From: Chloranthus sessilifolius
Taxonomy: Eukaryota > Streptophyta > Magnoliopsida > Chloranthales > Chloranthaceae
Length of the DNA: 64,000 nt
Direction: 5' to 3'
Assembly (NCBI GenBank): GCA_021018995.1
Contig: CM037598.1
Coordinates: 65,986,671 to 66,050,670 of the forward strand
In this document: piece after piece, positions 1 through 64,000 of the stretch
Position numbering within the stretch: position 1 is the stretch's first letter
Layout: the number at the start of each line of letters is the position of its first letter
Notes under the pieces: model-generated
Database searches by the model: none
Seen by the model: only the letters and a program-made list of their open reading frames with translations
What the model was told of the DNA's origin: nothing
Made by a program: the position numbers and the translations under genes

Positions 1-89
1 GCCTAAGGAGAGCAGTGGACAAAAGATAAGTCAGTATCATGCAATGACCATCCAAATAAACTGATAAAATCGAAAGAGTTAGAGATTAC

Positions 90-1044
90 CTCCAGAGCCG
101 GCTAGGAACCAACGATGGACTTCAAATCCCCGGTAGATACTCTGGTTATGCCATATATCAACATCGCATATTCGGCCCCACCCCAGTCGTATATGTGGAT
201 ATCGAGCCAATTATCCATGATGCTCAGCAGCACCAAATTGACTTGTCCGCCGATTGCATTAGTAAAGATGGTTTCGCCCAACAGTAGCAGAAGCGTGATA
301 CGAGCCATGACGATACAATCTCAGGTTCAATGTAAAGCTCCACATCTGGCTGGCCCAGATCCACCAACTCATTCGACCCATAAAGCTCAGATAGCCAGGT
401 CATCTTGACCTCGGCACTGTGTAAACTTCCACGAGGGGGGTAATCTCCTATCAATCTGGCAATATCGTCCCAGCTAGGCACTGCAAGGTTGGCTATCGAT
501 ACGCCTCCTACCCTGATGCCGGTAATCATTGCCCAATCCACGGGTGCCAGGGTCATCTCAGCATAGGCCATGTAAAAAGACATGGTCTCCGAGCGAAACC
601 TCTCTATCAAGCTCTCAAGTATGCGGCGTCAGCCCTCATGGGGGGGCATGACAAGAACTCTCTGAAACCCACCTGCTCAAGCAAATACTTCCCGACGAGG
701 GGATGTAGCAATAAAAGTCATGAAAGTACAACCAGCCCCCTCGAAATACGATATGGGGAAAGTCCTGTGTCAAAAGGGAAAGATGCATCAGGTCATGGAA
801 ATAAAGCAAAACAACACAAAAAAGAAGAACTGAACTCATCTTTTACCTTGCCCGCTATACCAAATTTGGAGATGTGGATGTATTACTAGTAGAAAAGGCC
901 GACTCGGGCGGCCTCACCGTGCATCTCAAGCTAGGGACCTGCCTTGCTTTCTACTACAAAGAATTGTTCCCCACAAGGACCATACACCACATTAGGCCCC
1001 TCCTCCTGTTCTTCCTCTAGCACGTAGTCCTCATCACCAAACAT
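90..1044 (-). pseudogene. Plant mobile domain (PMD) gene, copy A, partial and broken
   Basis: This is the 5' part of a PMD (aminotransferase-like) gene; later exons lie beyond the window start. Exon 1 runs 1044 to 847 and opens at an ATG followed by an acidic stretch (EEEQEEGP). It ends at a GT donor and has in-frame stops near its middle. Exon 2 runs 764 to 90 with AG/GT borders. It carries the core pattern LIERF-x-(S/K)ET-M-(S/T)F, then AEMTL-x-P-x-DWAMITGIR, and later YDWGGA. At least two frameshifts break exon 2, near 610-640 and near 300. Copies B and C keep the same exon plan. Known family: PMD proteins occur in host genes (Arabidopsis MAIN/MAIL1), in MULE transposons and in Ty3 elements. 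Inference: this is an antisense accessory gene of a plus-oriented Tat element. Confidence 0.8.
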
Positions 1045-1056
1045 TTTGAGGCAAAA

Positions 1057-2072
1057 GCAAACAGTCTTATTAGGGCGGATCAATGATAAAGAACCATTTT
1101 TGCTATAGGCTAAGGGAAGGTAAGTATGCTCATCCCTTTATTTTATTTTCAAAAAATGAAAAAATATATATACACAAAAAAAAAAATTCCTTTTCTTTTG
1201 TCTTCAAAAATAGAATGGAAATACAAAAAAATATCCCTTTCTTTTGTCTTCAAAATAAATAAAAATAAAACAAAGTGCTTCCCTTTCCCTTTCTATCTTC
1301 AAAAATAAAGCAAAAATTAAAGAAAAAAAGAAAAAAAAACACCCAAGTCCTTTCTTCATGTTCATAGAATTAAAAAGAAAAATTATTATTATTGAAAAAA
1401 CAAAAATCCCTTTCTTTATGTTAGTAAAAAAACAAAAAACAACAACAAACCAAATCAAACGCAAAAAATAAAATATTCCTTTCTTTATACTTCTATAATC
1501 AAAATCCAAAAAAACAAACCCCTTCCTTTATGTTTATAAAAACAAAAAAAAATCCCTTCTTTTAGGTCCATAAAATAAAAAACCAACAACAAAAAATAAT
1601 ATTAAATCGATTCCTTAGTTAGTTTTCAAAAAAAAAAAAAAAAAAAAAAAAACAAAACACAAAAACAACAAAAACCAAAAATAAACTTCTTTTCCTTAAT
1701 TAATTTTCAAAAAAATAGAAACCAAAAATCCCCTTTCCCTAGTTACTTTTAAAAAATAATGACCAAAAAACCTTGCTTTATATTCAAAAATAAAAACAAA
1801 AACAAAAACCTGAAGTAGAGGCCTTTCTATATGCACAAATAAAAACAAAAAAATAAAATAAATATATATATATATATATAATGTATTAATAAAACCCTAT
1901 GTATTAATAAAACCCATGAAACAACAAAAATAGGGCATCAGTCATGAAATATCATCAATAAATATGCTCACAATACAAAATAAACCATTCATCCACCAAA
2001 AATGCAAGAGCATGATCACATTTGCAAGAAAAAGGAAGAAAAATAAAATAAAATGGGTTTTAAATGATTACC
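1057..2072 (-). other. Leader intron of PMD copy A (T-rich on the minus strand)
   Basis: There is no coding potential. On the minus strand the intron opens with AAAG|GTAATC at about 2071 and runs as a long T-rich tract, with a poly-A run at 1627-1652 and an (AT)n run at 1861-1880 on the plus strand. It ends just before the exon holding the ATG. Donor and position match copies B and C. Confidence 0.55.
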
Positions 2073-2280
2073 TTTGAAAGAAAAAGAGGGGGTCTTTGAT
2101 CTAGCGCGAAGTGGGCGATCAATCAGCGCAAGCAAATGTCAGCAATGAGGCACGCGTAGAGGCGAAGTAGAGGAACCCTAGGGGAGGCCTATTTTTGGTT
2201 TGGAGAGGGAAAAAAAAAATTGAAAGTACACCCTTGCTGCCCGAACTCGGGCTCTTTAAATTCAAACCCCCAGTTGGCTT

Positions 2281-2301
2281 GGCGCAACTAATAGTTGCGC
2301 C
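2281..2301. promoter_or_regulatory. Palindrome upstream of PMD copy A
   Basis: A perfect palindrome with 10-bp arms GGCGCAACTA and TAGTTGCGCC around a single A; a flanking T/A pair extends it to 11 bp. It lies 210 bp upstream of the leader-intron donor of copy A and next to a conserved GCCCGAG box (about 2240-2253, minus strand). It is the type form of the palindrome family in this window. Function unknown; it could be a dimeric protein-binding site. Confidence 0.75.
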
Positions 2302-2449
2302 AGGTCACTTATGGGATGGGTTTTAGGCCTGGTGCGGGTCACATGCATAGCCCGGTACCCCCCTCTCTTTGCTTTGTCACCCCCGATAGATGCACATACT
2401 CCCGAATGGTAAGTCGATCCTCATTCGGCTTGCTCGGGAAGTGGTGCTA

Positions 2450-3691
2450 GAATAAAATGGATCAAGATCAATAAGCATCCAGATCCTACATAGGAAAATG
2501 CAAAAAATCCAAAAAATGATAAAAAAAGTCCCACATAAAAAGCTAAAAATAATTCATATAAAGTGATAGAATAGAATGAAGTGATAGATTAAAATCACAT
2601 GAAATGATAGCTTTAAGGACCAAAAAATCACATGAAATGATAACTTAAAAATCTAAAAAATGATAAACACGAAAAAGGTCAAAAATTTCTCACATAAAAT
2701 AATAAAAAATATGTGCTTTATCAAAAAATAGCACATACTCGCAAAAAGCGTTGCGACATCTTTTCATTCCGCTCAGGTAGTCGCGCTAAATAAACTTCAG
2801 GATCAATGGGTTCACCCAAAGACCTTGAACCCTGATTCAAGCAGGAACACCCGTGACCAATTAAATGAGGCATTCTATGCCTCATATGATTGGACAAAAA
2901 CTACGCACATGCATATTTTAAAGCAGTAAAATGTCAATATTTTATTAGCAACGCGATTGTGCTATACCAATGTCCAAAGTCTAAGGTTCGCCTTAGATTT
3001 TTGGATCCTACTTTAAAGTAGGAGCAACGGCATCAATCCCAATCAAACGGTCAATATTTCGATCAGGATGATTCCGCTACTAAATCTTCGAGCTAACGCT
3101 CTGTCTTTGGATTCATATGAACGTGAGTGTTTAAGCTTCAAATATTTCATGAAATTTTCGGAAGTGTGGACTCTTGGTCTGTGCAGTCCGGGCGTGTGCC
3201 CTATGGGGTTTGAGGTCCGGGTAACTCCATTGAAAATGAAACTATATATTAATCAACTATGTGCAAACATGTATGTAGAAGGGTTCTTTTCCCTTATTTT
3301 TTCGCAGGCTTAAAACCTGCATTGGCACGATTTCCCTTAGATAGGCGCCATCCATCTGGGTATCCGTAGGATGGTCATTTATTCTCATAAATTATATACG
3401 GACAGGATTTGGGTCGAGACTTCCATCACCATTGTTGCTTATCGCTCCTAATGGGTGTATGTTTATGCATAGTTAAATGATTTAAATGATCATTATCGAC
3501 AGAGACTAGGATTAGGTGTCCCCTTCGACAGGTACCCAATTTTGGCCAGATCTATTTAGTATTATTTGAGGTTGAATGCTCTAGGGCATGTTGATCCGGG
3601 GCACATTATCAAAAAATAACACGTACTCCCAAAAAGTGTTGCAATATCTTTTCGCTCCACTCGAGCAGTTGCGCTAAATAAACTTCGAGAT
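2450..3691 (+). mobile_element. 3' non-coding part of a plus-oriented Tat element
   Basis: This is homologous, in inverted orientation, to 5750-6720 of R1. Matching blocks include the tract ending in AAATAAACTTC and the block around 2990-3060 with 'TTTAAAGTAGGAGCAAC'. The AAAAAGCGTTG...AAATAAACTTC block occurs twice (2745-2790 and 3620-3685), so this copy is rearranged. No gene is seen. It stops abruptly at 3691 where L1 begins, and no polypurine tract or own LTR remains. Confidence 0.6.
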
Positions 3692-4385
3692 TGTGCAACT
3701 GTGGGATTTTTGATGATCTTGTCGCGGCGATGCACTCGCTTACAAAAATATAGAGTCACCACCCAGAGCGTTCGGTGTCCCAGGAAACCTAGTTCATTTT
3801 TATGAGCACCGAAGTGCTAAAAATATGACTCTGAATCCGGTCCACACCAAAGGCTCTTGGGTAGGGGCACCCGATCAACCTGTTTAATGCGATCTCTACT
3901 TATGGCCAAAAATAAAATAAAGTAAAAGAAAAGAAAATAGCTTCCTCTTGCCCAAAAGGGGTTAGAATCCTATTTATGCCCCTCCGTTCCTACCGAAAAG
4001 TCGGCGGCGTAATGGCACATATGGAAGGATGGAGGGAGCTAGAAAGAGATAGGAGAAGAAAGGGGAGAGCCAGAGCCCTCGGGCCCTTGTAGCACCGTAG
4101 GTGAGCCTTGCGTGACTTGCTTTGTTGAGCTTTTAAAGGCCTTGTATGGTGGAAAATAGGGTTCTAACTCCTAAAGCTTGAAGCTAAGAGGTAGAGAAGG
4201 GAGGCTAGGGGGTCACACACACCTAGGCTAAGGGTTTTGGACGCAAGAACAAGCTCGGAAAGAAGTTTTGAAATTCTTGAATTTAGGTGAAAATGGTGCA
4301 CAAAAAGGGAGGAAGAACTTCTCACTTTGAGCTCTTTCTCTCTTAAGCAAAATTCTCAACCCTTAAACCAAGGGGTGGGGGTCTC

Positions 4386-4393
4386 TATTTATA
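4386..4393 (-). promoter_or_regulatory. TATA box of L1
   Basis: The minus strand reads CCTATAAATAGAGAC, a consensus plant TATA box. The same block is at the same place in L2 (28291-28298), L3 (34404-34410, TATAAAC) and L4 (59391-59400). Transcription would run leftward from about 4360, through the rest of the LTR and into copy A in its sense direction. Confidence 0.7.
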
Positions 4394-4676
4394 GGAAATG
4401 GGTGGATTAGGAAACAACTTAAGAGCTAAATGGGTTTAGCAATTAGGTAATCTCTCATCTAAGGATTCCTAGGGTTTTTGAAACCTTGAGATGTGTGAGA
4501 AGGTCCTCCAATGGTGAATGATGGGGTGAGGCTTTAAGCCACTTGATGGGTTGCAAATAAGTAGTGAATGGGAGCAACAGAACTATCAAAATACACCCAA
4601 AGGTGGAGCTGGTCAATAAGTCAAACCCTAATAACAATTTTTGAGGTAAAATCCAAAGGTTAATATTCATATGTCT

Positions 4677-4880
4677 GGCGCAACTAATAGTTGTGCTAGG
4701 CAAATGTACAGTAAAATAGTATTCAAACAGTGCCTGGAAGTTAGCTCGCGAGGGTGGGGTCCACAATTAATACTAGCGCAACTATTAGTTGCGCTAGGCT
4801 TAAATCCTAGGAGAATTGGCCTGGCGCAACTAATAGTTGCGCTAGAAAAAGTTATAACTAGCACAACTATTAGTTGCGTT
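4677..4880. promoter_or_regulatory. Palindrome cluster in U3 of L1
   Basis: Four palindromes of the family occur at 4677-4697, 4773-4797 (12-bp perfect arms around a T), 4823-4843 and 4860-4880. They lie 290-490 bp upstream of the TATA box on the minus strand, so in U3. Variation is mostly G/A or C/T at CpG sites (GCGC to GCAC or GTGC), as expected from methyl-C decay. Confidence 0.75.
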
Positions 4881-5306
4881 AACTCCCTACGGGGCCCACT
4901 TGAAATTACATTTCTATCCTCCGAGTTCGGACCGCCATATCTTTCAATGTGCAACTCCAATTAGGGCGATTCTTGGACCATTGGAAAGCTGACGACTTCT
5001 ACTTTTCAATGGTATGAGATTCGATAGTAGTAGAGGGCCGTAGCTAGTTCTGGTGCACCCCTCCTCAACCATTTGCCTGTTATGGTTAGGTTTAGGTTCA
5101 GAACAGATTCTAAGGGTCGAGATTGATTTCTAAAGGTTCAGGTCAAGTTCTTAAGGGATCTAGGGTGATTCCTAAGGTTTTAGAAAGGTTCTTAAAGTTT
5201 CTAGGGGGGTTCCTAAAGGTTCCATATATGTCATCAAAAGGCTCAGAATTGCACCTTTCTCGAAAGATGTTTCGATCGGGCCTTGGGCCAAATTTGGGTG
5301 TCTACA

Positions 5307-5320
5307 GATGCCCCTCTTTG
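5307..5320 (-). other. Polypurine tract of R1
   Basis: The minus strand reads AAAGAGGGGCATC directly before the LTR start TGTAGACACC. A near-identical tract precedes L3 at 35203. In LTR retroelements this primes plus-strand DNA synthesis, and here it fixes the minus orientation of R1. Confidence 0.7.
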
Positions 5321-6700
5321 GTATCTGATCACTAATGATCGAATGCCAAAGAAAAGAGACATTCGAAGAGGCCCAAGGCATTACTGACGGGTCCACTATA
5401 TTCAGAACAAACTTTAAACATCAAATGGGTAACACGGTGAGAAAATAAAAACCCTAGATGCTAGGCTAAATATTCGTTTCTCGAGGTAATTGGCTCCCAT
5501 GCGCTTAGTGACATTATTGGGCATAACCGAGGTGGAATGAGTTGTGAACTCCCTATAGTCGGGAAAGACATTCGCTTTTCGAGATGATTTTGAAGGTATT
5601 TGATGTTTAAAATTCATTCTGAATGCAACAGCTTCGTGAGTAAGAGGAGTGATTGACCCACTTTCAAAGATAGGCACGACGTAAACATACGCAAGGCTCC
5701 ATAGTTTGCCTCTAATCCTAAGAGGCATTTGACGGCCCCATCGGACTATTCGTGGGTACCCCTGCTAAAAGCAGGGTTCGAGGTCTTTGGGCGAACCCAT
5801 CGATCCCAAAGTTTATTTGGCATGACTGCCCGAGCGAAGTGAATAGATGTCACAATGCTTTTTGGGGAGGAGTGCCATTTTCAGAAGCATGCCCTAGATC
5901 AACATGACCTAGAATATCCAACTTCAACTACCTTAAATAGATCCAACCAAACATTGGGGTGTCTCCCAAAAGGGACATTCAATCCTGGTCTCTGCTGACA
6001 ATGATCATAAACATCAATTAACTATACATAATCATGCACCCATCAGGGGTAATAAGCAACAACAAAGGCGATGGAAGCCCCAACCCGGACCCGCTCGGGT
6101 ATAATTTGCGAGGGCAAATGACTATCATACGGATACCCAAACGCATGGCATATACTTTATAGGGATACAACTGCCCATACAGGTTTTAAGCCTATAGAAA
6201 ATAAAAGGGAAATGATCCCTTCCGAATGTATGGTTGCACATAGTTTGATTGATACGTAATCTCATTCTCAACAGGTTGGTCTTAACCAACGATTAACCTT
6301 TTCCAATGTAGAATCTAAAACTTAAGACACTTAAGTTCATATGAATCCAAAACTGAGCACTTATCACAAGCAGTGGAGTTGACTCGATCAAAACATTGGC
6401 TGTTTTGATCGGGACCGACACTGTTGCTCCTACCTTAAAGCAGGATCCAAAGATTGAAGGTGAACCTCCGACTCAGGACATTAATATGGCACAGCTGTAT
6501 TGCTGATAAAATATTGACATTTTACCGCCTTATGCTTGTTTGTCTCTGTGGGGAATACAAATCTGTTTTTGATTTTTTTTTTTAATTTTTCAACTGTTAT
6601 TTTATGTGATTTTCTTTTTTTGGAATTTTCGTGAATACTTCCGGCTTCTCTGTGGGGATTTTTTCATTTTTATTGGATTTTCTTTATATTTTCCTGTATA
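5321..6700 (-). mobile_element. R1 spacer between antisense genes and 3' LTR
   Basis: Non-coding. It is collinear with 35218-36260 (R2) and, inverted, with 2450-3690. Shared landmarks are the GGTTCGAGGTCTTT block near 5780 and the TTATGTGATTTT repeats near 6600. No convincing ORF on either strand. Confidence 0.6.
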
Positions 6701-6891
6701 GGACAGGGGTGTTCATTGATCTCGGTCTGCTTTTATTCTAGCACGGCTTCCTTGGCAAGTCAAAGGATGATCAAAATGCCACCTTGGGAGTGCGTGCCTC
6801 TACTGGGAGTGACAAAACAAACAAAAAAAGGAGTGGGGGGGGGCGTCCCTATCTTGCCCGTACCAGGCCCAAGACTTGGCCAAAGTGCCTC

Positions 6892-7007
6892 GCGCAACTA
6901 ATAGTTGCGCTAGGCCACTAGGGGCCTCAAAATAGCTTGGCGCAACTAATAGTTGAGCCAAGCAAAAGGTGGGCAAAATTTTTCCTAGTGCAACTATTAG
7001 TTGCGCC
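6892..7007. promoter_or_regulatory. Palindrome cluster upstream of PMD copy B
   Basis: Three palindromes occur at 6892-6910, 6935-6963 (14-bp arms GCTTGGCGCAACTA with one mismatch) and 6987-7007. The last is followed within about 30 bp by a TTTAAA...GCCCGAG block and, 114 bp on, by a TATA-like CTTTATATTG. The same order is seen upstream of copy C. Confidence 0.75.
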
Positions 7008-7120
7008 AGGCTTGGCTGGGGAGAATTTAAACAGCCCGAGTTGGGGCTGTGGGGCATTTTTTTGAATTTTTCTCCCCCCTCCTCCTCTTTGAAACCGAAA
7101 ATCGCCCCCTCCTAGGGTTC

Positions 7121-7130
7121 CTTTATATTG
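7121..7130 (+). promoter_or_regulatory. TATA-like box of PMD copy B
   Basis: CTTTATATTG within a block identical to that at 36631-36640 upstream of copy C (CCTAGGGTTC precedes both). It lies about 90 bp before the leader-intron donor, giving a short 5' exon. The start of transcription is inferred only. Confidence 0.5.
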
Positions 7131-7218
7131 CCTCTACCCGTGCCCCATTGCTGTTGCTTCGCTTGTGTGGATCGATCGTCGGCTCGTGCTAGATCAAGGA
7201 CCCTTTTTCTCTCTAAAG

Positions 7219-8288
7219 GTAACCATTAAAACCTATTTTCTTTAATTTTTCATGCTTTTTCTTGCAAATCTGATCAGGATCTTGCATTCTTAGATGAAAA
7301 ATAGTTTATTTCTATTATAAGCATGTTGATTGATGATGTGTGAATGGTTTTTCATGAATAATGCCTTATTTTTGTGTTTTTATGGGTTTTATTAATGCAT
7401 AATATACATGTATATGTAAACAATAATAATTTTTGTTTCTTTTTTTTTTTTTTTTTTTCTGTACATATGGAATGATTTTTTTTGTTGCTTTTTGTTTGTT
7501 GTTTTTTTTTTGTTTTTATTTTGCATATAAGGCAATGGATTTTGGGTCTTTTTATTTTTTTGAATACTAATTTAGGGAAAATAGGGATTTTTGGTTTCTT
7601 CTTTTTTTTGAAAATTTTTATTGGGAAAAGAAATGATTTTTGATTTCTATTTTTTGAAAGTTAGGGAAAATGGTGATTTTTTGTGCATATATATTTTTGA
7701 AAACCGACTAAGGAAAAGGCTTGTTTGTTTTTTTTTGTTCTAAGGACTTGGTTTTATTATTATTATTTTTGTTTATTTGTATTAAAAAGGGTCTTGCTTT
7801 TTTTTGCACATAAGAGGAAGAGATTTTTTTTGGAATAGAAAGAAATATTTTTTTTTCTGCTCTTTTTTTTTTTTTTTTTTTTTATAAAAGAAAGACCTAA
7901 AACAAGAATTTTTTTTTTTGTTTTGTTTTGTTGTTTTTTTTTTATGAACATAAAGAGACGATGATGATGATTGTTTTATTTTATTTTTTCTCTACTCGCT
8001 TTTTCTTTCTTTTTTTTTTAGCATAGAAAAGGAAATTTGTTTTATTTTGGAGATAAAAGGAAAGGACTTTCTTCTTTCTTCTTTTTTTTGTTTTGCATTT
8101 TCCATCTAAGAGGGATTTTTGTTTTTTTTTTGTGCTTCTCTTCTTCTTTTTTTTTTTTTGTGTGTATCTTTACTTCCTGACAATGAACAACAAGAAGGTG
8201 AGCATACTTACTGTCCCTTGGTACGTAGCATAAAAAATCGTTCTTTACCACTGATCTATTTTAGTATGGTTCCCTTTTATTGCCCCAG
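7219..8288 (+). other. Leader intron of PMD copy B
   Basis: Opens AAAG|GTAACC (7219) and is extremely T-rich (several T runs of more than 15). It ends CCCCAG (8288), one base before the ATG at 8290. Copies A and C have the same layout. A long intron directly before the start codon is common in strongly expressed plant genes. Confidence 0.65.
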
Positions 8289-10743
8289 CATGTCAGGCGA
8301 GGGTGAGCATATTCCTGAGGAGGGCCACGAGGAGGGGCCTGAGATAGTGTACGGCCCGCGGGGGGAGCAGTTCATTTAGGTAGATCAGAGAGCAGGTCCA
8401 TGGCTCGAGATGCAGGGCGAGGCCGCCCAGGTCGGTCTCCTTCACCAACAGCATACCCACATTTCAAATTTTGGGATAGCGGGCAAGGTAAAAGAGAGGC
8501 TCAGTTTATTTCCATTATACAGTTTTGCTTTGCCTCCGTGATCTAATGCGCATTTTTCTTGGGTGCAAGACCTGCCCAACATTGTGTTCCGCGGTGGGTG
8601 GCTTGACTTCCAAGATTTCTACCTCTATGTCCCTCCCGTAGTGAAGGTCTTGTTGGAACAGGTGGGCTTTGGAGAGTTTCTATCCTGCCCTGCCATGAGG
8701 GCCGATGCCGCCTATCTGAAGGCTCTGATCGAACGGTTTTACCCCAAGACGATGACCTTTCACATGCCGTATGCAGAGATGACTTTGACGCCCATTGACT
8801 GGGCCATGATTACCGACATTAGGATAGGGGGGATATCGATATCCGATCTCGCGATGCCGAGTCGAGAGGATATCATTCGATTGATTGGGGCCTATCCTCC
8901 TCGCGGGCAGACACATGGCACTGAGGTCAAGATGTCTTGGATGACCTCACTATATACACCTAATGAGTTAGTGTTTCTGGGTCAGCCAGACAGGGTGCTC
9001 TACATCACGCCAGAGTGGGCAATCGTCCTAGCCTGCATTACTCTCTTAGTCTTGCTTGGTAAGACCCTTTTCACCAATGCGAGCGTTGGTTGAGTCAGCC
9101 TAGCCTTGCTAAGTGTGATGGACAATTGGGGTGATGTCGACAGGTATGACTGGGGAGGGGCAGGGTATGCATGGCTGATGTACAATTTGTCTCGAGTCAC
9201 GACCGGGGATTCAAAGTCTGCAGTTGGATTTTAGGCCGCCCTGGAGGTAATTCCTCATTCCTTTGCCTTTGCTATATTTTTTTGAATGATCCATATATGC
9301 TACTGACCCGCTCTTGTGCAATGCCCCCTTTTCAGGTATGGGGATAACATCACTTTCACCCTGGGCGCCCGCTTCTTTTCTCGGAGGTGCTCACCTATCC
9401 CCTCCTCAGCAACTGAAATCAGGCCTGGTGCCGCGATTTAGGTTTAAAGCACTTGGAAACAGGTCTGAGGTCCCAACTCGACTTCATGGGTTCCTGAGCA
9501 GGTAAAACTCTCTTTCAACTTTGTTTGTTTTTAGCTCGGGAATCTCCTTTTACTGATGTGCTCACTGCTTGGATTCTCTCTTTTCTTTTTTGACTTGGGC
9601 AGATCCTCCCTGACCCATTCCTTGCATCCCCCTTCTAGGACCGAGCAACTGTAGGTGCTTCCCGCCTATTTAACGCGTCATTTTCTTTTATGGAGCATGG
9701 GACAAAGTCTATTATCTGGGGGAGTGAGTCGTGCACCAATTCCAGGGTTATTATGCCATACCTGTGGACCCTCCACCAGAAGTTTGGTATCCTGTTGGCA
9801 GTATCGAGGAGCTTACCGCGACCTTCTTCAACAATGGGCTTCCCATCCATGCTCTCCATGTGCCCAGGGACTATTATCTTTGGTACGAGTGCCCGCCATA
9901 CCGGTTTATCTTGTCACGCTTTCTACCTAGCACCAATTTTCTTGCGTTCGCCGGCCCTCTCGATCAGGAAATTCTTCTTAGCTTGGATTGATTCCCTTTA
10001 TGCTTTAGTTCAGTCCTTCATTCCTTCTAAGCGAATCTTTATTTTGTTCACAGTTTGCTCTAGGGGATGATTTGGATGGTGAAGGCAGGATGAGTGTAGC
10101 TGATATGTAAGGGGAAGATCCCTCCAGTGCTGGCCCTTCTGGTGTGGGTCCCTCTGGCGAGGGCTCCTCGGGTGCTGGTCCATCAGGTACCTTTCATGCT
10201 TAAACCCTGGTGGCAATCCACCTATGGTCTATGGGACCTTTTGACACCTGGATGACAGCTTCCTTTCAGGCCTCTGTGCTGATGTTGATCAACAGGCGCG
10301 ACTTTCTACTGAGGTGGCCCATGTTCCTCCTCCTGAGGTGATCCCAGGAGTAAGTCTTCTAATGGCCCAATCTCTCTCCATTTCGATCTCCTTCTGAACA
10401 TGCTTTTAAGATTGCCCTGACAACTAATGTTGTATCGTTCTGAACATAGGACTTCAACTCGGCCATGGAATATGCGAAGTACCATTGTCACCTTACAGAG
10501 CTTAGGGAGGTGGAGACGGTGAGTGCCTTGCTGTTCTTCTCCTCTTATTTACTTCATTATTATTTGCCCCTCAACTGATCTTGACTTTTGATGTTTGAAT
10601 GTGCCTCGCCGCGTGCCTGTGCCAAGGAGTCGCGCTCCTTACTTAGTAGGATCTCGTAGGCGTGGTCTAGGTGGGGGACATGCGGACCTTCCAGAGTTCT
10701 TCTCGCCGTCGCAAGAAATCAAAGGGCGCAAACAAGGAATAGG
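8289..10743 (+). pseudogene. PMD gene, copy B, multi-exon, antisense in R1
   Basis: The most complete PMD copy. Inferred exons: 8289-8487 (ATG 8290; stop near 8377), 8570-9246 (PMD core), 9336-9501, 9603-9967, 10054-10186, about 10270-10338, about 10450-10519 and a last exon ending at the stop near 10743. The core exon has DLPNIVF (partly cut by the shifted acceptor), LIERFYPKTMTFHMPYAEMT, PIDWAMIT, then LLVLLGKTLFTNA, with stops at 9091 and 9232. The acceptor of exon 2 has shifted one base (CAA for CAG) and the donor after exon 4 is GAAATT instead of GTAATT. Exon 5 encodes AGPSG-type repeats; the tail is basic (RRRKKSKGANKE), like a nuclear signal. It runs opposite to gag-pol. Known: PMD proteins have been tied to TE silencing in Arabidopsis. 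Its role here is unknown. Confidence 0.8.
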
Positions 10744-11100
10744 CTTCTAGTTTTTGTTTTGAAAACTCAGTACTCTTTGGGATTTGATTTGGATTTGTTT
10801 AAACATTTTGGGGATGGTTGACGTGATACCTTGGATCATTATTTTTTAGAAAGTGTTTCTGCTTTGATTTTATGCCATGATTTCTTAGTATCAGATATGT
10901 TTCTCTGCAAGATGTGTTTTCCCAAAATGCTCTCAGAAAGTGACTTTTCGGGTAGCATGCTTTGCTGTAGGATTAGTCTTGCACATGAATAAATCAAGCA
11001 ATTGCCAAACTGTTAGTGATGGGTGTGTAAACAAACAAAGGGGTGTAAGTCCCCACAGGTAGGTCCCGAGATGGCCGAAGAGGGGGAAACCTTTGGTCTA
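10744..11100 (+). other. 3' region of PMD copy B
   Basis: Non-coding, T-rich. It links the end of copy B to the promoter block of D1. No clear polyadenylation signal or other gene is seen. Confidence 0.4.
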
Positions 11101-11132
11101 GCGCCAGGCTAAAGTTCCAGGGACTTTGTGCT

Positions 11133-11201
11133 GGCGCAACTAATAGTTGCACCAGGCAAAAGTGGGGGCCAAAAAGCACTGGCGCAACTAATAGTTGCGC
11201 T
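11133..11201. promoter_or_regulatory. Palindrome pair upstream of D1
   Basis: Two palindromes at 11133-11153 (arm 2 has GCACC for GCGCC) and 11181-11201. They are 170-240 bp upstream of the D1 ATG and about 30 bp before a CCTTAGATACCCGAG block corresponding to the TATA-like block of D2. Confidence 0.75.
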
Positions 11202-11369
11202 AGGTTTAACCTACGGGGTAGTGGGTCCTTAGATACCCGAGTTAGTCCAAAAATCAATTCTTTTTATTTGACTTGGCTTCTTTGACCGGTTCTTTTTGCT
11301 CTTGCTTTTCCAAGGCGGGTCCATAGCCATACATCGATTTTTATCTTCTCAAAAGATCTTTGTACGTCA

Positions 11370-12880
11370 ATGAACCCGCTTTCTAACCCTCCCTTACATG
11401 GAGGGCCTGGAGCTAATTTACCCCCTTCCTTGGTCTTGGGGCCCAAATTTCTAATAGCCTGGTTTGGGAGCTTGAATGACAGTGAGCTCGCCGACTTGGA
11501 GCGCCTTGGGCTATCTCGCCTTCCTTCCTTTCTAGAGGTCCCTCCATGGTGAGAACTCCTTTACGTTGTCGCTTCATTTTTGGATGTGAATTTCCATGTA
11601 TTACATTTTGGGAAGCGGGAGCTAACCCCAACCCTCAAGGAGCTATCCAAACTGTCCGGCCAAAAGATTCACAAGGGTCTTGTATGAGTCACGCCACGGT
11701 CGGGCTACTCCAAATCCATCCACCTTACTCTCAGTTTGAAGAAACTTGAGTATGAGAAAAGTCTCATCGGGGGGCCCACAAGGTGTTCGCTAAAATTCCT
11801 CAAAGAACTTTTCGGTGATGAAAGTCTCCGAAAATTGCCGATTAGGAACATTTTCAACGTGAAAGCTCTAGCACTCGGTCTCATCTTTGAAATCCTCTTT
11901 TTTATCGGGGGAAAGAGCTTCTCCTTGGAAATTTGTGACATTTTGACTGAGCTGGAGGAGGGCCGATCCATGATGCATTTGGTGCTTGCCGAGCTGTATC
12001 GAGGCCTTGATTCATTTTCTTTGGGCAAGGGGGAGGGCAAGGTGGAGGGCCTTTGGGGGTGCCCCTTATTGCTTCAGGTTTGGTTGGGTGAGCACCTTGC
12101 TATCTTGGAGCCTATGCCTTGCTTTTATATTACTCGAGGTGAGGCGGCTTAGTGCTTCTGGGTAGGTGCCACTTGCTTCCACAGGGAGATGTGTCAGCTC
12201 TGAAACTTTGGTTGGCCGATGCCAAGCTGACATGGAGGCTTCCTTGGTTGGACCGGGCCTTCCCAGTAGTTCACTTTAGAGACCACGAGGGCATCACCCT
12301 CTTAGGATTGACTGGCAACACCTTTTACTTCCAATTTCGGGTATTGCATCAGTTTGGCTGCCCTCAGCAGGTGCCTTGTGAGGCCAAACCCACTCTATGT
12401 GATTTGATCTTTTCTAGGGGGTCCTCTGGAGACATAGATCGAATTGCTACTCTTTGAGAGATGTGTCAGTCGACGCTGATGTGTGATATTGAGCAGGGAG
12501 ATTTGGTTAGCACTTCTCTTGAGTATGAGGCCTGGCTATTGACTGAGCGGCCTGTTGCTGATGGTCCAGAATTGACAGAGATCGTTGATACTGGAGGCCC
12601 CTGTCGAAAGAAGGAGACGACACTCTGAGCCTGTATCGAGCTACTTGTGGACGAGAAGAGGGTCCTGTAAGAACTTTTGGTACAAGAAAAAGTTAGAGTA
12701 GACACAACAGAGAGCGAGGTCGTTCATTTGAAGGGATCACTGAGCGTAGCTTTTGGAGCCGCCGACTCTTCTCGGAAGAGGTATAAGAGCCTGCATGGTC
12801 GCTAGCTAACTGAGCGGAATGTCCGGGAAGATGACCTTCATGCGGAGATTAGTGCATTGAAGCGCGAGCTAGGCCGCTAA
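11370..12880 (+). pseudogene. DUF7745-like gene, first tandem copy (D1)
   Basis: The start ATG at 11370 (MNPLSN, matching MDPLSN in D2) is followed by readable blocks in three frames. 11370-11552 is the N-terminus. About 11550-12152 holds HFGKRELTPTL, then KSLIGGP, FLKELFGDES and GCPLLLQVWLGEHL. 12152-12457 holds LPWLDRAFPV, GITLLGL and RVLHQFGCPQQVP. From 12460 to 12880 a charged, probably coiled-coil tail (SALKRELGR at the end) carries several stops. FWD...HFG...ELxPTLEE and the LLQxWLxEHL block fit plant DUF7745/PMD-like proteins of unknown function; that name is from recall of the family pattern. Frameshifts are near 11550 and 12150; the latter is shared with D2, so it predates the duplication. 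Confidence 0.6.
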
Positions 12881-13640
12881 CTCCTTCTTGGACACGTAAC
12901 TTTTTGCACAGATCAGATACACAGAAAAAAGGGGCGTAAAATCCCTTTACAGATACACACATGTTTAGTATACATATTTTCTTTATATTTTTGTTATTTT
13001 TGTTGTTATTTATAAAAAGGGAAAGCACGTTAGTCATCACACCGATTATTTTTTGGGATGTGGTGTAAGCGATGCATTTTGTAAATGAAAGGTAGTTTAT
13101 TATACACATCTACACAAATCTTTTGGCCTTTTGGTTTTGTTTTGTGCATTTTTTATTTATTTATTTATTTTTGGTGTGGTGCCTTAATCACTGGGTGAAA
13201 CCTTGTGAAATCTTGGGTTCTCTTTTGAGCATGGTCAAATCCTTCTTTGACTGGTTGATTCTAAAAGAGTTTCAACAATCTTACCAAGGTCTGAACGTCC
13301 ATCCTTTTAGATTGAGTCAAACCTTTCTCCTTACATTGAGTCATACATTTGACAAAGCAGTTTTATGAGAACAATTCTGGTCGGGACTCGATTTGAACTA
13401 GCATGAGCGGCCCCAAAAAAGGAACCAGAGAGAGTAATCAAGAGGGCTCTTTAAACACTAATCATTTAAACCAAACCTTTTTTTTCTTTTACTTTTTCTT
13501 TGTTTTTCTCTTACTTTTTCTTGGTTTTTCTTTTTATTTATGTCTCAAAGCATAAAATAGGTGAACAGGCAACTAGCTAAGGGGGGCCAGTAAAGACACA
13601 CAAAAATCCCTTAAACAGCTCCAAAAAGGGCATAGAAGGG
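12881..13640 (+). other. 3' region between D1 and D2
   Basis: AT-rich. It contains GGGGCGTAAAATCCC, also present after D2 at about 15455. No gene seen on either strand. Confidence 0.4.
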
Positions 13641-13653
13641 GGCCAGATTGGAT

Positions 13654-13722
13654 TGGCGCATGTATTACATGTGCCAGGCTAATCCTGGAGGTATTTTCAC
13701 TAGCGCAACTATTAGTTGCCCC
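13654..13722. promoter_or_regulatory. Palindrome pair and TATA-like box upstream of D2
   Basis: 13654-13676 has arms TGGCGCATGTA and TACATGTGCCA around a T, so both arms changed together relative to the type form. 13702-13722 is AGCGCAACTA-T-TAGTTGCCCC. A TTATATGCCCGAG box follows at 13751, about 28 bp on, and the ATG is at 13890. This is the tightest palindrome-to-TATA spacing in the window. Confidence 0.7.
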
Positions 13723-13889
13723 AAGTTTAGCCTGGGGGACTGTGGGCCCTTTATATGCCCGAGAAAGATTATTCTCTCTCTCCTCTTTAGCTTGGATTTT
13801 TTAACTGTTTTCTTCTCTCCTTGGTTTCCCAAGGGTGGGTCCATTGACATGCATTGAATTTTATATTTTTGAAAGATCTTTGTACATCC

Positions 13890-15409
13890 ATGGACCCGCT
13901 TTCCAACCCTCACTTACATGGAGGGCCCGAAGCCAATTTACTCCTTTTTTTGAACTTGGGGCCCAATTTTCTAAAATATTGGCTTGGGAGCCTGAATGAG
14001 AGCGAGCTCGTTGATCTAAAGCGGCTTAGATTATCTCGTCTTCTGTCCTTTCTTGAGGTTACACCACGGTGGGACCTACTTCATGCGACGGCATCGTTTT
14101 GGGATGCAAATGCCCATGTGTTCCATTTTGGGAAGCGAGAGCTAATTCCCACACTTGAAGAGTTATCAAATTTTTTCGACTTGAAGCTCCACAGAGTCCT
14201 CGCAAGAGTCACGCCGAAGTTAGATTATTCTATGGCCGTTCACCTTACCCTAGGTTTGAAGATATTTGAGTATGAGAAAAGTCTCATTGGGGGGCCCCCA
14301 AGGTGTTCGATCAAATTCCTCAAAGAACTTTTCGGTGATGAAAGTCTTCAAAAATTGCCAGTTAGGAATATCTTCAATGTGAAAGCCTTTCCTCTCAGTC
14401 TCATTTCAGAAGTCCTCTTCTTCACTGGGGGAGAGAGCTTCTCTCTTGCTCTCTGTGACGTTTTGACAGAGTTGGTAGAGGGCCGATCAGTGATGCACCT
14501 GGTCCTTGCTGAATTATACCGATGCCTTGATGCATTCACTCTGGGTAAGGTGGAGAGCCTCAGGGGATGTCCTTTGCTGCTCCAGGTCTGGTTAGGTGAG
14601 CATCTCGCTATCTTGGGACTCGTACCCCGCTTTTACATTGCTTGAGGTGAGGCGGTTCGATGCATCTAGGCAGGTGTCATTTGATTTCACAGGGAGATTT
14701 GTCAGTTTTGAACCTTTGGCTGACAGATGCAGAGCTTATCTGGAGACTTCCTTGGTTGGATCGGACCATCCCAGTAGTTCTTTCCAGAGACCATGAGGGC
14801 ATCACCCTCCTAGGATTAACTGGCAGCACTTTCTACTTCCCATTTCGGGTGTTGCATCAGTTCGGTTGCTCTCAACAGGTGCCTTACGAGGCGAAACCCC
14901 CTCTATGTGATTTGATCTTTTCTAGGGGGTCCTCTAGGGACGTGGATCGGATTGCTGCTCTTTGGGAGACACATCAGTCGACGCTAATGTGTGATATGGA
15001 GTTGGGGGATTCAATTCAGTCTTCCCCTGAGTACGAGGCTTGGGTTTCAATTGAGCAGCATGTCGTCGATCATTTGGATCAGGCAGAGAGCAGTGATATG
15101 GGAGGGCCCTGGCCGAAGAAGGAGATGGCCCTTCGAGACTGCATTGAGTTGTTGACCAACGAGAAGAGGGTCCTGCAAGAGCTTTTGGCATAAGAGAAAG
15201 TTAGAGCATAGATAGCTGAGGCCAAAGCTGGCATAGCTGAGAGTGAGGTCCTTCATCTGGAAGGATCCCTAAATGTTGCTTTTGGAGCTACTGTTACTTC
15301 TCGAAAGAGGTATAAGAGCTTGTATGGTCGTTGGTTGACCGAGAGGAATGTCCGGGAGGATGGTTTTCGCGCTGAGATTAGTGCCTTGAAGCGTGAGCTG
15401 GGCCGTTGA
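13890..15409 (+). pseudogene. DUF7745-like gene, second tandem copy (D2)
   Basis: The better preserved copy. The ATG at 13890 (MDPLSNPHLHGG) is preferred over the in-frame one at 13854 because D1 starts there too. It is open to 14645 with FWDANAHVFHFGKRELIPTLEE, SLIGGPPRCS, FLKELFGDES and GCPLLLQVWLGEHL. After a shared frame change it is open again 14660-15193 with RLPWLDRTIPV, GITLLGLTGSTFYF and LHQFGCSQQVPYE. Stops at 15191 and 15209 interrupt a charged helical tail that ends ALKRELGR at 15409. GT...AG borders flank the frame change (about 14644-14695), but the 50-base gap would be too short for a plant intron and does not restore the frame. It is antisense to gag-pol of R1. Function unknown. 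Confidence 0.65.
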
Positions 15410-16930
15410 TTCCCTCATGCACATAATCTTTTTACACAGATTAGATTCACAAAAAAGGGGCGTGAGAAACCCCTTTACAGATACACATTTTTTTATATAA
15501 ATATTTTTTTTATGTTTTTATTTTTTCTAATTTTGTAAAAAGGGAAGAAAGAAAGCTAGACATCACACCGACTATTTTTTGGGATGTGCTGTAAGTAGTA
15601 CAGTTGTAAATGGAAAAGGAATATCTATTATATTTACAAAGATTTTTTTTTATTCATATTTATTGATGGGCCCCATTTTGAGATGAAATGTGCATAGCCT
15701 GAGCATGGAAGTAAAAAAGGGAAATCATTATCTTTCACAAAAAAGGGCTTTCCCGCCCAAGTGTGCAATGTGTGGGCATGCAAGTGGAAAAGGGAAATTA
15801 TTATCTTTGACAAAAGAGGTCTTCTGCCCTCTCCTTTATTCTCTTTTTGTTTAGTTTGATTTCTCAATCACAGGGTGAGATATCGGGTCCCCTTGTGAGC
15901 ATGGTCGAACCCTTTTAAGTGGTCAGATCTGGGTGAGTTTCATCAGCTTTACCAAGGCTGGAACGTCAATCCCTTCAGATTGAATCAAACTTTTCTCCTT
16001 ACCTTGGGTCATACATTCGACGAAGCAGTTTCACAAAGACAATTCTAGTCGAGGCCCGATTTGAACTGACATGAGCGGCCCAATCGAAAAAAGGGGAATA
16101 GGGAGAGTAACCAAAAGGGCTCCCCAAACATCAGTCTTATTAATCAGTTCATACCTTTCTTTTTCAATTCTTTCCTTTCTTACTCACAACGCCCAAGATG
16201 GGTTTATCGTGCACGTTTGCCCTCTTTTTACCCATGGCGCCCTTTTGGGTTTTCACCTCGTCCATGGGTTTACCTCTCTTATCTCAAGCGCGCCCTTTCA
16301 GGTTTTCACCTGGTCTGCACAGCTCGTTTTTACCCGTAGCGCCCTTTCGAGTTTTTACAACGTCCATCTTGGTTTGAGCTTATTTCTTCTCTTTTTTTTC
16401 TTTTTTCTTTTATATATTTTTTCAAAAGCCACGATATAGACGCTGATTCCATCATAGCCGGCAAGATGGGGTTCTAGTGTCGTCTCACAACTCGGCTCGT
16501 GTTGATAACATATACTATGATTGCTTATGAACCAAAAAATGAGGGCTTTCGTTAGGTGTAGCTTAGCCATGGATTGGGTTAGGATTTGAAGGTATGCTGG
16601 GCTAAAAAAGGTTTCCTTTATATGGTTTTAATTTTTCACAACATACTTTTTTTCTTGGGGGATTTTACGGTACATGCCCTATGATTCTTCTATTTTTTTC
16701 TTTTTCCTTTGTTTTATTTCAGGCAAACTCATTTTGAGGTTTTGATTTTTCAATTTTTTGATAGCAATTCTTCTTCATCTCTTTTTGTATATGTACACAC
16801 CTTTTCTTTTTCAGGGAAGGGGTTTATTAAAAGAAAGGCTAAGGCTCAAATGGGGTAGCAAAGGATATCATCATTTTTAGGGATGCTTTTTAGCTACTGT
16901 GTTTGGAATGATAGCCTTTTTTGGGTGGTT
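15410..16930. other. Region between D2 and the pol end, with 50-bp degenerate repeats
   Basis: No gene. 16190-16370 holds three to four imperfect repeats of about 50 bp, each with GCGCCCTTT followed by GGGTTTTCACC or a variant. Elsewhere T-rich. The 3' end of the second tandem unit lies at about 16140. Confidence 0.5.
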
Positions 16931-17225
16931 CTTAGGCAGTCACGTATCTGTTTCACCAATACTTACCTTGCCGCGATAGACCTATGAGTAGATTCGTCGG
17001 ACATATCCAGCATTGATTCACTCAGGAAAGTGATCTCCATCCATGGTGGCGAGGCGGATGGCGTATCTCGATAGTACTTCCTTGACAACATACGGCCCCT
17101 CACAATTAGGCTTAAACTTTCCTCTCGGATCGGCATGGAGGGATGGGAAGATCTTCTTCAACACTGTGCCTCCTACCTTCAAATCTCGACTGCAGACACG
17201 TTTATTGTGAGGGCGTGCGATTCAC
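16930..17225 (-). pseudogene. R1 integrase C-terminal end
   Basis: The minus strand reads DLKVGGTVLKKI, then ADPRGKFKPNCEGPYVVKEVLS and MDGDHFPE-x-INA. This is the usual tail of Tat/Ogre/Athila integrases (FKVGDLVLRK...GKWAPNWEGPYVV). Stops are present. The zinc-finger and DDE core expected upstream are absent: at 17225 the sequence passes into an LTR of another element. Confidence 0.7.
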
Positions 17226-17302
17226 CCTTGGTAAATTGATTGACTGTCAAGCAATTTCACACAAATCTCTTTTCGAATTATAGAATTTTTGCCGATTTCC
17301 TC

Positions 17303-17321
17303 AACAGCGGCGCCAAAAACT
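17303..17321 (-). other. Primer-binding-site-like sequence of the inserted element
   Basis: The minus strand reads AGTTTTTGGCGCCGCTGTTG just after the LTR end. TGGCGCCG plus a GTTG-like core is a common PBS form in plant Ty3 elements. Only about 75 bp of leader-like DNA follows before R1 integrase resumes. Confidence 0.5.
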
Positions 17322-18632
17322 TGATTGATTTTAAATTGTACCTTTGCAAGTGCACAAGATCAGTTGTAGCACGGTAAAATCAAGGGTGTCAAACCCACAG
17401 GAAAACATGAAATTTAATTAATCCTTAAAGATATTTAAAATGCCCAAGGAAGTATCAAGGGAGAAAGTTTAATTTGCTAAACAATTATCACACTATTCGA
17501 GATGCAAGAAAAATAACTAATCTTAGCAAGAACAATTTATGATAAATAAAATGATAATTTTAGGAATGATCAAGGAATTTGCTACCCCATATTTATAACC
17601 TTTCTACCATTAAACCCACAATTCCATAACACATAAATCACAACATCATTTATCTAGAAAAATGAATCGTAAGAAAACATGATCATCGATCCGACATATC
17701 CCATCTAAAAATGATGACTCAGCCTATCATTGTGATATAAATCATGTAAAAAGCATAGCGTATCTCAAGATTCTTAAATCACAACTATAAACATATAATC
17801 ACTCATTAGCCTAGATCGGCCTGTAAGTACAAATCTAGCGATTATGATTGTTGATAACCTCAATCAACGATCATAATAAAGCATTCAAAAGATATTCAAT
17901 AAAACACACTTTTTAGCAAAATGATTCCATGATGAAATTAAGAACCTATGGAGTTAATCATAAAAATGTTACTTATCTGGGGATCGCATCCACCTTGAAC
18001 AAATGATTTAGCCGCTCATCCTTGGTGTGCGATCTTGTTGTAAACTCGAAGCCATTATCTTAAATATATACTTTCTATTTATCGCCAAAGATCTCTTTAC
18101 AATGCTTTTCCTAAATACAATCTATGATCCCACAAACTATAAAAGAAAAGAAATGAAAAAGCCTAAGTACAATCTACCCAAAGAAAATCCTAAAAGAAAA
18201 AGAGAGAATAATTCTAAATGCCAAAGCCCTGAACCCTAAGTCGTAGCTTTGTTTGTATAGGGCTGAGCAAAACAATTCTCTCATAGGCTCAATCGATTGA
18301 GAATTCTTTCTCAATCGATTGACTTCAAATTCGAAATAAGAAAGGGTAAAACTGTCTTCTCCTGTCAATCGATTGACACTTGGTTCTCAATCGATTGACA
18401 CATACAGGTAGAGTCTTCATTCTCCTGGTGGATGTTATTCTACTTCACGGATTTCGATGCTTCTTTTAACTTCTTAGTCCACTACTCTTATATAATCTTT
18501 AATTATTCTCTTTTAAGCTCTTTGAAGATCTAACGGTCAAAAACACCTGTAAACATTAAAACTACATAACAGCCATCAGATGCTTTCATCGGCTAGCTAA
18601 ATGTAGGAATTAAGATGTGAAATATAGTCACA
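17322..18632 (-). mobile_element. LTR of an unrelated retroelement inside R1 pol
   Basis: About 1.3 kb. On the minus strand it begins TGTGACTATATTTCACATC (18632) and ends ATCAATCA, then a PBS-like sequence. No coding capacity. It contains four TCAATCGATTGA palindromes (18289-18398). Inference: a solo or truncated LTR insertion that accompanied loss of the R1 integrase core, since pol stops at about 18650 and only the integrase tail is found at 17225. Confidence 0.55.
18289..18398. promoter_or_regulatory. Four TCAATCGATTGA palindromes
   Basis: Copies at 18289-18302 (CTCAATCGATTGAG), 18311-18322, 18363-18378 (TGTCAATCGATTGACA, 16-bp perfect) and 18387-18398, within 110 bp of the inserted LTR. 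They are unrelated in sequence to the GGCGCAACTA family. Confidence 0.7.
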
Positions 18633-18649
18633 TTTTGGCACCGATCATG

Positions 18650-19352
18650 TACCCTCAGGGAAAGTTAGTGTCTCGAGAAAATTCTTGATATCTGAGAACC
18701 AAGGTGGTTCATCATCACACTTTGTAGGTTCCTCAATCTGGAGACAGAAGGCCGGCTCATTCCTTTGCTCGATCATGATCGACTTCATCTCAGCACCATA
18801 TGGGATTTCTATCATTGATGCCAAAGTTGCTAGTGCGTTGGCAAATCATTCATTATCCGCGAGACATATGAGAATGTCACGTCTTTGAAGTAAGTTATCA
18901 GATCCTCAAGGTGCTCATGGTAAGGGATCAGTTTCTTATCTTTCATCTTCCAATCTCCATTCGTCTGACATATGACCAATTGTGAATCATCGAATACTCG
19001 AAGGCGAGTTATGTTCAAATACAGAGTTGCCTGCAGTCCTGCTGCACAGGCTTCATACTCGGCCATGTTATTTGTGCAAGGGAAGTTGAGCTTGATAGAA
19101 ATTGATACGTGAGATCTTTTTAGCGAGATTAGAATGGCGCCAACTCCCTGACCATCGGCATTTTTTTCCCCATCGAAGTGCATTACCCATGATTCCTCTA
19201 CCTCTTCAGTATCGTCTTCCATCATGAACAAGATGGCCTCATTAGGAAATTCAGTTCTCAAGGGTTCATAATCTGGTAAATGATTGTCGGAAAAATGATC
19301 AGCGAGTGCCTGCCTCTTGATCGACTTCTAAGTAATGTACATGATGTCAAAC
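18650..19352 (-). pseudogene. R1 second (archaeal-type) RNase H
   Basis: An open stretch 19261-18830 reads WVMHFDGEKNADGQGVGAIL, then FPCTNNMAEYEACAAGL, FDDSQLVICQTNGDW and KLIPYHEHLEDL. This is the additional RNase H found in Tat/Ogre and Athila-type Ty3 elements, with the FDG Asp, the AEYEAC Glu and the DDSQL Asp all in place. A frameshift at about 18840 interrupts it; the following frame (LATLASMIEIPYG...) continues to about 18660. It follows the first RNase H, as in the lineage, and identifies R1 as Tat-like. Confidence 0.85.
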
Positions 19353-19990
19353 TCAGACAATAGGAGTTGCCAATGTGCAGTCCGCCCATACAAGAGCTAG
19401 GCATGCTTTCTCTAGATGAGAATAGCGCATCTCGTAGTTAGTAAATTTCTTGCTTAGATAGTACATGGCTTCTCGAAAAGGTACTTCAATGGGTCCATTT
19501 GGGCTAGGAGTAGAATGGCTTGGGATAGTAAGTAATGGCAGAGTCTCTGGGTACCCCATACAAGAGCTATGCATGCTTTCTCTAGATGAGAATAGTGCAT
19601 CTCGTAGTCAGTAAATTTCTTGCTCAAATAGTAGATGGCTTGCTCTCTTCTACCTATCTCATCGTGCTGCCCTAAGATACATCCCATCGAGACTTCCGTC
19701 GTGGAGAGATACATCAAGAGTGGTCTCCCCGACTCAGGCGGTACCAAAATAGATGGATTGAGGAGATAGCTTTTGATTTTATCGAACGCTACCTGACAAT
19801 TGTCGTTCCATTCAACGGGTGAATTCTTCTGAAGGAGCTTGAAGATTGACGTACAGATAGGCATGAGTTGTGCAATAAACTAACTGATATATTGTCTCCT
19901 GCCCAAGAACCCTTTAACCTCTTTCTCTATAGACGGTGACGACATCTCTGTGATAGCTTTAACTTTGATCAGGCCATCCTCGATACCACT
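19353..19990 (-). pseudogene. R1 first (Ty3-type) RNase H and connection, with internal duplication
   Basis: 19864-19454 reads VEWNDNCQVAFDKIKSYL, PLLMYLSTTEVSMGCILGQ, AIYYLSKKFTDYEMHYSHLEKACIALVW. The usual Asp of LYLA-type motifs is replaced (MYLSTTE). A second YYLSKKFTNYEMRYSHLEKACLALVW lies at 19384-19480, about 175 bp away, a tandem duplication within the gene. Thumb residues just before contain stops. Confidence 0.8.
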
Positions 19991-19999
19991 CCTGCTGAT

Positions 20000-20680
20000 G
20001 ATGAATCCTAATAATATTCTGAACATAGCGCCAAATGAGCACTTCTATAGATTTAGACGTAATATGTACTTTCTCAGCCTCTCAAATAGCTTATGGAGAT
20101 TTACTAAGTAATTGCTTCGCTCCAGTGACCTGGGTATCATGTCATCGACATACACCTCAATTTCTCTATGCATCATGTCATGAAACAATATAGTCATAGC
20201 TCTCTGGTATGTTGTCCTGACATTCTTCAGCCCTAATGGCATGACTCTGTAACAAAAGGTTCCCCAAGGAGTGATTAATGCAGTCTTCTCTCGATCCGCC
20301 TCTGCCATCTTTATTTGGTTGTACCCGGAGAATCCATCCATAAAAGAAAGCAGCCCATGCTCAGCAGTATTATCGACTAAGATGTCATTGTGCGGTAATG
20401 GGAAATCGTCCTTCGGGCTTGCCTTGTTCAAATTACGAAAATCGATACACATGTGGACCTTTCCATCCTTCTTTGGCACAGGCACAATATTGGCTAGCCA
20501 CTGCGGGTACTAGGATACCTTGAGATGAGGAATCCCACATCATACTGATTAATGACTTCGTCCTTGACTTTCAACATCCACTCGAGTCGGAGACATCTCA
20601 GCTTCTGCTTGATCGCTTCATATCAAGGTCGAGCGACAACTCATGCTTGACCAAATCAATATCTAGACCAGGCATGTCCT
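20000..20680 (-). pseudogene. R1 reverse transcriptase
   Basis: 20485-20045 reads PVPKKDGKVHMCIDFRNLNKASPKDDFPLP, LLSFMDGFSGYNQI, FCYRVMPLGLKN and the catalytic YVDDM. The first Asp (FMDGFSGY) and the YVDD pair are intact. A frameshift near 20500 separates it from the preceding block (KQKLR, then VKDEV). It stops after the fingers and palm; the thumb continues at 19865-20044 with stops. Confidence 0.9.
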
Positions 20681-20710
20681 AGTATGACCAGACAAAATTT
20701 CTTGGCATGA

Positions 20711-20935
20711 CTAATGGAAATCAATTATGCTCTTTCTTTCTTCAAGAGACAGCGACATTCCAATTTTAGTAATTCGGGGAATCTCCTCAGTCCCTAGATT
20801 AATGTCTTCAATTTCTTCCACAATGGGGGTATGGCCATGCTCAAAGTCGGCAAATCGGTCAAGGAGCTCACTGGGGGGCTCCTCAAAAGGGACATTCTCG
20901 TCCAGACCCATAACTCCTACATCTTCTGGTATTTC
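20711..20935 (-). pseudogene. R1 linker upstream of RT
   Basis: Contains EEIEDINLGTEEIPR followed by KIGMSLSLEERKSIIDF, a block seen just before RT in Tat/Ogre polyproteins (INLGTEEDP...KIG...L). In-frame stops follow. Confidence 0.7.
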
Positions 20936-21234
20936 TATAGGAAAGGGGTCAATTTTATGAGGGACAGGCGTTTTGATTAAGACATCTTTTTATGGGATTT
21001 TATTTAGAATTTTAAATGATAATATTTTTGGATTTTGTATTTTTTCAATGTTTTTAGAATTTTTATTTTCTTCGGAGACGGACCCTTGGCAGCGCGAGTC
21101 TGTGTATATACAAGTTATTGCCTGCCAAGGGCTTATCTCTCGTTTTATAGGTTTTTTTTTTTTAGGAAACGGGTGTCAAATTTCATGCCACTCCCCGCTT
21201 TTAGGGTTTGGGGCAAACATGCCTAGTTGCGTAC
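20936..21234 (-). other. Candidate intron in R1 pol
   Basis: On the minus strand CTCAG|GTACGC at 21234 and CCCTTTCCTATAG| at 20936, 299 bp, AT-rich, with CTTAAT as a possible branch point. Coding-like blocks on both sides belong to one polyprotein. Exon phases do not match exactly (0 versus 1), so an indel would be needed. Ogre elements are known to have an intron between protease and RT; the position fits. Confidence 0.4.
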
Positions 21235-21914
21235 CTGAGAGGTTGCTCCTTTACCTATTTGGAAAGAGGGTGCTGACTGATATGGCTCTTCGGAGTCAGC
21301 CTCCATCATGTTGATCCCAAGTTCATCTGAGATTATGTCCTCAAATGACAGTAGAGTTTTGTCATGATTTACCCCAGGGGGAAATTGTGCAGTCATGAAG
21401 AGTTGCTCCTCAAATAGGGACAGAGCAGCTAAATCTATTTCCAAACTGGGAAGGATAATGTGGGGATTGGTGGGGTGAACTAGTGCTGTTGGTTTATGTG
21501 GGGTTAATTGGGTTACCCCATTTCGATCGATCTTCACAACCCCAGCACTCATCAAAGAGTCTCTGATGTGAGGCCTGGGGTGGGGTTTTTCCTCTATGTG
21601 TCTCTGGTTCTTGTAGCTACCGTGGACCAGACTTTCTCCTTAGCCTCCTAAACCTCTTCTTTTATGGGCTTGTAACCTAACCCGAATCGGACTTTCTGAC
21701 CCTTGGCTATGACAGGCTCTCTTCTTCCCTGTAACTGAGGTCTTAGCCCCTTTCCTCTTTGATAGCCCCACGTATAGAACATGGCCACCACCGCTACCAT
21801 TCCACCTCTAGTTTTTGGAATGATGCCCTCAATGGGCTTCGGGAGTACCGTTGATACTTCGTACTCAAAATTGTAGAGGTCGACATCTTCACCTGTGTGC
21901 GGCACATCAAACAC
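21235..21914 (-). pseudogene. R1 region between protease and RT (glycine-rich patch)
   Basis: 21914-21648 reads MFYTWGYQRGKGLRPQLQGRREPV then KVRFGLGYKP, the G-patch-like segment that follows protease in Tat/Ogre elements. 21555-21223 is a less conserved acidic linker (LLSFEDIISDELG). A frameshift or stop joins the two. Confidence 0.7.
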
Positions 21915-22860
21915 CTAGGCTTTCCGACGTTGTTGGTGGCCTTTTCCTTCTCACTGTGCCCCTCACCAATGATAGTGATAATCTTATGCTCGGATGCAAA
22001 CTTGGGCTTCTTATGTAATGTTGACGGTATTGCTCTGACCTCATGCAACCAGGGGCGTCCTAACAATAGATTGAATGAAGATCTGATATCCATTATTTGA
22101 AATAATATAGAGAAGGTCATTGGCCCAATCAATAGCTCAAGGTCAACTTCTCCCATTATCTCTCTTCTGGTATTGTCAAAACCTCGGGCACTACTTCTCA
22201 TGGGTCTCAGCATGCATGGATCTACCCCAATTTTGGTGGTGTTTCTCAGTGGGCATATATTTAGAGCAGACCCATTGTCAATCAAAACCAAAGGAATTAT
22301 CATATTCCCGAATTCCACAGTAATATTAAGGGATTTGGAGTGACTACATTGCTCATCCGATAAATCGACGTCCGAAAATGAAATTGCATTTGGAGCCATA
22401 ACTTGACCAATTATTTGTCCAACTTCATTCAGGCTCACCTGAAGTGATACATGCGCATTCTTTAACACCCCCATTAAAGCTTGAAAATGGAGTGGGGACG
22501 TCATCAATAGATCCCATATAGTGATGTGAGCTGGCATCCTTCTCAATTGAGTCTCTAGTATATGTTCTCGACTTAATTTTTCAAAAAGATTAACGGCACT
22601 ATCTTTCTTTCCCTCCGGTTGGGCTTATGATGCTACTGATACTTCTGGCTGTTTTGATATCTTCTTAGATCTCATGACAAAGTCTATTGCCCCTTTTCTA
22701 CTACTGCCGTCATTGGCATCTGTCTGCTCATAACTCAGCGGGACCTGATGAGGATTGTAGGTTGATTCCAAAATCTGAAATGGTGTAGTTGTCGGTATCT
22801 AATGCACTTACAGTACAGGCTTAGAAAGGGTGGGCAGCACTTGGTTCACCTCAGTGATAG
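21794..22860 (-). pseudogene. R1 aspartic protease
   Basis: 22546-21794 reads IPLVLIDNGSALNICPL, with active-site Asp in DNGS (the Tat-lineage form of D-S/T-G), then RGFDNTRREIMGEVDLEL and NLLLGRPWLHE...PSTLHKKPKF. Upstream (to about 22860) a block LRRMPAHITIWDLL resembles the pre-protease segment of Tat polyproteins; stops occur near 22628 and 22800. Confidence 0.85.
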
Positions 22861-23640
22861 ATTGTTGGGTGGCAAATTGGGTCACGTTAGGCCAACGAGG
22901 TTTGCGGGTGGTTGCATCGAAAGTAATCGGGTAGGAGTGGGCCATTGATAGTTGATAGGTGACAGAGGGAGATGGGGGACTTGATGGGCTATTGGGTAAT
23001 TGACGGGGGTGGCAGTATATGGTTGATATGCATTTATGTGCACATAATTAATGGGTGTGGGTGATGGGAAATAAGCCCTAAGATCAAAGGGTTCAACTTG
23101 CGGTGCTGGATTGGGGAAGTAATATGAAAATTCAGGGGTTCAATCACCCAAATACTCCTTTCTTCACAACTTCTTAGCAAAGGTGCCACATAAATCTCCC
23201 GATCACTGGTGTAATCTGACGGATCAAATTCAAACTTTTCCTCACACTCCTTTATCATCCCGATGGTGGGTCTGAGACCTGCTCCGCTAATAGGGTGTGG
23301 GGGTAATGACACCTGATGAATATTTGTGTGCTGGTTCACTGGAGAAGGTGCAGGTGGAATGATTTTCCTAGCATCAATTAAATCTTGTATCACGTGCTTC
23401 AATGGGAAGTAGCGATCAATCGGGTGACCCGGCCCTAATGAAAATTACAGTGAGTGTTAGGGTCATAATTCTTCGGGATTGGATTGAGAGGAGGTCGAGA
23501 TTGGAGGGCAGTAATTAGTCCCTTTTCTATTAGCAAAGGTAAAAGTACACTTAATGACTGCCCTAGGCATGTAAAAACTTGATCGTAGCGGGCTCTCCTC
23601 TGCTCCGGAGTAATTTGCATTCCTTGTCCATTCCTTGTTC
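22861..23640 (-). pseudogene. R1 gag C-terminal part
   Basis: 23620-23435 reads NYDPNTHCNFH; after a frameshift at about 23430 comes PGHPIDRYFPLKHVIQDLIDARKI (C-x-H...GH...LKH-x-IQDLID), the typical gag end of Tat elements. 23402-23034 then continues with a less conserved proline-rich stretch. Confidence 0.75.
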
Positions 23641-24470
23641 TCTAAATCTACTCAGTTCTTACTAGAGTTGGTTGGGCTGCATGAAATTGGAGCGGGGTTA
23701 TATTATTATTGGGCCTGATATTGGCAATGTTCTGGACGTCGGCCCCTGCTCTCTTCTCGTTCCTCTGCTCTGAGAACCTTCTGTCTCCACTGGGTATATT
23801 TTTGTTCAAGCGACCTTCCCTGATAGCATCTTCACAGCGATTAACATTTCTTACCAGATCAACAAAGATGGGCTGCTGCTGGTATACTAGAAAGCCTAAA
23901 ATCACTAGAAAAGTATTTTAGTAAATCATTTCTATTTCCTCATCACTAGGTATCCTGTTTCTAACCTGAGCTGCTAGTGCTCTCCAACGCCCCAAATAAT
24001 CACTAAAGGTCTCATTTGGATTTTACTTCAAATAGGCCAAGTCTGACTAGCGCATTCAATGTCTATATTATAGACATATTATTCTTGGGAGAAGTGTGTC
24101 AAGTCCTTTCAGGTCTTTATCATAGACGGTTCCAAGGATGTGAACCATCTCAAGGCCGAACCAGTCAAACTTTTCTGAAAGACCTTTATCAGTAGTCTTT
24201 TGCCCCCTCCATACTGGCACATGTCCTCATAATAAGACTTGAGGACATGTGCCCCTCCATACTGGCACATGTCCCCTCCATACTGATACATGTCCTCATA
24301 ATAAGACTTGAGTGTGCTATGGGATTGTCGGTGCCATTATATTTATCAAAAGCCGACATTTTAAATTTTGGAGGCAAGGGGACCTCAGCAAACAAACATA
24401 AATCTAAGAAGTCCGTGGGGTGGATTTCAGAACCACCCATCTTCAACAACTACTTCTGAATTTTATCTAA
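23641..24470 (-). pseudogene. R1 gag core
   Basis: Reads PLPPKFKMSAFDKYNGTDNPIAH, then LLIKVFQKSLTGSALRWFTSLEPSMI, and QPIFVDLVRNVNRCEDAIREGRL at 23900-23840. These are the hallmark blocks of Ty3 retrotransposon gag. A small internal duplication at 24205-24310 repeats the SYYEDMCQYGG segment two to three times. The homologue in R3 is at 63413-64000 without that expansion. Confidence 0.85.
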
Positions 24471-26210
24471 CTACACTTTCAACTACTTTGATTCCTTGGA
24501 CATGGGGGCCACTTTCTCAACAATCAATTGGGCTTCACTCTAGGCTACCAGGGGGTGGGAAATTATAGGAGGAGGGTTAAGGTTAGTCAATGCCCCGGCA
24601 TAAGCACCATTATTCCTAGTCTCGTCCTCTTCATACTGCTGATCTACATAAGTTGCAGTGAGGGCAAGAATCTCTTGCTTGTGCTGTATGGACTGGATGG
24701 GAATGGTCTGTATGGGGGGGTGAGTCCACTACTTGTGAGGGAAGGTTTGTTGGGTGATGGGATGAGTGGAAGTCAGATTTTGGGGTGGGGTTTGATAAGG
24801 CCATTGGGCATGGGGAAAGGTTTGGAACTGACTTTGAGAAGTTGGGATATAGTTGAATTGGGGTTGATGTAAGGCATGGGTTTGAGGTGGGTGTGAGGGT
24901 TGTGGGTGAGTGAAATTTTGGAGGAATTGTGAAGGGTACGGGTGTGAGGCTCCAAGGTTAGGGCCTTAATGGACTTGGGTTTGGGCCATGAAGCCTTGGG
25001 AGGGTTGGGCTATAAAGGTCTGGCCCATGGGTCCTTGGGGAGGTTGGACCCTGAAGCCTTGGTCATGATAGGTTTGGGCCATGGGCCATTGATGGTCTGG
25101 GTCATGGGCCCTTGATGGGTCTGGGTCTAGGTCTGATGGTGGGTTTGGGCCATGGGCCCTTGGTGGATCTAGGAAATGGGCCTTGGTGTGTATGACCCAT
25201 GGGCCCTTGATGGGTTTGGGCCATGGGCTCTTGATGGGTATGGGTATGGGTCATGGGGTTTTGGGCCATGGGCCTTGGGGTATGTGGGTAATGGGGGTTT
25301 GGATGGTGTGGATGATGGGGTCATGGGGGAATGAGGCATGACGGCTTGATAGGGTATGGGATGCATCCATGGATGTGTGGTGTGGATGAGAGATGTGTTG
25401 GGAGGCCTTCCACCTATTGTAAGTGTGGAACATCTCCTCCATCGTGGCCATGGAAGGGGGATCAGATGGAGATGGGGTATTTAAGGGCTGGAGGGGCATG
25501 GATGGGGTGGATGAAGAGGGAAAATTACGCATGGCCCCGGTAAAATCGGGCATGACCCGGGTTGATGGTGGGATATGAGGTGGGTTGGAGCGATGAGATG
25601 GGTCATTGGTGAATGGGGATGGATTAGGCATGTGTGCGGAGGATCTATGGGGCATGGATCTGGATGATGAGAGAGGAAAGCTGGTCATAGCCCCAGTAAA
25701 AATGGGCATGACCTGAGTAGATGTAGGGATTTATGGAGGATCGGGTGTGATATGGAGAGAGGAGGGTGGATTGGGTATGCATTGAGCGGATGAGAAATAG
25801 GGTATATTTGTGAAGGTGGAAGATGGAGTCGGGATTTGAATGGGTGTGGATGGGAGGTGAGATACGTTGGGAATGGCCATGGATGAAGGCATGGCTTATA
25901 AAAATGGGGAATGGGGAGTTGGATTTTGGATATTTTGGGAAGTGGTGGAAGGGAAAATAGGGGCACCGAATAGGCCTGTGACGGAGAATGGGGATTGATT
26001 GAGTGGGATGGTTGTGAAAGCCTCTTCTGTATGGGAATGGGTTGGGGAATGTGGTGGGGATGAGTCAGGATCGAGCATAAGCTGGATCCACAGCCCACGA
26101 CATGGCTTGGTATCGGGTTGGGTACGAGTGCCTTGGGTAGGGCCCGTAAAGCTTCCTCCTTGCCCTATGGGATGATGGAGGTTATGATAATGCCATTGTG
26201 CCAGCACCAA
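24471..26210 (-). pseudogene. R1 gag N-terminal proline/glutamine-rich extension
   Basis: Low-complexity coding-like DNA, open in alternating frames (26210-25896, 25709-25251), with P, S, T, H and Q dominating. MEEMFHTYNRWKAS (about 25440) is shared with R3. 24970-25250 holds a repeat of about 24 bp (GGCCCATG core). Long N-terminal additions to gag are known in Ogre-type elements. Start not fixed; an ATG at 26210 is possible. Confidence 0.6.
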
Positions 26211-27513
26211 TCAAGACTTAATTTTTGGGTTTTTTTATTTATTTGATTTTTTTGAATTTTTATAAGCAAAAAGAATTAAGAACTCCGGGGCCTTTTGAAT
26301 TCTCTTCTCGGGTGGCTCTCGACCCTAAATAGGTCCCACGACAAAGGCTCCGAAGCACTTCAGAAGAATCAAAGGGAACCCCTTGATCTATTGAAGGCAC
26401 GAAAATTGATGCAAACAACCCGATTTCTTAAAATGAGTAAAAAAGAAGTCACCTTCTCTTGACCGGCGAGGGCGTATTGGGTGTCGGAGATTGTGGGGCC
26501 TAAACAAAAGTACTAAAGGCACTAATCAAGGAGTCCGGGGTGTGAAACAGGCCTCAGATTTGGGTTGTTGCTACCTAAACAAAAGCTGGCGCAACTATTA
26601 GGTGCGCCAGAACAAAAATTGCCCAATTTTATGCTGGCACAACTAATACATGCGCCAGTGTAATTCTGGGGCTTTTTGGCTTGGTGCAAGTAATAGTGGC
26701 GCAGGGCAAAAACTAGGGTTCCAGACAGTTTGACAGCATAAGTTCTAGCCCGAAATGAGTCTCCAAACTATTTTTTGTGAAAGTTAGGCTTCCGGGGACT
26801 ACTATTTATATGAATCGACTCTCTTCCTCACCGAACCTAAGGATACAAGGTTGATTCGGGTCTGCCAACGCTCACTTTTTCCTCAAGTTTTAAGCTTGGT
26901 AACGAGAAGGTTACCTACCCGATATACCTCAAGTGCAAGCACTTTCTCAGGTACTAGGTGGGCTGGAACTTTTCTGAATCATCACCACTAGAGGTTGCCG
27001 CCGTAGTAAGTCTCTGGAGTTTGTATGTGTGCCTAAATAGCCCAACCCATTAAAATCTACCCCGTAAAAATTAATTTAAATCCCTTTTGTTGGCTCAATT
27101 TTAATTTTCACTTTTAAGAAGGTTTTCTTAAGTTCAAAGATCGGGGGTGAGGATCCCGTGCCGCCTCTACGGGCCAGCATCCACTATTTGTAGTATGATT
27201 GTAGAATTAAAGGTGCAAGTAGGCCCGCCAAATGGCTAAGGCATTTAAAATGATGTAAAAGTAAAGAAAATTAAATGACAATGCATAAGTAGACCCGCTG
27301 ATCGGCTAAGGTACTTAAAATGACGAAAACATACAAAAATTTATTGCAAGTAGGCCTAGCAATCAACTAAGGCTCGTAAATGCTTTAAAAGTAGGGGTAA
27401 GTAAAATGACGTAATCAGAGGGGTGAGAAAAAAAAATAGTAAAAAAAATAGCAATAAATGATTAGTAAATCATAAATAAAGAGGCCAAATTCAAGGGGAA
27501 TCTCTACTAGCTA
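26211..27513 (-). mobile_element. R1 leader (PBS to gag)
   Basis: Non-coding, about 1.3 kb. Contains three degenerate palindromes (26586-26704) and repeats with the GGCTAAGG(C/T) core at about 27185-27400. Collinear with R3 60126-61460. Confidence 0.7.
26586..26704. repeat. Palindromes in the R1 leader
   Basis: 26586-26610 (12-bp arms CTGGCGCAACTA with one mismatch), 26634-26658 (hybrid: CAACTA arm facing TACATG arm) and 26681-26704 (degenerate). They lie downstream of the LTR, so in genomic RNA they would be transcribed and could fold as hairpins. Confidence 0.65.
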
Positions 27514-27532
27514 CTCCCCAGTAGAGTCGCCA
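27514..27532 (-). other. Primer-binding site of R1
   Basis: The minus strand reads TGGCGACTCTACTGGGGAG two bases after the LTR end. It starts with TGG, complementary to a tRNA CCA end. R3 has TGGTGACTCTGCTGGGGAG at 60108. The tRNA cannot be assigned from the sequence alone. Confidence 0.7.
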
Positions 27533-27534
27533 TC

Positions 27535-29089
27535 TGTGCAGTCGTGGGAATCAATGCGATCCCACCGCATGACGCGCGCTCGCGATAAAAATTTAGAGTC
27601 ACCACCCAGAGCTTTTGGTGTCTAGGGAAACCCAAATCAAATTTAAAGAGCTTTTGGTGTCTAGGGAAACCCAAATCAAATTTAAAGAGCACCGAAGTGC
27701 CAAAAATTAACTCTGAATCCGGTCTACGCCAAAGGCTCTTGGGTAGGGGCTTCGGTTATCGATTGGGAAGATGTTAGGCACCCAATCAACCCGCTTAATG
27801 CGGTCTCTACTTATAGCCAAAATAAAAATAATATAAAAGAAATAAAACAGCCTTCCTTTTGCCCAAAGGGCTTTAAAATCCTATTTGTGCCCCTCCGTTC
27901 CTACCAAAAATTCGGCGGCATAACGATACAAATGAGAGGATGGAGGAAGAATTGAGAAGGTAGAGGAATAGAGGGGAGAGCCGAAGCTCTCGAGCCCTTG
28001 CTGCACCACTGTGGAGCCGTGCATTGGCTTACTTCAGTGAACTTTTGATGGCTTGTATAGCTTGATGATGAATTCTAACTCCTAGGGTGGATAGCTAAGA
28101 GGTAGAGAGGAGAGGCTAGGGGGTAGCACACACCTAAACTAAAGCTTTTAGGTGAAGGGCTAAGGATTTTAGAAGGTTTAAAGGTTCTAGAATTTGTGTG
28201 TAAATGGTGCACTAGGAGACAGAGAGAAGGGATTCCTTAATCTCTTTTTTGTAAAATTTTTTAAGCCTTTGTAAAGGAGGGGTGCCTCTCCATTTATAGG
28301 AAAAAGAGAGGTTAGGAGGGTGTTTAGAGGCTAATTTAGATTAGCAATTAGGTAATCCAGCCATCTAAGGTTTCCTAGGGTTTTTGGAGCCTTGAAATGT
28401 GTGAAAAGGTGCTCCAATGGTGGATGATAGGGAAGGGGCTTTAAACCACTTAAGGGGTTGCAAATAGATAGTGAATGGGTGCAATAAAACTAGCAAAACA
28501 CACCCCAAAGGTCAAGATGGTCAACAAGTCAAATTCCAATCTCGATTTTTGAGATAAAACCACAGAGTTACTGTTCCTAATCTTGATGCAACTAATAGAT
28601 GCACTAGGTAAAGGTACAGTAAAACAATGTTTGAACAGAGTCTAAAAGTTGGCTCCCCGTGGTGGGGCCCACCTTATAGCTGGCGCAAGTAATACTTGTG
28701 CCAAATCCCAAAGGGGAACTCAGCCAATTTCTTGTATACAGCTCCGATTGGGGTGATCTTTGGCTTGCTGGAAAGATGAGGACTTCTACTTTTCAATGTT
28801 ATATGATTAGATTACAGTAGAAGGTCACTGCTAGTCTCGGTGCACTACTCTTCATCCACTGCTCGGGAAAGCTAGGTTTCGGTTCGGAATGGTTTCTAAG
28901 GGTCAGGATGGGTTTCTAAGGGTTTGAGAAGGTTCCTAAGGGATCTTGGGTGATTCCTAAGGGTTTGGAATGACTCCTAAGATTTTAAAAAGTTTCCTAA
29001 GGGTTCCATACATGCCATTAAAAGCTCGGAGATGCGCCTCTCTCGAAATGTGTCTCGATCGGGCCTTGGGCCAAATTTGGGTGTCTACA
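27535..29089 (-). mobile_element. LTR L2 (5' LTR of R1)
   Basis: Minus strand TGTAGACACCCAAATTTGG (29089) to CTGCACA (27535), 1555 bp, followed by the PBS, so a 5' LTR. TATA box at 28291-28298, palindromes 28587-28703. A short direct repeat (GAGCTTTTGGTGTCTAGGG) occurs twice at 27608-27670. By eye it is closest to L4 (shared CAAGTA/TACTTG palindrome and flank), not to L1. Confidence 0.85.
28587..28703. promoter_or_regulatory. Palindromes in U3 of L2
   Basis: 28587-28603 (TGCAACTA-A-TAGATGCA, one mismatch) and 28681-28703 (arms TGGCGCAAGTA and TACTTGTGCCA, a coordinated two-arm variant). They lie 290-410 bp upstream of the TATA box. Confidence 0.7.
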
Positions 29090-29509
29090 TCCTTGTAGAG
29101 AATTCAATTCGTTAACGGAGTCTTAATAAGTCATATCTTTTATAAAAGTCCTAGTCAAGTCTAGGTTATGCCATATTTTCTATCACATCTAACTACTAGC
29201 ATTAAGCATCCAAGCACACATGTGACTTATAAGAATCAATTTGACTCGGCTATTGTACCAACTTGAAATTTATATCCACGAACCATATCCAAGCATTGCT
29301 AGTCATTCATAACCACATAAAACTTAAATATTTAACAAGGTGTTGAAATCACACTATATACGCCCACAAACCTAAAAAGAAATTAAATTATACGTCCACA
29401 AAGCCAAAAGAAATTTAAAAGTCTACCATGACCTAACAGTTCATACAAACATTTCAACTGCAAATAAGGCTTCAAAAAATTTAATCTAAAATCCCCTCGT
29501 CAATTTCCT
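29090..29509. other. Unassigned DNA flanking L2
   Basis: AT-rich, no ORF or repeat recognised. The motif CAAAGCCAAAAGAAATT occurs here (29399) and again at 29585. Confidence 0.4.
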
Positions 29510-29579
29510 CGGCTCCTCGTTAATTTCCTCGGCTCCTCGTCAATTTCCTCGGCTCCTCGTCAATTTCCTTGGCTCCTCG
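29510..29579 (+). repeat. 20-bp tandem repeat, about four copies
   Basis: Unit CTCGTCAATTTCCTCGGCTC, four head-to-tail copies with one or two changes, plus a fifth at 29627-29650 after a 45-bp interruption. On the minus strand it reads as a GAEEIDEE-type repeat at the end of the following pseudogene. Confidence 0.75.
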
Positions 29580-29649
29580 TTCACAAAGCCAAAAGAAATT
29601 GTGGTGCACCAGAAGGTCCTACTCGCTCCTCGTCAATTTCCTCGGCTCC

Positions 29650-30842
29650 TCTCGCACCCGAACTAGATGCATCAGGAGTGAAGGCTCGCGCCGCAGCCAT
29701 GCGCTGCAGAAAATTGACTGGATACATGAACCGCATAGTCTAACCCCACACTACATCAAGGTACTCTAGTTGTTGGCTAATCTAACTACGGTTTTCATCC
29801 ATTCGCCGCACATATTCATCTATTTTACAGGTATTCTCAGCAATAAGGGCAATAAGAAACTCCGTTGGAGCAGTCTGACGTACCGGCACATGTGGTGGTG
29901 CTGGCTGCTGAGGCGGCTGCTGAGCAGGTGGTACTTGTTGCTCAGGTCCTTCTGCTGTCGTGGGCGCTGGCTCCCACCCTCTAACTTGCACACTCTTGAC
30001 CAACTGGTTTCCAATCCTTAAACGTATAAAGTTTCTCATTATCCGTCAAACGTGGCTCTGTTGCAGGAATTTTATACTCATCTCCTTCTCCCTCATAGTC
30101 CTCAGTCATCACCGAAATCAGGTGAGCATATGGTATCTCATCCTTAGGGCTTGCACCTCCTTCTAACATTTTCCCTCTTGCGTAGACAATACCGTCATAA
30201 ACTAGTGTGGATGCATCAAACCATCAGCCCGTGAATGCCGAATACAATGCCTACTGCAAAAGCTCTACTCTCTTAGTTTTATCCCGCATAGGGTATAGAT
30301 TCGCCTTGATGATGGTGTCTAACATCCCCATGTCACGGGGCAAATCGACCCCCTTTATCGCTTGACCAGACTCGTGTCTGCCTTGGGTCATCTCTGCACA
30401 CACAACGTGATATTCTACATCTTCTAAGTAAGGTCCTTCCAACTCTATATTTCCACCGTACCTAGGGTAACACTCTATGGCATCGCTGATACTGGAAAAA
30501 TTGAACTTGTGTTCTTGGTTATCAATTTTGGTGTAAATCATGTTCTCCTCATCCCTGTCATACATGTTTTGGTAGAATAGTCTCACCAACCTAGGAAAAT
30601 AATAATCTCCTAGAGGTTTGAGCAAATTGTTAAGTCGGGCTTTCTCAATGTAGTTTAGAGCCCACCTACTCAAGGGCGTCTCTTCGAGAAATACGCGGTC
30701 AAAGGTTCGTTCTAGCATAAATTCCTTGGCTGCCCACTAAGCATTGGGTCTTTCTAAGGTTGGTCGGCGCAAGGAACCCAAATGTGTCGCAGGTTGCTTC
30801 GAAGTTGAAGGTTTAGCAGGCTGCTTCCCTTTTAGTGCCATT
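29650..30842 (-). pseudogene. Broken 'putative plant transposon protein' domain gene
   Basis: ATG at 30842 (MALKGKQPAKPS), in-frame TAG near 30730, then an open stretch 30718-30251 with RWALNYIEKARLN, PRLVRLFYQNMYDRDEENMIYTKIDNQEHKFNFSS and GVDLPRDMGML. After another stop comes ASTLVYDGIVYARGKM and IPYAHLISVMTEDYEGEGDEYK (30169-29981), then a frameshift into a Q/P-rich tail (PPAQQPPQQPAPP). LVRxFYxNM...V-x-G-x-x-x-x-F is the pattern of the PF20167-type domain found in plant transposon-related proteins. Family assignment is from pattern memory; function unknown. Confidence 0.55.
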
Positions 30843-31059
30843 TAAATCTCAAGAACTCACAAAACTAGGGTTTGATTGCAAGAAATTTCAAAAACTAGGG
30901 TTTAAATGAAAGAACTTTAAGAGATTTTCAAAATGAAGTCTTGATCTTACCCGTAGAAGTGATTTGGAGTCGGACTCATGAAGATTTGCACTCTAACGAT
31001 GAAGATCAATGCTGGAAATCAATGGCTAGAAAAACCCTCAAGCACATAGCAATGAAATC

Positions 31060-31320
31060 CTATGGGAAATCGATCGATCGGTTTACATAATAAATGACCC
31101 TATCGACTTAAGACTTGGCAATTTTATTGAACCTGTCAAGTTTCAATTGAATTTCATGAGAGATTTTCGATCGGTCGATTTTATGGTTTGATCGATCGAC
31201 TTTCACTTTCTGAAGCTTATCCTTCCACTGATCCTTGCGGCCTTTTCTGAACTGCGCGACATTTAATATTGAGCTGCGCGACATAAATCGATCGATCGAT
31301 TTGAAAATTCAATCGATCAA
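31060..31320. repeat. Cluster of ATCGATCGAT palindromes
   Basis: ATCGATCGATCG at 31069-31080, GATCGGTCGATT and GATCGATCGAC at 31167-31200, and AAATCGATCGATCGATTT (18-bp perfect palindrome) at 31286-31303. They lie upstream of the pseudogene at 30842 in its transcription direction. Function unknown. Confidence 0.65.
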
Positions 31321-31520
31321 TTTTGTCAGAAACCCTTAACTTGTTCCACCATTTTCCCCCTATCCAGCTTTGTGAATTTGTGAGCTCTAAATTCCAAATG
31401 ATCATTTCATTTAATTCACGATGGTACTCTTACATTGACTTAACTAGTTACATGATTCATCACAGAGTATATAATCCTCACATTATTCATTACATGCTAT
31501 TTATAATTTTCTTGAGTCAC

Positions 31521-32976
31521 TCATTGAAATAACTGTGGGTATTGTTCAAAAATTTCTGCTTCACACTCCCAAGTCACTTCCTCCCAAGAATGATTCTTCC
31601 ACTTTACCAATACTAAAGGAATACGCTTATTATGCAGTACTTGCTCGTTTCTATCTAGTATTTGAACAGGCTCCTCCCTTACAGTTAAATCCTCGTAAAT
31701 CTCAATCGACTGATCATCAAATACGTGAGTAAGGTCTTTCACATATTTTCTTAACATCGACACATGAAACACATTGTGTACTCCATCGAGTTCTGGGGGT
31801 GACACAATTCTATATGCTACTTCTCCAACCCTTCCCAAAATTTCAAAAGGTCTGATTTAGCACAGACTTAGTTTTCCACACTTCCCAAAATGCATAACTC
31901 CCTTTACTGGTGAGATCTTGACATACACGTGATCGCCAATCTGAAAGTCAATACTCGTTCTCTTGATGTATGCATAACTCTTTTTTCTGCTATGAGTTGT
32001 CTTGATTCTTTCACGTATCAAACGAACAACATCGGCATTACTCTTGATAATTTTTAGACCAAGTATAAACTTTTCACCGGTCTCTTCCCAATTTATAGGT
32101 GATCTACATCGCCGTTCATAAAGTGATTCATGGTGCCATACCGATACTCTTTTGAAAACTGTTATTATAAGCAAATTCGATCAATGGTATGTGTTGATGC
32201 CATGATCCTCCAAAATCAAGCATACACGCTCTGAGCATGTCTTCGATAATCTGATTTACCTTTTTGGTCTATCCATCTGTCTGAGGGTGAAATGTTGAAC
32301 TAAAATCTAACCTCGTACCCATTCCTTCTTGGAACTTTTGCCAAAACTGCGAGGAATATAATGGGTCACGTTCGGAAACAATGCTCATCGGAATACCATG
32401 TTGTCGAACAACTTCTCTCACATACAGATCAGCCACCTTACCAACTGTATAGGTTGTGTTATAGGGCAAAAAGTGTGCTGACTTGGTCAGTCTATTAACC
32501 ACTACCAAAATAGCATTATGTTGTCTCACTGTCTGTGGTAATCCCAAAATAAAGTCCATGGAGATTGACTCCCATTTCCATTCTAGTACCGGCAAAGGTT
32601 GTAATAGGCCTATTGGATATCTATGATCCACTTTTATTTGTTGACATACTTGACACTTTGACACATATTCAGCCACGTCTTTCTTCAAACCTCACCACCA
32701 GAAACTCTTCTTTAAGTCTTGGTACATCTTCGTACTACCACGATGAATACTATATTTTGATTTGTGTGCTTCGTCTAGAATGGTTTGACCAAGACTAACA
32801 TCTATTGGGACACATAAACGTCCTCTAAACATTAGCCATCCATCCTCTCTTACAGAGAAATCTGAACTTGTTCCCTCTGTCATGCCTTGTCTAACCTTCA
32901 CCAATTCTGTGTCTTGCATCTGAAGTTCATGCACTCGAGCAAAGATTGTTGGTCGAATCAAGATATTTGCTAACAA
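31521..32976 (-). pseudogene. Chromovirus integrase and chromodomain
   Basis: Zinc-finger half 32976-32692 (AHKSKYSIHRGSTKMYQDLKKSFWW) then KCQVCQQIK completes an HHCC finger. Core 32688-32269 has SMDFILGLP (first Asp), but VSERDP where SDRD is usual, so the second catalytic Asp is changed to Glu, then FHPQTDG. A TAG replaces the next Gln codon; the catalytic Glu block (QIIEDM) follows in frame. 32174-31857 is the C-terminal region; 31838-31521 ends in a chromodomain-like block (IPLVLVKWKNHSWEEVTWE...YPQLF). The chromodomain marks a Ty3 chromovirus. Confidence 0.85.
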
Positions 32977-33687
32977 GGAACCTTAATCTCGTACTTTGAT
33001 CTTCTTATCATACAGAGAAAGATCCTCCAATAATTTCCACCTATGAATCCCCATAATTAGGTTAGATAGTGAGCTGAACTCTTTCGACTCAAAGCGTCTG
33101 CTATGACATTAGCCTTTCCTGGGTGATACTGAATTGAACAATCATAATCTTTCAGGAATTCAATCCATCTTCATTGCTTCATATTCAACTCTTTCTGTGT
33201 GAATAGATACTTGAGACTCTTATGATCTGTAAAGATTTCAAATGTTTCACCATATGGATAGTGTCTCCATATCTTTAGCTCAAAGATCACTGTAGCCAGT
33301 TCCAAATCATGCGTTGGATAATTCTTCTCATGATCTTTCAGTTGTCTCAACCCATATGCAATGACCTTCCTATGTTGGTTCAACACATATCCCAATCCAT
33401 TGTAAGATGTATCACTATATACGACAAATCCTCCACTGCCTGATGGAATAGCTTAAACTGGTGTGTAGGTAAGTCTCTTTTTCAGCTCTTGAAAACTCTT
33501 CTCAAACTCTTTAGTCCATTCAAACTTGCTATCTTTCCTTGTGAGTTTGGTGAGTGGCCCTGAGATCTTGGAAAATCCCTCTACGAACCTTCTATAATAA
33601 CTCGCAAGATCGAGGAAACTTCGAACTTCTGTTACCGTCATTGGTTGGTTCCAATCTACCACTGCCTCAATCTTTGTTGGGTCAACT
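32977..33687 (-). pseudogene. Chromovirus RT thumb and RNase H, cut by L3
   Basis: 33662-33453 reads [32 protein letters not shown], then [16 protein letters not shown]. RNase H follows at 33395-33171 ([47 protein letters not shown]). The reading frame VDPTKIEA ends exactly at 33687 where L3 starts, so the R2 insertion cut RT. The upstream palm, protease and gag are not in the window. Confidence 0.85.
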
Positions 33688-35202
33688 TGTACAACCTTGG
33701 GAATTAAGATGATCCTATCGCGGTGATGCGCACTCGTGAAAATTAAAGAATCGCCATTCGGAGCTTTTGGTGTCCCGAGAAACCCAAATCAAATTTAAAG
33801 AGCACCAAAGTGCCAAAAATTGACTCTAAATCTGGACTATGCCAAAGGCTCTTGGGTAGGGGCTTCGGTTATCGATTGGGAAGGTGTTAGGCACCCAATC
33901 AACTCGCTTAACGCGGTCTCTACTTATGACCAAAATAAAAATGGCATAAAAGAAATAAAAAGCCTTCCTCTTGCCCAAGGGGCATTAAAATCCTATTTGT
34001 GCCCCTCCGTTCCTACTGAAAATTAGGTGGCGTAACAGCACAAATGAGAGGATGGAGGAGGAATCGACAAGGTAGAGGAATAGAGGGGAGATTCAGAGCT
34101 CTCGGGCCCTTGTAGCACCGCTGTGGAGCCTTGCGTAGGCTTGCTTCGGTGAGCTTTGATGGCTTATATGGTGAGAATTATGGTTCTAGCTCCTAGGGCT
34201 TGCAAGTTAAGAGGTAGAGAGGGAAGGCTAGGGGTAGCACACACCTAACCTAAAGGATTTGGATGAAAGGCATGGTCTAAAATGAGGTTTAGATGTTCTA
34301 GAATTTGTATGGAAAAGGGGCACTAGAGGAGAGAGAGAGTGAGTTCCTAGTCTCTATTTTGAGAATTTTTTTCGAACCTTTGTAAAGGGAAAGGTGCCTC
34401 TCTGTTTATAGGAAAAGGAGAGGTTAGGAGGGGGTTTAGAGGCTAAACTAGGTTAGGAATTAGGTAATCTAGCCATCTATGGTTTCCTAGGATTTTTGGA
34501 GCCTTGAAATATGTGAAAAGATACTCTAATGGTGGATGATAGGTTAGAGCTTTAGACCACCAAACCCCAATCTCAATTTTTGAGGAAAATACCCAAGGTC
34601 ACTGTTCATAAGCCTGGCGCAACTAACAGATGCGCCAGGCAAATTAGAGTAAAACAGTGCCACACAGTGGCCTGGGAAGTTGGCTGCTTGAGGTGGGACC
34701 CACCTATAGGCCGGCACAATTATTAGTTGTGCCAAGCCATTTCTGGGGAGAAATGGCTTGGCACATCTAATAGATGCTCCAAAACCCTAGGGGGATCCTC
34801 CTCAAAACCCCATTTTTCCCCTAAAGTTCGGAGTGCCATATCTTTTGATGTACCACCCCAATTGGAGTGATTCTTGGCTTGTTGGAAAGTTGAGGACTTC
34901 TACCTTTCAATGGTATAAGATTTGATCATAATAGAAGATCCAAGCTAGTCTTGATGCACCACTTATCATCCATTGCCCAGAAAAGTTAGGTTTAGTTTTG
35001 GAATGGGTTCAAAAGGTCGGGATTGGTTTATAAAGGTTTGGGAAGGTTTCTAAGGGATCTGGGATGTTTCCTAAAGGTTTGGAATGACTCCTAAGGTTTT
35101 GAGAGGTTCCTAAGGATTCCATACATGCCATCAAAAGCTCGAAAGTGCGCCTCTCTCAAAATGTGTCTCGATTGGGCCTTGGGCAAAATTTGGGTGTCTA
35201 CA
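33688..35202 (-). mobile_element. LTR L3 (3' LTR of R2)
   Basis: Minus strand TGTAGACACCC (35202) to TTGTACA (33688), 1515 bp, with polypurine tract upstream at 35203, so a 3' LTR. TATA-like TATAAAC at 34404-34410; palindromes 34612-34782. It is inserted in the chromovirus RT. The possible target duplication CAACT (33683-33687) has no confirmed partner because the 5' end of R2 is missing. Confidence 0.85.
34612..34782. promoter_or_regulatory. Palindromes in U3 of L3
   Basis: 34612-34640 (14-bp arms GCCTGGCGCAACTA and CAGATGCGCCAGGC, two mismatches), 34713-34733 (GGCACAATTA/TAGTTGTGCC) and 34758-34782 (CATCTA arm facing TAGATG, a coordinated variant). Confidence 0.7.
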
Positions 35203-35217
35203 GATGCCCCTCTTTGG
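35203..35217 (-). other. Polypurine tract of R2
   Basis: Minus strand AAAGAGGGGCATC adjoining the start of L3, matching R1 at 5307. Confidence 0.7.
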
Positions 35218-36440
35218 TATCCGAACACTAATGATCAAATGCCAAAGAAAAGAGACATCTAAAGAGGCCCAAGGTATTACTAACGGGTCCACTGCATTCA
35301 GAACGAACTTCAAACATCCGATGAATAACATGGTGAGAAAATGAAAACCCTGTATGTCAGGAAAAATGTCCGTTTCTCAAGGTAATTGATCCCCAAGCGC
35401 TTAGCGACATTACTGGGCATAGAGGTAGATTAAGTTACGAAAGCCCAATAGCTGAAAAAAACTTTCGATTCTTGAGTTGCAAAAGCCTGTTAGTCTGGAA
35501 AAACGTCCGCTTCTCGAGATGATTGGATGGTGATTGATATTTGAGATTCATTCTGAATACAATAGCTTCGTAAGTAAGGGGGTGATCGACCCACACTAAA
35601 AGATAGGCGCAAAGAAAAAATACGCAAGGTTCCATAGTTTGCATCCAATCCCACGAGGCATTGATTGCCCCATTTGACTGGTCGCGGGTGCCCTGTGTGA
35701 GGCAGGGTTCGAGGTCTTTCGGTGAACCCATTGGTCCCGAAGTTTATTTAGCATGCCTTCCCGAGCGGAGCTAATAGATATCGTAACGCTTTTTGGGAGT
35801 ACGTGCCACCTTTTCAGAACACATATTTTTTGTTATTTTATGTGGGAATTTGTTTTTGACTTTTTATGTTATCATTTTATGTGATTTTTTTAGATTTTGA
35901 GTTGTCATTTTATGTGATTTTTTTCGGATTTTGAGTTTTCATTTTATGTGATTTTTTTTGGATTTTCAGTTATCATTTTATGTGATTTTTTTTAGATTTT
36001 GAGTTATCATTCTATGTGATTTTTTTTTGGATTTTTCTATGTCTATCATTTTATGTGATTTTAATCTATCACTTTAATCTATTTTATTTTATCACTTTAT
36101 GTGACTTTATTCTATCATTTTATGTGAATTATTTTTTAGATCTTCTTTATCATTTTATGTGGATTGTTTTGGATTTTGAGGTATCATTTTATGTGATTTT
36201 TTTTAGATCTTTCTATGTTATCATTTTATGATGATTTTTTTTATTTTTCTATGTATGATCGGGATTCTTTGAGCATGCTCATTGATCTCGACCCATTTAC
36301 TCTAGCACAATTTCTTGGGCAAATCAAATGGAGATCAATATGTCGCTTGGGGGCACGTGCACCTGCTTAGGACAACAAAACAAAGAGAAGGGATACCAAG
36401 CAATATATGTGACCCACACCATACCCAAAAGCCAGCCCAA
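35218..36440 (-). mobile_element. R2 spacer with TTATGTGATTTT minisatellite
   Basis: 35218-35820 aligns with 5321-5880 of R1. 35825-36240 is a degenerate repeat of about 33 bp (core ATCATTTTATGTGATTTTT), around ten copies. Single or few copies lie at the matching places near 6600 and, inverted, near 2560-2700. No gene. Confidence 0.65.
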
Positions 36441-36448
36441 AAGTGACC

Positions 36449-36520
36449 TGGCGCAACTATTAGTTGTGCCAAGCCAACTGGGGGGCCAACATAGCTTGGC
36501 GCATGTAATACATGTGCCAA
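36449..36520. promoter_or_regulatory. Palindrome pair upstream of PMD copy C
   Basis: 36449-36471 (arms TGGCGCAACTA and TAGTTGTGCCA around T) and 36496-36520 (arms TTGGCGCATGTA and TACATGTGCCAA around A, a coordinated variant). The TATA-like CTTTATATTG follows at 36631-36640, 111 bp on, nearly the same spacing as copy B (114 bp). Confidence 0.75.
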
Positions 36521-36727
36521 ACATGGCTGGGGACCATTTTAAAGAACCCGAATTTGGGCAAAAGAGTTGTGTTTTCAAAATTTTCTCACCCCCCTTCTCC
36601 AGACCGAAAATAAACCTCCTCCTAGGGTTCCTTTATATTGCCTCTAAGCGTGATTCATTGTCAGCATCTACTTACACCGATTAATTGCCCGCTCCACGCT
36701 AGATCAAAGACCCATTTTTCTTCAAAG

Positions 36728-36984
36728 GTAACCATTTAAAACCCATTTTATTTGAATTTTCTTGATTTTTATTGTAAATGTGATAATGATCTTGCATTTT
36801 TAGATGATAAATGGTTTATTCTCTTTGTAAGCATGCTTATTGATGATGAATTTGATTGTTATTGAATGATGCCCTATATTTTTTATTGCTTTTTGGATTT
36901 TATTAGGACATAAATCTATTCTTTTGTTTTTATGCTTGTAAATAAGGTAAAGGGATTTTTGTTTTTATTTTTGCAAAATAAAGT

Positions 36985-37033
<49 letters not shown>

Positions 37034-37630
37034 AAGTAAAGGAATTTTTTTTGTTTTTGTTTTTGATTTTATAAACAAAGTAGAGGGATTTTTTTTTTTT
37101 TTTTGTTTTCGATTTTATAAACAAAGTACAAGGATTTTTTTTGGTTTTGTTTTTTACTTTTATAAATACAGTGAAGAGATTTTTTTATTATTTTGTTTTT
37201 GATTTTATAAACAAAAAGAAAGGGATTTTTTTTTTTCTGTTTTTGATTTTATAAACAAAGTACAGGGATTGTTTTTTGGTTTTGTTTTTTGTTTTTATAA
37301 ACAAAGTGAAGGGATTTTTTTTTTTTTATTTTATAAACAAAAAGAAAGGGATTTTTTTGTTTTTGTATTTGATTTTATAAACAAAGTAAAGGGATTTTTT
37401 TTTGTTTTTTTTTTTATTTTATTTACAAAGTAAAGGGATTTTTATTTATTTTTTATTTTTTAAACAAAGTAAAGGGATCTTTTTGTTTTTATTTTTTTAT
37501 TATAAAAGAAAGAATTTTTTGTTTTTTGAACATAAGCAAAAGAAAGAGCATACTTTCCTTCCCTTGGCCTGTAGCATCATGATTTCCAATTATTGATTTG
37601 CCCCGATATGATTGATTGTATTGGCCCTAG
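36728..37630 (+). other. Leader intron of PMD copy C with internal repeats
   Basis: AAAG|GTAACC donor at 36728; CCCTAG acceptor at 37630, two bases before ATG 37632. From about 36940 to 37490 it holds about ten copies of a 40-60 bp repeat with core TTTATAAACAAAGTAAAGGGA followed by a T run. Copies A and B lack this expansion. Confidence 0.65.
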
Positions 37631-39550
37631 AATGTCGAATGACGAGGAGTACGTGCAAGAGGAAGAATAGGAAGAGGGGCCAGAAGTGGTTTACAGTCCT
37701 CGAGGAGAGCAATTCTTCGTGGTGGAACGTCCTACTGGTCCTTGGTATGAGATGCAGGGTGAGGCCGCCCGTACCGGTCTTCTTCACCATCAGTACACGC
37801 ATATTTCAAATTTTGGCATTGCTGGCAAGGAAAAAAGATAGGCTCAGTTCTTTTTCCTGTGCGGTTTTGCTCTATTTCCATGACCTGTTGCATCTTTTTC
37901 TTTTGATGTAGGACTTGCCCCACATTGTATTCTGAGGAAGCTGGTTAGATTTTCATGACTTTTTATCGCTATATCCCACCCGTCATAAAGTACTTGCTCG
38001 AGCAGGCTGGTTTTGGAGAGTTCTTGTCATGCCCCGCCATGAGGGCAGATGCAGCATATCTGAGAGATTTGATTGAGAGATTTCACCTAGAGACCATGTC
38101 CTTCCATATGGCCTTTGCTGAGATGACCTTAACGCTCGTGGATTGGGCTATGATTACAGGTATCAGGGTAGGGGAGTTCCAATAGCCAACCTTGCAGTGC
38201 CCAGTCGACATGAGATTATCAGATTGATAGGGGATTACCCCCCTCCTCCAATCGGCATGGTGCCGAGGTCAAGATGACCTGGCTGTCTGATCTTATTGGG
38301 CTGCATGAGTTAGTAGATCTGGGGCAGCCAAATGTGGAGATTTATATTGAGCCTGAGCATGCGATCATATTGGCCCGCATCACGCTCCTCATAATGTTGG
38401 GCAAAACCCTCTTTGCCAATGCTAGCGGCGGGCAGGTCAACCTAGGCCTACTTAGCCTAATGGACAATAGGCTCGACGTTCATAGATATGATTGAGGTGG
38501 GGCTGGTTATGCTGTGTTGATGTCTAGCCTAGTTGGAGCCTCCACGGGAAATGCAAAGTCCATTGTTGGCTTTTTGCCTACTCTGGAGGTAATCTCTTAA
38601 CTCTTTTTCTTTTATCAGTCTCTTTGCATAGTCGTTGTCAGCTTCTGACTTATCTTTTATGCACTACTCTCTTTAGGCATGGAAGTATCTTCATTTTCAA
38701 CCCGAACGTCCGCTTCTTCACTCGAAAATATACACTTACCCCCTTTTGAGCAACTGGGACAAACACCGGCACCGTGATGTGGGCAAGAAGCATCTGGAGA
38801 TGGGCCTGAGGTCGCAACTCGATCTGATGGTCCCTGAGCAGGTAAGGCCTTTTCCCCTCTGTTTATTTTAGTTCAAAAATTCTCCTTTGTTATTATGCAG
38901 CACTGTTGACTGATTGGCGACTTCTTGACTTGGGCAGATCATATATGACCCATGCATTAGCTCTCTTTCTCGGGACCGGGCTGCTGTAGGTCCATCTCGC
39001 CTCTTCAACAACCATCACGTCATCTTTTCCTTTGGGGCATGGGCCAGGGCCTACTACCAGGGGGAGCGAGTAGTTCATCAGTACCAGGGCTATCCTGCCA
39101 TACCCTCGGATCCTCCTGCAGACGTCATGGATCCCGTAGGTAGTATTGGGGAGCTCACTATGGCCTTCCTTCAAAATGGAATCCCCATCAATGCCCTTCT
39201 TATGCTTGGAGACTATCGGATGTGGTATGAGTCTTTACCATATCGATTTATTCTTTCGCGCTTCATCCCTGGTGTTAATTTCCTAGCTCTCGGCGGCTCG
39301 CGCTAATAGGTAATTCTCTTTTCCCTTTTAGATTGATCCCCTTCAGGTTTTGTTTCAACTTTTATTTCTATTGAGCGAATCTCTATCTTTTTCACAGTTT
39401 GTCCAGGGAGGTGATTCAGACGATGAAGGTGGAGCGGCAGTGGGTACTGCTGATGCTTTAGGGCAGGTCCCTCAGATGCTGGTCCTTCCGGTGCGGGTCC
39501 CTCAAGTGCTGGTCCCTTAGGTGCTGGTCCTTCAAGCTCTTCTCGCATGG
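37631..39550 (+). pseudogene. PMD gene, copy C, antisense in R2
   Basis: Inferred exons: 37631-37827 (ATG 37632; TAG near 37668), 37912-38588 (core), 38677-38841, 38938-39309 and 39398-39550. The core has YIPPVIKYLLEQAGFGEFLSC, LIERFHLETMSFHMAFAEMT, VDWAMITGIRVG, then EVKMTWLSDL and LLIMLGKTLFANASGG. Exon 3 reads HRDVGKKHLEMGLRSQLDLMVPEQ; exon 4 reads DRAAVGPSRLFNN and YRFILSRFIPGVN. Frameshifts are near 37940, 38180 and 38260. The donor after exon 1 is GGAAAA instead of GGTAAA. Exons 3 and 4 are cleaner than in copy B. Like B, it lies opposite to the element's coding strand. Confidence 0.8.
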
Positions 39551-40152
39551 GTACGTGCCTTGGGCGGTGTACCTGCTGTGGTCATGGGATGAGTGCATCC
39601 CAATCCTAACAATTCTCCCTTTTCTACCCATTTCTGCTGGAATGAGTGCATGTCAACTTGTCTTTCTCTTCCTCTGATAAGCCACTACAGCCCTCCTCGT
39701 CAACATCTCTATGACCTCCACTATGAAACTTAGTAAATGTAGGAAGAGCTAAATGCTCTAGTGCATCAATGGACTCGTGCATTAGCTAACCTATGCTCTC
39801 CTCATGTTGCAGAAGAGAGAAGACAGTTCAAGTGGAGGACACTGCTCCCGTCTGTGTATACTAGCACAAACACTCTCGTAATCAGTATTAATGACCCTCA
39901 ACTGATTCAATATTTTGTCTCTCAAGTGAACGATTGGCCTTGCCCACACATTCACTAGGTTTACTAACGCATCTGCTGCATACATCATTCTCTTGATATT
40001 TTGCCAGTCTGTCTCATATACTCAATAGTGTATAATATTTTCGAATTGATTTTTTTCCCTGATGAGTATTACTGATCTAGTCAATCAATTGAAACATTTT
40101 AGGAAGGTTTTACCTTTTTTGAGAAGGTGTCACCTCTCATAATTCTTTTGCA
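39551..40152. other. End of R2 and junction to unassigned DNA
   Basis: 39551-39960 may hold remains of the last PMD exons, though no clear alignment to copy B is seen after 39560. No LTR or other R2 part follows; R2 is truncated near 39960. Confidence 0.4.
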
Positions 40153-40371
40153 TCACTTGCATACATGAAGGAGGAATTGATCGCGAGATGCATAGAATGA
40201 AGGATCCATTTCATCACACTCCCAGTCAATGTGTTTAGGATCCGTGACATCTAGTTCGAGAATACTCCCATGTATATACCCAAATTTACTTTTTGAGCCC
40301 AAGGAAATGGCAGCAAACTGTGACCTTCGAAGGTAATTCATCCCATCCAACTTCACCATAGTTATATGCAA
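40153..40371 (-). pseudogene. Possible Copia-type gag fragment
   Basis: A 72-residue open stretch reading ITMVKLDGMNYLRRSQFAAISLGSKSKFGYIHGS. KLDG-x-NY-(x)n-KxKxGYIxG is the start pattern of Copia gag polyproteins. No other Copia domain is nearby. Confidence 0.5.
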
Positions 40372-41625
40372 CCAGTTTGGCCATCGCCATCGCTACCAGT
40401 ACTAACAGAGTTACAGTGGCTACACACCGTGAAATAATAATAAACAGAGTTACAGTGGCTACACAACCGTGAAATAACAATAACAATACTTATCAACACA
40501 TAAACGGCTACAATTCTGGTCAACAATACTGCTGATCATCACAAAGGTTAGTACACTAGCTCTTCCCAATCACCAGAAGATCAAGGAATAACGAGCACGA
40601 CCTTACACATGAAGACAAAACCCATCACATCTCCCTTCATATTTCTCAAAATTCTGCAGTTAGACATTCAAATGAAATATGACTGAAATCCAATCCACAC
40701 CCTACGTTATATTAGTAGTACATATCAAAACTACAAAAATATGAGATTCTTTTGCAATCTTGAATGTAATATTTTTGCATCTGTCTGTAACTCTAATGTA
40801 GAGTTACAGACAGATGATCTATGTTTCCCTAAATCACTTTTGCATGGATGCCATTTTATTATTTGGGGTCCTTCAATCTTTGCTCTTCATAAGTCCGATG
40901 GGAGTAGCAACAGTCAACCAATGAATATATCTATTTATAACTAGCATTTCAGTATTTATCTTTTCCCTAGTGCGCCATTTATCTTATGTGAGGTTCAGCA
41001 TGTATCTCATTCATGACAAAAACCCTATAAAAGACCATAGGATGTATTTTGATGAATCTTGAGCCTGCTATATCATGATCTTATGCAACTCCATCTATTT
41101 ATATCTTCATCTCTCTGGAGGGATAGAGATCTGAGGACCTCACTAGTAATCTTATCAGGTGATGCATCATCTTCTAGTGAACCCATGTCATCAGAGACTA
41201 ACTTGGATACAGGTTTCGAAGCATGTCCATTATGCATCATCTGCCAGACCCTAGTTTTAGGTTGAGATGGGTGATATTCAGGACGAGTCCATGATTTGGA
41301 CTCATAGTTTTTGTTTTTAAGAGTAACCTTTAATTATTAGCATCCATTTGAATAACCTTGAAAAGTCTTTCATAATCTCATTTCCTTTGGATTTCGTAGT
41401 TTCCGAAGCAGTGGAAAACATGTTTATTTTCCGTCCATTTCCGACAGCCACTAACACCTCCTCTTCCTCATTTTCAATTAATCAAAAGTGTTGTCTGTGA
41501 CCTCTTAGTGACCCCTTACTGAATGTCTATAAAGTGTCTCGGTGAGTTGTCTACCAATAGAATTCACGACAATATGATTCTCATGCCCGAGAAACTTAAA
41601 ATATTTCCCTTTAATGGTGCTGCTG
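40372..41625. other. Unassigned DNA with a direct repeat and a perfect hairpin
   Basis: A direct repeat of about 36 bp (AACAGAGTTACAGTGGCTAC core) twice at 40406-40481. At 40778-40816 a perfect hairpin: arms CATCTGTCTGTAACTCT and its complement, 5-base loop. 40742-40780 is an inverted copy of the block beside the pararetrovirus at 43848-43880. No gene. Confidence 0.55.
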
Positions 41626-41633
41626 CTTGTGTA

Positions 41634-43106
41634 CCAAGGATCAAAATTTTGGGTTGAATTTCGATTTCGTGCATGACCGAAACCGAAATTGAAAGTACCA
41701 CAAACAAAATGGACCGAAATTTTGGATTTTGGTTTCGTTTCAGCCATGCCTGAAATTGAAACATTTCGGACGGAATTTTGAAATTTCGGCCAAAATTTTT
41801 ATCCATGGTGTTGACTCTTGGTGAGTAATTAGCAATATCTTTAATGAGTCTCAATGAGAGCCCATAGAGTGGTATTAAAATGTCTCGATAGCTATTCACC
41901 GATATGGAAAGGGGTGCACAGGTTATGGTGTGCACTACAACTTGTTGGAGTTTGCACCTACAAAAAAGCTTTAAAATACCTAAATACGTATAAACTGGGT
42001 TGAGAAAGCAGCCTGGTGGAGTTTGAATAATGGTACCCCCTATATAAATAAACAACAAATTAATGTGGTTCAAGGCATAATGACAACTTTCGCTGAAATT
42101 TTGCGAAATTTGCCAGGAAGGGGGTCAAACAAGAATTTCGGGAAAATCGGTACTTTTCGATATTTTTCGGCGAAATTTTGGTTTTTTTTTTTATGTTTAA
42201 TTTTTGTTTTTAAATATGTTAGAAATTTAGTATATATTGTAGTCATTTTTTTTTTAAAATATTAAAAATATTTTTAATCCCCGAAACTTTTTTGAAATGT
42301 ATTGAAATTAATCTGAAAGGACCCCTCACCGAAAAATTACCGAAAATCGAAATTTGTCACTATGGTTCACGGGGGGGCTTTTGATTTGGCTCGGGCAGGT
42401 TTTTGAATTTGGGGTTGGGTTAGGTCAAAGTTACCAAGTTGGGCTTTGTGGATAAATTGGTTTGGAAAAACTTCATAAAATTTTGGAAAAGCTATTGGAA
42501 AAAAAGAGATAAAATTATATAATTTTTAATATAAAAAAATTAAAATTAAAAAGCGAAAATGTCATAAAATTCGCTAGTTATTTGTGAATTATTTGTAAAA
42601 TTCTCAATTTTTTTGTTCAAAAATGTCACGATATAATTTAGATTTCTTTTTTTAATCCTTGAAATATTTCAAATTATTCATGAATTTTTTAAAATGTCGG
42701 CAAATTTGGTCATATGCCTTTGACCCATCGGATCGGTCAAATCGGGTCAGGGTGCAACGGTCAAATCGGGTCAGGGTGCAGCATGAGGTCAAGCATATAC
42801 CCTTTTTAATTCTTGAAAATTTCCCAAAATTTTTCTAAAAGCTATCAAACTTAATCCGAAATGTACCGAAAGGACCCCCTACCAAAAATTCCCGAAAATG
42901 AAAATTGTCACTATGATCAAGCCATGGTTCAAAATTTCGGCCAATAATTCAAATTATCCGCCGAAATTTATCAGTTTCGGTCCACACTGAAACGAAATCA
43001 AGGTTCGAAATTTCAGTCGAAAATGTATGTAAGGGAAATTTTTAGCCCAAATTATCGGTTTGGTCATGCCTGAAACCGAAAATGAAACCGATATTTTGAT
43101 CCTTGG
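41634..43106. mobile_element. Non-autonomous TIR DNA transposon, unit 1
   Basis: Left end CCAAGGATCAAAATTTTGG and, inverted, right end CCAAGGATCAAAATATCGG. Similarity between the ends continues through about 55 bp (TTTCGATTTCGTGCATGACC against TTTCGGTTTCAGGCATGACC). The interior is rich in GAAATTTCGG-type motifs in both orientations and lacks a transposase. No convincing target-site duplication, so the superfamily (hAT or Mutator are options) is open. Confidence 0.7.
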
Positions 43107-43289
43107 ATTGAGCAGTCAAAATTTTTCCTCGACCTGACCCGAACCAACCCATTGATAATCCTAGCAAAACTACAGAATTCACCACAATTTCTGCCCGGGT
43201 CACTCACTAACTACCAGCTCTACTTATAAAGCATTAAATCAATTTCCTATGCACTTTCAACGGTCTTCAGTTTTGCATACATGGCTGTA

Positions 43290-43755
43290 AATGGGAGTGA
43301 ACATGAATGCTTGATAGAAAGTGAGATACTTGAATGTGAATGCTCGAACGTGAATGCTTGAAAGTGAATGCTTGAACATGAATGACTGAACGTGAATGCT
43401 TGAACCTGAATGCATGATGGTGCATGCTTAAACGTGAATGTTGGAACATGAATGCTTTAACGTGAATGCTTGAACGTGAATGAATGAACATTAATGCTTG
43501 ATCGTCATTGTTGAACGTGAATGCTTGAACGTCATTGCTTGAATGTGAATGAACGTGAATGCTTGACCGTGAATGCTTGAACATTAATGTTTCTACGCGA
43601 ATGCTTGAACGTGAATGCATAAACTTGAATGATTAAAAGTGAATGTTTGAACATGAATTCTGGAACTGGAATGCATGAACGTGAATGCTTGAACATGAAT
43701 GCTTGAACGTGAATGCTTGAACTGGAATGTATGAACGCGAATGCTTGAACATTAC
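43290..43755. repeat. 14-bp minisatellite alpha, unit 1
   Basis: Degenerate head-to-tail copies of CTTGAACGTGAATG with common G/A, C/T variants. Three units make 42 bp, so long stop-free frames reading as (F/Y)KHSRSSIHVQAFT repeats arise on the minus strand; these are not genes. After it a 100-bp spaced direct repeat (TGCAAAAGAATCCATCCCC) leads into the viral fragment. Confidence 0.85.
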
Positions 43756-43919
43756 ATTCAATACTGCAAAAGAATCCATCCCCATAGACAGATGACCATA
43801 CTAAAGCTATTAGATATATATGAGATTTAGTAGTTGATGCAAAAATATTACATTCAAGACTGCAAAAGAATCCATCCCCATGGACAGATGACCATACCAA
43901 AGTTGTTAAAGGTCAAATA

Positions 43920-45612
43920 AATTCCCTGTCTTTCTTTAGCCAACCCACTGTGGTTTAAGATTGTTGAGACAGATTCCTCGCAACTTGGTTATGGAGGAAT
44001 TTTAAAACAAATCAATCCTTCCAAACAGAAGGAAGAATTAATCAGATACACTTCTGGTGTTTGGAAAGATGCCCAAACAAATTACTCAACTATCAAACAA
44101 AAGGTATTATCCATTGTCAAATGTTTTCATAAATTTTAGGATGATTTAGTCAATCAGTGTTGTTACTCATAAAAGAGCAAAAAGAAAATTAGTTTTACAA
44201 AAGGATGTCAAAAATCTAGCTTTAAAATAAATCTTTGCAAGATGGCAAGCTGAATTATCTTCCTTTGATTTCCAAATTGAATATATAAAAGGAGAGACAA
44301 ATTCTCTTCCTGATTTTCTAACTAGAGAATTTTTGTAGGGTATTTCTTAATGGAAGCGTCCTCCATCGGAGGAATAGGCAAAGGCAAAGGAAGGGACAAT
44401 ATCCCCTTATCACCAACTCAAGAATCCACTGATGATCATACCCTTTGGACAATCATCCAAAAATAATAGATATAGAGCAATAAAAGGGGGCTTTCAATTT
44501 AAAGACTCTGTCAAAAAGGACATATCTCTCAATAAAGAGAAAAATGAAACCAAAGATGTTTCTTATATTCAAAAAGATATATTTACTACCATGCTGGTAA
44601 TCAAACCAGAAGACCAACAATGGATGTCTGATCCTTGGAAATAAAGAGAAGATATCTTGATAATCAAGGATTTTTTGCTTTAGATGGTAAAACTTGTCTC
44701 ATTGCAGAAGTAATTTTGACATCTACTGGCTCTATTACCTTCACCCAACATATGGAAAACTAACGACCTGATAGCCCTATTACTTATAGTAAGGCCATTA
44801 TCCATAAAATTATCAAACCCTCTATTTGGTGCTTTGACCTAAATAAATCTTGAAAACTCAGCTCAGGTCACTCATATAATTATTGGGATTATATTCAATC
44901 CTTTACCAATACCTTTTATTATATGAATCCCAAACAAAAACATTCTTGGTTCCTAAAAATTTGTCCTGATATCCTTAAAACCGGGATACCAAATTGGTTT
45001 TATGATTGGTGGAGCCTTTTTGGCCCAACCACAAAAATTTTGCCCAAATCATTAATTCCTTTAAATAACCAGTATGAAGGAGTTAAATTCAAGGGGAAAA
45101 ATCCTCATTATTCTGAAGTTGATTTATTTTTCTTCACCAAATGCAGCATTCCCTGGATTTAGATGTGGAATATTCAGAGTACCACTCTTAATCATCTTCC
45201 GACTCTCCAAAGAACCTATTGGATCCGATGGTGGGATAATATCTCTGACTTTGATAAAAAAACTCCTTGAAATTTCATCCATAATTTGTTAGTACCCCAA
45301 AACAGCAAAAACTGAGGCTTCTCTATCTTCTTTAGAATCCAACTTTTTGAAATATTCAAAACCATCATTTGAAAACAACATTCTAATTTATCTAAAGCAC
45401 AGATTAATCAATGCTGTCTTGCTTCCATGAAATCCCATTTTTTTCAAACCTTCAATCCATCATCCCATTCTGATGATGACTCCATGACTTCGTTAGAGAA
45501 CAATAATTCCTTCCATGTTCTAACAGGAGAATCTCTAATTGATAGTCCTGATCCATCTCTTGGTGAAATTTGGGATTCAATTATTAACCAGGTCAAAGGT
45601 AAAAAGAAGTAA
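43920..45612 (+). pseudogene. Endogenous pararetrovirus fragment, unit 1
   Basis: RNase H at about 43960-44336 (LGYGGIL near the start; PDFLTREFL at the end), then the polyprotein part downstream of RNase H in scattered open pieces: 44432-44644, 44923-45162 (PNWFYDWWSLFGP) and 45427-45612. Many in-frame stops. The tryptophan-rich block after RNase H is seen in Caulimoviridae-like endogenous viruses (petuvirus/florendovirus type). RT, protease, coat and movement regions are absent. Relative to units 2 and 3 a stretch near 44170 is altered, removing the RNase H block with a conserved Asp. Not functional. Confidence 0.7.
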
Positions 45613-45839
45613 TGACTTCAACTAAGAAAGGATAGTGTTTATCTCAACCGCCAATCCACATCGGGTAATCAAAAGAATCACCATGTGTATTAGTGGGATG
45701 ACCACTAAAAGCCAATTCTAATAACAGCCAATACACCTATAGATCCACTCATAGCTACTCAACATGTCCCATTAAAATTATTGAAATACCAACACATTTG
45801 CAACAATCATAGCTACTCAATATCTTCGCCACTATCAAA

Positions 45840-46130
45840 GACGCAAGCAATGACTTCACCATCCAAATAATTTAACCGTGATTTATGTAATGATGTCAAA
45901 GAGCACACGTGTCCCACTCATTGACGGATTTCAACCCATTACAAGTCCGCACTCATCTATAGATAGGAAAGCTTGAGGATTGTCCAAGACACCTACCAAT
46001 AACCTATCAACTACCAAAGAATTTAGATAGGAATTCTCTACCAAAACTCCTTTCTTTTCTCTCTTGCAATATCTTTTTTGTTTTATAAGTTTGTATCGGA
46101 AAATCTCTATATCGGTAAGCTTTCTCTTCC
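45840..46130 (+). promoter_or_regulatory. Pararetrovirus-type promoter region, unit 1
   Basis: TGATGTCA at about 45890, ACACGTGT at 45904, TTGACGG at 45921 and a TATA-like CATCTATAGATAGG at 45954-45967. The TGACG/TATA arrangement resembles caulimovirus as-1-type promoters. A TATCG|GTAAGC donor-like site follows at about 46110. In this unit the GTGACGCATG seen in units 2 and 3 reads GTGATTTATG. Confidence 0.5.
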
Positions 46131-46308
46131 TTTGGTTATATTTATTTATGGAGGCATAGTAGTTGTTTAGTGTGTTTATATTCCATATGTTGTGAGTGTT
46201 TTCATTTCTATTTTATTAGATAATATTATATGAAATAAATGTTTTCTTCCTGTGTGCTCTTTCTTCTTCTGTTACTACGCTTTCCCCTTACTCTGATAAT
46301 TGGTAATG

Positions 46309-47155
46309 GTTGAACATGAATGCTTGAACGTGAATGCTTGATAGATTGTGGCACACTTGAACGTTAGTGCTTGAACATGAATGCATGACCCTGATTGCTT
46401 CAATGTGAATGCTTGGTCGCGAGTGCCTGAATATGAATGCATGATAGATAGTGAGACACTTTAACGTGAATGCTTGAACATGAATGCTTGAACATAAATG
46501 CTTGAATGTGAATGCTTGAACATGATTGCTTGAACATGAATGCTTCAACGTGAATAATAGACTTGAACAAGAATAGATAGTGACAAGCTTGAACGTTAAT
46601 ACTTGAACGTGAATTCTTGAATGTGAATGCTTGAATGTGGATACTTGAACCTGAATACTTGAACGTGAATGCTTGAACGTGAATGCTTAAACGTGATTGC
46701 TTGAACATGAATGCTCGAACATGAATGCTCGAATGTGATTGCTTGAATGGGAATGCTTGAACATGAAATGGTTTAAGCTGAATGCTTGAACGGGAATGCT
46801 TGAAGGTGAATGCATGAACCAGAATGCATGAACGTGAATGGTTGAACATGATTGCTTGCACATGAATGCTTAATGCTTGAATGGGAATGTTTTAACATGA
46901 ATGCTTGAACGTGAATGCTTGATAGATAGTGACACGCTTGAACGTGAATGCTTGAACAAGAATGCTTGAACGCAAATGCTCTAACATGAATGCTTGAACA
47001 TGAATGCTTGATAGATAGTGACATGTTGAACGTGAATGCTTGAACAAGAATGCCCATATATGAAAGCTTCAACGTGAATGCACATGAATGTTTGAACGTG
47101 AATGTTTAAACATGAATGCCTAAATGTGATGCTTGAATGTGAATGCTTGAACTTG
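46309..47155. repeat. 14-bp minisatellite beta, unit 1
   Basis: Same CTTGAACGTGAATG family as alpha but longer (about 850 bp), punctuated by a GATAGATAGTGACA spacer at several points (for example 46441, 46920, 47010), giving a higher-order pattern. Confidence 0.85.
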
Positions 47156-47159
47156 TGTA

Positions 47160-48599
47160 CCAAGGATCAAAATTTTGGGTTGAATTTCGATTTCGTGCAT
47201 GACCGAAACCGAAATTGAAAGTACCACAAACAAAATGGACCGAAATTTTGGATTTTGGTTTCGTTTCAGCCATGCCTGAAATTGAAACATTTCGGACGGA
47301 ATTTTGAAATTTCGGCCAAAATTTTTATCCATGGTGTTGACTCTTGGTGAGTAATTAGCAATATCTTTAATGAGTCTCAATGAGAGCCCATAGAGTGGTA
47401 TTAAAATGTCTCGATAGCTATTCACCGATATGGAAAGGGGTGCACAGGTTATGGTGTGCACTACAACTTGTTGGAGTTTGCACCTACAAAAAAGCTTTAA
47501 AATACCTAAATACGTATAAACTGGGTTGAGAAAGCAGCCTGGTGGAGTTTGAATAATGGTACCCCCTATATAAATAAACAACAAATTAATGTGGTTCAAG
47601 GCATAATGACAACTTTCGCTGAAATTTTGCGAAATTTGCCAGGAAGGGGGTCAAACAAGAATTTCGGGAAAATCGGTACTTTTCGATATTTTTCGGCGAA
47701 ATTTTGGTTTTTTTTTTTATGTTTAATTTTTGTTTTTAAATATGTTAGAAATTTAGTATATATTGTAGTCATTTTTTTTTTAAAATATTAAAAATATTTT
47801 TAATCCCCGAAACTTTTTTGAAATGTATTGAAATTAATCTGAAAGGACCCCTCACCGAAAAATTACCGAAAATCGAAATTTGTCACTATGGTTCACGGGG
47901 GGGCTTTTGATTTGGCTCGGGCAGGTTTTTGAATTTGGGGTTGGGTTAGGTCAAAGTTACCAAGTTGGGCTTTGTGGATAAATTGGTTTGGAAAAACTTC
48001 ATAAAATTTTGGAAAAGCTATTGGAAAAAAAGAGATAAAATTATATAATTTTAATATAAAAATTAAAATTAAAAAGCGAAAATGTCATAAAATTCGCTAG
48101 TTATTTGTGAATTATTTGTAAAATTCTCAATTTTTTTGTTCAAAAATGTCACGATATAATTTAGATTTCTTTTTTTAATCCTTGAAATATTTCAAATTAT
48201 TCATGAATTTTTTAAAATGTCGGCAAATTTGGTCATATGCCTTTGACCCAGTCCAAATCGGTCGGGTGCAAAAAGATGAGGTCAAGCATATACCCTTTTT
48301 AATTCTTGAAATTTTCCCAAAATTTTCCTAAAAGCTATCAAACTTAATCCGAAATGTACCGAAAGGACCCCCTACCAAAAATTCCCGAAAATGAAAATTG
48401 TCACTATGATCAAGCCATGGTTCAAAATTTCGGCCAATAATTCAAATTATCCGCCGAAATTTATCAGTTTCGGTCCACACTGAAACGAAATCAAGGTTCG
48501 AAATTTCAGTCGAAAATGTATGTAAGGGAAATTTTTAGCCCAAATTATCGGTTTGGTCATGCCTGAAACCGAAAATGAAACCGATATTTTGATCCTTGG
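47160..48599. mobile_element. Non-autonomous TIR DNA transposon, unit 2
   Basis: A copy of 41634-43106 with the same ends. It differs by short changes, notably the collapsed GGTCAAATCGGGTCAGGGTG repeat at about 48250. Confidence 0.75.
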
Positions 48600-48786
48600 A
48601 TTGAGCAGTCAAAATTTTTCCTCGACCTGACCCGAACCAACCCATTGATAATCCTAGCAAAACTACAGAATTCACCACAATTTCTGCCCGGGTCACTCAC
48701 TAACTACCAGCTCTACTTATAAAGCATTAAATCAATTTCCTATGCACTTTCAACGGTCTTCAGTTTTGCATACATGGCTGTAAATG

Positions 48787-49245
48787 GGAGTGAACATGAA
48801 TGCTTGATAGAAAGTGAGATACTTGAATGTGAATGCTTGAACGTGAATGCTTGAAAGTGAATGCTTGAAGATGAATGGTTGAACGTGAATGGTTGAACCT
48901 GAATGCATGATGGTGAACACTTGAATGTGAATGTTGGAACATGAATGCTTTAACGTGAATGCTTGAGCGTGAATGAATGAACATTAATGCTTGATCGTCA
49001 TTGTTGAACGTGAATGCTTGAACGCGTCATTGCTTGAATGTGAATGAACGTGAATGCTTGACCGTGAATGCTTGAACATTAATGTTTCTACTAATGCTTG
49101 AACGTGAATGCATAAACTTGAATGATTAAAAGTGAATGTTTGAACATGAATTCGAACCTGGAATGCATGAACGTGAATGCTTGAACATGAATGCTTGACC
49201 GTAAATGCTTGAATGGAATGTATGAACGCCAATGCTTGAACATTA
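48787..49245. repeat. 14-bp minisatellite alpha, unit 2
   Basis: As in unit 1 but with small deletions near 49085-49210 that break the long minus-strand frame seen in units 1 and 3. Confidence 0.8.
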
Positions 49246-49399
49246 CATTCAATATCGCAAAGAATCCATCCCCATAGATGATGACCATACTAAAGCTATT
49301 AGATATATATGAGATTTAGTAGTTGATGCAAAATATTACATTCAAGATCGCAAAGAATCCATCCCCATGGACAGATGACCATACCAAAGTTGTTAAAGG

Positions 49400-51104
49400 T
49401 CAAATAAATTCCCTGTCTTTCTTTAGCCAACCCACTGTGGTTTAAGATTGTTGAGACAGATTCCTCGCAACTTGGTTATGGAGGAATTTTAAAACAAATC
49501 AATCCTTCCAAACAGAAGGAAGAATTAATCAGATACACTTCTGGTGTTTGGAAAGATGCCCAAACAAATTACTCAACTATCAAACAAAAGGTATTATCCA
49601 TTGTCAAATGTTTTCATAAATTTTAGGATGATTTAGTCAATCAGTGTTGTTACTCATAATAGACTGCAGTGCAGCAAAATTAGTTTTACAAAAGGATGTC
49701 AAAAATCTAGCTTTAAAATAAATCTTTGCAAGATGGCAAGCTGAATTATCTTCCTTTGATTTCCAAATTGAATATATAAAAGGAGAGACAAATTCTCTTC
49801 CTGATTTTCTAACTAGAGAATTTTTGTAGGGTATTTCTTAATGGAAGCGTCCTCCATCGGAGGAATAGGCAAAGGCAAAGGAAGGGACAATATCCCCTTA
49901 TCACCAACTCAAGAATCCACTGATGATCATACCCTTTGGACAATCATCCAAAAATAATAGATATAGAGCAATAAAAGGGGGCTTTCAATTTAAAGACTCT
50001 GTCAAAAAGGACATATCTCTCAATAAAGAGAAAAATGAAACCAAAGATGTTTCTTATATTCAAAAAGATATATTTACTACCATGCTGGTAATCAAACCAG
50101 AAGACCAACAATGGATGTCTGATCCTTGGAAATAAAGAGAAGATATCTTGATAATCAAGGATTTTTTGCTTTAGATGGTAAAACTTGTCTCATTGCAGAA
50201 GTAATTTTGACATCTACTGGCTCTATTACCTTCACCCAACATATGGAAAACTAACGACCTGATAGCCCTATTACTTATAGTAAGGCCATTATCCATAAAA
50301 TTATCAAACCCTCTATTTGGTGCTTTGACCTAAATAAATCTTGAAAACTCAGCTCAGGTCACTCATATAATTATTGGGATTATATTCAATCCTTTACCAA
50401 TACCTTTTATTATATGAATCCCAAACAAAAACATTCTTGGTTCCTAAAAATTTGTCCTGATATCCTTAAAACCGGGATACCAAATTGGTTTTATGATTGG
50501 TGGAGCCTTTTTGGCCCAACCACAAAAATTTTGCCCAAATCATTAATTCCTTTAAATAACCAGTATGAAGGAGTTAAATTCAAGGGGAAAAATCCTCATT
50601 ATTCTGAAGTTGATTTATTTTTCTTCACCAAATGCAGCATTCCCTGGATTTAGATGTGGAATATTCAGAGTACCACTCTTAATCATCTTCCGACTCTCCA
50701 AAGAACCTATTGGATCCGATGGTGGGATAATATCTCTGACTTTGATAAAAAAACTCCTTGAAATTTCATCCATAATTTGTTAGTACCCCAAAACAGCAAA
50801 AACTGAGGCTTCTCTATCTTCTTTAGAATCCAATCCTTTTGAAATATTCAAAACCATCATTTGAAAACAACATTCTAATTTATCTAAAGCACAGATTAAT
50901 CAATGCTGTCTTGCTTCCATGAAATCCCATTTTTTTCAAACCTTCAATCCATCATCCCATTCTGATGATGACTCCATGACTTCGTTAGAGAACAATAATT
51001 CCTTCCATGTTCTAACAGGAGAATCTCTAATTGATAGTCCTGATCCATCTCTTGGTGAAATTTGGGATTCAATTATTAACCAGGTCAAAGGTAAAAAGAA
51101 GTAA
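49400..51104 (+). pseudogene. Endogenous pararetrovirus fragment, unit 2
   Basis: Same extent and stop pattern as unit 1. Open pieces at 49923-50135, 50414-50653 and 50919-51104 have residue sequences identical to unit 1. The RNase H block with a conserved Asp is kept at about 49665, unlike unit 1. Sharing of stops shows that decay preceded the duplication. Confidence 0.7.
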
Positions 51105-51329
51105 TGACTTCAACTAAGAAAGGATAGTGTTTATCTCAACCGCCAATCCAGCTATCGGGGTAATCAAAAGAATCACCATGTGTATTAGTGGGACTGACCA
51201 CTAAAGCCAATTCTAATAACAGCCAATACAGCTATAGATCCAATCATAGCTACTCAACATGTGCCATTAAAATTATTGTCGGCCAACACAGCCTGCAACA
51301 ATCATAGCTACTCAATATCTTCGCCAGCT

Positions 51330-51620
51330 ATCAAAGACGCAAGCAATGACTTCACCATCCAAATAATTTAACCGTGACGCATGTAATGATGTCAAAGAGC
51401 ACACGTGTCCCACTCATTGACGGATTTCAACCCATTACAAGTCCGCACTCATCTATAGATAGGAAAGCTTGAGGATTGTCCAAGACACCTACCAATAACC
51501 TATCAACTACCAAAGAATTTAGATAGGAATTCTCTACCAAAACTCCTTTCTTTTCTCTCTTGCAATATCTTTTTTGTTTTATAAGTTTGTATCGGAAAAT
51601 CTCTATATCGGTAAGCTTTC
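51330..51620 (+). promoter_or_regulatory. Pararetrovirus-type promoter region, unit 2
   Basis: Contains GTGACGCATG at about 51373 plus TGATGTCA and TTGACGG, then CATCTATAGATAGG at 51450-51463. The first TGACG is intact here and absent in unit 1. Confidence 0.5.
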
Positions 51621-51804
51621 TCTTCCTTTGGTTATATTTATTTATGGAGGCATAGTAGTTGTTTAGTGTGTTTATATTCCATATGTTGTGAGTGTTTTCA
51701 TTTCTATTTTATTAGATAATATTATATGAAATAAATGTTTTCTTCCTGTGTGCTCTTTCTTCTTCTGTTACTACGCTTTCCCCTTACTCTGATAATTGGT
51801 AATG

Positions 51805-52651
51805 GTTGAACATGAATGCTTGAACGTGAATGCTTGATAGATTGTGGCACACTTGAACGTTAGTGCTTGAACATGAATGCATGACCCTGATTGCTTCAAT
51901 GTGAATGCTTGGTCGCGAGTGCCTGAATATGAATGCATGATAGATAGTGAGACACTTTAACGTGAATGCTTGAACATGAATGCTTGAACATAAATGCTTG
52001 AATGTGAATGCTTGAACATGATTGCTTGAACATGAATGCTTCAACGTGAATAATAGACTTGAACAAGAATAGATAGTGACAAGCTTGAACGTTAATACTT
52101 GAACGTGAATTCTTGAATGTGAATGCTTGAATGTGGATACTTGAACCTGAATACTTGAACGTGAATGCTTGAACGTGAATGCTTAAACGTGATTGCTTGA
52201 ACATGAATGCTCGAACATGAATGCTCGAATGTGATTGCTTGAATGGGAATGCTTGAACATGAAATGGTTTAAGCTGAATGCTTGAACGGGAATGCTTGAA
52301 GGTGAATGCATGTACCAGTATGCATGAACGTGAATGGTTGAACATGATTGCTTGCACATGAATGCTTAATGCTTGAATGGGAATGTTTTAACATGAATGC
52401 TTGAACGTGAATGCTTGATAGATAGTGACACGCTTGAACGTGAATGCTTGAACAAGAATGCTTGAACGCAAATGCTCTAACATGAATGCTTGAACATGAA
52501 TGCTTGATAGATAGTGACATGTTGAACGTGAATGCTTGAACAAGAATGCCCATATATGAAAGCTTCAACGTGAATGCACATGAATGTTTGAACGTGAATG
52601 TTTAAACATGAATGCCTAAATGTGATGCTTGAATGTGAATGCTTGAACTTG
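51805..52651. repeat. 14-bp minisatellite beta, unit 2
   Basis: Nearly identical to unit 1 beta along its whole length (substitutions near 52313-52320). Joined at CTTG to the unit 3 transposon. Confidence 0.85.
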
Positions 52652-52655
52652 TGTA

Positions 52656-54118
52656 CCAAGGATCAAAATTTTGGGTTGAATTTCGATTTCGTGCATGACC
52701 GAAACCGAAATTGAAAGTACCACAAACAAAATGGACCGAAATTTTGGATTTTGGTTTCGTTTCAGCCATGCCTGAAATTGAAACATTTCGGACGGAATTT
52801 TGAAATTTCGGCCAAAATTTTTATCCATGGTGTTGACTCTTGGTGAGTAATTAGCAATATCTTTAATGAGTCTCAATGAGAGCCCATAGAGTGGTATTAA
52901 AATGTCTCGATAGCTATTCACCGATATGGAAAGGGGTGCACAGGTTATGGTGTGCACTACAACTTGTTGGAGTTTGCACCTACAAAAAAGCTTTAAAATA
53001 CCTAAATACGTATAAACTGGGTTGAGAAAGCAGCCTGGTGGAGTTTGAATAATGGTACCCCCTATATAAATAAACAACAAATTAATGTGGTTCAAGGCAT
53101 AATGACAACTTTCGCTGAAATTTTGCGAAATTTGCCAGGAAGGGGGTCAAACAAGAATTTCGGGAAAATCGGTACTTTTCGATATTTTTCGGCGAAATTT
53201 TGGTTTTTTTTTTTATGTTTAATTTTTGTTTTTAAATATGTTAGAAATTTAGTATATATTGTAGTCATTTTTTTTTTAAAATATTAAAAATATTTTTAAT
53301 CCCCGAAACTTTTTTGAAATGTATTGAAATTAATCTGAAAGGACCCCTCACCGAAAAATTACCGAAAATCGAAATTTGTCACTATGGTTCACGGGGGGGC
53401 TTTTGATTTGGCTCGGGCAGGTTTTTGAATTTGGGGTTGGGTTAGGTCAAAGTTACCAAGTTGGGCTTTGTGGATAAATTGGTTTGGAAAAACTTCATAA
53501 AATTTTGGAAAAGCTATTGGAAAAAAAGAGATAAAATTATATAATTTTTAATATAAAAAAATTAAAATTAAAAAGCGAAAATGTCATAAAATTCGCTAGT
53601 TATTTGTGAATTATTTGTAAAATTCTCAATTTTTTTGTTCAAAAATGTCACGATATAATTTAGATTTCTTTTTTTAATCCTTGAAATATTTCAAATTATT
53701 CATGAATTTTTTAAAATGTCGGCAAATTTGGTCATATGCCTTTGACCCATCGGATCGGTCAAATCGGGTCAGGGTGCAACGGTCAAATCGGGTCAGGGTG
53801 CAGCATGAGGTCAAGCATATACCCTTTTTAATTCTTGAAAATTTCCCAAAATTTTTCTAAAAGCTATCAAACTTAATCCGAAATGTACCGAAGGACCCCC
53901 TACCAAAAATTCCCGAAAATGAAAATTGTCACTATGATCAAGCCATGGTTCAAAATTTCGCCATTAATTCAAATTATCCGAAATTTATCGATTCAGTCCA
54001 CATCAAACGAAATCAAGGTTCAAATTTCAATGAAAATGTATGTAAGGGAAATTTTAGCCCAAATTATCGGTTTGGTCATGCACGAAACCGAAAATGAAAC
54101 CGATATTTTGATCCTTGG
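52656..54118. mobile_element. Non-autonomous TIR DNA transposon, unit 3
   Basis: Same ends as unit 1. Its left two thirds match unit 1 (including the double GGTCAAATCGGGTCAGGGTG at about 53760), but 53950-54200 carries many small deletions of its own. Confidence 0.75.
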
Positions 54119-54299
54119 ATTGAGCGGTCAAAATTTTTCCTCGAATTGAACCAACCCATTGATAATCCTAGCAAAACCAGAATTCACCACAATTTCTGCC
54201 GGTCACTCACTAACTACCGACTCTACTTATAAAGCATTAAATCAATTTCCTATGCACTTTCAACGGACTACAGTTTTGCATACATGGCTGTAAATGGGT

Positions 54300-54770
54300 G
54301 TGAACATGAATGCTTGATAGAAAGTGAGATACTTGCATGTGAATGCTCGAACGTGAATGCTTGAAAGTGAATGCTTGAATGCTTCAACCTGAATGCTTGA
54401 AAGTGAATACTTGAACATGAATGCATGATGGTGCATGCTTAAACGTGAATGTTGGAACATGAATGCTTTAACGTGAATGCTTGAACGTGAATGAATGAAC
54501 ATTAATGCTTGATCGTCATTGTTGAACGTGAATGCTTGAACGTCATTGCTTGAATGTGAATGAACGTGAATGCTTGACCGTGAATGCTTGAACATTAATG
54601 TTTCTACGCGAATGCTTGAACGTGAATGCATAAACTTGAATGATTAAAAGTGAATGTTTGAACATGAATTCTGGAACTGGAATGCATGAACGTGAATGCT
54701 TGAACATGAATGCTTGAACGTGAATGCTTGAACTGGAATGTATGAACGCGAATGCTTGAACATTACATTC
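54300..54770. repeat. 14-bp minisatellite alpha, unit 3
   Basis: The right half is identical to unit 1 alpha; near 54370-54420 it has rearranged repeats. Confidence 0.8.
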
Positions 54771-54929
54771 AATACTGCAAAAGAATCCATCCCCATAGAC
54801 AGATGACCATACTAAAGCTATTAGATATATATGAGATTTAGTAGTTGATGCAAAAATATTACATTCAAGACTGCAAAAGAATCCATCCCCATGGACAGAT
54901 GACCATACCAAAGTTGTTAAAGGTCAAAT

Positions 54930-56625
54930 AAATTCCCTGTCTTTCTTTAGCCAACCCACTGTGGTTTAAGATTGTTGAGACAGATTCCTCGCAACTTGGT
55001 TATGGAGGAATTTTAAAACAAATCAATCCTTCCAAACAGAAGGAAGAATTAATCAGATACACTTCTGGTGTTTGGAAAGATGCCCAAACAAATTACTCAA
55101 CTATCAAACAAAAGGTATTATCCATTGTCAAATGTTTTCATAAATTTTAGGATGATTTAGTCAATCAGTGTTGTTACTCATAATAGACTGCAGTGCAGCA
55201 AAATTAGTTTTACAAAAGGATGTCAAAAATCTAGCTTTAAAATAAATCTTTGCAAGATGGCAAGCTGAATTATCTTCCTTTGATTTCCAAATTGAATATA
55301 TAAAAGGAGAGACAAATTCTCTGATTTTCTAACTAGAGAATTTTTGTAGGGTATTTCTTAATGGAAGCGTCCTCCATCGGAGGAATAGGCAAAGGCAAAG
55401 GAAGGGACAATATCCCCTTATCACCAACTCAAGAATCCACTGATGATCATACCCTTTGGACAATCATCCAAAAATAATAGATATAGAGCAATAAAAGGGG
55501 GCTTTCAATTTAAAGACTCTGTCAAAAAGGACATATCTCTCAATAAAGAGAAAAATGAAACCAAAGATGTTTCTTATATTCAAAAAGATATATTTACTAC
55601 CATGCTGGTAATCAAACCAGAAGACCAACAATGGATGTCTGATCCTTGGAAATAAAGAGAAGATATCTTGATAATCAAGGATTTTTTGCTTTAGATGGTA
55701 AAACTTGTCTCATTGCAGAAGTAATTTTGACATCTACTGGCTCTATTACCTTCACCCAACATATGGAAAACTAACGACCTGATAGCCCTATTACTTATAG
55801 TAAGGCCATTATCCATAAAATTATCAAACCCTCTATTTGGTGCTTTGACCTAAATAAATCTTGAAAACTCAGCTCAGGTCACTCATATAATTATTGGGAT
55901 TATATTCAATCCTTTACCAATACCTTTTATTATATGAATCCCAAACAAAAACATTCTTGGTTCCTAAAAATTTGTCCTGATATCCTTAAAACCGGGATAC
56001 CAAATTGGTTTTATGATTGGTGGAGCCTTTTTGGCCCAACCACAAAAATTTTGCCCAAATCATTAATTCCTTTAAATAACCAGTATGAAGGAGTTAAATT
56101 CAAGGGGAAAAATCCTCATTATTCTGAAGTTGATTTATTTTTCTTCACCAAATGCAGCATTCCCTGGATTTAGATGTGGAATATTCAGAGTACCACTCTT
56201 AATCATCTTCCGACTCTCCAAAGAACCTATTGGATCCGATGGTGGGATAATATCTCTGACTTTGATAAAAAAACTCCTTGAAATTTCATCCATAATTTGT
56301 TAGTACCCCAAAACAAAGAAAAACTCGAGGCTTTCTATCTTCTTTAGAATCCAATCCTTTTGAAATATTCAAAACCATCATTTGAAAACAACATTCTAAT
56401 TTATCTAAAGCACAGATTAATCAATGCTGTCTTGCTTCCATGAAATCCCATTTTTTTCAAACCTTCAATCCATCATCCCATTCTGATGATGACTCCATGA
56501 CTTCGTTAGAGAACAATAATTCCTTCCATGTTCTAACAGGAGAATCTCTAATTGATAGTCCTGATCCATCTCTTGGTGAAATTTGGGATTCAATTATTAA
56601 CCAGGTCAAAGGTAAAAAGAAGTAA
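54930..56625 (+). pseudogene. Endogenous pararetrovirus fragment, unit 3
   Basis: Open pieces 55443-55655, 55934-56173 and 56440-56625 as in units 1 and 2. It has a private 4-bp deletion near 55320 at the end of RNase H. Like unit 2, it keeps the conserved Asp block at about 55190. Confidence 0.7.
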
Positions 56626-56849
56626 TGACTTCAACTAAGAAAGGATAGTGTTTATCTCAACCGCCAATCCAGCTATCGGGGTAATCAAAAGAATCACCAT
56701 GTGTATTAGTGGGACTGACCACTAAAGCCAATTCTAATAACAGCCAATACAGCTATAGATCCAATCATAGCTACTCAACATGTGCCATTAAAATTATTGT
56801 CGGCCAACACAGCCTGCAACAATCATAGCTACTCAATATCTTCGCCAGC

Positions 56850-57140
56850 TATCAAAGACGCAAGCAATGACTTCACCATCCAAATAATTTAACCGTGACG
56901 CATGTAATGATGTCAAAGAGCACACGTGTCCCACTCATTGACGGATTTCAACCCATTACAAGTCCGCACTCATCTATAGATAGGAAAGCTTGAGGATTGT
57001 CCAAGACACCTACCAATAACCTATCAACTACCAAAGAATTTAGATAGGAATTCTCTACCAAAACTCCTTTCTTTTCTCTCTTGCAATATCTTTTTTGTTT
57101 TATAAGTTTGTATCGGAAAATCTCTATATCGGTAAGCTTT
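56850..57140 (+). promoter_or_regulatory. Pararetrovirus-type promoter region, unit 3
   Basis: Same motif order as unit 2: GTGACGCATG about 56895, TGATGTCA, TTGACGG, and CATCTATAGATAGG at 56971-56984. Confidence 0.5.
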
Positions 57141-57325
57141 CTCTTCCTTTGGTTATATTTATTTATGTAGGCATAGTAGTTGTTTAGTGTGTTTATATTC
57201 CATATGTTGTGAGTGTTTTCATTTCTATTTTATTAGATAATATTATATGAAATAAATGTTTTCTTCCTGTGTGCTCTTTCTTCTTCTGTTACTACGCTTT
57301 CCCCTTACTCTGATAATTGGTAATG

Positions 57326-58575
57326 GTTGAACATGAATGCTTGAACGTGAATGCTTGATAGATTGTGGCACACTTGAACGTTAGTGCTTGAACATGAATG
57401 CATGACCCTGATTGCTTCAATGTGAATGCTTGGTCGCGAGTGCCTGAATATGAATGCATGATAGATAGTGAGACACTTTAACGTGAATGCTTGAACATGA
57501 ATGCTTGAACATAAATGCTTGAATGTGAATGCTTGAACATGATTGCTTGAACATGAATGCTTCAACGTGAATAATAGACTTGAACAAGAATAGATAGTGA
57601 CAAGCTTGAACGTTAATACTTGAACGTGAATTCTTGAATGTGAATGCTTGAATGTGGATACTTGAACCTGAATACTTGAACGTGAATGCTTGAACGTGAA
57701 TGCTTAAACGTGATTGCTTGAACATGAATGCTCGAACATGAATGCTCGAATGTGATTGCTTGAATGGGAATGCTTGAACATGAAATGGTTTAAGCTGAAT
57801 GCTTGAACGGGAATGCTTGAAGGTGAATGCATGAACCAGAATGCATGAACGTGAATGGTTGAACATGATTGCTTGCACATGAATGCTTAATGCTTGAATG
57901 GGAATGTTTTAACATGAATGCTTGAACGTGAATGCTTGATAGATAGTGACACGCTTGAACGTGAATGCTTGAACAAGAATGCTTGAACGCAAATGCTCTA
58001 ACATGAATGCTTGAACATGAATGCTTGATAGATAGTGACATGTTGAACGTGAATGCTTGAACAAGAATGCCCATATATGAAAGCTTCAACGTGAATGCAC
58101 ATGAATGTTTGAACGTGAATGTTTAAACATGAATGCCTAAATGTGATGCTTGAATGTGAATGCTTGAACTTGAATGATTGAACGTGAAGGCTTGAACATG
58201 AATGATTGCACGTAAATGCTTGAACATGAATGCTTGAATGTGAATGCTCAAATGTCAATGCTTGAACATGAATGCTTGAACGTGAATGCTTGAACCTGAA
58301 AGCTTGAACACAATGCTTGAACGTGAATGCTAAAACATGAATGCTCGAACATGAATGCTTGAACGTAAATGCTCAAATGTCAATGCTCGGACATGAATGC
58401 TTGAAAGTGAATGCTAGAAGCTGAATGCTTGAACGTGAATGCTTGAACTTGAATGCCTGACCGTGAGTGCTTGAACGTGAGTGCTTAACCATGAGTGCTT
58501 GAACAAGCATGCTTGAACATGAATGTTTGAACGTGAATGTTTGAATGTGAATGCTTGAACGTGAATGCTTAATAG
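57326..58575. repeat. 14-bp minisatellite beta, unit 3, extended
   Basis: Matches units 1 and 2 to 58168, then continues about 400 bp further with the same repeat until L4. This longer form is probably the original array end, which tandem duplication cut short in units 1 and 2. Confidence 0.8.
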
Positions 58576-58585
58576 ATAGTGACAC

Positions 58586-60105
58586 TATAGACACCCAAAT
58601 ATGGCCCAAGGCCCAATCAAGACACATTTCAGGAGAGGCACATCTCTGAGCTTTTGATGGCATTTCAGACCCTTAGGAATCACCCTAGCTCCCTTAGGAA
58701 CCTTTTCAAATAGAAACCCATCTCGACCCTTAGAAACCATTCCGAATCTAAACCTAGCTTTCCCGGGCAATGGATGAAGAGTGGTGCACCGAGACTAGCC
58801 ATGACCTTCAACTATAATCAAATCATATATCATTGAAAAGTAAAAGTCCTCAGCTTTCCAACAAGCCAACGATCACCTCAATCGAAGCTGTAGACAAGAA
58901 GATATCACATTCCAAAGCTCAGGGGTAAAATTATAAATTAGCTGAGTTCCCCTTTGGGATTTGGCACAAGTATCACTTGTGCCAAGCCATTTCTCCGCAG
59001 AAATGCCTTCGCACAACTAATAGTTGCGCCAGCTTTCAAACCCTATTCAAACACTATTTTACTGTACCTTTGCTTTGCGCATCTATTAGTTGCGTCAGGC
59101 TTAGGAATAGTAATTCTGTATTTTTGCCTCGAAAATTGAGATTGGGGTTTGCCTTATTGACCATTTTGACCTTTGGGGTGTGTTTTGCTAGTTTTGTTAC
59201 ACCCATTCATTATCTATTTGCAACCCTTTAAGTGGTTTAAAGCCCCACCCTATCATCCACCATTGGAGCACCTATTCACATATTTTAAGGCTCCAAAAAC
59301 CCTAGGAAATCTTAGATGGCTAGATTACCTAATTGCTAATCCAAGTTAGCCTCTAGGACCCTCCTAATCTCTCTTTTTCCTATAAATAGAGAGGCACTCC
59401 CCCCTTTACAAAGGCTTGAAAAATTTTGTAAAGTAAGAGATTAAGGAATCCCTTCTCTCTCCCCTGGGGCACCATTTACATACAAATTGCAAAACTTTCA
59501 AACCTTCTAAAAACCTTAGCCTTTCACCTAAAAGCCTTAGTTTAGGTGTGTGCTACCCCCTAGCCTCCCCTCTCTACCTCTTAGCCATCCATCCTAGGAG
59601 TTAGAATCCCTCGTCAAGCTATACAAGCCATCAAAAGATCACCGAAGCAAGCCAATGCAAGGCTCCACAGTGGTGCAACAAAGACCAGAGAGCTCCGGCT
59701 CTCCCCTCTTTTCCTCTACCTTTTTGGTTCTTCCTCTATCCTCTCATTTGTGCTGTTATGCCACCAAATTTTTGGTAGGAACGGAGGGGCACAAATAAGA
59801 TTTTAAGGCCCTTTGGGCAGGAGGAAGGTTTTTGTATTTCTTTTATATCATTTTTATTTTGGCAATAAGTAGAGACCGCATTAAGTAGGTTAATTGAGTG
59901 CCTAACACCTTCCCAATTTATAACCGAAGCCCCTACCCAAGAGCCTTTGGCGTATTCCGAATTCAGAGTCAATTTTTGGCACTTCGATGCTCTTTAAATT
60001 TAATTTGGGTATCCCGAGACACCAAAAGTTTTGGGCGACAACTCTAAATTTTTATCATGAGTGCAAGTCGTGTGGCGGGATCATCAAAAAATTCACTGTT
60101 GCACA
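58586..60105 (+). mobile_element. LTR L4 (5' LTR of R3)
   Basis: Begins TATAGACACCCAAATATGG (first dinucleotide TG changed to TA) and ends TTGCACA, 1520 bp, directly before a PBS. TATAAATAGA at 59391-59400. Aligns with L2 end to end in opposite orientation. It lies inside the beta minisatellite, so it inserted after that array formed. Confidence 0.85.
58961..59096. promoter_or_regulatory. Palindromes in U3 of L4
   Basis: 58961-58985 (arms TTGGCACAAGTA and CACTTGTGCCAA around T), 59010-59030 (CAACTA type) and 59076-59096 (CATCTA facing TAGTTG, a hybrid). They lie 295-430 bp upstream of the TATA box. Confidence 0.7.
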
Positions 60106-60107
60106 GA

Positions 60108-60126
60108 TGGTGACTCTGCTGGGGAG
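60108..60126 (+). other. Primer-binding site of R3
   Basis: TGGTGACTCTGCTGGGGAG two bases after the LTR end; two differences from the R1 site. Confidence 0.7.
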
Positions 60127-61460
60127 TAGCTACTAGAGCTTCCCCTTGAATTTGGCCTCTTTATTTTTGATTTACTAACGATTTATTGCTTTTGTTTTAC
60201 TATTTTTTACTCATCCCTCTAATTACGTCATTTTACTTACCCCTACTTTTATGCCATTTACGAGCCTTAGGTGATTGGCGGGCCTACTTGCGCACTGCAT
60301 TCAATTTTTGTACGTTTTCGTCATTTTAAGTACCTTAGCCGATCGACGGGTCTACTGTGCATTGTCATTTAATTTTCTTTACTTTTACATAATTTTACTT
60401 ACCCTACTTTTACGTCATTTACGAGCCTTAGCTGATTGGTGGGCCTACTTGCGCACCGCATTCAATTTCTTTATGTTTCTATCATTTTAAGTACCTTAGC
60501 CGATCGACGGGTTTACTTGTGCATCGTCATTTAATTTTCTTTACTTTTATGCCATTTTAAGTGCCTTAGCCATTTGGCGGGCCTACTTGCGACTTTAATT
60601 CTGTAATCATATTACAAACAGTGGACGTCGGCCCGTAGAGGCAGCACGGGATCCTCAACCCCGGTCTTTGAACTTAAGAAAACCTCCTTAAAAGTGAAAA
60701 GTAAAATTGAACCAACAAAGGGGATTTAAATTGATTTTTGCAGGGTAGAATTTTATAGGTTGGGTTTTTTAGGCTCACATATAAACTCCCGGGTCTTAGT
60801 TCGGCGACAGCCCCTAGTGGTGATGATCCAAAAAAGTCCTAGCCTACCTAGTACATGAGAAAGTGCTTGCACTTGAGGTATATCGGGTGGGTAACCTTCT
60901 CGTTACCAAGCTTAAAACCCGGGTAAAAAGTGAGCGTTAGCGGACCTGAATCGACCTTGTATCCCTAAGTTCGGTGAGGAAGAGAGCCGATTCATATAAA
61001 CAGTCAGTCCCCGAAAGCCTAGCTTCCACAAAAACCAGTTAGAAGACTCATTTCGAGCCAAAACTTCTACTATCAAATTGCCTGGAACCCAATTTTTGAC
61101 TGGTGCCACTATTACTGTGCCAAACAAAAAAGCCCCAGAATTACACTAGCACATGTATTAGTTGTGTCAGTATAAAATTGGCCACTTTTTGGTCTGGCGC
61201 ACCTAATAGTTGCTCTAGCTTTGGGTTAGGCAGCAGCAGCTTGAATCTGAGGCCTGCTTCACACCCTAGACTCCCCGATTAGTGTCTTTAGTGCTTCTGT
61301 TTAGGCCCCGTAGTCTACGACACCCAATACGCCCTCGCCAGTCAAGAGAAGGTGACTTCTCTTTGACTCATTTCGAGGGATTAGGTTATTTACATTAGTT
61401 TTCATGCCTTCAATAGATCAAGGGATTTCCCTTTGATTCTTTCGAAGTGCTTCAGAGCCT
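60127..61460 (+). mobile_element. R3 leader with tandem repeats and palindromes
   Basis: 60200-60600 has five copies of a 60-90 bp repeat with core GCCTTAGC(C/T)GAT and GGGCCTACTTGCGCA, arranged as a 180-bp higher-order duplication (R1 has three). Palindromes, degenerate, at 61101-61122, 61146-61169 and 61194-61218. The end of the leader aligns with R1 26220-26500. No gene. Confidence 0.7.
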
Positions 61461-61463
61461 TTA

Positions 61464-63060
61464 TTGCGGGACCTATTTAGGGTACGAGAGCCACCCAAGA
61501 AGGGAATTCAAGAGGCCCGAGAATCCTTATTTCTTTTCACTTATAAAAATTTAAAAAAATTGAAATTAAAAATACAAAAAATTAGAGTCTTGATTGGTGT
61601 CGGTAAAACGGCATCATCGTACCCTCCGTCATCCTGTAGGGGAAGGAGGAAGCTTTACGGGCCCTACCCAAGGCACCCGTACCCAACTCGATACCAAGCC
61701 ATGTCGTGGGTTGTGGATCTGGCTTATGCCGATCCCGACTCATCTTCACCACATTCCCCAACCCATTCCCATACTAAAGAGACTTTCACAACCATCCCCC
61801 TCACTAAATCCACATTCACCGTCACCGGCCTGTTCGATGCCCCCATTTTCGCTTCCACCACTTCCCAAAATATCCAAAATCCAACTCCCTATTTCCCATT
61901 TTTACAAGCCATGCCTTCATCTATGGCCATTTCCAACCCATCTCACTTCCCATCAACACCCATTCAAATCTCGGTCCCGGCTCCATCCTCCACTTTCACC
62001 AATATACCTTATTTTTCATCCGCTCGACGCATACCCAATCCACCCATATCTATGCATACCGCACCTGATCCCCCACACCTCCCTCCATCTACCCAGGTCA
62101 TGCCCATTTTTACCGGGGCCATGACCAGCTTTCCTCTCTTATCATCCATATCCATGCCCCATACATCCTCCCCACACATGCCCAATCCATCCCCATTCAC
62201 CAATGACTTATCTCATTTCTACAACCCGCCTCATATCCCACCACTTACTTGGGTCATGCCCGATTTTACCAAGGTCATGCCTAATTTTCCCTCTTCATGC
62301 ACCCCATCCATGCCCCTCCAACCCTCAAATAACCCATCTCCATCCAATCCCCTTGTATGTCCATGATGGAGGAGATGTTCCAAACCTACAATAGGTGGAA
62401 GGCCTCCCAACACATCCCCTCTCATCCACACCATACATCCATGGATCCATCCCATACCCTATCAAGCCTTCATGCCTCATTCTCTCATGACCCCCATCAA
62501 CCCCCCATCATCCACACCATCCAAACCCCCATTACCCATATACCCCAAGGCCCGATGCCCCAAAACCCCATGACTCATGACCAAACCCATCAAGTGCCCA
62601 TGGCTGAGACCCACTAAGGGCCCATGACCCAGACCTACCAAGGTCCCATGGCCCAGACCCACCAAGGGCCCATGACTGAGACCCACTAAGGGCCCATGAC
62701 CCAGACCTACCAAGGGCCCATGGCCCAGACCCACCAAGGGCCCATGACCCATATCCATCAATGGCCCATGGCCCAAACCTATCATGACTAAGGCTTCATA
62801 GTCCAACCTCCCCAAGGACCCATGGGCCAGACCTTTATAGCCCAACCCTCCCAAGGTTTCATGGCCCAAACCCAAGCCCAGCAAGGCCCTAACCTTGGAG
62901 GCTCACACCCATATCCTTCACAATTCCTCCAAAAATTTTCTCACCCACAACCCTCATACCCAGCTCAAACCCATGCCTTACATCAACCCCAATTCACCCA
63001 TATCCCAACTTCCCAAAGTCAGTTCCAAACATTTCCCCATGCCCAATGGCCTTAACAAAT
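61464..63060 (+). pseudogene. R3 gag N-terminal proline/glutamine-rich extension
   Basis: A long open stretch 61464-62366 (low complexity, P/S/T rich; SSPHSPTHSHTKETFTTIP, matching R1) shifts frame near 62360 to MMEEMFQTYNRWKASQHIP. It then runs through an octapeptide array with consensus QGPMAQTH (24-bp unit, about ten copies, 62570-62830, with H-stop changes) and a tail PSQFLQKFSHPQPSYPAQTH (62822-63055). The true start is uncertain, since two frames are open near 61594. Non-functional. Confidence 0.6.
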
Positions 63061-64000
63061 CCTGCCCCAAATCTGACTTCCACTCATCCCATCACCCAAC
63101 AAACCGTCCCTCACATGCAATGGACTCACCCACACCTCATACAGACCATTCCCATCCAGTCCATACCGCACCAGTAAGAGAATCCTGCACTCATTGCACC
63201 TTATGTAGATCAGTAGTATGAAGAGGACGAGATTAGGAATAGTGGTGCCTATGCCAAGCCATTGACCAACCTTAACCCTCCTATAATATCCCACCCCCTG
63301 GTAGCCCAGAGTGAAGCCCACCCGACTGTTGAGACAGTGGCCCCTATGTCCAAGGAATCAGAGTAGTTAAAGGAGCAGTTAGACAAAATTCAGAAGAAGT
63401 TATTAAAGATAGGTGGTGCTAAAATCCACGTCACAGACTTCTCGGATTTATGTTTGTTTGTTGAGGTCCCCTTGCCTTTCAAAATTTAAAATGTCGGCTT
63501 TTAACAAATATAACAGCACCGGCAATCCCATAGCACACCTCAAGTCTTATTGTGGGGACATGTGCCAGTATGGGGGGGATGAAAGACTATTAATAAAGGT
63601 CTTTCATAAAAGTTTGGCTGATCCAGCCTTGAGGTAGTTCACATCCTTGGAACCATCTATGATAAATACCTGGAAGGACTTGACGCACTTATTTCAAGAA
63701 TAATATGTCTACAACATAGACATTGAACCATTTAAGTCAGACTTAGCCTGATTGAAGCAGAACCCAAATAAGACCTTTAGTGATTATTTGAGACTTAGAG
63801 AGCACTAGCAGCTCAGGTCAGAAATAGGATACTTGATGACGAGCAAATAGAAATGGTTTTTAAAAATATTTTGCCAGTGATCTCAGACTTTCTAGTGTAC
63901 CAGCGGCAATCCAGCTTTACTGATTTGGTAAGGAATACAAATTGTTGTGAAGACGCTATCAAGGAAGGTTGCCTGAGAAAAAATACACCTAGTGGAGCCA
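63061..64000 (+). pseudogene. R3 gag core, runs off the window
   Basis: MSAFNKYNSTGNPIAHLKSY, then GGDERLLIKVFHKSLADPAL (63500-63637), followed by stop-interrupted sequence with TWKDLTHLFQE and the DYLRLRE region to 64000. Matches R1 gag core 24450-23640 without its internal duplication. Protease and pol would follow outside the window. Confidence 0.8.

Follow-up and report, generated by a model that had tools for sequence, protein, structure and literature searches.

Arrays of 21-bp palindromes at promoters of very large plant retrotransposons appear to have switched their inner bases together between related lineages

Results

Palindromes of 21 bases, mostly spaced 47–48 bases apart, form arrays at promoters of very large plant retrotransposons, and their inner letters appear to have switched together between related lineages, as would be expected if each lineage's protein knows only its kind. 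Judging from sequence patterns, we lean towards the view that they are bound, as double-stranded DNA, by a sequence-specific dimeric regulator that the retrotransposons encode, most likely an antisense PMD protein acting in a VANC-like manner.

Palindrome arrays in the window and in the genome

Scanning the window (the whole 64-kb stretch of Chloranthus sessilifolius DNA analysed here) for palindromes of 10-1-10 form with at most six mismatches yielded 27 in 11 clusters and, as a possible 28th, a decayed 20-mer at 61102, in line with the initial annotation, which had counted about 28 near-palindromes in 11 clusters. It had also placed them outside coding sequence, and none of the 27 lies inside an ORF of at least 150 aa; the tandem block at 41.5–58.6 kb holds none of them either. 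Neighbours within clusters are 47–48 bp apart in 11 of 16 cases. This period, a second specificity class and a fixed frame with a variable core were absent from that annotation.

The frame, GGCG-NNNN-TA-N-TA-NNNN-CGCC, occurs at 34,945 exact places genome-wide (control, 3). Exact copies of class I, the CAAC-symmetric form, number 9,405 in the whole genome as against 0 for the reversed pattern, well beyond chance; a scan of a collection of prokaryotic genome contigs gave no exact class I site. The second class, TATA-symmetric GGCGTATATANTATATACGCC, is found at 8,687 places. The inner four bases follow CAWS in class I and TRTR in class II, and hybrids of the two commonest cores (CAAC/TATA) occur at 2 places genome-wide, compared with a yardstick of ~18,000 if these half-sites mixed freely. 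Conservation extends over at least 21 bp per site, and the preferred spacings between sites are 37, 47–48 and 96–101.

The period was also recovered by a motif-free palindrome search: pairs at 47/48 bp numbered 8 in the window, where 30 shuffles produced none (mean 0.0, maximum 0), and 10 across 20 random loci of 10 kb, where 30 shuffles averaged 0.1 with a maximum of 1. Six of these 10 belong to the palindrome system (L017, L022); the other four (L006, L007, L018, L019) were set aside as short GATACGTATCG-type repeats. A looser local scan returned 89 matches against 10 in the reversed-sequence control, so a few decayed local sites may be chance; six matches were discarded as spurious, and 25 of the 27 window sites were recovered, those at 58963 and 61148 breaking its rule.

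Elements and genes carrying the sites

Four LTRs, all with approximate bounds, carry arrays in U3. LTR L1 (3691..5307, minus strand) has four class I sites at 4677..4880 (4677/4775/4823/4860; spacings 98, 48 and 37) with a TATAAATA box downstream of them in the sense direction. L2 (27540..29089, minus strand), whose lower end was inferred from a PBS-like TGGCGACTCTACTGGGGA at 27532 (−), has two sites at 28585..28702 (28585/28682, spacing 97), and L3 (33688..35207, minus strand) has three at 34616..34780 (34616/34713/34760, spacings 97 and 47). L4 (58585..60105, plus strand), recognised by homology to L1 and bearing TATAAATAGAGA near 59381, has three at 58963..59096 (58963/59010/59076, spacings 47 and 66). 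U3 arrays lie upstream of the U3 TATA box. Beside several of them stand GTGGGNCCCAC-like sequences, which we take to be TCP-type.

Two further arrays occupy leaders. One, with three sites at 26588..26703 (26588/26636/26683), belongs to a minus-strand element and lies between its PBS and its gag; the other, with two decayed sites at 61148..61216 (61148/61196) and a possible third at 61102, precedes an ORF at 61437..62366 (+), which gave no match in a Pfam search and was taken as gag from its position and its homology with 25254–26164 (−). In the sense direction, no clear TATA box could be made out by eye for these leader arrays.

The remaining clusters lie upstream of antisense PMD genes of two types. 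Among A-type genes, PMD A (8329..10185, plus strand; ORF fragment 8542–9090, Pfam PMD 6.2e-9) is preceded by three class I sites of period 48 at 6891..7007 (6891/6939/6987), with TATA-like CTTTATATTGCC 117 bp past the last site, and its homologue at 37671..39534 (plus strand) by two sites at 36450..36518 (36450/36498, spacing 48), with CTTTATATTGCC 116 bp past the last; a single exact class I palindrome at 2281..2301 lies upstream of a minus-strand A-type remnant (~30–635). Among C-type genes, both with approximate bounds and on the plus strand, PMD B (11290..13104) follows two class I sites at 11133..11201 (11133/11181, spacing 48), and its ORF fragment 11688–12149 matches Pfam PMD at 1.2e-4, under Pfam's cut-off. 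PMD C (13810..15632) follows two sites at 13655..13722 (13655/13702; CATG/CATG and CAAC/CAAC, spacing 47) and a CTTTATA whose TATA lies 30 bp past the last site; its ORF fragment 13848–14642 matches PMD at 8e-9 and DUF7745 at 2.6e-8. More widely, C-type promoters have TATA 29–30 bp past the last site in four of seven cases, two per class; searched for strictly over 260 bp, the box was located in only 3/9 A-type and 6/7 C-type promoters, at varied distances. No credible match was obtained between the PMD profile and solved structures (best E 0.59).

The minus strand of the window gives profile matches to RVT_1 (5.6e-18) and RVT_3 (1.6e-13), for a reverse transcriptase and RNase H that may be of the Ty3/gypsy Tat type. 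The plus-strand PMD genes at 8.3–15.6 kb sit between minus-strand RT/RNase H (18.8–20.5 kb) and LTR L1, the Ogre/Tat arrangement of antisense PMD between pol and 3' LTR, in a window that is a mosaic and where L1 is perhaps not the LTR of that pol. The PBS after the 5' LTR, another Ogre/Tat feature, is present as the TGGCGACTCTACTGGGGA at 27532 (−), presumably of tRNA-Arg type; similar but not identical strings occur in L028 (4632), L029 (3720) and L033 (2310).

Site class follows element lineage

In homologous elements, class I and class II sites occupy matching positions (LTR U3, gag leader and the two types of antisense PMD promoter), and all 37 clusters placed by hand fell in these four non-coding contexts. 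Class is concordant within a few kilobases: on contig C1 to 69.43 Mb, among the matches listed, none of 59 clusters (78 sites) is mixed, and cross-class pairs within 6 kb number 0 of 18 as against 7.8 when permuted (0/20,000 permutations). Arrays stand upstream of both PMD genes in L022 (a random chunk), L034 and L035, and in U3 too in L022 and L034; all are class II, bar one CATA half-site in L022. Elsewhere, a PMD promoter with core TGTA (L027) adjoins class I arrays, apparently of another element, and a random locus (L024) with a weak PMD match (38% over 60 aa) contains no site.

Among the few copies compared, class co-segregates with PMD and LTR lineages. The tree of eight A-type PMD genes splits by class with support 0.997, and in that of 14 U3, built on sequences with masked sites, the TATA class is fully supported. 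These trees suggest a single main class switch, so that the co-segregation with PMD and the lack of hybrids could both reflect separate descent of two lineages.

At the distal U3 site, compared between nine class I and three class II copies in a MAFFT alignment that may itself line up frames, identity was 0.80 for the frame and 0.31 for the core, as against 0.50 for flanks within 40 bp and 0.59 for the rest of U3. Within class I, the core reached 0.875 and local flanks 0.71. Within classes the frame was no better kept than the remaining U3 (0.752 versus 0.765 in class I, 0.821 versus 0.838 in class II).

The initial annotation had asked whether the sites are shared only as copies of one ancestral block. 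Self-comparison of the window speaks against a long block, the four site contexts being without long homology around the sites; at shorter range the concern stands, with the U3 array and the A-type PMD promoter array ~79% identical over 72–74 bp, spacer included. All arrays may be of one origin, and even then their joint re-specification still calls for explanation.

Half-site symmetry

The cores of the two half-sites match in 51 of 79 local sites (permuted, 20.4; 0/10,000 permutations) and, among the matches listed for the frame, which were not chosen for symmetry, in 30 of 50 (permuted, 16.0; reached in 0/10,000). Symmetry is not strict, since hybrids such as CAAC/CATG and CAAC/CATC are frequent within class I. 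Together with the two CAAC/TATA hybrids, these counts support the earlier suggestion of binding sites for a dimeric factor. The companion suggestion of RNA hairpins is disfavoured: sense-strand mismatches comprise 30 G.U and 36 A.C, and no strand preference shows at the centre, with A in 42 cases, T in 40 and G in 1. Mismatches without strand bias therefore favour double-stranded DNA over RNA hairpins.

Discussion

We infer protein binding, encoding by the element, PMD identity, cooperativity and an activating or anti-silencing effect from these patterns. The regulator would most likely be one or both antisense PMD (PMD/DUF7745) proteins, each half-site GGCG-NNNN-TA being read by one subunit. 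GGCG and TA would be contacts common to all members, and the four inner bases would set the specificity class. Dimers may occupy the 47–48 bp arrays cooperatively in U3, gag leader and both PMD promoters, and would thereby increase or protect transcription of the PMD genes as well as the genomic RNA, by self-activation or anti-silencing as in VANC; a change in protein specificity would then drag along the sites of that lineage. More tentatively, retrotransposon PMD proteins might form a homodimeric DNA-binding family, with conserved outer GGCG and TA contacts and an evolvable four-base head, through which each lineage would recognise and de-repress its own copies alone by way of the 47–48 bp arrays in LTR, leader and its antisense promoters; within a single genome, lineages would speciate by code switch, and host genes of MAIN/MAIL type would be domesticated relatives.

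An alternative in which a dimeric transcription factor of the host (of MYB, TCP or E2F type, for instance) binds sites that the elements captured as enhancers, with the classes reflecting different host factors, seems unlikely. Host MYB factors do bind U3 enhancers of other LTR elements (Tto1), Tto1-type LTRs having repeated host-MYB binding motifs in U3, and the GTGGGNCCCAC-like sequences adjoining several U3 arrays, if TCP-type as we presume, point the same way. Tto1 involves a host factor, a short non-palindromic motif and U3 alone, and is not known to show co-switching of several promoters. Here, however, the GGCG..TA frame stays constant while the core changes across the arrays of an element, the two commonest cores scarcely mix, at least 21 bp are conserved, and A-type PMD genes divide by class, though in one event. 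Inert arrays, duplicated among promoters from an ancestral one and kept symmetric by gene conversion or by hairpin copying during reverse transcription, would fit the ~79% likeness of array and spacer between U3 and A-type PMD promoter and the within-class frame being no better kept than the remaining U3. We consider them improbable, because the frame outlasts local flanks and remaining U3 between classes (in the same MAFFT alignment), because it is difficult to see how gene conversion would be confined to palindromes of 21 bp that lie in four contexts among different spacers, and because position relative to the TATA box is kept in several promoters.

That the palindromes act as hairpins in genomic RNA, as packaging, dimerisation or stability signals, is very improbable, even though their contexts should fall within the full-length RNA expected from element layout and two-sided symmetric changes leave a stem possible. 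Besides the absence of G.U preference and the strand-neutral centre base, the preferred spacings and the fixed TATA box distance in several promoters argue against it, and the unpaired loop of such a hairpin would be TA-N-TA, which hardly varies. A part in chromatin organisation or integration (nucleosome phasing, insulation or targeting) through a protein other than a transcription regulator might be read from regular 47–48 bp arrays in non-coding DNA and from leader arrays that, by eye, have no obvious sense TATA box, but because sites immediately precede the TATA boxes of several C-type PMD genes, and in U3 lie upstream of that box, we give it hardly any weight.

The regulator proposed here, a retrotransposon-encoded dimer, resembles VANC of Arabidopsis VANDAL (Mutator-like) transposons, where protein and target motifs evolve together and related families have different motifs, e.g., YAGTATTAY or AGTTGTCC/AGTTGTAC (PMC5735166). 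There, motifs are amassed in non-coding regions of the element, often in tandem, and the protein is element-encoded, as it would be here; VANDAL is, however, a DNA transposon with short motifs, not described as palindromes in the portions of that source cited here (PMC5735166). In our elements, too, motifs lie in non-coding regions (0/27 in ORFs of at least 150 aa, 37/37 clusters) and differ in step with protein lineage (14 U3, eight A-type PMD), with one main switch only. They differ from VANDAL in being LTR retrotransposons with a 21-bp two-fold symmetric frame, a variable core, a 47–48 bp period and PMD as candidate protein.

PMD-domain proteins have been tied to a promoter motif before: Arabidopsis MAIN/MAIL1 (PMD-C) are required by genes carrying DOWN, which is CATGCAGTTT in the MORC1 promoter, and how they find targets, direct binding included, is left open in the portions cited (PMC7156037, PMC9899485). 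DOWN is a short motif of host genes, with no palindrome or array described in those portions, and comparison by eye alone gave no convincing match between CATGCAGTTT and GGCGCAACTANTAGTTGCGCC. Ogre/Tat elements and Retand appear to be of the same kind as ours, long LTR retrotransposons with extra genes: PMD occurs in 57% of Ogre elements, TRP28 genes of Retand lie antisense between pol and 3' LTR, and the antisense ORFs are said to be of unknown function with a suspected regulatory role; target sites or palindromic arrays are not described in the portions cited (PMC6317226, PMC11963269, PMC7264820). Ogre and Retand are said to have an additional RNase H, placed between RH and INT (PMC6317226), sequence-variable tandem arrays between pol and 3' LTR are reported (PMC11963269), and PMD-A1/A2 clades are given in PMC5418596. 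Such palindrome arrays were not found described in the portions of the literature that our search returned.

The 34,945 exact frame sites, in natural specificity classes, constitute a directly testable candidate target sequence. If our reading is true, LTR retrotransposons would own a sequence-specific self-recognition code that diverges between lineages like a private key, and the finding would suggest a source of the DNA specificity of PMD proteins.

Palindrome arrays occupy four element contexts

A mismatch scan of the window for GGCGCAACTA-N-TAGTTGCGCC (one-base centre, at most six mismatches) recovered 27 palindromes in 11 clusters, all inside the span for which the initial annotation had claimed about 28, and none of the 27 falls in an open reading frame of at least 150 amino acids, in line with its placement of the sites outside coding sequence. 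Each 21-bp site consists of a frame (GGCGNNNNTANTANNNNCGCC) around a variable four-base core, which is of CAWS type (e.g. CAAC) in class I and of TRTR type (e.g. TATA, TGTG) in class II. Self-comparison of the window resolved four contexts: LTRs (4), gag leaders (2), A-type PMD genes including upstream sequence (3) and C-type PMD genes (2). Pfam identified PMD and DUF7745. When the window was combined with other loci fetched from the genome (L0xx), all 37 clusters could be placed by hand, through homology, in U3 (15), in the gag leader (6), before an A-type PMD gene (9) or before a C-type PMD gene (7), which bears out the proposed location in LTRs, leaders and antisense gene promoters.

A TATAAAT box follows the sites by about 200–500 bp in 13 of 14 aligned LTR U3 regions, the window LTR L3 having TATAAAC. 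TATA begins 29–30 bp past the last palindrome in four of seven C-type promoters (two per class) and 116–117 bp past it in three of nine A-type promoters. By eye, no obvious sense-direction TATA box was found at the gag leader arrays. The arrays in U3 and in one A-type promoter are about 79% identical across 72–74 bp, so arrays of different contexts may have a common origin.

A single intact 25-kb element spanning L1 to L2 was rejected; these LTRs are only about 73–76% identical, and the window was therefore treated as a mosaic of several copies. Other repeats occur nearby. Positions 41500–58600 hold three tandem copies of a unit of about 5.5 kb, several 300-nt stretches being 99–100% identical and others less so; this block contains 14-bp arrays (GAACGTGAATGCTT), and the mismatch scan of the window found no 21-bp palindrome in it. 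Palindromes of GTGGGNCCCAC type, which we take to resemble TCP sites, flank the arrays in U3 of several LTRs (e.g. window 34690–34706 and L028 near 3540). Tandem repeats of 24 bp (CATGACCCAGACCCACCAAGGGCC type) lie near gag at 62576–62779 and 25066–25244, in opposite orientations.

Sites recur genome-wide at regular spacing

We searched 2.17 Gb in 32 contigs (15 of 96–199 Mb, the 16th of 6 Mb). Exact copies of the class I palindrome number 9,405 versus 0 for the reversed control, those of the class II form GGCGTATATANTATATACGCC 8,687 versus 0, and those of the frame 34,945 versus 3; no exact class I site was present in a collection of prokaryotic genome contigs. Random sampling found sites of this system in 2 of 20 10-kb loci (L017 and L022), and each of the two shows homology to elements of the window. 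A looser local scan gave 89 matches (10 in the reversed-sequence control), from which six judged spurious were removed (window 27497, L005, two in L006, L015 and L020). The resulting 83-site set covers the window, L001, L002, L004 and L005–L030; L003, which overlaps L002, was left out of the counts, and L031–L035 were added later, L031–L032 being unused (overlap with L026).

Neighbouring sites within window clusters are 47–48 bp apart in 11 of 16 cases. Among the 83 sites, distances below 150 bp were 37 (4 cases), 47 (18), 48 (17), 49 (1), 66 (1), 78 (1) and 96–101 bp (10). Spacings of 37, 47.5 and 100 bp are whole helical turns (10.5 bp) apart, a pattern that we treat as no more than suggestive, since the 66-bp spacing breaks the rule. 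In the window, a motif-free palindrome search yielded eight pairs spaced 47/48 bp versus 0 in 30 shuffles, and in the 20 random loci it yielded ten versus a shuffle mean of 0.1; six of these ten belong to this system and four are unrelated short repeats. Taken with the reversed and prokaryotic controls, the counts and shuffles exclude chance or simple repeats as the origin of the palindromes. The spacer between two sites is sometimes itself palindromic (AGCCATTTCTGGGGAGAAATGGCT; window 34735–34758 and 58985–59008), so that dyads alternate there about every 24 bp. A separate family of short palindromic repeats of GATACGTATCG type, some likewise spaced at 48 bp, is present at L006 2452–2541, L007 6675–6773, L018 2991–3059 and L019 1411–1479; these loci were rejected as instances of the same architecture.

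Half-site cores tend to match and classes switch together

The two cores of a site tend to be identical. Among the first 50 matches listed in the frame search, picked without regard to symmetry, 30 had identical cores versus 16.0 after permutation (0 of 10,000 permutations reached 30); 36 were class I on both sides, nine class II on both, one class I/II and four other. Identical cores were found in 51 of 79 local sites selected by frame only, versus 20.4 permuted (0/10,000). Hybrids of the two commonest cores occur at only two places genome-wide, where free mixing would predict about 18,000, a scarcity that would also be expected from separate descent of two lineages; hybrids inside class I (e.g. 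CAAC/CATG) are frequent.

Class also tends to agree between arrays of an element. In the random chunk L022, a pair of PMD genes on the minus strand accompanies an LTR that shows homology to the window LTRs; its arrays occupy three of the four contexts and are all class II except for one half-site, CATA. L034 and L035, retrieved for holding several class II sites, show this layout again, with four sites before the C-type and two before the A-type PMD gene, with a U3 array also in L034. For an unselected test, we used two exact-class listings covering C1, a contig of the same genome, to 69.43 Mb (78 sites, 59 clusters). None of the 59 clusters was mixed, and cross-class pairs of clusters numbered 0 of 18 within 6 kb (permuted mean 7.8; 0/20,000) and 6 of 51 within 25 kb (permuted 22.0). 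At the locus level one of nine loci was discordant, in a sample biased because most loci were chosen for containing sites and L034/L035 for class II sites. The random locus L024, with a weak PMD match, has no palindrome site.

At the distal U3 site, conservation between nine class I and three class II copies (L025 and L027 omitted) was 0.80 for the frame, 0.50 for flanks up to 40 bp, 0.59 for the rest of U3 and 0.31 for the core. Within class I the core was best kept (0.875; flanks 0.71, rest of U3 0.765, frame 0.752), and within class II the values were 0.90 for the core, 0.82 for the frame and 0.84 for the rest. The frame is thus no better kept than the rest of U3 within either class, and its CpGs decay. 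A tree of eight A-type PMD genes separated class I from class II (support 0.997), and in a U3 tree with sites masked the TATA class grouped into a single clade, to which the TGTG LTR was sister. Since the trees contain one main switch, they demonstrate co-inheritance and not repeated co-evolution. In L027, an array with TGTA cores stands upstream of a PMD gene and adjoins class I arrays that probably belong to a neighbouring element; at 5287–5354, upstream of a diverged C-type PMD gene, lies a variant, AGCGTGTATANTATACACGCT, with the outer pair turned A–T, possibly a further specificity class.

A candidate dimeric regulator

The initial annotation had left open binding sites of a dimeric factor or RNA hairpins. 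If the sites formed an RNA stem, G.U should be preferred among sense-strand mismatches. After manual assignment of each element's sense strand, the mismatched pairs in the 83 sites comprised 30 G.U, 36 A.C and 40 of other kinds; A stood at the centre in 42 sites, T in 40 and G in 1. Given this lack of strand bias, the two strands of the site appear equivalent, the symmetry that a DNA-bound protein dimer would need; the hairpin reading was rejected, and the palindromes stand as candidate sites of a dimeric factor.

Searches combining PMD with DNA motif, palindrome, Polycomb or DNA-binding, and Ogre with palindrome, retrieved no description of such arrays in the titles, abstract openings and text excerpts covered, which came mainly from open-access papers. 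Papers with strings matching the palindrome letters look unrelated by title and start of abstract, among the matches listed. Work on PMD–DNA motif modules in Arabidopsis reportedly exists and may bear on the arrays. Rfam at gathering scores and ARAGORN each gave no match. Comparison of PMD with solved structures produced no credible match (only two, E 0.59 and 0.82), and a protein search returned 1,777 candidates, none at E ≤ 0.001.

From the sequence patterns, we consider it very likely that a dimeric protein binds the palindromes as DNA. The constancy of the frame suggests one protein family, which would read it, and class concordance over arrays with unrelated flanks suggests a trans-acting factor that would work within its own lineage. 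This binder is probably encoded by the element itself, and PMD may well be that protein, acting by activation or anti-silencing. Weighing against this reading are the TGTA-core array next to class I arrays in L027, the PMD match lacking sites in L024, the similarity of the U3 and A-type promoter arrays, and the want of a credible structural match for PMD. By analogy, the closest working model for the proposed palindrome binder would be VANC, which binds tandem motifs of its own transposon and lifts silencing, related VANCs using different motifs (PMC5735166).
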